NCBI GenBank assembly: GCA_947588005.1
Contig: CANPYE010000012.1
Coordinates: 1 to 36,536, forward strand
Direction: 5' to 3'
Length of the DNA: 36,536 nt
Source of the DNA: an uncultured Lachnospiraceae bacterium
GTDB lineage: Bacteria; Bacillota; Clostridia; Lachnospirales; Lachnospiraceae
A program made the position numbers and the translations under genes. This document shows positions 1 to 36,536 of the stretch, one piece after another. Under the pieces are notes generated by a model. The model was not told where the DNA came from. It did no database searches and saw only the letters and a list, made by a program, of their open reading frames with translations. How positions within the stretch are numbered: the stretch's first letter is position 1; each line of letters begins with the position of its first letter.

Positions 1-654
1 GCGCTGCCGTTCAAGCATGAGATGTACGAGCTGACCGGCACTTACGAGCGGCTGGCCCGGAAGGCCGGCGTGGAGATTCGGCTGAATACAGAAGTGACGA
101 AAGAGTACGCGGAAGCGATGGAGCCGGACGCGCTGATCATTGCTGTGGGCTCGAAACCATTGGTTCCGCCGATCAAGGGGCTGGACGGTGAAAATGTAGT
201 CGTCGTCAACAACTACTATCTGGAGAAGGACAAAGTCACCGACGACGTGGTGGTCTTCGGCGGCGGCCTGGCTGGTTGCGAGTGCGCGATCCATCTGGGT
301 ATGGACGGCAAGCGCGTGCATCTGGTGGAAATGCGCGATATGCTGGCGCCGGACGCTAATGTGCGGCACAGGCCGCTTCTGCTGGCGGAGATCGATAAAT
401 ATGTGACTGTGCATACAGGTTATAAAGGGTTAGAGGTTACAAAAGAAGGTATTATCTGCGAGGATAAGAATGGGGAGAAGCAGCTAGTTCCCGGAACGAC
501 TGTGATCTGCGCCCTGGGTCAGCGGTCACGTACTGATGTGGTGGAAGAGCTGCAGGACTGCGCGCCCTACGTGCGGGTCATCGGCGATGCGGCGAAGGTG
601 TCGACCATTACCAATGCGGTTTATTGGGGGTATCACGCGGCGCTGGATATCTGA
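1..654 (+). CDS. C-terminal part of NADH:flavin oxidoreductase / 2-enoate reductase family protein (5' truncated)
   Basis: The reading frame is open from base 1 and ends with TGA at 652-654, so the gene starts upstream of the window and only about 217 C-terminal residues are visible. These form the pyridine-nucleotide-disulfide oxidoreductase half of the family. There is a conserved 'IIAVGSKPLVPPIKGLDG' stretch, then a second Rossmann fold with a glycine-rich GGGLAGCECA motif (nt 256-285), and a C-terminal 'VIGDAAK' FAD-contact motif followed by 'AVYWGYHAALDI'. Known full-length relatives (2-enoate reductase, 2,4-dienoyl-CoA reductase, bile-acid BaiCD/BaiH) carry an N-terminal OYE-like FMN barrel and a 4Fe-4S cluster. 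That part is outside the window, so the substrate cannot be assigned. Family assignment is firm and the exact enzyme is unknown. Confidence 0.85.
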   Translation, partial: ALPFKHEMYELTGTYERLARKAGVEIRLNTEVTKEYAEAMEPDALIIAVGSKPLVPPIKGLDGENVVVVNNYYLEKDKVTDDVVVFGGGLAGCECAIHLGMDGKRVHLVEMRDMLAPDANVRHRPLLLAEIDKYVTVHTGYKGLEVTKEGIICEDKNGEKQLVPGTTVICALGQRSRTDVVEELQDCAPYVRVIGDAAKVSTITNAVYWGYHAALDI

Positions 655-669
655 ATTTGACTTCGCGCA

Positions 670-973
670 CATAGTCGCGGGAGATACGCGTGACAGACGG
701 GGCCGGGGCACATCCTGGACGCTCATGACTCCGAAGGGAAGTCTTTCTAAATTCATAAACGCCAGTTTGAGGGCAACGGCAAATTCGCGTGAACTCCTGA
801 TGAGTTCACGCGAATTTGCCGCTCCGCTCATGACTTGAGGTCATGGGCTCCGGCCCTCAAACTGGCGTTTTCTCATTAAGAAAGACTAACCCTTCTCCGT
901 AAATCGCGCCCAGGATGTGCCCCGGCCCCGCCTGTCACGCTGTGTTGTCGCTGGCGTATCTTCCGCGACTATG
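670..973. repeat. 304-bp long imperfect palindrome with 20-bp terminal inverted repeats (MITE-like or structured RNA)
   Basis: The ends CATAGTCGCGGGAGATACGC (670-689) and its reverse complement with one mismatch (954-973) form terminal inverted repeats. Moving inwards, further blocks pair: CGTGACAG.CGGGGCCGGGG with its complement, CACATCCTGG with CCAGGATGTG, GTCTTTCT with AGAAAGAC, and AACGCCAGTTTGAGGG (758-773) with its complement at 854-869. A perfect 19-bp stem with a 5-nt loop sits at 778-820. The right arm carries an extra about 13-nt insert and an extra small hairpin (829-845). No transposase and no clear target duplication are visible. Short ORFs on both strands here only reflect the symmetry. 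It fills most of the gap between the oxidoreductase and the GNAT gene and could also end transcription of the former. Confidence 0.85.
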
Positions 974-1058
974 TACCCATATTTTGCTGGCAAATATCAC
1001 ATATCAGCTCAAAATTTCATTTCCACACCCCGGGATCGAAATTTTATTTCCAAAAAGA

Positions 1059-1087
1059 TTGCATTCCACGCGCATATGAAATATGAT
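1059..1087 (+). promoter_or_regulatory. Candidate sigma-A promoter for the GNAT-NamZ operon
   Basis: TTGCAT (1059-1064), a 17-bp spacer and TATGAT (1082-1087) lie 41 bp before the GNAT start. A near-identical 14-bp direct repeat, AAATTTCATTTCCA / AAATTTTATTTCCA, occurs just upstream at 1012-1025 and 1039-1052 and may be a regulator site. Confidence 0.5.
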
Positions 1088-1128
1088 GATATATATGGAC
1101 AAAGCATTCTCCGCAGAAAGGAGTCCGC

Positions 1129-2097
1129 ATGTATACAGAAGTATTTCAGAAAAGCCAGTCAGCCTGCCAGATACACAATCTATGGTTGGAATGCGCGGGA
1201 GAGAACGACTTCCCATATAAAGCGCTGAATTCCGACGAACTTGAACATCTTCTGCTGGCGGCGGAGCCGGGCATTAGAAAAATGTCGCTTCTCCACGAGA
1301 ACGGTCGTGCCTTCGCAAGCGGAAGCTATATAGAAGGTGAAGAGCGGGGCTTTATCACCATGGTTCTGACGGCGGCTGATGCCAGAAGGCGCGGCCTTGG
1401 AAGTGAGATGCTTTGCGTTCTTGAGGCGGAAATGAAAAAGCGTTTCCGCATGAAAGAGATACATATATCTTATTTCGATCCGGTCAATCTGGTCTGGGAG
1501 ATTCCCGGTCATCCGGGCTGCGAACATCCCAATTCGCCCGGCGTGGATATATCGTCGTCGGCTTATGGATTCTTCCATGCCGCGGGATATCAGGACTACT
1601 CGCGGCAGAACAGTTATTTCAGGCGGATCGGGGACTATGAGGTTCCTGCAGCCATCAAGGAGATCGAGGCGCGGCTGAACGCGGACGGTTATTCTATCCG
1701 CGTCTATGATCCGGATACGATGGAGGGAATCACGGATATGATCGATCATCTGGAGAATTCCATGTGGCGGAAATCGATCCTGGGTGAACCGCTTCCGGCA
1801 GACGGCGGCCGGCCGATCCTTGTGCCGGTGAAGAACGGCAGAGTTCTGGGATTTGCGGGGCCGCTGGATGTGGAGGCCAGCGGAAGAGGCTTCTTCTCGG
1901 GGATCGCCGTCGATCCGTCCGCCAGGGGCCGGGGTGTGGCGAAGGTGCTGTTTTCGGCTCTCTGTGCAAATCTGCGGGCGATCGGAGCCAGCTATATGAC
2001 GCTCTTTACCGGCGAGGACAATCCTGCCAGAAGGATTTACGAGGCGGCAGGGTTCGCGATCGTGAAGAGTTGGGCGGAGATGAAGAAGGAGGTATGA
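1129..2097 (+). CDS. Tandem-domain GNAT family N-acetyltransferase
   Basis: A 322-aa cytoplasmic protein with two GNAT folds. The first spans about residues 35-160, with acetyl-CoA motif A around RRRGLG (86-91). The second spans about 195-315, with VDPSARGRGVA (261-271) and the typical C-terminal 'NPARRIYEAAGFAIVKSW'. GNAT enzymes transfer an acyl group from acyl-CoA to an amine, and the acceptor cannot be told from sequence. The ATG is preceded by a good AAAGGAG site (about 1119-1125). It is followed 3 bp later by the acyltransferase-like gene and then by a NamZ-type muramidase, so the operon context suggests an amino-sugar or muropeptide substrate (inference). The unusual feature is the duplication of the GNAT domain. 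Confidence 0.85.
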   Translation: MYTEVFQKSQSACQIHNLWLECAGENDFPYKALNSDELEHLLLAAEPGIRKMSLLHENGRAFASGSYIEGEERGFITMVLTAADARRRGLGSEMLCVLEAEMKKRFRMKEIHISYFDPVNLVWEIPGHPGCEHPNSPGVDISSSAYGFFHAAGYQDYSRQNSYFRRIGDYEVPAAIKEIEARLNADGYSIRVYDPDTMEGITDMIDHLENSMWRKSILGEPLPADGGRPILVPVKNGRVLGFAGPLDVEASGRGFFSGIAVDPSARGRGVAKVLFSALCANLRAIGASYMTLFTGEDNPARRIYEAAGFAIVKSWAEMKKEV

Positions 2098-2100
2098 GCA

Positions 2101-2988
2101 GTGGAACTGATGGAATTATACCGGAAAATTGAGTTATTGCCGGAGGATATAGACTTCCTTAAGGAGAGCGCGAAGCGCCTGCCGTTAAAGGAACTGGACG
2201 GCTTTATTGAGGGAATGACCTGCATGGAAACGGCGGAACAGTCGTATCTGGGACTGAAGGATTGGCTGGACGCGTATGAACAGTCGCCAGCCCCCGTTAC
2301 CACCGCTATATATAACCGTGATTTAGGCTTTGGCGCTGTTACCGAGAGCCTTCGCACCTACGATATGCTGTACTGCTATCTGGAAAGCGCCCGCCGCGCC
2401 TATGAAAAATACTGTTCCAAGGGGATATCCGAACACATTTTCATCGATACGATGAAATGTTTTCCGCGTTTCATGGACGAATGCCAGGCGCGCAATGGAA
2501 GCCGGTATTTTGAGAGAGACTTCTGGACCTACCGGCAGACGTGCATGAGGCTCTTTCGGATCGGCGCGCTGGAATACGAGATGGTGAAGGAACCGGCGGA
2601 CGGCTCGCTTAGCATTCATCTGCATATTCCGTCCGACGCGGATCTCTCCGAACCATCCGTGGACGCGTCGCTTCAGGAGGCGGAGGAATTCTTCCGCCGG
2701 TACTATCCGGTCTATGATGGCGCGGAATATGTATGCGGCTCCTGGCTGCTGTCGCCGGCCCTGGGGCGGCTCCTGCCGGAGGGAAGCCATATCCTCGCAT
2801 TCCAGAAGCGGTTCGTCATCGACCGGGTGAATGAAAACGAGAGATCCTATATGCGGTGGCTGTTCCAGTCGCCGGATGACACGCCGGTCAGCGCGCTGCC
2901 GGAACGGACCCGTCTCCAGCGGACGGCGAAGGCTTACCTGCTGGACGGCGGGAAGATCGGCGTAGGACGCGGGAGACTGCGGGGATGA
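2101..2988 (+). CDS. Acyltransferase-domain protein (GNAT-like N- and C-terminal domains, DUF5596 type)
   Basis: A 295-aa soluble protein starting at GTG 2101, with an AGGAGG site overlapping the end of the GNAT gene. An ATG four codons in is an alternative start. The N-terminal about 110 residues are helical. The C-terminal part carries stretches I associate with the family annotated as 'acyltransferase domain-containing protein': 'FERDFWTYRQTCMRLFRIG' (about 157-175), 'LHIPSDADLS', 'GSWLLSPALGRLLPEGSHI' (about 216-234) and a final 'RTAKAYLLDGGKIGVG'. No biochemical function is established that I can cite. Position directly between a GNAT enzyme and the NamZ homologue suggests a shared pathway. 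There is no signal peptide or membrane segment. Confidence 0.7.
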   Translation: MELMELYRKIELLPEDIDFLKESAKRLPLKELDGFIEGMTCMETAEQSYLGLKDWLDAYEQSPAPVTTAIYNRDLGFGAVTESLRTYDMLYCYLESARRAYEKYCSKGISEHIFIDTMKCFPRFMDECQARNGSRYFERDFWTYRQTCMRLFRIGALEYEMVKEPADGSLSIHLHIPSDADLSEPSVDASLQEAEEFFRRYYPVYDGAEYVCGSWLLSPALGRLLPEGSHILAFQKRFVIDRVNENERSYMRWLFQSPDDTPVSALPERTRLQRTAKAYLLDGGKIGVGRGRLRG

Positions 2989-3040
2989 GAGAAAAGGACC
3001 GAAATCATCAGTACGCCTTATCTGAGAAGGAGGAACTGCG

Positions 3041-4210
3041 ATGAGAACGATCATAGGAGTCGAGCGTATCAATGCGTATGACCGCCTGTTCCGCGGAAAG
3101 CGGATCGGGCTGATCACCAATTTTACAGGGATAGCCCCTGACTGGACCAGAGACACGGTAGAGATATTCATGGGAGCAGGTTACGAGGTTGCGAAGATCT
3201 TTACGCCGGAACATGGTCTTTATGGGGCCGAAGCCGGGGAGAAGGTGGATGATTCGAAGCATCCCCGGTATCAGATCCCGGTACTGTCTCTCTATGGAGA
3301 CCGCCGTACGCCGGGGAAGGAAGATCTGGAAGGGCTGGATCTGCTGGTTTATGATATTCAGGACGTAGGTCTGCGCTATTATACGTATATCTACACGATG
3401 TGCTATGCGCTCGGGGCCGCGGCGGACGCGGGGATCCCCTACGTGATCCTGGACCGGCCGGATCCGCTGGGCGGACGCGTGTGCGGCGCGCGCATCCGGG
3501 CGGACATCCACAGCTTTGTCGGCGATCTGGAGCTGCCCATGCGGTATGGCCTGACCATCGGCGAGATGGCGGGGTATTATCTGAAATATACCGGAAAGAA
3601 GGCGGATCTGACGGTGGTGACAATGGAGAATTACAGCCGGGACATGCTTTATCCCGATACCGGCCTCCTCTGGAATACGCCGTCGCCTGCGCTTCCTGCC
3701 TTTGACAGCGCAGTCTGCTACAGCGGCGGCTGCCGTTTCGAGTCGCTGAATATCAGCGAGGGGCGCGGATGCGAGAAGCCGTTCCAGGTCTATGGCGCGC
3801 CGTTTATCGATATGGACCGGATCTATCGGGACGTGAAGGAACTATTCGCTGCGGACGGACTGGACGACGGATCCGTCTGCTTCCGGCGGCGGTCCTTTGT
3901 GCCGTATAGCAGCAAATACCGCGGGGAACTCTGCTTCGGGCTGGAATTTGCGCCGCTGCGGGCGGACTGCGATTTCCTGCCGGCGGCGCTGGCTCTTATC
4001 AAGGCGATTGCGCGGCGCTATCCGGACAGGCTGGAGTACCGGCGGATGTCCGGCAGCATCGACGGCCATCACCTGACGGTTCTGTCCGGTAATGAGTGGG
4101 CGGAGGAGTATGTGAACGGGAGGCTGGGCATGGCGCAGCTTAGGGAGAGCTGGCAGGCGCAGCGGGAGGAGTTTGAGGCGTACGCCGCAGACGTGAGGAT
4201 TTACCGCTGA
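3041..4210 (+). CDS. namZ: DUF1343 / NamZ-type exo-beta-N-acetylmuramidase (GH171)
   Basis: A 389-aa protein matching the DUF1343 family, whose characterised member NamZ removes terminal N-acetylmuramic acid from the non-reducing end of peptidoglycan fragments. Signature stretches are ITNFTG (25-30), FTPEHGLYG (54-62), YDIQDVGLRYYTY (104-116), DRPDPLGG (138-145) and NISEGRG. Length agrees with the family. No signal peptide is visible (it begins MRTIIGVERI), so it probably acts on imported muropeptides in the cytoplasm, whereas some family members are exported. A strong GAAGGAGG site precedes the ATG. It is third in an apparent operon with two acyltransferase genes, and a paired hairpin repeat follows it. 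Confidence 0.85.
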   Translation: MRTIIGVERINAYDRLFRGKRIGLITNFTGIAPDWTRDTVEIFMGAGYEVAKIFTPEHGLYGAEAGEKVDDSKHPRYQIPVLSLYGDRRTPGKEDLEGLDLLVYDIQDVGLRYYTYIYTMCYALGAAADAGIPYVILDRPDPLGGRVCGARIRADIHSFVGDLELPMRYGLTIGEMAGYYLKYTGKKADLTVVTMENYSRDMLYPDTGLLWNTPSPALPAFDSAVCYSGGCRFESLNISEGRGCEKPFQVYGAPFIDMDRIYRDVKELFAADGLDDGSVCFRRRSFVPYSSKYRGELCFGLEFAPLRADCDFLPAALALIKAIARRYPDRLEYRRMSGSIDGHHLTVLSGNEWAEEYVNGRLGMAQLRESWQAQREEFEAYAADVRIYR

Positions 4211-4221
4211 GCGCGGTTATA

Positions 4222-4298
4222 TTCCATGCGGGCAGAGCGCAATCGACGCTCTGCCCGTATTTCCATGCAAGCAAGTCGCCAGTGACGTCTCGCTTGCA
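4222..4298. repeat. REP-like paired hairpin repeat, locus 1 (units 4222-4259 and 4260-4298)
   Basis: Two adjacent about 38-bp units each begin with (T)TTCCATGC, followed by a stem-loop. Unit 1 has a perfect 10-bp stem GGGCAGAGCG/CGCTCTGCCC (4230-4239, 4247-4256). Unit 2 pairs GCAAGC with GCTTGC around a GCCAGTGACG loop. The same unit recurs in pairs at 12840-12918 and 36046-36123. It lies just after the namZ stop and could act as a terminator or mRNA end-stabiliser. Confidence 0.8.
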
Positions 4299-4366
4299 TT
4301 TCCGTGTGAACAGAAGGTTATTGACACTGCGTATTTTCAATCATTTTCCGGATTCCTCGCAAACGA

Positions 4367-4395
4367 TTGACAAACCCCATATTCTTCCGTATAAT
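4367..4395 (+). promoter_or_regulatory. Consensus sigma-A promoter for the CNNM pair
   Basis: TTGACA (4367-4372), a 17-bp spacer and TATAAT (4390-4395) are a perfect match to the housekeeping consensus. They lie 56 bp upstream of the first CNNM start codon, so constitutive expression is likely. Confidence 0.8.
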
Positions 4396-4451
4396 AAAAC
4401 CATCTTTACTCAGAGAAAGGCGTATTTAAGAAAGGCTAGGTGGTTTTTCCG

Positions 4452-5714
4452 ATGGAAGGGGACAGTTGGATATCCCTAATCCTGATCATTGTTCTGCTCG
4501 TTATGGGCGCATATTTCGCATCCAGTGAGATTGCGTTAAGTTCTGTCAATAAAGTTCGTATCCGTCTGCTGGCGGACAAGGGCGACCGGGGGGCGAAGAA
4601 TGTCCAGTATATTCTGGATCACTTCGACAAGGCCCTGTCCACCATCCTTATCGGCAATAATCTATCACATATCCTTGCATCCTCCATCACTACGGTCTGG
4701 GCGACACGGATGTGGGGCACGAACGCTGTGGCCGCCACGACGCTGGTGCTTACGGTTATTGTGTTCTTTTTCGCGGAGCTGCTTCCCAAAAGCGTCGCGA
4801 AGAAATATTCCGAGCACTTTTCCCAGACGATCGCGGGATCGCTGATCCTGTTCATGCGCATCTGCACGCCGTTTTCCTTTCTGCTGACGGCGATCGGCAA
4901 CGTGGCGGCCAATCTGATCGGCGGCGGGGACAGCGCCGTTACCGAGGACGAGTTCTATGATATGGTGGAAAATATCGCGGAGGAAGGCGGCCTGGAGACC
5001 GGGAAGGGCGAGCTGGTCCAGTCGGCGCTCAGCTTCGGCGACCATATCGTGGACGATATACTGACGGTCCGGGTGGATGTGGAAGCCATTGACGACAGCG
5101 ACAGCGTGGAGGAGATCCTGAGCCATATCCGCGCGGTGCGCCATTCCAGGATGCCGGTCTATCATGATTCCATCGACAATGTGGTGGGCGTGCTGTCCTG
5201 CCGCAAATTTGTGAAAGCTTATCTGAAGGACGGGGAGAAGGTGGAGCTTCATCAGGTGATGGATCCGCCGTTCTTCGTTCACGGCAGCACGGAAATCGCC
5301 GATCTTCTGCCGGCCATGAACCGCCGCAAGGCCAGCATGGCTATCGTCACCGACGATTACGGCGGCGTGGAAGGCGTGGTCACGGTGGAGGATATGCTGG
5401 AGGAGCTGGTAGGCGATATCTGGGATGAAGATGACGAAGTCGTCGAGAGCTTCGTGCAGATCGATGACCATACCTGGGATGTGGACGCGTCTATGAGTGT
5501 TGACGACTGCTTCGACCGCATGGGATACGAGAATTACGATGAGGACGAGGTGGCCCACCGGAATATGGTGAGCCTGGTCTTCGACGCGTTTGACAATATT
5601 CCCCGACAGGGCGACAGCTTCACCTACCGGGATCTGCACATTACGATCCAGAAGATGGAGAAACGGCGCATCCGCGTTCTGCGGATCGTAAGAGAGGAGG
5701 CGAAGGCGGAATGA
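4452..5714 (+). CDS. CNNM/CBS-domain membrane protein (HlyC/CorC-type, hemolysin-annotated family), copy 1
   Basis: A 420-aa integral membrane protein. It has an N-terminal DUF21/CNNM transmembrane domain (about 1-160, with segments near 6-26, 62-85, 95-115 and 125-155), containing ASSEIALSSVNKVR and ILIGNN. This is followed by a CBS pair (about 205-325, with RHSRMPVYHDSIDNVVGVL and AIVTDDYGGVEGVVTVEDMLEELVGDIWDE) and a C-terminal CorC/HlyC domain. Relatives are implicated in Mg2+/Co2+ homeostasis, and the 'hemolysin' name is historical. I chose ATG 4452 because AGGTGG (4437-4442) is well spaced for it. GTG 4440 would overlap that ribosome site. It overlaps the next gene by ATGA, so the two are translationally coupled. 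Confidence 0.9.
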   Translation: MEGDSWISLILIIVLLVMGAYFASSEIALSSVNKVRIRLLADKGDRGAKNVQYILDHFDKALSTILIGNNLSHILASSITTVWATRMWGTNAVAATTLVLTVIVFFFAELLPKSVAKKYSEHFSQTIAGSLILFMRICTPFSFLLTAIGNVAANLIGGGDSAVTEDEFYDMVENIAEEGGLETGKGELVQSALSFGDHIVDDILTVRVDVEAIDDSDSVEEILSHIRAVRHSRMPVYHDSIDNVVGVLSCRKFVKAYLKDGEKVELHQVMDPPFFVHGSTEIADLLPAMNRRKASMAIVTDDYGGVEGVVTVEDMLEELVGDIWDEDDEVVESFVQIDDHTWDVDASMSVDDCFDRMGYENYDEDEVAHRNMVSLVFDAFDNIPRQGDSFTYRDLHITIQKMEKRRIRVLRIVREEAKAE

Positions 5715-7003
5715 CGGCGGTGATTCTTTACAGCCTTTCGATCGTGGTTCTGCTGGCTTTTTCCGCGTTCTTCTCGGGATCGGAGATCGCCTATTCCGGA
5801 CTGAACCGTACAAGGCTGGAGGCCAGCCACAGTCCGGCGGTGAAGCAGGCGCTGTATATCTGCGACCGGTTTGACCGGGCGCTTTCGGCGATCCTGATCG
5901 GCAATAACCTGGTCAATATTTCCGCGTCCAGCGTGATGACGCTTCTCGCGCTTCTGATTGCGGGGGCGGACGCTTCGGCCGCGAAGCAGGACATTTATAC
6001 TTCCGCCGCGTCGCTCCTTCTGACGGTGCTGGTGCTGATCTTCGGCGAGACCATGCCCAAGATCGTCGCCAGGCGGAACCCGCAGCCGTTTGCCCTTAAG
6101 GTGGCGAACCCGCTGCGTTTCCTGATGACGGTGCTGACGCCGGTGACCTGGGTGATCTGCGGCGCGGTGAATTTGATCACGTCGTCGTTAAAGGGTGAGA
6201 CGCTGGATGAAGATGAGGAAGCCGAGGCGGCGGAGGAAGAGCTGATCGATCTGATCGAGACCTCGGAGGACGAGGGGATCATTGATGAAGACCAGTCGGA
6301 GCTTCTGCAGAACGCGCTGGATTTTGCTGAGATATCCGCCCATGAGATCATGACGCCCCGTGTGGATATGGAGGCGCTGGAGATCGACGACGATCCGCGG
6401 GAGATCCGGCGGCAGATCGAAGAGAGTACCTTTTCCCGCCTGCCGGTCTACGACGACCGGAGGGAGCGGATTTTGGGCGTTTTGTACCTGAACCATTACT
6501 ACCGGGCGCTTCTGGATACGCCGGAGCCGGATCTTGGGAACCTTCTGATCGAGCCCTGCTTCGTCTATAAGACTACGAAGCTGCCGGCCATCCTGACGAT
6601 GATGAAGCAGCGCAAGACCCACATCGCGATCGTCACCGACGAGTACGGAAGCACGATCGGCATGGTGACCATGGAGGACGTGCTGGAGCAGATCGTCGGC
6701 GATATCTGGGATGAGACCGACGAGGTGGTGAACGAGGTGGTGGAGCGCGGCGAGCATGAGTACGAGATCGACGGCGATCTGTCCATCGGCGAGTTCTGCG
6801 AGCTGGCGGAGTGGGATGAGGATGATTTCGAGACCGATTCCGTCACGGCCGGCGGCTGGACGCTGGAGCAGTTCGGGGGATTCCCGAAGGCCGGCGACAG
6901 CTTCGATTATGAGAATATCACGGTGACCGTTCTGGAAATGGACAACCTGCGGGTCGGGAAGCTGCTGGTTGCGGTGCATCCGGTGAAAGAGGAAGAAGAG
7001 TAA
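5711..7003 (+). CDS. CNNM/CBS-domain membrane protein (HlyC/CorC-type), copy 2
   Basis: A 430-aa paralogue of the preceding gene with the same order of domains. The DUF21 membrane domain (about 1-155) includes FFSGSEIAYSGLNRTRLEA and ILIGNNLVNISASS. The CBS pair (about 210-330) has STFSRLPVYDDRRERILGVL and AIVTDEYGSTIGMVTMEDVLEQIVGDIWDE. The CorC/HlyC domain ends near residue 422. It starts inside the stop codon of copy 1. Two different paralogues made together from one mRNA suggest a possible heteromer, by analogy with dimeric CNNM proteins (inference). Its last 86 bp lie opposite the end of the convergent DUF362 gene. Confidence 0.9.
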   Translation: MTAVILYSLSIVVLLAFSAFFSGSEIAYSGLNRTRLEASHSPAVKQALYICDRFDRALSAILIGNNLVNISASSVMTLLALLIAGADASAAKQDIYTSAASLLLTVLVLIFGETMPKIVARRNPQPFALKVANPLRFLMTVLTPVTWVICGAVNLITSSLKGETLDEDEEAEAAEEELIDLIETSEDEGIIDEDQSELLQNALDFAEISAHEIMTPRVDMEALEIDDDPREIRRQIEESTFSRLPVYDDRRERILGVLYLNHYYRALLDTPEPDLGNLLIEPCFVYKTTKLPAILTMMKQRKTHIAIVTDEYGSTIGMVTMEDVLEQIVGDIWDETDEVVNEVVERGEHEYEIDGDLSIGEFCELAEWDEDDFETDSVTAGGWTLEQFGGFPKAGDSFDYENITVTVLEMDNLRVGKLLVAVHPVKEEEE

Positions 7004-8456
7004 GGTGGATTTGAATGAGTTCAATCCCTTCGCTTTTTCCGAGATTACGGCTGTACAGCTTTTCCGTGGAGTTGTTCCAATGCTCGTGGACGCCCAGGTT
7101 CGTGACCGGATGCCCCTGACTGTCCGTGTAGACAGTGCCGGATGGCGCATTCCCGACGAGTCCGGCCTCATGCAGATAGTTTTCTACGGTGGGATTGCCG
7201 CGCAGAGAACCGTTGTTTTCCGTGACCGTCGGTTCGTTCATCAGGAAATCCGCGCCTACGCTGTCAATGGCGACCGGATCCTGGGATACGAACACGCTGG
7301 AAGTGTAATCTCCGTCAAAGGGAGACTGCTGCCATCTGGAATTGTTTCCGGTGATGGACGCTCCTTCACCGGGAGCGCAGATGAGGGCGTCCAGCATATA
7401 GAGCACCGTTTTCCCGCCAAGATCCGCATTTGCCATCAGGTCAACAAGAGGGCTGTAAATACCCATCTCATTTCGGGTAAGCCACTGATGCAGGTTTGCT
7501 CCTTCCGGCGGGCGCATGGTATTTCCATTGATGAAAGAACCAAAATGATTCTTCCCGCACAGCGTGATCCCGTAGCTGTGCCCCTTGAGGTTGGCCAGGT
7601 TGATGACATATGCCGCTTCGGTAACGCAAGTGGGCAGATAGTTGACTTTTCCGCCGAAAGAATGGGACCAGACAATGGGGGCGGTCTCATCCGCAACGCC
7701 GGTGCTGCGGTCAACGAAATGAATGCCCTTCCGTTCCCCATTCGTACACATTTCTATCATGTAGTCCGGAAAAAGCCGGGACACATCATAGACGGTGATG
7801 TCCTCCGGGGCGACGCCGGCTTCCTCTATCAGCGATGTGAGCAGGGCTTTCAGCAGCACTGGGTTGGTATAGCTCATTTTCGTCTCGCCGGAGGTGTCGT
7901 CGTCATAGACGGCGGAGCCGTTGATGTTGGCTTTGATGGCAATTTTTTCGCCGGCGGTGTAGCCGCCGCTCCTGCCGCGGGTACAGTTATTCGCGGTGAA
8001 CAGCGCCGCCCAGCCGTCTTTCGCATTCTCCTTTCCGCCGAGGGAAGCGATGCTTTCATTTACCAAATCTAAAATGGCGCTTTCGTCGAAGTGATCTGTT
8101 TCCCACCAATAGCCGTTTCCATCCCAGTCCACGCTCTCCGGGTCGCAGGCCCAGACCACGCGCCCCGGCATGGCGCCGATTCCGGTTCCGTAGGGTTCGT
8201 GCTGCGGATAAATCCCGTCGTAAGGCAATGTGGACGCCTCCTTCGTATCTATTAGTTCATGGCCGTAAATATCGGCATTCAGAACGCCAGTGGCATATTC
8301 GGCGAGGTTTTCTGTCGTTCCCGTCGCGGCAGCAGTGCTTGTAACGGGCGTTTCCTGCATGTCCGGATAGGATTCAGCAGGTGTATTTTCCGCACAGGAA
8401 GCAAGGCAAAGACATCCTACCAGAGCCGCGAAAATACCGGAAACGATTCTTTTCAT
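6918..8456 (-). CDS. DUF362 domain-containing lipoprotein
   Basis: A signal peptide with a lipobox (MKRIVSGIFAALVGCLCLASC) indicates export and lipid anchoring. The mature part (about 470 aa) resembles DUF362 proteins, with 'AIKANINGS', 'LANLKGHSYGITLCGKNHFGS', 'YMLDALICAPGEG' and 'FVSQDPVAIDSVGADFL'. The function of the exported form is not established, and the CxxC clusters of ferredoxin-linked DUF362 proteins are absent. Upstream in-frame starts at 8480, 8477 and 8516 are possible. I chose 8456 because it leaves an ideal signal peptide, although its ribosome site is weak. The natural-looking end 'YSRNLGKSEGIELIQI' is followed by about 26 low-complexity residues read from the antisense of the CNNM gene. 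It is probably the last gene of the LysR-controlled operon. Confidence 0.8.
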   Translation of the reverse strand: MKRIVSGIFAALVGCLCLASCAENTPAESYPDMQETPVTSTAAATGTTENLAEYATGVLNADIYGHELIDTKEASTLPYDGIYPQHEPYGTGIGAMPGRVVWACDPESVDWDGNGYWWETDHFDESAILDLVNESIASLGGKENAKDGWAALFTANNCTRGRSGGYTAGEKIAIKANINGSAVYDDDTSGETKMSYTNPVLLKALLTSLIEEAGVAPEDITVYDVSRLFPDYMIEMCTNGERKGIHFVDRSTGVADETAPIVWSHSFGGKVNYLPTCVTEAAYVINLANLKGHSYGITLCGKNHFGSFINGNTMRPPEGANLHQWLTRNEMGIYSPLVDLMANADLGGKTVLYMLDALICAPGEGASITGNNSRWQQSPFDGDYTSSVFVSQDPVAIDSVGADFLMNEPTVTENNGSLRGNPTVENYLHEAGLVGNAPSGTVYTDSQGHPVTNLGVHEHWNNSTEKLYSRNLGKSEGIELIQIHLTLLPLSPDAPQPAASRPAGCPFPERSP

Positions 8457-8548
8457 ATATTTTCTCACACTTTCCATCATTTTAACAATACGCCGCAGTT
8501 TCTCAAAAACGTGCATTGATCTGGGACAATCAGCGACCGATCCGCATT

Positions 8549-9547
8549 TTACTTTAGATATTCTGTAAAGAAGCGCTCCAGCCTGTCAAACGGAATCGCG
8601 TTCTTCCCACCGCCGTCGTACAGATCGGTGTGAACGGCGTCCGGGATGATCAAAAGCTCCTTGTTGCCCGTGTACTTGCTGTTCTCTATCATAGCTGCAT
8701 AGGCATCTTTTGAAAAGTAGCAGGAGTGAGCCTTCTCACCGTGCATGATCAAAACGGCGCTTCTGATCTCATTGCTGTATTTGAGAATGGGCTGATTGAG
8801 GAAGGATTCACAGCCGATTACATTCCAGCCGCCGTTGGAGTTGAGGCTGCGGGGATGGTAACCACGTTCAGTCTTATAGTAATCATAATAATCCTTTACG
8901 AAGAACGGCGCGTCCTCCGGCAGAGGATCAACGACACCGCCGCCGAGAGCGTAATCTCCCGCCTTCAAATCCGCAAGCCGCTGCGCGCACATGGCCGCCT
9001 TTTTCTGATACCGGGCTTCTTCGCTGTCCTCGGCGTCAAAGTAGCCGTTGGCATTCACTCTTGTCATATCGTACATCGTGGAGGCTACGGTCGCTTTTAC
9101 TCTCGTATCCAATGCCGCCGTATTCAGCGCCATGCCGCCCCAGCCGCAGATGCCGATAATACCGATTCGATCGGGATCGACTTTATCGTGCAGCGACAGG
9201 AAATCCACCGCCGCCATAAAGTCCTCGGTATTGATGTCGGGGGACGCCATGTAACGGACATTTCCGCCGCTTTCACCGGTGAAGGAGGGATCAAAGGCGA
9301 TGGTCAGAAATCCGCGCTCCGCCATCGTTTGGGCGTACAGTCCCGCCGCCTGCTCCTTGACCGCGCCGAAGGGGCCGCAGACGGCAATCGCCGGAAGCTT
9401 ACCTTCCGCATTTTTCGGCACATACAAATCTGCCGCCAGCGTGATACCGTAACGGTTCACAAATGTGACCTTGCTGTGATCGACCTTTTCGCTCTTTGGA
9501 AAGGTTTTATCCCATTCCGCCGTCAGTTTCAGTTCTTCTTTTTTCAT
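8549..9547 (-). CDS. Alpha/beta hydrolase of dienelactone-hydrolase-like type with a cysteine nucleophile
   Basis: A 332-aa soluble protein with an alpha/beta-hydrolase core. It has a strand and oxyanion region 'LPAIAVCGPFGAVKEQAAGL' (51-70), nucleophile elbow GICGWGGMA with Cys134 in place of Ser, an acidic-residue loop after 'AVLIMHGEKAHSCYFSKDAY', and a catalytic-like His306 in DAVHTDLYD. Cysteine nucleophiles are known in dienelactone hydrolases. The substrate is unknown. AAAGGATGG precedes the ATG by a suitable distance. It sits 21 bp after the small helical gene and 92 bp before the DUF362 lipoprotein on the same strand, in an operon divergent from the LysR gene, so its inducer and substrate may be related to the LysR ligand. 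Confidence 0.85.
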   Translation of the reverse strand: MKKEELKLTAEWDKTFPKSEKVDHSKVTFVNRYGITLAADLYVPKNAEGKLPAIAVCGPFGAVKEQAAGLYAQTMAERGFLTIAFDPSFTGESGGNVRYMASPDINTEDFMAAVDFLSLHDKVDPDRIGIIGICGWGGMALNTAALDTRVKATVASTMYDMTRVNANGYFDAEDSEEARYQKKAAMCAQRLADLKAGDYALGGGVVDPLPEDAPFFVKDYYDYYKTERGYHPRSLNSNGGWNVIGCESFLNQPILKYSNEIRSAVLIMHGEKAHSCYFSKDAYAAMIENSKYTGNKELLIIPDAVHTDLYDGGGKNAIPFDRLERFFTEYLK

Positions 9548-9568
9548 GCTGCTTTTCCCATCCTTTCA

Positions 9569-9796
9569 TTATTTCACTGAAAATTTTTCGGTCTGCCTTA
9601 TCAGGTAATCCATGCGATCAACCCGATTCTGGCTTTCATGCATTTGCTCTATCAGGGCACAGCGGCATTGTTTGAGGAACTTTGTCAGTTCGCTCAGGCT
9701 GCCCGCGTTCAAAAAGCCTCCGGCTCTTTGGATTTCCTCTTTCGTGCATCCTGCTTCGGCCATCCCCGCGAGCAGATTCTCCGTTTGTTCGCTCAT
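9569..9796 (-). CDS. Small helical protein of unknown function (75 aa)
   Basis: I start it at ATG 9796 because AAAGGATGAGAGG lies immediately upstream; the longer reading to 9847 has no ribosome site and begins with an unlikely Cys/Lys/Arg-rich tail. The product (MSEQTENLLAGMAEAGCTKE...) is two to three amphipathic helices: a UBA-like 'AGMAEAGCTKEEIQRAGGFLNAG', then a long helix 'ELTKFLKQCRCALIEQMHESQNRVDRMDYLIRQTE', written here only in part. Such short proteins are commonly seen next to regulators in Clostridia, but I know of no function. It is the first gene of the operon facing the LysR gene. Confidence 0.65.
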   Translation of the reverse strand: MSEQTENLLAGMAEAGCTKEEIQRAGGFLNAGSLSELTKFLKQCRCALIEQMHESQNRVDRMDYLIRQTEKFSVK

Positions 9797-9848
9797 CCTC
9801 TCATCCTTTCTGCGTCCGACTTTTTTCTGACATCTACAATATAGCACA

Positions 9849-9916
9849 TTGACATTTTTCCTCGCTAATGGCTATAATGAATATCGTGATATTCATTTTC
9901 AGAATATCATGATATG
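9849..9916 (+). promoter_or_regulatory. LysR promoter with duplicated palindromic operator
   Basis: TTGACA (9849-9854), an 18-bp spacer and TATAAT (9873-9878) are directly followed by GAATATCGTGATATTC (9879-9894), a perfect 7-2-7 palindrome. A second, nearly perfect copy, GAATATCATGATATG, starts at 9902, 23 bp centre to centre, on about the same face of the helix. The first copy overlaps the LysR transcription start, consistent with autorepression and activation of the divergent operon. Confidence 0.7.
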
Positions 9917-9933
9917 AAACGGAGGACAGGAAT

Positions 9934-10809
9934 ATGGAAATTCGTACTTTAAGATACTTTCTTGCCGTTGCAAGAGAAGAAAACATGACCCGCGCCGCCG
10001 AATACCTGCACGTTACCCAGCCGACGCTCTCGAAGCAGATCCAGTCTTTGGAGGACGAGCTTGGGAAAAAGCTGTTTATACGGCACAGCTTTAGCATTTC
10101 GCTGACCGAGGAAGGAATCCTTCTCAGAAAGAGGGCGGAAGATTTAGTTTCGATGGCGGATAAGATCATCGGCGAATTTGTGTCATTGGACGATTTAACC
10201 GGCGGAGATATTTATTTTGGGCTGGCTGAGTCCTATCAGATACGTTACCTTGCCCGGGAGATCAAGCGTTTCAAAGAGATCTATCCCGGCCTGCGCTACC
10301 ATATCAGCAGCGGGGATACGGAGCAGGTTACGGAAAAGCTGGATAAGGGCGTTCTCGACTTTGCCGTGCTGGCGGAGGAACCGGATACCGCGAAGTATCA
10401 CTATCTCACGTTCCCGGCAGCGGATGTATGGGGACTTGTCATGCCCGCAGACCACCCTCTGGCGGAAAAAGAGAGCATCCTTGCGGAAGATGTTATCGGG
10501 CTGCCCCTGTTCTGCTCGGAACAAGGGTGGAAACGGGATATTCCATGCTGGTGCGGAGAAAAAATGGACAGGCTGCATCTGGAGGGTTCCTTCCGCTTAT
10601 CCTACAACGCCTCTCTGTTTGTCAAGGAAGGGCTGGGGTTTCTGCTCACGTTTGACAAGCTTATCGATACGAGCCCGGCAAGCGGGCTTGCGTTCCGTCC
10701 GCTTGCGCCGAAGCTGGAAACAAAGATGTATCTGATATGGAGAAAGTACCAGGTTTTCACGCCGATCGCGGAACGGCTGCTCGCGGAATTGAAAGAACGG
10801 TTTGTCTGA
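9934..10809 (+). CDS. LysR family transcriptional regulator
   Basis: A 291-aa DNA-binding regulator. It has an N-terminal winged HTH (1-60) with 'LRYFLAVAREENMTRAAEYL' and 'TQPTLSKQIQSLEDELG', a linker helix, and a periplasmic-binding-like effector domain (about 92-290) with 'GDIYFGLAESYQ' and 'LDFAVLAEEPD'. The effector is unknown. CGGAGGA lies 8-10 bp before the ATG. It is transcribed away from the small-protein/hydrolase/DUF362 operon across a 137-bp region holding its own consensus promoter and two palindromes, which is the usual layout for a LysR regulator and its target. Confidence 0.92.
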   Translation: MEIRTLRYFLAVAREENMTRAAEYLHVTQPTLSKQIQSLEDELGKKLFIRHSFSISLTEEGILLRKRAEDLVSMADKIIGEFVSLDDLTGGDIYFGLAESYQIRYLAREIKRFKEIYPGLRYHISSGDTEQVTEKLDKGVLDFAVLAEEPDTAKYHYLTFPAADVWGLVMPADHPLAEKESILAEDVIGLPLFCSEQGWKRDIPCWCGEKMDRLHLEGSFRLSYNASLFVKEGLGFLLTFDKLIDTSPASGLAFRPLAPKLETKMYLIWRKYQVFTPIAERLLAELKERFV

Positions 10810-10826
10810 GATAGGCCAGGAAAATA

Positions 10827-10887
10827 AAACGCCCGTCTCCGTTACGGCTGATACGGATACGTTTCAGCCGCGGGAGGCGGACGGTTT
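10827..10887. terminator. Probable bidirectional terminator between lysR-type and GH2 genes
   Basis: An imperfect hairpin with A-rich left and T-rich right flanks: AAACGCCCGTCTCCGTTACGGCTGA pairs (with mismatches) with TCAGCCGCGGGAGGCGGACGGTTT, with a 12-nt loop. It lies between two convergent stop codons (10809 and 10891), as expected for a shared terminator. Confidence 0.65.
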
Positions 10888-10890
10888 GAT

Positions 10891-12822
10891 CTAGAATCGG
10901 TCCATTAACTCCTGGTAATATTTTTGCAGCACGTAAAACGCCGGCTTCTTATATTTCTTGTCCGGAGAGAGCAGTCCCTTACGGTTATAGTAGCCCTGGA
11001 TTGCGCTGGTGCGCCGCGGACAGCGGAAATCGTACAGGATCCAGGGGGTCGTGCCTTTCACATAATCGATGCCCCGCAGGGTCTCGGCCTGCCGTTCGTA
11101 GACGTAGGCCTGGTATTCTTCCGTACCTTTATCCTGAATGGTTCCGTGGTGCCCCGGCATGGCGTCTGCGCCGAATTCCGTGATGATCACCGGCTTCGAC
11201 GGATCGCTGTTGGCGAAAAGCTGGGGCAGCTGGGCGAAATCCGGGGAATACCACCCGAAATACTCGTTCAGCCCGATAATGTCCAGATATTCCGCCAGAC
11301 GGTCAGCGATGGCCAGCTTGTGCATGCTGACCAGGCAGGCGGCGGAGACCATGCGGGTCTCGTCGACCGCGTGGGCGCAGTCGGCCAGACGCTTCATGAA
11401 TGCCAGACGTTCGTCGGAGTCGGCGTTCTCATTTCCAACGGACCAGATGATCACGCTGGCCCGGTTCCAGTCCCGATAGATCAGTTCCTTCAGCTGGTTC
11501 TCCGCGTCCTCGTAGGTCTCTTCGCGGGTGAAGCGGATCGCCCAGTAGACCGGGATCTCCTCCCAGAGAAGAAGGCCTTCCCGGTCGGCCAGCTTCGCCA
11601 TGCGTTCGTCGTGGGGATAATGGGCCAGGCGCATGAAGTTGCAGTTCATTTCTTTCGCCAGGCGGATGGTCGCCAGACGCTCTTCATCAGTAGGCGCCTT
11701 GCCGTGAGCGACGCTTTCCTCATGGCAGCTGATGCCGCGCAGATAAATGGGCCTGCCGTTTAAGAGAATGTCGCGTCCCCGGACGCGGATCTCGCGGAAA
11801 CCGACAGTGTCGCTGACCGCGTCCTCGCCGCAGGTGAGGGAGACGTCGTAGAGCCGGGGATGTTCCGGCGACCATAATTCAGGAGACGCGTCGATGACGA
11901 GTTCGCCATAGCCGTCTGCGAGCGGGATCTCTGCGCGGATGTTAAGTTCCGGGATATGTAGTTCGGCGGTGGCGGGAACTGTGGCAGACTCTTGGCTTGC
12001 GTCTGATGCGGCAGTGTCCGTATGTTGTGCGGCGGCATCTATAGGGCCTGAGGTGCTTGCGTCTGAGGCCTGAGCGCTCATATCCGGTATTCTGGTTGCT
12101 TGTGTGTTTCTGCCATCCGACACCTGAACACGCACCTTGATCTTCGAAAACGTCCCGTCCGGCACCAGCGCGATCTGGAACCGCTTTATGTATGCGGCCG
12201 GGACCCGGATCAGTTCGATATCCCGGTAGATCCCGCCGTAGTTGAACCAGTCCGTATTCTCCGTGGGCACCTGTTCCGGACGCCGGGTGCTGTCGGCCTG
12301 GATCAGGATCCGGTTCTCCGCCTGCAGCGCTTCGGTCACTTCGAAATACGCCGGCGTCGAGCCGCCCCGGTGCATGCCGATGTATTTTTTGTTCAGAAAT
12401 ACCCGGCAGATATAATTGGCCGCGCCTACTTTTAAGAAAACGCGCTCCTTTGTCCCGGCCGCGCCCGTTTCCCCGGCCGCGTAGCGGAAGGTGCGGGTAA
12501 AGACCATGCTGCCTTCGTAGAGCAGGAACATTTCCTTCTCCGTGTTCCAGCAGCAGGGCAGGTTCATGGTGGGCCATTCGTCGAAGGAGTAGTCTACCGG
12601 CAGCGTGAAGCCGTTTTTATCCTCGTAGAGCTCCTCGAACCAGTGCTGGCGGATGCAGGTATCGTACTGGTCGACGGCGTAGTGCCAGGCACCGTTTAGG
12701 GATTCCTTTCTGCGGCCGCAGTCGAAGAACATGTCGTCCGCCGTGGCCTGCGGCTCCTCATATTCGCCCAGATAATCTTCCAGATTGATGTCGGATACAT
12801 TTTTCTGCTGATATTTTTTCAT
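10891..12822 (-). CDS. Glycoside hydrolase family 2 enzyme, beta-glucuronidase-like
   Basis: A 643-aa enzyme without signal peptide. It has a GH2 jelly-roll sugar-binding domain (about 35-205, with [11 protein letters not shown]), an Ig-like domain (about 210-345) and a TIM barrel (about 350-643). It shows [10 protein letters not shown] (399-408), the acid/base in WSVGNEN (Glu465) and the nucleophile in ITEFGAD (Glu549). Near the end an NRK triplet (613-615, in '[20 protein letters not shown]') matches the NxK motif known to read the glucuronate carboxylate in beta-glucuronidases, so that specificity is favoured over galactosidase. Odd feature: residues about 238-286 are an Ala/Ser/Thr/Asp-rich insertion inside the Ig-like domain. 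AAAGGAGGT precedes the ATG. It is monocistronic, with hairpin repeats in its leader. Confidence 0.88.
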
Positions 12823-12839
12823 ATGGGACCTCCTTTTTC

Positions 12840-12918
12840 ATTTCCATGCGAGAAAAGTACCAATGACGCCCTGATTGTATTTCCATGCGAGGAGAGCGCC
12901 AGTGACGCTCTCCTCGTA
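12840..12918. repeat. REP-like paired hairpin repeat, locus 2 (units 12840-12879 and 12880-12918)
   Basis: Two adjacent copies of the ATTTCCATGC-headed unit. The second has a perfect 11-bp stem CGAGGAGAGCG/CGCTCTCCTCG (12888-12898, 12906-12916) around the loop CCAGTGA. The first copy is degenerate in its stem. They occupy the presumed 5' untranslated region of the GH2 gene. Confidence 0.8.
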
Positions 12919-12946
12919 TTGTAAATGAATCGTATGGAAAATGCAA
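12918..12946 (-). promoter_or_regulatory. Candidate promoter for the GH2 gene
   Basis: On the minus strand TTGCAT (12946-12941), a 17-bp spacer and TACAAT (12923-12918). Transcription would begin near 12911, so nearly the whole leader is the hairpin-repeat pair. The remaining bases 12947-13069 hold no gene that I can support. Confidence 0.55.
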
Positions 12947-13069
12947 GGGCAGAAGCCGACAGAGCAAATCGAAGAAAAGAAGCGTTATGATGAATCCCTG
13001 GCCGTTTGCCTGTGTGAGATAAAGAAACTGAGGATCAGGCCACTTTTCACACATCCATTACATTACAGT

Positions 13070-13119
13070 TGATTTTTCAAACTATATTGTATATAATAAT
13101 GAGTAGGGAAATCCCTACT
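13070..13119 (+). promoter_or_regulatory. Promoter and palindromic operator of the antitoxin-toxin relic
   Basis: TTGATT (13070-13075), a 17-bp spacer and TATAAT (13093-13098) are followed by GTAGGGAAATCCCTAC (13104-13119), a perfect 7-2-7 palindrome over the expected transcription start. This is the normal place for an autorepressing antitoxin to bind. Confidence 0.65.
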
Positions 13120-13152
13120 TTTCTATCATGCTATATACATGGAGGTGCGAAG

Positions 13153-13428
13153 ATGTCAGTGAATGCCTTTGTTGATAATGCAAAAGTCATGGCAAAAGGA
13201 CAGGTCACAATCCCGAAAGATGTTCGGGAAGTTCTTGGCGTGACAAGCGGTGACCGCATTTCTTTTATCGTTGAGGGAAAATCCGTCCGTATTGTGAATT
13301 CTGCTATTTATGCCATGCAGCTACTGCAGAGCGAAATGACAGGAGAGGCAGAACGCGCGGGACTCACCTCGGATGAGGATGTGATGGCACTTGTCAAAGA
13401 ATTGCGAAGTGAGGATGATGGCGAATGA
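13153..13428 (+). CDS. AbrB/MazE-type (SpoVT-AbrB fold) antitoxin
   Basis: A 91-aa protein starting at ATG 13153 after GGAGGT (13141-13146); the longer reading to 13069 lacks a ribosome site. The N-terminal swapped-hairpin DNA-binding domain is clear: 'AKVMAKGQVTIPKDVREVLG' followed by 'SGDRISFIVEGKSVRIVNS' (about 10-50). The C-terminal half is helical and should contact the toxin. It overlaps a PIN-toxin fragment by ATGA, the classic VapB/AbrB-PIN arrangement. Because the partner is broken, the antitoxin may now be an orphan regulator of its own palindromic operator. Confidence 0.88.
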   Translation: MSVNAFVDNAKVMAKGQVTIPKDVREVLGVTSGDRISFIVEGKSVRIVNSAIYAMQLLQSEMTGEAERAGLTSDEDVMALVKELRSEDDGE

Positions 13429-13583
13429 GGGTGCTGATCAGGGATGTAAAGGACAGACCCATACTGCGTGCTGCAATCAAAGCGAGGGCTGATGTTTTAC
13501 TGACCGGAGATAAAGATTTTCTGGAATCCGGTGTGGAAAATCCAGCCATTATGACACCAGCTGAATTTCTCCGTTTAACTTGA
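13425..13583 (+). pseudogene. PIN-domain toxin remnant with in-frame internal deletion (52 aa)
   Basis: The frame starts at ATG 13425, overlapping the antitoxin stop. It encodes MRVLI, the expected first beta strand of a PIN toxin, joined directly to 'RDVKDRPILRAAIKARADVL' and 'LTGDKDFLE...PAIMTPAEFL', which is the C-terminal third of such proteins. A typical PIN toxin is about 130-140 aa and has 'DTN' right after the first strand; here that acidic residue and the middle are missing. The reading frame survived the deletion. RNase activity is not expected, though the fragment might still fold with the antitoxin. Confidence 0.75.
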
Positions 13584-13662
13584 AAAATATCCTGCTTCAA
13601 AATAGTAAAAGCAGCAAATCTTTTAGAAAGACCTACTGCTTCATGGTATGGGACGCTCTTTT

Positions 13663-14613
13663 TCAGGTTTGAAAATCGACTCTGTTTTGGCTGCCGGCCG
13701 CATTGCGGAAAACGCGGGTATCCTTTTCGTCGGAATCGAAGGTATACTCAAGGGCTGCCGTGTAACCATCTCCGATCTGATCGGGTTCATATTTACGGTA
13801 CAGGCCGTCAGCGATGGGATAAAACCCTTCTCCGATGCCCCGGTATGCCGTAAGCTGCCATATGGCCGTAGTATTCCCTTTCATTTGGTGCATAAATTTT
13901 ACGATTCCGATTCCCTCCGCATAATAACATTCGCTTTTTCCGCCAAAATAGGAGTTCAAAGCAAGATCAAAGCGGATATGCCGGCAATTTTCAAACGTCC
14001 CGGCCGGTGTGGTCACCGCCTCGTCCTCTAAGACTGCGAATTCCTTTAACGTTTTATGCGGCTTTGCGGCGAACCCGGGCGTCCATCTGTCGTTCCAGCG
14101 CCCCATACCGCATTCGTCAATGATCTCGTCGAAAAAGCTGTAGAGCATTTTCTGGCCTTCCGGCCCTAAATTGGAAGTATTTTTTCATTCGAAATGCTCT
14201 TTTTGCATCCATTCTGTTTTCCCGTTTGTTTTCGTAAAGACGCCGCTGCTATAGAAATTCCAGCGCCCTATCTGAGTACAATCGGGCGTGATCTCAGGAT
14301 CGGTGCCGAGAATTCTCAGCATGACGTCTTCTGCAACCTGTATTTGGATCCTTTGACGCCTTGTTTGGGCGAGTTCCCTTGCGCGGCGCAGCGAACCTCT
14401 GACGTCAATCAAATGCTGGATACCGTCAGTGTCGCAGCCGTCAGTGCAGTAGTTTTGCCTTATTTCCTCCATTTTACCGTCAAAGGTATCGGAATAGCCC
14501 AGGGTTTCACAGCAGATCACGGCAGCTGCCGTTGCCGCGTTGTATTTGTATGCCGTTACCTCGAAAAAAAATATCTTTATCGTACAGAACCGTCCTGTAT
14601 CATGTCCAGCCAA
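13663..14613 (-). pseudogene. Decayed gene of unknown family, interrupted by a stop codon and with a damaged 5' end
   Basis: Two minus-strand segments are in the same frame: 14613-14185 and, after a TGA and 12 further open codons, onward to 13663. Joined, they give about 316 residues. The C-terminal half has 'TTPAGTFENCRHIRFD', 'ECYYAEGIGIVKF' and 'QLTAYRGIGEGFYPIADGLY', resembling secreted or regulatory hypothetical proteins of Clostridia that I cannot name. The upstream segment opens only at a weak TTG preceded at once by a stop. Up to about 14700, a different frame reads protein-like sequence ('LEHKKEISAKLATSRANEQS'), with an 8-nt T run nearby (14566-14573), suggesting frameshifts. Function is unknown. 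The gap 13584-13662 holds nothing recognisable. Confidence 0.55.
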
Positions 14614-14740
14614 TCGTCAATTGACTGTTCGTTTGCCCGGCTGGTCGCCAGCTTCGCGGATATCTCTTTCTTGTGTTCCAACTTCTCCGTCCGTTACCGG
14701 CGGCTGGACTGTACCAGCCTTTCTGCTGAGAGAGTTACAG

Positions 14741-14882
14741 GTGACAGAAAAGTCGTAGTATTGTATAATAGTTTGAGAAAACAGACGGCAGAAAAGGGTT
14801 ATAAACAGTGTGGATGAAGTAAAAATCTGCACATAATGTAAAAATAAGTTAATTGCTGTCAGGGGATTATCCAATCTATAAT
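14741..14882 (+). promoter_or_regulatory. Promoter region of the two-component operon, two candidate promoters and an activator-like site
   Basis: P1: GTGACA (14741-14746), 17 bp, TATAAT (14764-14769). P2: TTGCTG (14853-14858), 18 bp, TATAAT (14877-14882), 29 bp before the kinase start. Between them lies TGCACATAATGTAAAAA (14828-14844), whose AATGTAAAA core ends 9 bp before the P2 -35. The same motif lies at the same distance from the -35 of the binding-protein gene. Confidence 0.6.
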
Positions 14883-14910
14883 GAAAGTAGAATAATCGAA
14901 GGGAGACGGC

Positions 14911-16653
14911 ATGGGAAAAAGAAGACAGTCGCTTCAAAAGAAGCTGGCTTTGGTGTTCGTGGTGATTATCATTTGCATCATGCTGATCGCGCTGATGCTT
15001 TATAGCCGGACCGTAAATGTGATCCGGCGTGAGACTTATGAGAAAATGGAGTCGCAGGCCGAATATTATCAGGAGCTTTTGGAGACGGAGATCCAATATA
15101 GCCTGGATCTTCAGTTGGGATTCTTCGCTAACCGGAAACTGGTGTTTCTGGGGAGGCCGAATTCCGGACTGGATGCATATGAAGAGCGGGATTCGGTTCT
15201 GGATGTGCAGGAACGGATCTGGATCATTGCGCAGTCCAGCCGCCTTCTGCAGGACGGGGTGCTCTATATTCCCCATACGAATTATTATATCTCCTCATCA
15301 GATATCCGCCGTATGACGGCGCAGGACCTTAAGGAAATGGAGAATTATCTGGCCAACAGCGGAACTGATCTGCAGTACGATGGGGAAAACTTCTATTCCG
15401 TGCGTACCGGAGAGACCGGCAGTACGGTGTCAAAAGATCCCAATTTTGTGTTCGTAATTACATTTTCCAGCAAACAGATCGAGGAGAATCTGTCCCTGTT
15501 CAATACAGCGTCCAAGGGCGGCGCTTTCCTTTATGATGAGCAGGAGGATATCCTGTTGGAGAGCAGCGGAGGCTGTCCGGCACGGGATATCTGGATGCAG
15601 CTGTCCAGGCAGGAAGATGGGAGTTTCCAATCCGTACAGAGGGCCAGAGTAAACGGCGATGATTATCTGGTTCTCGTGGGAAGCCAGGGGCCTATGGGCG
15701 TCTTTGTCCAATATGTGGAGGAGGCTCCGCTGATGGCGGAGGTCAACCGGTTCTGGGGCGATACCTTATTTTTCCTGTTGGTAATGATCGTGCTTTCGGT
15801 TTTATTCATTCTCTATACCAGGCGGCTCGTTCACCGGCCGATCCAAAAACTGGTAGAGGCGTTTGGACGGTTGGAGGAGGGCAATCTGAGCGAACATATC
15901 TATCATAAAAACAACGACGAATTTGCATATATTTATCAATCCTTTAATGATATGGAAGACCGGTTGTCCAAGCTGATCGATGAGGTGTACGTCCAGAAGA
16001 ATCTGGTGCAAAAGGCCCAGCTGAAGCAGCTGCAGGCCCAGATCAATCCCCATTTTCTGTATAACAGCTTTTTCCTTCTGAGCCGCCGTATCAAACGGGG
16101 TGATGACGGAGGGGCGCAGGAACTGGCCGGACATTTGGGAGATTATTTTAAGTATTTGGCGAGAAATTCTTCTGATTATGTGCCACTGAGCCAGGAGACG
16201 GAGCATGCCCGGAGCTATGCGGCGATCCAACAGGCACGGTTTGTCAGCCGCGTGAGTGTGGAGTTCGGTCTGCTGCCCGAGAATTGGAGAAATGTGCTGG
16301 TCCCACGGCTGATCATTCAACCGCTTTTGGAGAACGCTTTTGGCCATGGGTTGGAGAATAAGGTCAGCGACGGCATCCTGCGCGTGGCATTCGCGGAGGA
16401 GGAGACAGAACTATATATAACTGTAGAGGATAACGGGGAGGAATGCGGCGATGAGGTTATCGCAGATATGCGCAGTTCGTTGGAACCGGAGAGTGGAAGG
16501 GAGATTACCGGAACTGTTAATATACATCGCAGGCTTCAGATGTATTTTCAGGGCAAAGGAGGACTTGCGATCAGCCGTAGCCAATTGGGAGGACTTGCGG
16601 TGACGATCCATATCCCGGGAGAGACTGAGAGAACGCAGGAGGTTTTCGCATGA
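14911..16653 (+). CDS. YesM-type (LytS/His_kinase family) sensor histidine kinase
   Basis: A 580-aa membrane sensor. TM1 is at about 12-31, a large extracellular sensor region at about 32-282, TM2 at about 284-303, then HAMP (about 304-358). The kinase domain has 'QINPHFLYNS', in which His381 is the expected phosphorylation site, N-box PLLENAFGHG (471-480, Asn475) and a C-terminal ATPase region with VEDNGEE. This is the sugar-responsive YesM group. GAAGGGAG precedes ATG 14911. It is followed 30 bp later by its AraC-type partner regulator and then by an ABC sugar transporter, so it probably senses the imported oligosaccharide or its bound receptor (inference). Confidence 0.93.
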   Translation: MGKRRQSLQKKLALVFVVIIICIMLIALMLYSRTVNVIRRETYEKMESQAEYYQELLETEIQYSLDLQLGFFANRKLVFLGRPNSGLDAYEERDSVLDVQERIWIIAQSSRLLQDGVLYIPHTNYYISSSDIRRMTAQDLKEMENYLANSGTDLQYDGENFYSVRTGETGSTVSKDPNFVFVITFSSKQIEENLSLFNTASKGGAFLYDEQEDILLESSGGCPARDIWMQLSRQEDGSFQSVQRARVNGDDYLVLVGSQGPMGVFVQYVEEAPLMAEVNRFWGDTLFFLLVMIVLSVLFILYTRRLVHRPIQKLVEAFGRLEEGNLSEHIYHKNNDEFAYIYQSFNDMEDRLSKLIDEVYVQKNLVQKAQLKQLQAQINPHFLYNSFFLLSRRIKRGDDGGAQELAGHLGDYFKYLARNSSDYVPLSQETEHARSYAAIQQARFVSRVSVEFGLLPENWRNVLVPRLIIQPLLENAFGHGLENKVSDGILRVAFAEEETELYITVEDNGEECGDEVIADMRSSLEPESGREITGTVNIHRRLQMYFQGKGGLAISRSQLGGLAVTIHIPGETERTQEVFA

Positions 16654-16683
16654 ACGAAACTGTAACTGGAGGAGGAGAGCGAT

Positions 16684-18330
16684 ATGAATCAGAATCTGCT
16701 GATCGTGGATGACGAGCAGGAAATCCTGACTTGGCTTAAGGAACTATTCAGCGACGAGTTTGATCAGGAGCTTGGGGTTTATACGGCCGGATCCGCACTT
16801 GAAGCGGTAAAGCTGCTTGCAAAGGTTCGTTTTGACGTAGTGCTTACGGATATCCGTATGCCGGGAATGAATGGGATCACATTATTCCGCCATATCAAGG
16901 AGAACTGGCCCCGCTGCAAGACAGTGTTTCTGACCGGTTACGGCAACTTCGAGGATATTTATCAGATCATCAATCATGAGGATGTCCGCTATGTTCTGAA
17001 AAGCGAGGACGACGATGTAATAGTCGGCGCGGTGCGGCAGATGTTGGAGCAAAGCCGCCGGGAATTGGAGGCAGAGAAGAGCCGGAAGGAGCAGGAAAGC
17101 TGGTTTGCCGAGGCGAAATACTGGCTCCGGCGGGAGTTGATGAACCAGCTGTGCTCCGGGGAGATTCCGGATCATCTCGACGAGCGGCTGACGGCGTTGG
17201 AGATTCCGCTCCGGGAGGAGAAGCCGGTTCTGCCGTTTCTACTGCGTATTGAAAGGGAATGGAAGGATGTCCGGTTCCAGGAGCGGATGCTTAAGGAAGA
17301 AGCGCTGAATCATATGCTGCGGGAGAATATCCCTTCGAAGCTCTGCTTTTACTGCCATATCGTGGATAACGATCAGGAACTGCTGCTTTTACAGCCGGCT
17401 AACGGGGAGCAGGACTGGCAGCTGATCTCCGTGATTGTTCAGGGGGCCGTCGAGTATGTGCAGGAGCAGTTCCGGAATCTTTATCATGACACCGTATCCG
17501 GTGTGCTTGCGGCGGAGCCGGTGAACGTGCGCGAGCTGGCGCCGTGCCTGCGGAAGCTTAAGACGGTTATGGTGGGTTATGTAGGAGGAGCACGGGAAGT
17601 GATTCTGCGCGCGGAGACGGTTTCTGATGGGGCTTCGCAGGCAGGAATTTTGGGAGATTCTGCCGGATGGGCGGCGTCTCTCAGGAATCTGATGGAACTG
17701 GGCAAGAAAAAAGAATACTTTGAGCTGTTGGGGCGGTATCTGCAGCGGATGACCGCAGGGGCCAGCCGCCACGACGCGGCGCTTTTGGAAATCTATTACA
17801 GCGTATCCATTTTTCTGCTGCAGTTCATTAATGAGAACCATCTGAATGAGGCGATGGCATTCCGTCTGGGGCTTTATAAGCTGACGATGGCGGAAGAACA
17901 TAAGGACTGGCTGGAAGCGGCGGCCTACCTGACTGAGGTGTCTGAGGCTGTGTTCTCTCTTCTGGCGGATAATGAGAGTTCTCTGGCGGATCACGCGCTC
18001 AAACGGGTAGTGTCCTACATAGAGGATCATCTGGATGAGGACCTGTCGCTGACGACGCTTGCTGATATTGGCGGATTTAACGCAAGCTACCTGTCCCGGC
18101 TCTTTAAGCAGGTGCAGAAGGAGACAGTCAGCGATTTTATTCTGCACAAAAGGATTAATCTGGCAAAACAGCTGCTGGCGGATCCGAGTGTGAAGATACA
18201 GGATGTGGCGGCCCGATCCGGTTATCTTTCTCCGCATTCCTTCACGCGGGCATTTCGCAATGAGGTCGGGATTTCGCCGACCGAGTACAGGGAGCTGAGG
18301 TTGGGAACATATTCGAAGAATATGTCATAA
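16684..18330 (+). CDS. YesN-type response regulator with AraC DNA-binding domain
   Basis: A 548-aa transcription factor. The receiver domain (about 1-122) has acidic pair DD (9-10), phospho-acceptor Asp56 in VVLTDIRMPGMNG, Thr84 and Lys106 (YVLKSEDD). A long variable linker with helical content (about 123-440) follows. The C-terminal AraC double HTH (about 445-545) has 'LSLTTLADIGGFNASYLSRL', 'IQDVAARSGYLSPHSFTRAF' and 'EVGISPTEYRE'. GGAGGAGGAG lies upstream of ATG 16684. It should be activated by the preceding kinase and drive the downstream transporter and glycosidase genes. The end of the gene contains a perfect 8-3-8 palindrome, ACATATTCGAAGAATATGT (18307-18325), of unknown meaning. Confidence 0.93.
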   Translation: MNQNLLIVDDEQEILTWLKELFSDEFDQELGVYTAGSALEAVKLLAKVRFDVVLTDIRMPGMNGITLFRHIKENWPRCKTVFLTGYGNFEDIYQIINHEDVRYVLKSEDDDVIVGAVRQMLEQSRRELEAEKSRKEQESWFAEAKYWLRRELMNQLCSGEIPDHLDERLTALEIPLREEKPVLPFLLRIEREWKDVRFQERMLKEEALNHMLRENIPSKLCFYCHIVDNDQELLLLQPANGEQDWQLISVIVQGAVEYVQEQFRNLYHDTVSGVLAAEPVNVRELAPCLRKLKTVMVGYVGGAREVILRAETVSDGASQAGILGDSAGWAASLRNLMELGKKKEYFELLGRYLQRMTAGASRHDAALLEIYYSVSIFLLQFINENHLNEAMAFRLGLYKLTMAEEHKDWLEAAAYLTEVSEAVFSLLADNESSLADHALKRVVSYIEDHLDEDLSLTTLADIGGFNASYLSRLFKQVQKETVSDFILHKRINLAKQLLADPSVKIQDVAARSGYLSPHSFTRAFRNEVGISPTEYRELRLGTYSKNMS

Positions 18331-18407
18331 GGGCAGGAGTGGGAACAGCGATCCCCGAGGGGAAATCGTTTTGAGACTGGCAGAGAGATGCAGAAAAAAG
18401 TAATATT

Positions 18408-18463
18408 GCGCATCAAATGTAAAATCTTGCCTCTTTATAACAGAAGATTCCGACTGTTATACT
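18408..18463 (+). promoter_or_regulatory. Candidate activated promoter of the sugar-binding protein gene
   Basis: A -10-like TATACT (18458-18463) has only a poor -35 (TTATAA at 18435-18440), as in activator-dependent promoters. GCGCATCAAATGTAAAA (18408-18424) ends 10 bp before that -35 and matches the site before the kinase operon. A weak hairpin followed by TTTT near 18349-18372 may partly end the upstream transcript. The leader 18464-18565 holds an AGGAGG ribosome site and no gene. Confidence 0.5.
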
Positions 18464-18565
18464 ATTCGCATAAGCAACGGACCGTGCGATCCCCACCGAT
18501 ACCGGGAAACGGAGGGGAAGGAAACCAGAAAACCGTGATTAAGCGAATCAGGAGGAAAAGATATT

Positions 18566-20350
18566 ATGAAGAAGCAGTATTTAGCAGTGACATTAGCCGC
18601 GGCGATGACCTTATCACTGGCGGCATGCGGCGGCTCCGGAAGTTCTGAGAGTACAACGGCGGCCGGTTTATCGGCGGCGGCAACGACGGCAGCAGCCGAT
18701 TCGACAGGGATAACGGCAGGAGGTGATGAGACCACCGCAGCGGCAGCAGAGTCGGAGGAGATCAATTACTACGGCTTCGATGAACCAACCACCGTGAAGA
18801 TCGGAATCAGCTACGCGGCTGCACCGGATTTTACTTTTTACGGCGGGGAGACTGTGGATGACAATGCGTGGCTGGATCTGTATAAGGCCAACAACATTAT
18901 AACGGACGTGCTTTATGAGGTGGATCCGTCCCAGGAGGCGACGAAGCTTTCCACAGCGATCATGTCCGGGGATTATCCGGATGTGTTCTCCAGCAACGCG
19001 TCTGAGTACCGGAATTATGTGGAATCTGAGGTGGTGGCCGACATTACAGAGGCGTATGAGAAGTATGCTACGGATGAACTGAAAGCCTACATGGAGTTTG
19101 ACGGAGGGATGGCGTTAAACAGCCTGATGGTGGATGGAAAGCTGTATGGGCTGCCCAGAATCAACAACGACCCCTACGCGTCGGCGCATGTAATGTGGAT
19201 CCGGAAGGACTGGCTCGATAATCTGGGGTTGGAGATTCCGACGACGATGGAAGAACTCAAGGAGGTCGCGAGGGCGTTTACGCAGGACGATCCGGATGGA
19301 AACGGTCAGAACGATACCTACGGGCTGGCGCTTGACGGCATTAATATTATCAATGATTCTGTCGGCAATACGGATCCGATCTTCAACGCCTACGGCGCGT
19401 ATCTGGGAAAGAATGGCCTGACCTATGTGGAAGGCAGCGACGGCAGCATCGTATGGGGCGGCGCCAATGCGGAAGGCATGAAATCAGCGCTGCAGCTTCT
19501 GCGGGATATGTACGAGGAAGGAAGCATTGCGAGAGATTTCATCACCATGGATTATAACACGGTTATGGAAGAGGAAACAGGAGCAGGCCGCTGCGGTATC
19601 TGGTTCGGACCGAACTGGGGAGCCATGAACCCTGCGGTCGGGGCGACGCAGAACGACCCGAACTGTGAGATTATCGCGGCGCATGTTCCGTCCGGAACCG
19701 GAGAGCGCACCAAGGCATATGCTTCCTCCAGCGCAGGAACCGTATATTATGTAAGCAGTAAGTGCGAGCACCCGGAGATGCTGATCAAACTGTTTAACCT
19801 GAGCGTAAAATATCAGAACGCGGACAACTGTACGGCAGATGAATACAATATGTACTACGGCGACAGCGCCAATTACTCCGGTTGGAAGACTTCGATCATC
19901 GCAGGCGGCGGCCCGGACGGCAACGCGACAAACGCTGCGCTGGTAGCCGCTGTGGAAAGCGGGGACGATTCACAGCTGAATGCGAAGCAGATGGAGAATT
20001 ATACAGCAATCAAGACCTATATGGATGCTGTAGCGGACGGCTCCTTTGATCCTGCCGATGCTTCTCATCAGAGAGGTCTGGCTCTGTATACGGTACACAT
20101 CGGCGACCACAGTGCATGGTCGGTAACGCGCGATATGATGGCCAATAACGATTATGTGCTGGCGGCATACAACGGCGTTCCGTCTGAGGAAGTCTCCAAT
20201 AACTCCGGTACCCTTCAGAAGCTTCTGGTCGAGACGATTGTAAAGATCATCACCGGTGCTCAGGATGTGGACAGTTATGATACATTCCTTGACACCTGGT
20301 ACGCAATGGGCGGCGAGGACGCGATTGCCGAAGCGAACGAACTGAGATAG
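18566..20350 (+). CDS. Sugar ABC transporter substrate-binding lipoprotein (LplA-like, family 1)
   Basis: A 594-aa extracellular lipoprotein. The signal peptide ends in the lipobox LAAC (Cys21), followed by an Ala/Thr/Ser/Gly-rich tether (about 22-66) and a large binding domain with 'VDPSQEATKLSTAIMSGDYPDVF', shown only as a marker, 'LYGLPRINNDPYASAHVMWI' and 'MWIRKDWLDNLGLEIPTTMEEL'. These are typical of LplA/YtcQ proteins, which deliver complex oligosaccharides to LplB/LplC permeases. The length is normal for this group. AGGAGG lies 9 bp before the ATG. It is followed by two permeases after a strong hairpin. The ligand is inferred, from downstream GH28/GH43/GH106 genes, to be a pectic oligosaccharide. 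Confidence 0.93.
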   Translation: MKKQYLAVTLAAAMTLSLAACGGSGSSESTTAAGLSAAATTAAADSTGITAGGDETTAAAAESEEINYYGFDEPTTVKIGISYAAAPDFTFYGGETVDDNAWLDLYKANNIITDVLYEVDPSQEATKLSTAIMSGDYPDVFSSNASEYRNYVESEVVADITEAYEKYATDELKAYMEFDGGMALNSLMVDGKLYGLPRINNDPYASAHVMWIRKDWLDNLGLEIPTTMEELKEVARAFTQDDPDGNGQNDTYGLALDGINIINDSVGNTDPIFNAYGAYLGKNGLTYVEGSDGSIVWGGANAEGMKSALQLLRDMYEEGSIARDFITMDYNTVMEEETGAGRCGIWFGPNWGAMNPAVGATQNDPNCEIIAAHVPSGTGERTKAYASSSAGTVYYVSSKCEHPEMLIKLFNLSVKYQNADNCTADEYNMYYGDSANYSGWKTSIIAGGGPDGNATNAALVAAVESGDDSQLNAKQMENYTAIKTYMDAVADGSFDPADASHQRGLALYTVHIGDHSAWSVTRDMMANNDYVLAAYNGVPSEEVSNNSGTLQKLLVETIVKIITGAQDVDSYDTFLDTWYAMGGEDAIAEANELR

Positions 20351-20368
20351 TAACAAAATGGCTGAAAG

Positions 20369-20401
20369 GCGGGAGGCAGGAGATCGGCTTTTGCCTCCCG
20401 C
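20369..20401 (+). terminator. Intercistronic hairpin after the binding-protein gene (partial terminator or mRNA stabiliser)
   Basis: A perfect 10-bp stem GCGGGAGGCA/TGCCTCCCGC with a 13-nt loop and no T run after it. Such hairpins after binding-protein genes typically protect the upstream message and lower permease expression, giving excess binding protein. Confidence 0.65.
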
Positions 20402-20411
20402 AGTGTCTGTG

Positions 20412-20455
20412 TGCGTCAGTATGTGAAAAGAACGCCGGCGGCGTATCCCATACTG
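20412..20455 (+). repeat. Dispersed short repeat, copy 1 (shared with 36005-36034)
   Basis: TGCGTCAGTATG (20412-20423) followed 10 nt later by CGCCGGCGGCG is found again at 36005-36034 with the same spacing. Here CAGTATG also pairs with CATACTG (20449-20455), so the RNA would fold just before the permease ribosome site. Confidence 0.6.
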
Positions 20456-20477
20456 AATCCGAAAGGAGATATGAGAA

Positions 20478-21422
20478 GTGAGAGAGAAGAGCGTTAAAGC
20501 GAAGAAAACCCAGCGCAGCAGCACGTTATTGTTTCACGCCATGCTGTTTATCCCGGTGGTGCTGCTGTTCATTTATAATTTCCTTCCGATTCCGGCCGGA
20601 ATCCTGATGGCGTTTCAGAATTTCCAGCCGGGCAAAGGGTTCTTCGGATCGAAGTTTGTAGGCTTTCATAATTTTAAGAGACTGTTTGTCCTGCCGGATA
20701 CCTGGCCGGCGCTGCGCAATACACTGATCATAGCGATTGAGAAGATTGTCTGCAACATTGTAATTCCGGTTTCCTTCGCCCTGCTTTTAAATGAGGTGAA
20801 GAACAGCCTGGTGAAGCGTACAGTTCAGACGGTTACCTATCTCCCGTACTTTTTATCGTGGGTGATCCTGAGCGGTATCCTGATCAAATTTCTGGCGCCG
20901 GGAAGTTCGGCTACCAGTCCGGGGCTTTTCAATACCATGCTGATGAGGATGCATATCATTGATGAACCGATTTATTTCCTGGGTTCTAACAGTACTTTTC
21001 GTCAGACTATGGTGATCAGCGATGTGTGGAAGAATTTCGGATACAACACCATTGTCTATCTGGCGGCCCTGACCGGCGTGGATCCGACGCTCTATGAGGC
21101 GGCGGCCGTAGACGGTGCGGGCAGATGGAAACAGACTCTGCATATCACGATTCCGGGTATCGCGCCGTTCATCGTACTGATGACGGTTCTGGCGATCGGC
21201 AATGTATTAAGCGCAGGTTTCGACCAGATCTTTAACCTTTATAATCCGGCGGTTTATGAGACCGGTGATGTCATCGACACGCTGGTCTACCGTCTTGGCC
21301 TTGAGAACAAGCAGTATTCGCTGTCGGCGACGGTAGGTCTGCTGAAATCCATCGTTTCCTGCATTCTGGTGCTTACAAGCTATAAGCTGGCCGACAAACT
21401 GGCCGGATACCGAGTATGGTAA
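20478..21422 (+). CDS. Sugar ABC transporter permease, LplB-type
   Basis: A 314-aa membrane protein with about six transmembrane helices. The first is at about 18-40, and the MetI-like core follows. The ATPase-contact EAA loop reads 'LYEAAAVDGAGRWKQTLHIT' (about 210-229). Start is GTG 20478 with GGAG 10 bp upstream. The nearby ATG 20471 runs into a stop after eight codons, so the GTG is right. It ends 12 bp before its partner permease. Together with the binding protein it forms an importer. No ATPase gene is present, so a shared MsmX-type ATPase encoded elsewhere is expected, as is usual for this family. Confidence 0.93.
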   Translation: MREKSVKAKKTQRSSTLLFHAMLFIPVVLLFIYNFLPIPAGILMAFQNFQPGKGFFGSKFVGFHNFKRLFVLPDTWPALRNTLIIAIEKIVCNIVIPVSFALLLNEVKNSLVKRTVQTVTYLPYFLSWVILSGILIKFLAPGSSATSPGLFNTMLMRMHIIDEPIYFLGSNSTFRQTMVISDVWKNFGYNTIVYLAALTGVDPTLYEAAAVDGAGRWKQTLHITIPGIAPFIVLMTVLAIGNVLSAGFDQIFNLYNPAVYETGDVIDTLVYRLGLENKQYSLSATVGLLKSIVSCILVLTSYKLADKLAGYRVW

Positions 21423-21434
21423 GGAGGCAGTGTC

Positions 21435-22325
21435 ATGAAGATAAAAAAATCGAAATCCAGGATCGCGTTTGAGATTGCAAATTATTGTATAATTGCGTTG
21501 CTGACGATCAGCTGCATCGTGCCGATCCTCAATATCCTTGCCTATTCGTTCAGTTCGTCCCAGGCGATTATTGAGAACCGGGTGAGTCTGTGGCCGGTGG
21601 AATTCACGCTGCAGGCATATAAATTCGTTTTGGATAACGCCAGATTCTGGGCTTCCCTGTTTGTAACATTTAAGCGGGTCATTATCGGTGTGCTGTTTAA
21701 TGTGGTTATGATCACTCTGGTGGCCTATCCGTTATCCAAATCCGAGGTCCGTTTTCCGGCCAGAAAATATTATGTAGCTTTCATGCTCTGCGTGATGCTG
21801 TTTCACGGCGGCATGATGCCCACCTATTTCATCGTGTCCAAAACGGGACTGATCGACACCCTTTGGGCCCTGATCCTGCCGGGGGCGGTACCGATCTTTA
21901 ATTGTATCGTACTGATGAATTTCTTTCGGGGTGTTCCGGAAGAGCTGGAGGAATCGGCGCTTTTGGACGGTGCAAACCAGTTTCACATCCTGACAAAGAT
22001 CTATCTGCCGATCTCCAAACCGTCCATTGCCACAGTGACGCTGTTTTCTCTGATCAATCACTGGAACTCCTGGTTTGACGGTTTGATCTACTCGAATCAT
22101 ACGCAGAATTATCCGCTGCAGTCGTATCTGCAGACGATCGTCGTATCGGCGGCCAAGTCCTTCGAGGACATGGATGTGGAGACGATGCTGAACCTGATGA
22201 ATGTAAACGAAACCAATATGCAGTCGGCGCAGATTTTTATCTCAATCATTCCGCTGATGCTGATCTATCCCTTCCTGCAGAAATACTTCACATCAGGACT
22301 GACCCTGGGAAGCGTAAAGGGATAA
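21435..22325 (+). CDS. Sugar ABC transporter permease, LplC/YtcP-type
   Basis: A 296-aa membrane protein with about six transmembrane helices, the first at about 15-35. The EAA loop reads 'EESALLDGANQFHILTKIYL' (about 174-193). The C-terminus 'YPFLQKYFTSGLTLGSVKG' is a well-known hallmark of this permease subgroup. AAGGAGG lies 7 bp before the ATG. It is partner of the preceding permease and follows it closely in the same operon. Its stop overlaps a possible start (TAATG) of the GH28-like gene. Confidence 0.94.
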   Translation: MKIKKSKSRIAFEIANYCIIALLTISCIVPILNILAYSFSSSQAIIENRVSLWPVEFTLQAYKFVLDNARFWASLFVTFKRVIIGVLFNVVMITLVAYPLSKSEVRFPARKYYVAFMLCVMLFHGGMMPTYFIVSKTGLIDTLWALILPGAVPIFNCIVLMNFFRGVPEELEESALLDGANQFHILTKIYLPISKPSIATVTLFSLINHWNSWFDGLIYSNHTQNYPLQSYLQTIVVSAAKSFEDMDVETMLNLMNVNETNMQSAQIFISIIPLMLIYPFLQKYFTSGLTLGSVKG

Positions 22326-22381
22326 TGCAGGATAACCGGACAACGGGCGGACGGTGTCATTCTGCCCGGAAAGGAATAGGA

Positions 22382-25300
22382 ATGTACAGAGACAGAAACG
22401 GGAGGGATGGTATTGCCATCCTTCCGCAGGTTGAGGGAAAAAGCGGACAGTCTGCTTCCCGCGTTGTGATGAACCGGAAAATGTATCCGCTTTATGTGGG
22501 CGGAAGCGCGGCGGAAGGCTTCCGTGACAGTGCGGAGAAGGGGAGCAGCTTTTTGCTGTCGGTGAAGGTATATTCGGAAACGTACAGCGCGAGTGATCTG
22601 ATGTGGAAGATCGACGACAACAGTATAGTGGATTTTGACGATAGGGACTGTGGAGGATATGTTTCCCTGAATCCGGAGGAATGTGCTCCGGAAACCGAGT
22701 CGCGAGAAACATGCGCTGCAACAGCTGTATCCCGCCGTGTCCGGGCTCTGCGCACCGGCATCACGGCTGTCCGGGCATCGCTGCCGGACGGCAGCTTTGC
22801 GGAATGTATTTTTACAGTCATTGATTTCTTTACACGTCTTACGGCGGCGGATGTGGAACTGAATACCGGCGAACTGTATCTGAAAGCCGGGGAGGCGGCA
22901 AGACTGTTCCCGATTCTCTATCCGAAAGACATCTTCGGGAATGGACGGCTGGAAACAGCGGTGGTCTGGCACAGCTGCGACGTAAATGTGGCGAAGGTGG
23001 AGCGGGGGATCGTTACGGCAGTGGCGGACGGAGAGACAGATATCGTGGTCTGCACGGCCGATGTGGAGCGTCAGGCAATATGTCATGTCGTGGTAGGGCC
23101 GAAGGCTGGCAGCGACAAAGCAGCGGACGGCGGGATTCCCGATACGGACAGCTATGGTTTCCCGGCGCCGCAGATGATTGGCGTAGGAGAACGGCTGGAG
23201 CTTCGTCTCCCGGCGGGCGCCGGGAAAAGGATCTGCTGGGTCAGTGAAAACCGGTATGTGGCGGATGTGGATAAGGACGGAATTGTTACGGGTCTGTCCG
23301 CGTCGCTGGCACAGCGGGTGGATGCATCGGGTCTGGAAGTTATGGAGATCCCGGAACCGGTCTGGATCTATGCCACCGATATGCTGGGCGGACGCACCGT
23401 GAAATATTCACTGTATGTGCGCCCAGCAGGTGTGCCGGTTATGGGGATGTCTGTTTCGCCGGAGAATACGGTGCTTTCTGCCGGCAGCAGCCGGATCCTG
23501 ACTGCGGCAGTCAGTCCTTCCGCGCCGCGGGAGGAGACAGTGTTGTGGGAAAGCAGTGATGAAACGGTTCTGAAGATATATCCGGTGAAGGATTCGGTCA
23601 GCGGTACAGCGCAGGCCAGAATAATTGCCGTACGGTGCGGGGCGGCGGTGGTTACCGCCAGGTTCGGCGGTATCGCAGAGGCAGTCTGCCATGTGCGTGT
23701 GATGCGGGAAGGAAAGAAACTGGAAGCGTTTTCTCTGGACGACAGGGAGATATCCGTAGATCAGGTATACCGATTTGCCCCGGCGTTGTCCGAGGAGGCA
23801 CAGAATCGGAAGCTTTACTGGGTCACATCGGACTATGAAACGGCGACAATGGACAGGGAAGGAAATGTGCAGGGTTACCGCCCCGGTGTCTGCCAGATCT
23901 ATGCCATTGCTGACGATTCATTGACGGAAGAACAGAAGGCATGGCTGAAGACGCTGGGTACAAACACGAAGAATCCAGAGAAGGATGAGAAGTTCAGGGA
24001 AATCCTGTCAGATGCTGTTTACGGTGTCTGTGAACTCCGGGTAAAGGAGGAAAGCGTCTGCCTGCGCAATCTTCATGTAGTGGAAGAATCCGTTACGGAT
24101 CATTCGGTTCTGCTGCTCTGGAACCGGGCGTCGCTCCTTGACGCTAAGGAATTGCGAGAATATGATATTTATCAGAACGGAAACCGGATCGGGACAACCG
24201 CGAAGCTGGGATACCGGGCAGAGAGTCTGAATCCGGAGCAGGAGTATCATTTTGCGGTAGAGGCGATTGGGAATAAAGGGGAAATTCTGGCATATGCGGA
24301 AACTGCCGTGACAACGAAACCATTGTCAGCGATCCGAAGCGTATTGGAATACGGCGCTGTGGGCGACGGAAGACGGCTGGAGACGATTTTTATACAGAAA
24401 GCCATCGACGACTGTCCGAAGGGAGGAACCGTTCTTCTGCCGGCGGGGCATATCTTCATCAGCGGCGCGCTGTTTTTAAAAAGCGATATGACGTTCCGGG
24501 TGGACGGTATCCTGATGGGGAGTATCGATCCGAAGGATTATCCCCGGGTCATTTCGCGTTGGGAGGGCTGGCGGAAGCTGAACTGTCCTGCCGCGGTATG
24601 GGATAATACCTCTGCAAAGGTTCCGGACAGTCACTGTCCCCATGCCTCTCTTCTGAATGCGGGATGCTACGATGAGGGCTTGCCGGGAACCACCGGGCCG
24701 TATCATGTGGAGAACCTGGTGATTTGCGGAAACGGCCAGATCAACGCCAATGGATTTACCCTGGCCTATAATGAAGGACCCAATATCAATATCGGCAAGT
24801 TCGTCGGCATCGACACCTATCCGGTGCAGGATGCCAGCCTTCGAGGGTCTGTGCTGAGGATCCACAATGGAAGGAATATTTACGTGAAAGAGGTTCAGAT
24901 CGCCTACGCCCCGTTCTGGACGGTTCATACGATCTATTGCGACCGGATCACGTTCGACGGGCTTGAAGTGGTGTCTATGGGTGACGGCGATGGCGGCAAG
25001 GGCAGCGATCTGTTCTATTGCGGTCATGTCTTCAACGGCGACGGCATTGATCCGGAACACTGTACGAACGTGAACATCTTTGATGTATGGTTCACGACCG
25101 GCGACGACCCAGTAGCTATCAAGTCCGGCCGCAATCGGGAAGGGAATGAGCTGGATAAGCCCAATGCCTATATCCGGGTAACGGACTGCGTATCCAGATG
25201 GTCTTTGGGCGGCTTCGGTATCGGAAGCGAGAGCGCCAGTGGTTCCCACGATCTGATATTTCAGAATCTGGATATCCGGGACATCGTGCTGAACGGAATC

Positions 25301-25651
25301 TGGATCAAGACCTGCAGGCCGCGCGGCGGCGTTACCGAATTTATTCAGGTACGCGATGTGACGGCACGAAACTGCGATTGCCCGGTATGGATCTTTAATA
25401 ATTATTCCAGTACCAGCGTCCATGCGAATCCTGCGGCCGATCCGCCGGTAGTTCGCCGTATGGTATTTGAGAATGTGCGCGGGAGCGCTGATAATAAGCG
25501 GGGCTTTGTAGTCGATGGCGTGGAGGACTGTCCGGTGTCGGATGTTCATTTCCGCGGCGCGGACAATGGCGGGAGGCCCAATGTGATACGGTATGGCGAG
25601 AATGTGACCGGACTCGATACAGAGAACGAGAAAGTGAGGGAGACGAATTGA
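22382..25651 (+). CDS. GH28-like (polygalacturonase fold) enzyme with N-terminal Ig-like and FnIII domains
   Basis: A 1089-aa protein from ATG 22382, chosen for its GGAAAGG site 7 bp upstream; ATG 22325 overlapping the permease stop would add 19 residues. In order: two bacterial Ig-like (Big_2) domains (nt about 22850-23100 and 23430-23710), a third probable one (about 23710-24060), an FnIII domain (about 24060-24330) and a right-handed beta-helix GH28 domain (about 24330-25610) starting with EYGAVGDG. GH28 motifs are altered: NGDGIDP for NTDGIDP (Asp887 kept), TGDDPVAIKSG kept (Asp908, Asp909), but GHG reads GFG (Phe945) and RIK reads WIK (Trp974). No signal peptide is seen, so it is probably cytoplasmic. 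GH28 enzymes cleave galacturonans or rhamnogalacturonan. The exact substrate is uncertain. Confidence 0.85.
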   Translation: MYRDRNGRDGIAILPQVEGKSGQSASRVVMNRKMYPLYVGGSAAEGFRDSAEKGSSFLLSVKVYSETYSASDLMWKIDDNSIVDFDDRDCGGYVSLNPEECAPETESRETCAATAVSRRVRALRTGITAVRASLPDGSFAECIFTVIDFFTRLTAADVELNTGELYLKAGEAARLFPILYPKDIFGNGRLETAVVWHSCDVNVAKVERGIVTAVADGETDIVVCTADVERQAICHVVVGPKAGSDKAADGGIPDTDSYGFPAPQMIGVGERLELRLPAGAGKRICWVSENRYVADVDKDGIVTGLSASLAQRVDASGLEVMEIPEPVWIYATDMLGGRTVKYSLYVRPAGVPVMGMSVSPENTVLSAGSSRILTAAVSPSAPREETVLWESSDETVLKIYPVKDSVSGTAQARIIAVRCGAAVVTARFGGIAEAVCHVRVMREGKKLEAFSLDDREISVDQVYRFAPALSEEAQNRKLYWVTSDYETATMDREGNVQGYRPGVCQIYAIADDSLTEEQKAWLKTLGTNTKNPEKDEKFREILSDAVYGVCELRVKEESVCLRNLHVVEESVTDHSVLLLWNRASLLDAKELREYDIYQNGNRIGTTAKLGYRAESLNPEQEYHFAVEAIGNKGEILAYAETAVTTKPLSAIRSVLEYGAVGDGRRLETIFIQKAIDDCPKGGTVLLPAGHIFISGALFLKSDMTFRVDGILMGSIDPKDYPRVISRWEGWRKLNCPAAVWDNTSAKVPDSHCPHASLLNAGCYDEGLPGTTGPYHVENLVICGNGQINANGFTLAYNEGPNINIGKFVGIDTYPVQDASLRGSVLRIHNGRNIYVKEVQIAYAPFWTVHTIYCDRITFDGLEVVSMGDGDGGKGSDLFYCGHVFNGDGIDPEHCTNVNIFDVWFTTGDDPVAIKSGRNREGNELDKPNAYIRVTDCVSRWSLGGFGIGSESASGSHDLIFQNLDIRDIVLNGIWIKTCRPRGGVTEFIQVRDVTARNCDCPVWIFNNYSSTSVHANPAADPPVVRRMVFENVRGSADNKRGFVVDGVEDCPVSDVHFRGADNGGRPNVIRYGENVTGLDTENEKVRETN

Positions 25652-26703
25652 AAGCAGAATGCAGGCCGAAATCTGAAACCGGGCAGGAAAATAGCCAAGC
25701 CGGTTCGTTCGTGCATGGGGCAATTGAAGATTTCACACAGTGGCTGGACACGGACGGACATGTGATCAACGCAAGCGATGGCGGGATCATTTACGTGGAA
25801 GGCAGATATCACTGGTATGGTCAGGCGCTGCGTCCTCTTCCTTCCGGCGCGCAGGGACGCGGGGGCCAAAGTACAACTGCGGGTGTGGTTATGTATGAAT
25901 CTGAGGATCTGTATCACTGGAGGTACGAGGGCGTGATCCTGGCATGTTCGGAGACTTCGGACGGGCCGCTTCGCGCGCCGATGCGGTTTGAACGGCCGAA
26001 AATCCTTTACAATGAGAAAACCGGGCAGTATGTGCTCTGGTGTCATTATGTAGGATATCCGGGCGATCATGGCTTCATTCCGGGTACAGGAGAAGCCGGC
26101 GTGGCAGTCTGCGACCGGGTCAACGGAAGCTATACATGGCTGGGAAGTCTGCGGCCGGTAGATGGATCCGGCATGGTTCGGGACTGCACAGTCTTTCAGG
26201 ATCGTGACGGCAGCGCGTATTTTATTTTCGACCGTCAGAGCCTTAGTGAGCCGGAGAACCGCTGCCTTTATATCGTGAAGCTGTCGGACGACTATCAGAC
26301 GATGACCGGCGAATACCGCAGAATCGAACCGGCATATCGGCGGGAAGCCGCGGCGATCGTGTATCACGACGGATATTATTATATGATCACATCAGGACTG
26401 ACTTCGTGGAGATTCAATCAGGCGAACTATTACCGGACGAAGGAGCTTATGGGGGAATGGGAGGATATGGGTGATCCCTGCGTAGGAGACGATACGAAGA
26501 CTACGTTTCACTCCCAGAGCACATTCATTTTCAAGGTAGAAGGCAGCGCAGACCATTACATCCATATGGCGGAGCGGCACAATACGGAGAATTTCCTGAA
26601 TTGTTCCTATATCTGGCTTCCGGTGGAATTCGGCGCGGATCATACGCTGCGTCTCAGATACCGGAAGGAATGGAAACTGGAGGACGGTTGGAGCAGGACA
26701 TAG
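25648..26703 (+). CDS. GH43-like five-bladed beta-propeller glycosidase
   Basis: A 351-aa protein starting at TTG 25648, overlapping the GH28 stop (TTGA), with GTGAGGGAG upstream. Blades with the GH43 pattern are visible: 'DTDGHVINASDGGIIYVEGR' then YHWYG (about 35-60), FERPKILYNEKTGQYVLW (about 112-130), RDCTVFQDRDGSAYFIF (about 177-193) and 'AAAIVYHDGYYYMITSGLT' (about 235-253). The 'INA..GGI' start resembles GH43 subgroups acting on galactans, some of which lack the usual Asp base; that is family knowledge, not shown here. No signal peptide is present. Likely role: trimming galactosyl or arabinosyl side chains of imported pectic fragments in the cytoplasm. Confidence 0.8.
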   Translation: MKAECRPKSETGQENSQAGSFVHGAIEDFTQWLDTDGHVINASDGGIIYVEGRYHWYGQALRPLPSGAQGRGGQSTTAGVVMYESEDLYHWRYEGVILACSETSDGPLRAPMRFERPKILYNEKTGQYVLWCHYVGYPGDHGFIPGTGEAGVAVCDRVNGSYTWLGSLRPVDGSGMVRDCTVFQDRDGSAYFIFDRQSLSEPENRCLYIVKLSDDYQTMTGEYRRIEPAYRREAAAIVYHDGYYYMITSGLTSWRFNQANYYRTKELMGEWEDMGDPCVGDDTKTTFHSQSTFIFKVEGSADHYIHMAERHNTENFLNCSYIWLPVEFGADHTLRLRYRKEWKLEDGWSRT

Positions 26704-26713
26704 AGAGAGGAAA

Positions 26714-29700
26714 ATGCGGAAGATGGATAAGATTTCGGAACTAAATCGGATATTTGAAAATCCTTCGGCGGTGCACAGGGGCATCCCTTTCTGGTCCTGG
26801 AACTGCAAAGTGACTGAAGAAATGATCGACTGGCAGTTGGACTGCTTTCGGGGCATGGGCTTCGGCGGCGTGGTCATTCATCCGCGGGTCGGACTGGATG
26901 TCGTGTACATGGGGGATGAATATCTGCGATTGACGAAATACGCGGTGGAGAAATGCAGGGAGAAGGGATTGCTATGCTGGCTGTACGATGACGACCGGTT
27001 CCCTTCCGGCGCGGCCGGCGGGATCGTGACAAAGGACTGGCGGATGCGGGGGAGATATCTGCTGCTGACGGAGAGGCATGGCGAGGGGCTGAAATCGCCG
27101 CTGGAAGAAGACAGAACGGGAATTATGCAGCACGGCCGGCAAATGGAAAAAGGGAAAGATGAACCGAAATTGTCGGAAACCGACGGAGTTTGTGCGTATC
27201 TGCTGCCCGAATATTGCCGGAATGCAGAAGAATTTGAAGAGGCGGCTTCCGGAACCCCTATCGGCTATTTTGCCGCCGCCTACGCAATCGATCTGCAGGA
27301 CGGGTTTCTGGCGGGCTACCGCCGTTTAACGACAGACGAGGAAATCCATGCAGCGCTTCAGCGGGGAGAACGGGTCCGGTTCGCTTATGTGCGGCTTCTG
27401 GAGGAGGAGCGGTGGTTCGAGGGCGAGGCGTATCTTGACACCATGAATCCGGCTGCGGTTCGGGCTTTTCTTGAAAGTACCCATGAGAAATACTATGAGC
27501 TGCTGGAGGATGAATTCGGCGGCAGTGTGCCGGCCATTTTCACCGATGAGCCGCGGATGGCGCCGCGGAAGAAGCGGCCGTTTAAGCTGAGCGCCGCTCT
27601 TTCCGATGAGGATATCGTCGTGCCCTACACGGAATACTTTCGGGCGCGGATGATGGAAAAGTACGGATCTGATCCGTTGGGTCAGCTGCCGGAGTATGTC
27701 TGGGAACTGCCGGACGGCGAAAAAAGCGCGTTCCGATATCGGTATCAGGACATGCTGGCGGAGTGCTTTGCCGGTGCGTTCATGGATCAGATCAGCGACT
27801 GGTGCGCGGAGCATGGAATCATGATGACCGGGCATGTACTCTGCGAGGACAGCCTGCAGGCGCAGACGTGGGCTTTGGGCGACTGTATGCGCTGCTATCG
27901 GGAGATGGATATGCCGGGCGTGGATGTGTTGGTGGATTACAGGCAGTTCGTGACGGTCAAGCAGGCGGTCAGCGTGGCGAAGCAGAGAGGATTAGATGGG
28001 GGCAGCAGGAAAGGGCGGAATGCGCTGGCAGGTAGTGAAAAGCAGAATGTACTGGCCGGTGAAAAACGGCGGAGTGGCTGCGAAGGCGTGGTCAGCGAAC
28101 TGTACGGTGTGACCGGGTGGGATTGTGATTTTAAGACGTATAAGCTGCAGGGAGACTGGCAGGCGGCGTTGGGCGTAACCGTGCGGGTGCCGCATCTGGC
28201 CTGGATGTCCATGGAGGGCGAGGCAAAGCGCGACTGGCCTGCATCCATTTTCTATCAGTCGCCGTGGTATACGCAGTTTCCGATGATTGAGGACTATTTT
28301 GCGCGGCTTCATACGGTTCTTACCCGGGGAAAGGCAGTGACCCGGGTGGCGGTGATCCATCCGGTAGAATCCGCATGGCTTCTGATGGGGCCAAATGACC
28401 AGACAGAGGACGCGCTTTCGAAGATGAGCCGTAGCTTCGATGAACTGGTGCGGTGGCTGCTGCTGGGATGTGTGGATTTTGATTTTGTGTCGGAGTCGCT
28501 GTTGGAAGAATACGCGTCGGAATCGCATTCCAAATGTAGAAAATGTGTGAAACATGCGGAACAGAACCGGATGAAGAAGGAAACGCATTGTGCCGTGTTC
28601 TCGGTGGGCCAGATGGCATATGAGGTTATTTTGGTACCCGGATTTCTGACAATCCGGGGGACGACGCTTGACCGGCTGGAACAGTTCGCGGCGAAGGGAG
28701 GTACCGTGCTGTTTGTTGGGACGGCGCCGGCGTATGTGGACGGCGTTCGGTCAGATCGGGCGGTGCATTTTGCGGAGAAATGTGCGGAAACAATGTATGC
28801 AGAAGAAGCCGCAGCCGAAATCACGCAGGTTCGGGGAATTCTTCCATGGGAAAAGAAAGTGATTCTGAACGCGTTGGAACCGTGGCGTGATGTGGAGATT
28901 CGCGGCGCAGACGGTACCCGCTCAGATAATCTGTTCTATCAGCTGCGGCAAGACGAGGGCTTTGGCTGGCTGTTCCTTTGTCATGTATATCCGCGTCCGG
29001 ATGCGACGGATCAGGCAGAACCGTATCGGATCCGACTGCGAGGAGAATATCATCCGGTTATATACGATGCAATGACTGGGGAATGCGCCGCGCAGGTATC
29101 GGATTCCGTGACAGTCTGTAAGAATGGGGACAATGTGTTCACGGAGTTTCCATGGACTTGTTATGCGCAGGACAGTTTGCTTCTGCGGTTGGATCCGGTG
29201 GCAGACCGTGAGGATCTGGGCCCGGAAAACAATGAAAGCTACGGTATGGGAACAGGCATAAGCTGTGCCCCGGCAGTACGTAATATCAGCCGACGGCCAG
29301 ACTTTGAGACTGTACTTGCCCTTCGCAAACCTGATACATGTGTGCGATCGGAGCCCAATATGCTTCTCTTGGACTATGCCAGATATCAGCTGGACGGCGG
29401 CCCCATTTCCGAAAAAATGGAGATCCTCCGTCTGGATAACCGGATCCGCAGTCAACTGGGACTGGATCCGCGCAGAGAGGATATGGAACAGCCATGGTTC
29501 ATGAAGGAGACAGAACGCCATGCGGTAACGCTATACTATGATTTCCGATCTGAATCAGATACATCAACGGCCCTCGGCATCGAACGCGCGGAAAACTGCC
29601 GGATCTGGCTGAATGAAGAAGAGGTGACGATTGCAGATTCCATGAAAGGATACAGCCGGCTGTGTGGAAAGCAGGTACTTCGCAGCTTTGCGGGAGATAC

Positions 29701-30310
29701 AGACAGTCAGGGACCCGCAGACTGGTACGTGGATCAGAGCATACGCGTGATTCCTCTTCCTGATATTCGTCCCGGGGAGAATTGGCTGAAGCTGGAGGTG
29801 CGCTTCAATCAGAAATCGAACCTGGAGAATCTTTACCTCTTGGGTGATTTCGACGTGAAACTGTGTGGTGGTCAGCCAATTGTATGTCCAAGGAAAAGCG
29901 AACAGACGCTCGGCGATATCACCGACCAGGGGATGCCGTTTTACACCGGCAATCTGGACTATCAGTTTCGGTTCCGGACAGAAGAAGCGGGAGAGTATGC
30001 GGTCCAGATCCGCCGTTTTGCGGCCCCGCTTCTGGGCATACAGATCGATGGCAGGGATGCCGGACAGCTCGCGTTTGCCCCACACCGGCTGGAACTGGGA
30101 TATCTGAACGCCGGGGAACATGAGCTGATGGTACGGCTTTACGGGAACCGGTTCAACGGCTTCGGTCATCTTCACAACGCTGACCGGAATTTCGAATGGA
30201 TCGGGCCCGCTGCCTACCGCACGGAAGGGGATCGGTGGACGGACAGCTATCTGCTTCGGCTGGCAGGGCTATTCTCAGAGGCGGAGATTCAGCGAGTTGG
30301 GAGTCGGTAG
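26714..30310 (+). CDS. GH106-like alpha-L-rhamnosidase family protein
   Basis: A 1198-aa protein without signal peptide, from ATG 26714 after GAGAGAGGAAA; ATG 26723 is an alternative. The N-terminal catalytic region has GH106-type stretches: RGIPFWSWNCKVTEEMIDWQ (about 22-41), MGFGGVVIHPRVGLDVVYM, YDDDRFPSGAAGGIVTKDW (about 92-110), TDEPRMAPRKK and 'VSELYGVTGWDCDFKTYKLQ'. The C-terminus has beta-sandwich domains ('LYYDFRSESD...', 'LKLEVRFNQKSNLENLYLLG'). GH106 enzymes remove alpha-L-rhamnose from rhamnogalacturonan-type glycans. Several insertions break up otherwise conserved parts (residues about 115-155, 425-457, 600-625). It is last of the three glycosidase genes behind the transporter. 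Confidence 0.85.
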   Translation: MRKMDKISELNRIFENPSAVHRGIPFWSWNCKVTEEMIDWQLDCFRGMGFGGVVIHPRVGLDVVYMGDEYLRLTKYAVEKCREKGLLCWLYDDDRFPSGAAGGIVTKDWRMRGRYLLLTERHGEGLKSPLEEDRTGIMQHGRQMEKGKDEPKLSETDGVCAYLLPEYCRNAEEFEEAASGTPIGYFAAAYAIDLQDGFLAGYRRLTTDEEIHAALQRGERVRFAYVRLLEEERWFEGEAYLDTMNPAAVRAFLESTHEKYYELLEDEFGGSVPAIFTDEPRMAPRKKRPFKLSAALSDEDIVVPYTEYFRARMMEKYGSDPLGQLPEYVWELPDGEKSAFRYRYQDMLAECFAGAFMDQISDWCAEHGIMMTGHVLCEDSLQAQTWALGDCMRCYREMDMPGVDVLVDYRQFVTVKQAVSVAKQRGLDGGSRKGRNALAGSEKQNVLAGEKRRSGCEGVVSELYGVTGWDCDFKTYKLQGDWQAALGVTVRVPHLAWMSMEGEAKRDWPASIFYQSPWYTQFPMIEDYFARLHTVLTRGKAVTRVAVIHPVESAWLLMGPNDQTEDALSKMSRSFDELVRWLLLGCVDFDFVSESLLEEYASESHSKCRKCVKHAEQNRMKKETHCAVFSVGQMAYEVILVPGFLTIRGTTLDRLEQFAAKGGTVLFVGTAPAYVDGVRSDRAVHFAEKCAETMYAEEAAAEITQVRGILPWEKKVILNALEPWRDVEIRGADGTRSDNLFYQLRQDEGFGWLFLCHVYPRPDATDQAEPYRIRLRGEYHPVIYDAMTGECAAQVSDSVTVCKNGDNVFTEFPWTCYAQDSLLLRLDPVADREDLGPENNESYGMGTGISCAPAVRNISRRPDFETVLALRKPDTCVRSEPNMLLLDYARYQLDGGPISEKMEILRLDNRIRSQLGLDPRREDMEQPWFMKETERHAVTLYYDFRSESDTSTALGIERAENCRIWLNEEEVTIADSMKGYSRLCGKQVLRSFAGDTDSQGPADWYVDQSIRVIPLPDIRPGENWLKLEVRFNQKSNLENLYLLGDFDVKLCGGQPIVCPRKSEQTLGDITDQGMPFYTGNLDYQFRFRTEEAGEYAVQIRRFAAPLLGIQIDGRDAGQLAFAPHRLELGYLNAGEHELMVRLYGNRFNGFGHLHNADRNFEWIGPAAYRTEGDRWTDSYLLRLAGLFSEAEIQRVGSR

Positions 30311-30339
30311 AAGCGATCGTTAAAAATATGCTGTAGTAA

Positions 30340-30504
30340 AATGAATACCTGGGCCGGCTCTATTATTACGCGCAGGATTATCTTGCCGAGGTCTCTAAAA
30401 AACGCGCAAAAGAAAACAAGGTAATCCGCGGATGTTCTGTAGAATCAGAGATCGGCAGGATACCCATGACTGTCTATGGTGCACTCGCATTAGCCCTGTT
30501 TTGA
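30340..30504 (+). pseudogene. Open-frame fragment resembling the C-terminus of an unrecognised protein
   Basis: This stretch reads without stop for 54 codons ('EYLGRLYYYAQDYLAEVSKK', then 'VIRGCSVESEIGRIPMTVYG') and ends in TGA, but it is preceded by stops and has no start codon or ribosome site. The composition is protein-like. I cannot name the family. It may be the tail of a gene lost by deletion between the GH106 and eutH genes. Confidence 0.35.
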
Positions 30505-30545
30505 CCCTGAAACAATTGGATGGGGTTTAAAATAAAGCGGGATTT

Positions 30546-30581
30546 ATCCGGGATTGAAAAGTCCCGGATTTGTGATAGAAT
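30546..30581 (+). promoter_or_regulatory. Candidate promoter with overlapping hairpin upstream of eutH-like gene
   Basis: TTGAAA (30554-30559), 16 bp, TAGAAT (30576-30581). ATCCGGGA (30546-30553) and TCCCGGAT (30562-30569) form a perfect inverted repeat that encloses the -35, so it may be an operator. Confidence 0.45.
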
Positions 30582-30624
30582 AATCTGGAATTTGGAGCAG
30601 AGGAAATACGGGAGGTCAGAATTG

Positions 30625-30693
30625 ATGAAGAAAGAATATTTTCAGGGCAGCAGGGAGCGGATCGCGCCCGGGATACCGGGGGCCGGGAAATGA
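30625..30693 (+). CDS. Short leader ORF (22 aa) coupled to eutH-like gene
   Basis: ATG 30625 has a strong GGAGG (30611-30615) 9 bp upstream, while the eutH-like ATG 30690 has only a poor one. The ORF encodes MKKEYFQGSRERIAPGIPGA plus GK and its TGA overlaps the next ATG (ATGA). It probably couples translation to the downstream gene or acts as a regulatory leader. The peptide itself resembles nothing I know. Confidence 0.5.
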   Translation: MKKEYFQGSRERIAPGIPGAGK

Positions 30694-31775
30694 ACCGCCT
30701 GCTGATGCTGATCCTGTCGGCCGGCGCGGTTCTGGGCGGGATCGACCGGATCCGGAACAATAAATACGGCTACGGGGCCAGGTTTGAGGAAGGCTTCCTT
30801 CTGCTGGGGCCAAGCGCCCTGTCGATGGCGGGAATGATCTGCCTGACGCCGGTTCTGGCGGATATCCTGGGTCGGGCGGTTATCCCTCTGTACCGGATGA
30901 TCGGCGTGGACCCGGCTATGTTCGGCAGTGTGCTGGCCATCGATATGGGCGGTTATCAGATGGCGAAGGAGCTGGCCGCAGACCCGCGGATCGGCAGCTA
31001 CGCCGGGATCGTCGCGTCGTCCATATTCGGCTGCACGGTGGTATTTACCATTCCGGTGGGGATGGGCGTGGTCAGGGGAGAGGAGTGGAAGAGCTTTGCC
31101 CGGGGAATCATGTACGGGCTGGCAGCCATGCCGGTCGGACTGGCTGTCGGGGGGCTTCTGGCGGGACTGTCTCCGCTTGCCTGTCTCCGGCAGAATCTGC
31201 CGGTGTTTCTGCCGGCGCTTTTGCTGCTGGTTGGTCTGCACAAGATCCCGGAGCAGATGATCAAGGGGTTCTGCGCGTTCGCCGGGGGTCTACGGGTGCT
31301 GATCACGGCGGGACTTATCCTGGCGGCGGTAGAATACATGTGCGGATGGAATCCGGTGAAAGGAATGGCGCCCATTACGGATGCGATGGCAGTGGTGGCT
31401 TCTATCGGCGTCGTGCTGCTGGGGAGTCTGCCTGCCGCCGAATTCCTGCAGCGGATTTTGAAAAAGCCGTTTGCCCGGCTGGGCAGACGGCTGGGAATGA
31501 AGCCCGAAAGCATGACGGGGCTTCTTTTGAGTCTGGTGAGCCTGTTCCCCATGCTTTCCCTCTACCATGAGATGGATGAGAGGGGCAGGGTCATGAACGC
31601 GGCATTCACGGTGAGCGCGGTGAGTCTGCTGGCCGCTCATATCGGCTTTGCCATGAGCACGGAGCCGCAGATGGCTGGCCCGATGATCGCCGCAAAGCTC
31701 TGCGGCGGCGCGGCCGCTGCGGCGTTGGCGTTTGGGATGTGCAGGAACAGAACCACACCCCATGCCCCGGCATAG
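30690..31775 (+). CDS. eutH: EutH-type ethanolamine transporter
   Basis: A 361-aa polytopic membrane protein with about ten hydrophobic helices. It matches EutH throughout: FEEGFLLLGPSALSMAGM (about 32-49), 'TPVLADILGRAVIPLYRMIG' (about 53-72), IDMGGYQMAKELA (about 84-96), FTIPVGMGVV, 'LVGLHKIPEQMIKGF' and 'FPMLSLYHEMDERGRVMNAA' (about 287-306). EutH carries ethanolamine into the cell. No other eut or microcompartment gene is visible in the window, so it is an orphan here. The start overlaps the leader ORF stop. No clear terminator follows before the HTH-HipA gene. Confidence 0.85.
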   Translation: MNRLLMLILSAGAVLGGIDRIRNNKYGYGARFEEGFLLLGPSALSMAGMICLTPVLADILGRAVIPLYRMIGVDPAMFGSVLAIDMGGYQMAKELAADPRIGSYAGIVASSIFGCTVVFTIPVGMGVVRGEEWKSFARGIMYGLAAMPVGLAVGGLLAGLSPLACLRQNLPVFLPALLLLVGLHKIPEQMIKGFCAFAGGLRVLITAGLILAAVEYMCGWNPVKGMAPITDAMAVVASIGVVLLGSLPAAEFLQRILKKPFARLGRRLGMKPESMTGLLLSLVSLFPMLSLYHEMDERGRVMNAAFTVSAVSLLAAHIGFAMSTEPQMAGPMIAAKLCGGAAAAALAFGMCRNRTTPHAPA

Positions 31776-31788
31776 CGTCTGCATTCTC

Positions 31789-31817
31789 TTGAAAATTGTT
31801 ATCATATATGATAACAT
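31789..31817 (+). promoter_or_regulatory. Perfect 20-bp palindromic operator in the promoter of the HTH-HipA fusion
   Basis: TGTTATCATATATGATAACA (31797-31816) is a perfect palindrome lying between a -35-like TTGAAA (31789-31794) and the start codon, overlapping the expected -10. Autorepression by the HTH domain of the downstream protein is the natural reading. Confidence 0.7.
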
Positions 31818-31835
31818 AGGAGAAGAAACGGAGAG

Positions 31836-33248
31836 ATGGGAGGGATCGTTTTGCAAAGGCAGGATATAATCGCGCAGCTTGTAGAGGCGCGGCTGGAAAA
31901 GGGAATCTCGCAGGCGGAGCTTGCACGGATGATCGGAACTCAGCGGTCAAGCATTTGCCGCCTGGAGAGCGGCGCGCAGAATCCAACGCTGGATATGGTT
32001 TTGAAGATCGCATCCGCCCTGGGCAAGACGGTCTCTCTTTCCCTGGAGGAGCAGGAAGAAATGAAGAAAAACTCTTACAGCCTCCGCATTTATGATACAG
32101 AGCTTATGAAGTTTATCATGGAAAAGCGCGGCCTGGAAGGGCTGGTAGCCAAGATCGTTTCTGTAAACGAGGAATATCGGCACCTGCTTCCGCTGGATAT
32201 GGAATGTACCGGCGAGGGCGTCATCCGATGGCTGGAGCGCCGTGTGATCCCCAAGAACCGCACATTTGTGGATGAGATTTTGAAAACGCTGGGGTTGAGC
32301 CATAATGATACCAAGGGAATCATTGATGTATGCAAGGGCCTATCCCTTAATGACAGCTACTGGATCGTGCCGGAAGGGTTTGACGGGAAGTTTGCCGACT
32401 ACAATCTGTATCAGAACCGCTTTTCGGAAATGCTGGCGCTGGTGGCCTATACCGGCGCGGGACAAAGCCGGGAGGCGTTCACCACCTCCCCGGAGCTGAC
32501 GACCAACGGGATGCTGCCAAAGGCGTGGCGTTTCATTGAGAACGATGGTATTTATCTTTATAAGGGCGGCTCCAGCGGTGCCTCTAATACCGGGCGGGAA
32601 CCCTACTGTGAATATTATGCTTCGCAGATTGCAGAAACCATGCGTCTGAACGCCGTTCATTACGACCTGGAGAACTGGAAAGGGATTACGGCGTCCAAAT
32701 GCGCGCTGTTTACCGATGTGGACACTTCCTACATTCCCATTGGCCGGCTGGTTAAGGCCGGCGGGATTCAGAAGTGCCTGGAATACTATGACGCGCTCGG
32801 CCCGGAATACGGGGAGCAGATTCGCAGTATGCTGGTGTTTGACGCTCTGATCTATAACGAGGACCGGCATTTCGGAAACTTCGGCATTCTCCGGGACAAT
32901 CATACCGGCAGGATCAAGGCCCCGGCTCCCATTTTCGATAACGGCCTGTCTCTGCTGTGCTATGCAGGACGGGATGAAATCGCGGATTTTGAAAAGCTCC
33001 GATCCTACGCCGGGACACGTACGAACCCCTATCGGTTATCATTTGAGGAAGTGTGCGCCGCCGTGATGGGCGCGAAGCAAAAGGAGCAGCTTCGCCGGAT
33101 GATCGGCTTTACGTTCAAACGGCATCCGTCCATCAACTTTCCGGAAGACCATTTGCGGGCGTTGGAAAAGCTGTTGGAGATTCGCGTCAGAAGGCTGCTG
33201 GCGATCCCCACAAAAGGGAAAGCTGAGAGGCGCAGATCGCGTGGCTGA
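31836..33248 (+). CDS. HTH (Xre/HipB-like) domain fused to a HipA-like kinase domain
   Basis: A 470-aa protein. Residues about 9-68 are an Xre-type HTH ('EKGISQAELARMIGTQRSSI', 'RLESGAQNPTLDMVLKIASA'). Residues about 76-450 are HipA-like: LYKGGSSG with Lys243, the catalytic-loop pattern NEDRHFGNFG (Asp343, Asn348) and metal-binding FDNG (Asp368). HipA toxins are Ser/Thr kinases that phosphorylate a tRNA synthetase, and HipB is the repressor-antitoxin; the target here is unknown. Normally the two parts are separate genes. ATG 32061 (Met76) has GGAGGA 10 bp upstream and would give the kinase part alone. ATG 31836 is used for the fusion; TTG 31851 after GGGAGGG is an alternative. Confidence 0.8.
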   Translation: MGGIVLQRQDIIAQLVEARLEKGISQAELARMIGTQRSSICRLESGAQNPTLDMVLKIASALGKTVSLSLEEQEEMKKNSYSLRIYDTELMKFIMEKRGLEGLVAKIVSVNEEYRHLLPLDMECTGEGVIRWLERRVIPKNRTFVDEILKTLGLSHNDTKGIIDVCKGLSLNDSYWIVPEGFDGKFADYNLYQNRFSEMLALVAYTGAGQSREAFTTSPELTTNGMLPKAWRFIENDGIYLYKGGSSGASNTGREPYCEYYASQIAETMRLNAVHYDLENWKGITASKCALFTDVDTSYIPIGRLVKAGGIQKCLEYYDALGPEYGEQIRSMLVFDALIYNEDRHFGNFGILRDNHTGRIKAPAPIFDNGLSLLCYAGRDEIADFEKLRSYAGTRTNPYRLSFEEVCAAVMGAKQKEQLRRMIGFTFKRHPSINFPEDHLRALEKLLEIRVRRLLAIPTKGKAERRRSRG

Positions 33249-33293
33249 AAACGTCAGAGAGACATTCCTCGGAGATGAGGCAGTAGAATTCAT

Positions 33294-34049
33294 TCAGTCT
33301 TCAAACAGATAACGGATATACTCCGCGGCGGTTTCGGGCCGCGGCGTGTTGGCGATGACGCCCAGATAGACGCTGCCGTTAAAACCGGCACGGCGGATCA
33401 CCGGAGCCTGGGAGAGCTCCAGTGCCATGGGAAAGTCCTCGGTGACGGCTTTGTATTCGACGGAAGGATCCAGCCGGACGTCCGTGGCGTTGTCTTCCAG
33501 GACGGCGGTGCCTGTGGTCAGGGCGGAGCGCAGCGTTTCTAGCTTCTCACAGCCGGAAAGGTGCTCTGTCAGGAAATCCTCCATATTGATCAGATAACCT
33601 TCCCGCGCGAAAGCGTCGAAGGCCTCCTGATCCATAAGGACCACGTCAAGCTGCTCTCCGTCGATGGTCGCCAGGATCTTCACCCGCGACGCGTAGACGT
33701 ATTCGTAATAGGGACTGTTCTCGTCTGAGGTGAGATAGAGGCCGGTATAGAGCTGCATTCTGTTTTTGGCGGTGTCTGTCCCGGTGTAGGTGAGAAATTC
33801 ACCATCTAAGTCGTTAAGAAGATCGTCGCCGGCGGTGACATTGACCAGGCCGGTGTAGAGGACGACGTCTTTGTGGGTGACTTTTCCGTAAATATTGTAG
33901 CCGACGATATAGGCCAGGATCAGAAATACCGCGATGGGAAGCTTATAGTAGTCCCAGATGTAGCGGACTTTGCCGCGTCCGTTCAGGGACCTGAATTTGC
34001 GGCGTTCTTCTTCCATGGCCGGATTTTTTAAACTTTTATTCCCCGTCAT
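33294..34049 (-). CDS. Membrane-anchored extracellular protein of unknown function, partner of YesL
   Basis: A 251-aa protein from ATG 34049, with AGGAGGT 9 bp upstream; the longer reading to 34103 has none. A basic N-terminus is followed by one transmembrane helix ('KLPIAVFLILAYIVGYNIYG', about 35-54) and an extracellular domain whose 'LDVVLMDQEAFDAFAREGYL' and 'INMEDFLTEHL' resemble a lobe of sugar-binding proteins. It overlaps the YesL gene by 14 bp. I recognise it only as a hypothetical protein that accompanies DUF624 proteins in Lachnospiraceae. It may modulate a sugar transporter or sensor (inference). Confidence 0.65.
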   Translation of the reverse strand: MTGNKSLKNPAMEEERRKFRSLNGRGKVRYIWDYYKLPIAVFLILAYIVGYNIYGKVTHKDVVLYTGLVNVTAGDDLLNDLDGEFLTYTGTDTAKNRMQLYTGLYLTSDENSPYYEYVYASRVKILATIDGEQLDVVLMDQEAFDAFAREGYLINMEDFLTEHLSGCEKLETLRSALTTGTAVLEDNATDVRLDPSVEYKAVTEDFPMALELSQAPVIRRAGFNGSVYLGVIANTPRPETAAEYIRYLFED

Positions 34050-34686
34050 TTTTCCGTACCTCCTCATAATTGGAGGCCTTCGTCTCCAGCTGCCCCAGCA
34101 CATTGTTCATCAGAAACGAGCAGAGAAATGCGCAGGTTCCTTCGCCGAACACGATGACGGGAAGGAAGACATTGATGATGACCACCAGCATGGCGAAATG
34201 GATCGCCGCCGCCAGGGCGGTGCAGAAGAGAAATCGCATTCCTACCATCAGGGCGTTCTTGATGGTGCGGAACGCGGTATTTTCAAACCGCGCCATGATC
34301 GGGAACACCCACAGAAGGATGATGGCGTAGCCTACCAGCAGGACGATGAAGACGGCGGTCTCCACGGCCCAGAACGTATTCTCAAACCGCATATGGTAGA
34401 ACACATAGCCGTCCACGCCTAAGAGGATCCCCAGCGCCAGCAGGATCAGCCAGACGATGGTGGACTGGCGGAAATTTTCCTTGAACGCCTGGAAGAAGCC
34501 GGACGTCAGATGGCCTTCTTCGTTCTTCGCCATTTTGAGGGTCATGTGGTAGAGGGCGGTGGTGGACGCGCCTGCCGTGACGATGGGGATACAGCAGATC
34601 ATCCAGAGAATGTTCAGATAAGCGCTGTATACCAGCCTTGTGATAAATGACATGGCCGGGCCTTCCGGATCCAGTAAACGACTCAT
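34036..34686 (-). CDS. YesL family protein (DUF624)
   Basis: A 216-aa membrane protein from ATG 34686, which has AAGGAGGT 7 bp upstream; the longer reading runs into repeats with no ribosome site. About five hydrophobic helices are seen, with the DUF624 pattern 'LVYSAYLNILWMICCIPIVT' then AGASTTALYHM (about 14-45), and FFQAFKENFRQSTIVWL (about 63-79). YesL genes regularly lie next to YesMN regulators and LplABC-type sugar importers, but a biochemical role is not established. It is co-transcribed with the membrane-anchored protein that follows and lies downstream of the LacI gene on the same strand. Confidence 0.88.
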   Translation of the reverse strand: MSRLLDPEGPAMSFITRLVYSAYLNILWMICCIPIVTAGASTTALYHMTLKMAKNEEGHLTSGFFQAFKENFRQSTIVWLILLALGILLGVDGYVFYHMRFENTFWAVETAVFIVLLVGYAIILLWVFPIMARFENTAFRTIKNALMVGMRFLFCTALAAAIHFAMLVVIINVFLPVIVFGEGTCAFLCSFLMNNVLGQLETKASNYEEVRKNDGE

Positions 34687-34728
34687 GGGGTACCTCCTTA
34701 GTGTTTTATCTGCGTTCGGCGATGTGTT

Positions 34729-34873
34729 AAAACGAGCGGTTGTTGTTTGCTTTGGGTAACATCGAAAACAGTTGGTTGTTATCAAAGTAAAGCCACGTCA
34801 AAACGGTTAGCTGTTATCCCGCTTTGGAACCGTACTAAAACTATCGGTGGATGTCCGGCTCAAAGCCATACCG
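34729..34873. repeat. Degenerate tandem array, four AAAAC-headed units with a 36-37 bp period
   Basis: AAAAC occurs at 34729, 34765, 34801 and 34838, each followed by a related sequence. The first three share AAAAC(g/a)(g/a)(t/g)(t/c)(g/a)G(t/c)TGTT(a/g)T(c/t), often with CTTTG further on. The units fill most of the gap between the LacI stop and the YesL start. They differ too much for a CRISPR array. They could be regulator sites on the same helix face or a decayed repeat. Confidence 0.5.
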
Positions 34874-34883
34874 CCCGTATTTT

Positions 34884-35954
34884 TTACCCTTCCGTCGACT
34901 CCCTATAGATCAGTTCCGTCTCCGTGTGCATGATCCGGTAGTTCAGTTCCGGCTCCCGGATGCGGGACAGCAGAAGCTGGACCGCCGCGAAGCCCATGAT
35001 CTGACTGTGAATGTGGATCGTAGTCAGCGTCGGCGTCATGATCCGGGATTCCGGGGAATCGTCAAAGCCGCAGAGCCAGACGTCCTTCGGGACGGACCGG
35101 CCCAGACGCTTAAGGACAGTGACGACGTCGATGGCGACGAAGTCGTTGGCGCAGAGAAAGACGTCTGGCATATGGTCAAGTCCGCCCAGCTGTTCGGTCA
35201 GATAGGCGCGGTAGGCGTCCCGGTCCAAATGGCTTAAGCCTTCCTGTGTCCTTGTCAGGCAGAAATGTTCGTCAATGGGCAGCCCCAGCGTGAACATGGC
35301 GCCTCGGAACGCCATATAGCGCTCGTAGAAGGACTGGCAGTGCAGGTATTCGCCGATGAAGCCGATCCTTGTCCGGCCGCGCCGCGCCATCTCGCTGATA
35401 AAGCGGTAGATCTCGGTCTGGTTGTCCATGTACAGCCGGTCCGCCTCCAGCAGGCGGTCGAAGCCGTCGGCGGGAGTGTCGATGAAGAGGGTGGGGATTC
35501 CCTGACCGCAGATCCTATGGCTGTATTCATGGTCAAAGATCTCCACGCACACGATGCCGGCGGTCCGGTCCGGATTAAAGGATGCCGGCATCCGTCCCGC
35601 GGCCTGATCTTCGTAATAGACCCGGTGCAGGGTCAGGCTGTAGCCAGCCTGGGTCAGTTCGCGTTGAAATTTGTCCAGGATCACGGAAGCGATATGGGAA
35701 CCGCCTAACGCCGAGCCGGTCAGAAGGGCGATCTCCCGCTTGTCGTCGGGACCCGGAAAGGAAGACGGCGTCCTGACAGGATCCGTGAGGGCCATGTAGG
35801 AAAACTGCTTATAGCCCATCTCCTGCGCCTTCTTAAGGACTTTCTCCCTGGTCGCGTCGGCCAGGATGCCGGTATTGTTGATCGCCTTGGAAACGGTATT
35901 GCGCGATACGCCCAGCGCGTCCGCAATGTCCTGGATCGTGACTCGTTCTGCCAT
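34884..35954 (-). CDS. LacI family transcriptional regulator
   Basis: A 356-aa repressor-type protein. The N-terminal HTH and hinge (about 5-55) have 'TIQDIADALGVSRNTVSKAI' and 'NNTGILADATREKVLKKAQE'. The C-terminal sugar-binding domain (about 70-345) has 'DRTAGIVCVEIFDHEYSH', GRTRIGFIGEYLH, MPDVFLCANDFVAIDVV and WLCGFDDSPESR. It probably binds a sugar or sugar phosphate. CAGGAGGGGG lies before the ATG. It is transcribed away from a 550-bp AT-rich regulatory region toward yesL and may control both that operon and the divergent gene starting at 36508. Confidence 0.93.
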   Translation of the reverse strand: MAERVTIQDIADALGVSRNTVSKAINNTGILADATREKVLKKAQEMGYKQFSYMALTDPVRTPSSFPGPDDKREIALLTGSALGGSHIASVILDKFQRELTQAGYSLTLHRVYYEDQAAGRMPASFNPDRTAGIVCVEIFDHEYSHRICGQGIPTLFIDTPADGFDRLLEADRLYMDNQTEIYRFISEMARRGRTRIGFIGEYLHCQSFYERYMAFRGAMFTLGLPIDEHFCLTRTQEGLSHLDRDAYRAYLTEQLGGLDHMPDVFLCANDFVAIDVVTVLKRLGRSVPKDVWLCGFDDSPESRIMTPTLTTIHIHSQIMGFAAVQLLLSRIREPELNYRIMHTETELIYRESTEG

Positions 35955-36004
35955 GTAACCCCCTCCTGAGAAATTTCCTTAAAATATAATGTACTGCCTG
36001 ATTT

Positions 36005-36034
36005 GCGTCAGTATGCAGGAAATAGCGCCGGCGG
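36005..36034 (+). repeat. Dispersed short repeat, copy 2 (shared with 20412-20455)
   Basis: TGCGTCAGTATG (36005-36016), 7 to 10 nt, then GCGCCGGCGGCGC, matching the copy between the binding-protein and permease genes. Here AGCGCC and GGCGCT form a small hairpin. It lies directly before the third hairpin-repeat pair. Confidence 0.55.
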
Positions 36035-36045
36035 CGCTTTCTATG

Positions 36046-36123
36046 TTTCCATGCAGGCAGAGTGCCGATGACGTTCTGCCTGTATTTCCATGCAGGCAGA
36101 GTGCCGGTGATGTTCTGCTTGCA
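36046..36123. repeat. REP-like paired hairpin repeat, locus 3 (units 36046-36084 and 36085-36123)
   Basis: Two adjacent TTTCCATGCAGGCAGAGTGC-headed units. The stem CAGGCAGA pairs with TCTGCCTG and continues with G-U type pairs, with loops CCGATGA and CCGGTGA. It is the same family as at 4222-4298 and 12840-12918. Stem bases differ between loci while pairing is kept. Confidence 0.8.
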
Positions 36124-36129
36124 TCACGT

Positions 36130-36428
36130 CAACTTGTGCATATGCCTAACTCATTGTTTCTATTATAATGCACAAATCAAAATGTGTCAAATGTAAAAAT
36201 GTAAATATTTTAGCATAATTGTATGTGCAATATGCAAAATTCAGACAACGACAGGCGGCTCAGACTGTAAAAGATGTGCATAGTGCGCGGTCAGGGTGGA
36301 AAACACCCAATTCGACCGAAAAATAATTTGTGCAAATGTTAAAATCTGTATTGACTAAATGTAAAAACGGTGGTATAAATGATTTACACAAATCCGAATG
36401 ATATTTTTACAAATGCACAAATCACAAA
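36130..36428. promoter_or_regulatory. AT-rich control region with clustered TGTGCA / AATGTAAAA sites and a consensus-like promoter
   Basis: TGTGCA or its complement occurs six times (starts about 36135, 36169, 36222, 36274, 36330, 36414). AATGTAAAA or close variants occur at 36190, 36335, 36358 and, inverted, 36405-36413. AATGCACAAATCA is repeated directly at 36167 and 36412. A promoter TTGACT (36351-36356), 17 bp, TATAAA (36374-36379) would read into the gene at 36508. The region 35955-36507 holds no ORF that I can support. Confidence 0.6.
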
Positions 36429-36507
36429 CCAACGGCCGACAAATCCATTTCCCATTCCCATCGGCCGCGAAATTCGGAGAACGTGTGAGGAAGGAGGAAC
36501 ACATTCT

Positions 36508-36536
36508 ATGAAACAGAAAAAAGAAGCGGCGGGACT
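36508..36536 (+). CDS. Start of an unidentified gene (3' end outside window)
   Basis: ATG 36508 has a strong AAGGAGG (36491-36497) 10 bp upstream and a consensus-like promoter further up. Only nine codons are visible (MKQKKEAAG). A lysine-rich start fits either a lipoprotein or a permease N-terminus, and the neighbouring LacI/YesL genes make a sugar-transport gene likely, but nothing more can be said. Confidence 0.6.

What the first reader, a model, noticed from the sequence alone, without database searches (positions are those of the whole stretch)
14828..36428. Shared regulatory motif TGYRCA + AATGTAAAA before the kinase operon, the sugar-binding gene and the 36-kb promoter
AATGTAAAA preceded by a TGYRCA/GCRCAT-like half occurs at 14828-14844 and 18408-18424. 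In both places it ends 9-10 bp before the -35, the position of a class II activator site. The core recurs exactly at 36190 and 36358, with variants at 36335 and 36405 (inverted). All copies I noticed are intergenic. My rough estimate is well below one chance occurrence of the 9-mer in the window. The simplest reading is that it is the binding site of the YesN-like AraC regulator encoded at 16684-18330, which would then autoregulate, drive the importer and possibly control a second sugar locus at the window's right edge.
Basis: partly seen in the sequence, partly recalled or inferred. Interest (0 to 1): 0.75.

Follow-up and report, generated by a model that had tools for sequence, protein, structure and literature searches.

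The report
Activator site for a sugar-uptake operon
A bacterium carries the same two-part DNA signal before its sugar-sensor genes and before the matching sugar importer, very probably the docking site of the sensor's own regulator; this is a well-conserved but fairly ordinary kind of switch, and the look-alike copies at the window's right edge most likely belong to something else.

Summary
TGYRCA-N0-3-AATGTAAAA has two hits in the 3.05-Mb assembly (81% complete), at 14828-14843 and 18407-18424, and none for the reversed pattern. All 8 orthologous sensor-regulator-importer loci found carry the site: before the binding-protein gene in 7, before the first permease gene in the eighth. A matrix built without the window ranks the two window sites first and second in it. 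The motif needs redefining: a tandem direct repeat, period 19 bp, each unit GTAAAA-N3-TGYRYAT, with the downstream GTAAAA 38-39 bp before the -10 box in 13 of 14 promoters. The likely binder is the YesN-like response regulator 16684-18330, activating its own operon and the importer; binding is untested. The right-edge copies are probably not its sites: both persist in six sister genomes with no detectable orthologue of the regulator, lie in or against LacI-region promoters, and score far lower. Five of 13 more distant relatives, two of them Paenibacillus, show the same spacing, a possible wider grammar.

The parts
   Evidence: 19-bp offset test; table
14838..14853 (+). downstream repeat unit of the kinase-operon promoter: GTAAAA-ATA-AGTTAAT, about -51 to -36
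   Evidence: aligned together with the -10 in G021
14877..14882 (+). -10 hexamer TATAAT of the kinase operon, 39 bp from GTAAAA
14911..16653 (+). sensor histidine kinase, YesM-like (Pfam His_kinase + HAMP)
16684..18330 (+). response regulator, YesN-like (receiver + AraC-type HTH_18); proposed binder of the sites
18400..18415 (+). upstream repeat unit of the importer promoter: GTAATA-TTG-CGCATCA (TGCGCA lies 2 bp off the register of the kinase copy)
18419..18434 (+). downstream repeat unit of the importer promoter: GTAAAA-TCT-TGCCTCT
18458..18463 (+). -10 hexamer TATACT of the importer operon, 39 bp from GTAAAA
18566..20350 (+). probable solute-binding lipoprotein of a sugar ABC importer (no Pfam or NCBIfam hit; 32% identical to an annotated Paenibacillus extracellular solute-binding protein)
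20478..21422 (+). ABC permease 1 (BPD_transp_1)
21435..22325 (+). ABC permease 2 (BPD_transp_1)
22325..25651 (+). GH28 (polygalacturonase-like) protein with bacterial Ig-like domains; probable member of the regulated operon
25648..26703 (+). GH43 glycoside hydrolase; probable member of the regulated operon
26714..30310 (+). 1198-aa protein without Pfam or PDB match; homologues in five of the eight orthologous loci (L033, L034, L036, L038, L040), while the held stretches of L035 and L037 end before that position

Best explanation
Each of the two promoters carries one binding site for a dimer of an AraC-type response regulator: two direct-repeat units 19 bp apart, each with box 1 (GTAAAA) and box 2 (TGYRYAT) about one helical turn apart, fitting the two helix-turn-helix motifs of one AraC-type domain. 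The downstream unit covers about -51 to -36, where it can contact the polymerase at a weak -35 (class II activation). When the YesM-like kinase senses its ligand, it phosphorylates the YesN-like regulator encoded next to it; the regulator occupies the sites and switches on the importer operon (binding protein, two permeases, GH28, GH43, a large unknown protein) and, in some lineages including this one, its own kinase-regulator operon. Shown here: the sites, their conservation, repeat period, spacing to the -10 and co-occurrence with the gene cluster. Inferred: that this regulator is the binder, that the effect is activation, that phosphorylation controls it, the operon's extent, and that the substrate is a plant-wall (GH28/GH43-type) oligosaccharide.
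For: L040 has it before the kinase, a GH28 gene and the binding-protein gene. Leave-one-genome-out matrices rank the site first in every locus tested (ranks 1-3 for the three sites of L040); in the window they give 24.6 and 24.3 bits, next best 7.9, best of 60 dinucleotide-shuffled windows 14.1. Over 10 sites the unit score at other offsets peaks at -19 (mean -0.2 bits; next offset -9.2). GTAAAA-to--10 distance is 38 or 39 in 13 of 14 promoters (11 of 12 if the near-identical L034-L036 count once). In 17 sequences (16 loci and the window; 277 exact TATAAT) GTAAAA stands 38 bp (5 times) or 39 bp (4 times) before TATAAT and at none of the 18 other distances from 30 to 49 (these counts include the known sites). 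All 14 best -35 hexamers match TTGACA in at most 4 of 6, as expected for activator-dependent promoters. In sister genome G021 a kinase 97% identical over its first 360 residues has the same site and promoter, while blastn finds no match further upstream. In six carrier genomes searched whole (L033, L034, L037, L038, L040, G192) the 8 strong hits all lie in this cluster and the next are at E 0.1 or worse.
Against: No binding or expression data. Half-site conservation is uneven: the upstream unit begins GTAA in 10 of 14 sites, GTCA in one (L038) and TAAA in the three near-identical L034-L036. The kinase promoter has the site only in the window, G021, L033 and L040; none was seen before the kinase in L034-L038, and in G192 the kinase lies inside the operon, so autoregulation is lineage-specific. 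The L033 kinase site lies 49 bp from a TATGAT and gets only 6.5 bits from the covariance model, though the matrix ranks it second there. The out-of-sample covariance model gives the window sites 14.2 and 13.9 bits, against 25-35 for the sites it was trained on; only one of the two was reported genome-wide, at E 0.19, and the own genome had no hit at E 0.01. In G021 the regulator gene was not found; the kinase runs off a contig end.
Confidence: 0.85

Rival explanations
1. One reading: one YesN regulon that includes the two left sites and the right-edge promoter at 36.1-36.4 kb.
For: Two exact AATGTAAAA copies plus variants there and TGTGCA-AATGTTAAA at 36329. The half matrix ranks 36193 second in the window, 19.1 bits, above the 18419 half-site at 15.3. 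Full site 7.9 bits, local-shuffle p 0.03; third and last genome hit of the covariance model, E 5.9. A weak GATATT (4 of 6) lies 39 bp after 36361.
Against: Full-site scores 7.9, 0.2 and 0.1 bits versus 24.6 and 24.3. No hexamer with 5 or more matches to TATAAT 37-40 bp downstream of 36193, 36338, 36361 or the two inverted copies. The 36358 copy lies in the 17-bp spacer of TTGACT-TATAAA and the 36190 copy abuts the perfect TTGACA-17-TATAAT promoter on the minus strand. Both exact copies are kept in G001, G002, G011, G012, G014 and G018, none of which matches the regulator at E 1e-25 (the assemblies are 83-98% complete).
Confidence: 0.05
2. The conserved block is bound by another, unidentified activator that travels with the same gene cluster, not by the YesN-like regulator.
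For: No binding data; the link is by synteny and fit to the AraC-type two-box architecture.
Against: The kinase-regulator pair is adjacent in 8 of 8 loci and the tandem two-box layout fits an AraC-type HTH pair. I identified no other regulator gene inside the clusters, but most of their other ORFs were not annotated.
Confidence: 0.08
3. AT-rich upstream promoter (UP) elements or shared ancestry of promoters, with no specific regulator.
For: GTAAAA is A+T-rich; downstream units are 53-79% A+T.
Against: A fixed GT at box 1, a TGY-type box 2, a 19-bp period and a 38-39 bp lock to the -10 across genomes whose regulators are 41-54% identical to the window's; three promoters before different genes in one locus (L040) share it.
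Confidence: 0.02

Closest known systems
CuaDSR three-component system of Ruminiclostridium cellulolyticum (PMC5663094; abstract and passages seen)
   Same: Kinase and AraC/XylS-type response regulator, then binding protein and two permeases in a separate transcription unit; the regulator was shown in E. coli to activate a reporter fused to the region before the binding-protein gene cuaA.
   Different: Its kinase-regulator unit is constitutive, whereas the window's kinase promoter carries the site too; the passages seen give no motif, so the sites could not be compared.
AraC-type two-component regulators of Caldicellulosiruptor bescii, such as BxgRS (PMC8579813; section 19 read, other passages seen)
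   Same: Predicted tandem-repeat sites upstream of sugar-importer promoters; for three of five such regulators the position relative to mapped starts suggests activation.
   Different: That study searched for 21- or 32-bp periodicity; here the period is 19 bp. The motif letters are in figures and a supplement not seen.
XydS/R of Clostridium cellulolyticum (PMC3572039; passages seen)
   Same: AraC-type response regulator whose effector domain binds DNA upstream of two regulated loci; shared direct and inverted repeats near the -35 are listed in a table not seen.
   Different: Regulates hemicellulase genes; expression of the kinase-regulator genes was reported not to depend on XydR.
YesMN (TCS09) of Streptococcus pneumoniae (PMC11034029; passages seen)
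   Same: Regulator of the same name; yesMN reported as positively autoregulated.
   Different: No clear repeat motif was identified for YesN there; a conserved AATTC was reported.

Membership tests
YesM/YesN-type two-component system | Sensor kinase with HAMP and His_kinase (PF06580) domains | tested here: met
   both above Pfam cut-offs
YesM/YesN-type two-component system | Response regulator with N-terminal receiver and C-terminal AraC-type HTH_18 | tested here: met
   Asp56 in TDI-MPG identical in the Cellulosilyticum orthologue; that it is the phosphorylated residue is inferred
YesM/YesN-type two-component system | Gene neighbourhood with a sugar ABC importer (binding protein + two permeases) | tested here: met
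YesM/YesN-type two-component system | Curated NCBIfam equivalog of a named regulator | tested here: not met
   none of the 25 shown (of 97) regulator matches reaches its cut-off; the name YesN here means architecture, not orthology to B. subtilis YesN
AraC/XylS-type class II activator site | Two direct-repeat half-sites | tested here: met
   offset test (peak at -19); table
AraC/XylS-type class II activator site | Promoter-proximal half-site overlapping the -35 at fixed distance from the -10 | tested here: met
   38-39 bp in 13 of 14 promoters; promoters are predicted, not mapped
AraC/XylS-type class II activator site | Weak -35 hexamer | tested here: met
   at most 4 of 6 matches in 14 of 14
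AraC/XylS-type class II activator site | Specific DNA binding and activation by the regulator | not testable with these tools
   needs footprint and reporter assay
Right-edge copies as members of the same regulon | Full tandem site at 38-39 bp from a -10, present only with the regulator | tested here: not met

The most novel reading that the evidence does not exclude
A clade of YesN-type response regulators reaching from the window's order (which includes Cellulosilyticum) to Paenibacillus shares a rigid promoter grammar: box 1 GT[A/C]AA locked 38-39 bp upstream of the -10 of the adjacent sugar-importer gene, with box 2 carrying the pathway specificity. If so, the importer promoter and regulator site of any member could be read straight from sequence.
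Probability: 0.45. Interest if true: 0.6.

Novelty: new member of a known kind. Interest (0 to 1): 0.4.

Why it matters
It gives an operator with defined half-sites, period and promoter spacing for a YesN-like, AraC-type response regulator, a family that I recall as abundant in gut and soil Firmicutes; in the pneumococcal study seen no clear repeat was found for YesN. The 19-bp period falls outside the 21/32-bp search used in the closest comparative study. If the 38-39 bp rule extends to relatives, many predicted sugar importers could be tied to their sensors by sequence alone. It also corrects a tempting over-reading: similar AT-rich 9-mers at the right edge most likely belong to a different regulator's promoter.

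Tried and rejected
Bare AATGTAAAA as the regulon motif: rejected, 41 genome hits against 48 for the reversed pattern. First genome-contig scan with the regulator alone found no relative; repeated with an alignment of the binding protein, 8 loci.

Regulon beyond this locus in the own genome: not found. The covariance model gives 3 hits at E up to 10: 18398 (E 0.19), C115:1280 (E 1.2) and the right-edge 36181 (E 5.9); the kinase site was not reported there although it scores 13.9 bits locally. Scan of 26 genus genomes: 19 have a hit at E up to 1; two fall below E 0.01, G021 (the kinase orthologue) and G011 (21.6 bits; no homologue of 11 window proteins within its 3-kb locus), so single hits near E 1e-3 can be noise. 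Scan of 392 order genomes: 14 at E up to 0.01, only G192 (E 5.6e-6) strong; the other 13 (0.0019-0.0088) exceed the roughly 4 expected from the rough E-values; tblastn with the window's proteins gave no match in their 13 loci, and I went no further.

Wider grammar. Relatives outside the orthologous set, looked at before an importer gene: L029, L031, L119 and L121 have GT[A/C]AA 39 bp, and L114 GTAAAA 38 bp, before TATAAT; L030, L115, L117, L118, L120, L123, L124 (CTAAAA instead, read by eye) and L125 do not: 5 of 13. L029 and L031 came from a matrix scan, and the C at the third position was allowed after seeing L119, so these are partly post hoc; L121 and L114 were tested with the GTAAAA rule already fixed. 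Background: 1 of 108 TATAAT on 300 kb of one Paenibacillus plasmid. The tail P of 2e-6 was for 4 of 11, before L114 and the proper promoter of L115 were examined (one search had tested only its permease). Because of L114 I raised the probability of the novel reading from 0.40 to 0.45. L116 was fetched but shows no importer homologue and was not tested. L122, L126, L127 and the LacI-linked importer of L123 were scanned as extra promoters without a kinase-regulator pair beside them; none had the site; they are not among the 13. The kinase promoters of L120, L121 and L125 had none either.

Promoter prediction tool: listed the importer -10 but not the kinase promoter at 14853-14882; its geometry was read from the sequence and from orthologues. 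PDB search for the 1198-aa protein: none. Paper searches were seen as listings only; no title or abstract opening pointed to this motif. PMC7755780 was not opened. I do not claim that the motif is absent from print.
Full report
OBSERVATION. AATGTAAAA occurs at 14835, 18416, 36190 and 36358, all intergenic. The composite TGYRCA-N0-3-AATGTAAAA has two hits in the 3,049,735-base assembly (81% complete), both in the window (14828-14843 and 18407-18424), and none for the reversed control. A one-mismatch version stands at 36329. The 9-mer alone is not special genome-wide: 41 hits against 48 reversed. So the exact pairing, not the 9-mer, is unusual, and it exists only at the two left sites.

GENES. 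14911-16653 is a HAMP/His_kinase sensor, 16684-18330 a receiver plus AraC-type HTH regulator, 20478-21422 and 21435-22325 ABC permeases, 22325-25651 a GH28 protein with Ig-like domains, 25648-26703 a GH43 enzyme. 18566-20350 has no Pfam or NCBIfam match but starts like a lipoprotein and is 32% identical to an annotated Paenibacillus extracellular solute-binding protein.

ORTHOLOGUES. Among 26 genus genomes only the window's own has the regulator at E 1e-70. Of 392 order genomes three match at E 1e-75: the own genome, G192 (48% identity) and G213 (34%). All 8 have kinase, regulator and binding protein together.

THE SITE. Read from the intergenic DNA, GTAAAA followed by N3 and a TGYRYAT-like box stands before the binding-protein gene in 7 of the 8 loci. 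In the eighth (Cellulosilyticum) the binding-protein gene follows the regulator almost without a gap, and the site, found by a matrix made from the others, lies before permease 1. In L040 it also precedes the kinase and a GH28 gene. The downstream GTAAAA begins 38 or 39 bp before the -10 in 13 of 14 promoters; the exception is the kinase promoter of L033, at 49 bp. In a count over 17 sequences that include the known sites, GTAAAA stood 38 (5) or 39 (4) bp before exact TATAAT and at no other distance from 30 to 49.

TANDEM REPEAT. Scoring the unit at offsets from -40 to +40 gave one clear peak besides zero, at -19 (mean -0.2 bits; next -9.2). Box by box the window's kinase site reads GTAAAA-ATC-TGCACAT-AAT-GTAAAA-ATA-AGTTAAT, and that of sister genome G021 reads GTAAAA-AGT-TGCACAG-AAT-GTAAAA-AAA-TGTTAAT. 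The downstream unit covers about -51 to -36, counting the -10 hexamer as -12 to -7. The upstream unit is the weaker one: GTAA in 10 of 14, GTCA in one, TAAA in the near-identical L034-L036.

SIGNIFICANCE. A matrix built without any window sequence ranks 14838 and 18419 first and second in the window (24.6 and 24.3 bits; next 7.9; best of 60 dinucleotide shuffles 14.1). Leaving each genome out in turn, the known site is first in its locus, and first to third in L040. In L033 the second-best place is its kinase promoter (6406). In whole-genome scans of six carriers the 8 strong hits lie in this cluster; the next are at E 0.1 or worse. The regulon is thus likely local. Against this clarity, the covariance model trained on the other genomes gives the window sites only 14.2 and 13.9 bits.

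SISTER GENOME. G021 has a kinase 97% identical over residues 1-360, cut by a contig end. Its site, spacer and -10 align with the window's; blastn finds no match further upstream, and 115 extra bases lie between -10 and start codon. Selection on the site-promoter block is the simplest reading (inference). The regulator was not found in that assembly.

RIGHT EDGE. The contig ends at 36536. 34884-35954 is a LacI-family regulator; the gene that starts at 36508 is cut off, and from its continuation in sister genomes I read it by eye as an importer permease. The 36190 copy abuts a perfect TTGACA-17-TATAAT promoter on the minus strand; the 36358 copy lies in the spacer of TTGACT-17-TATAAA. Of 17 LacI loci with an N-terminus (the own one included), those of G001, G002, G011, G012, G014 and G018 keep both exact copies and G021 one; the first six have no match to the regulator even at E 1e-25 (assemblies 83-98% complete). 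The stretch 36130-36440 holds 6 of the window's 20 TGTGCA/TGCACA words and an inverted pair of 20-nt arms around the forward promoter. I read it as LacI operators (inference).

MECHANISM. Best reading, 0.85: the sites bind the adjacent response regulator, which activates the importer in the carriers found and its own operon in some. Shown: sites, repeat, spacing, co-occurrence, weak -35s. Inferred: binding, activation, phosphorylation control, substrate. Precedents: CuaR of R. cellulolyticum activates a reporter fused to the region before its binding-protein gene in E. coli (PMC5663094), and three of five AraC-type two-component regulators of C. bescii have predicted tandem-repeat sites upstream of mapped promoters (PMC8579813), searched there with 21- or 32-bp periods.

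WIDER GRAMMAR. Five of 13 relatives outside the orthologous set, three clostridial (L029, L031, L114) and two Paenibacillus (L119, L121), have GT[A/C]AA 38 or 39 bp before TATAAT at the importer's first gene; the other eight do not. Four of these regulators are about 27-32% identical to the window's and that of L114 24%. Background on a Paenibacillus plasmid is 1 of 108 TATAAT. Partly post hoc, so offered as the novel case only.

VERDICT. A real, conserved candidate activator site; a new member of a known kind. The right-edge part of the finding is not supported.

Noticed in passing
window 36130-36440: Divergent LacI/permease promoter region packed with TGTGCA/TGCACA words (6 in 311 bp), palindrome ATTTGTGCAAAT at 36326-36337, near-palindrome ATTTACACAAAT at 36382-36393 over the predicted start, and 20-nt inverted arms; largely conserved in the closest genus genomes. 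Looks like multiple LacI operators.
   Followed up: partly
L049, L050, L051 (upstream of 62-67% identical LacI orthologues): AATGTAAAA recurs 3-4 times in the same divergent region, so the 9-mer is itself a recurrent element of that LacI-linked promoter.
   Followed up: partly
window 36041-36118: Two tandem copies of a 39-bp repeat (90% identical) between lacI and its predicted promoter.
   Followed up: no
window 26714-30310: 1198-aa protein with no Pfam or PDB match whose homologues travel with the importer cluster in five of the eight orthologous loci; a candidate unrecognised enzyme family.
   Followed up: partly
G021:C89 (L086/L113) versus window: The 97%-identical kinase and its promoter sit next to different upstream DNA in two genomes of one genus, and the regulator was not detected in the other genus genomes: the cluster may be mobile.
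   Followed up: no
L040:8143: In the roe-deer Lachnospiraceae locus the site also precedes a GH28 gene placed between regulator and binding protein.
   Followed up: partly
L114 (G003:C9), about 10971: GTAAAA repeated 20 bp apart, the second copy 38 bp before TATAAT, before the importer gene next to a regulator only 24% identical to the window's.
   Followed up: partly
L124 (Paenibacillus plasmid) before the permease at 30297: CTAAAA stands 38 bp before TATAAT upstream of another importer linked to a kinase and response regulator; may be a variant box 1 of a different subclade.
   Followed up: no
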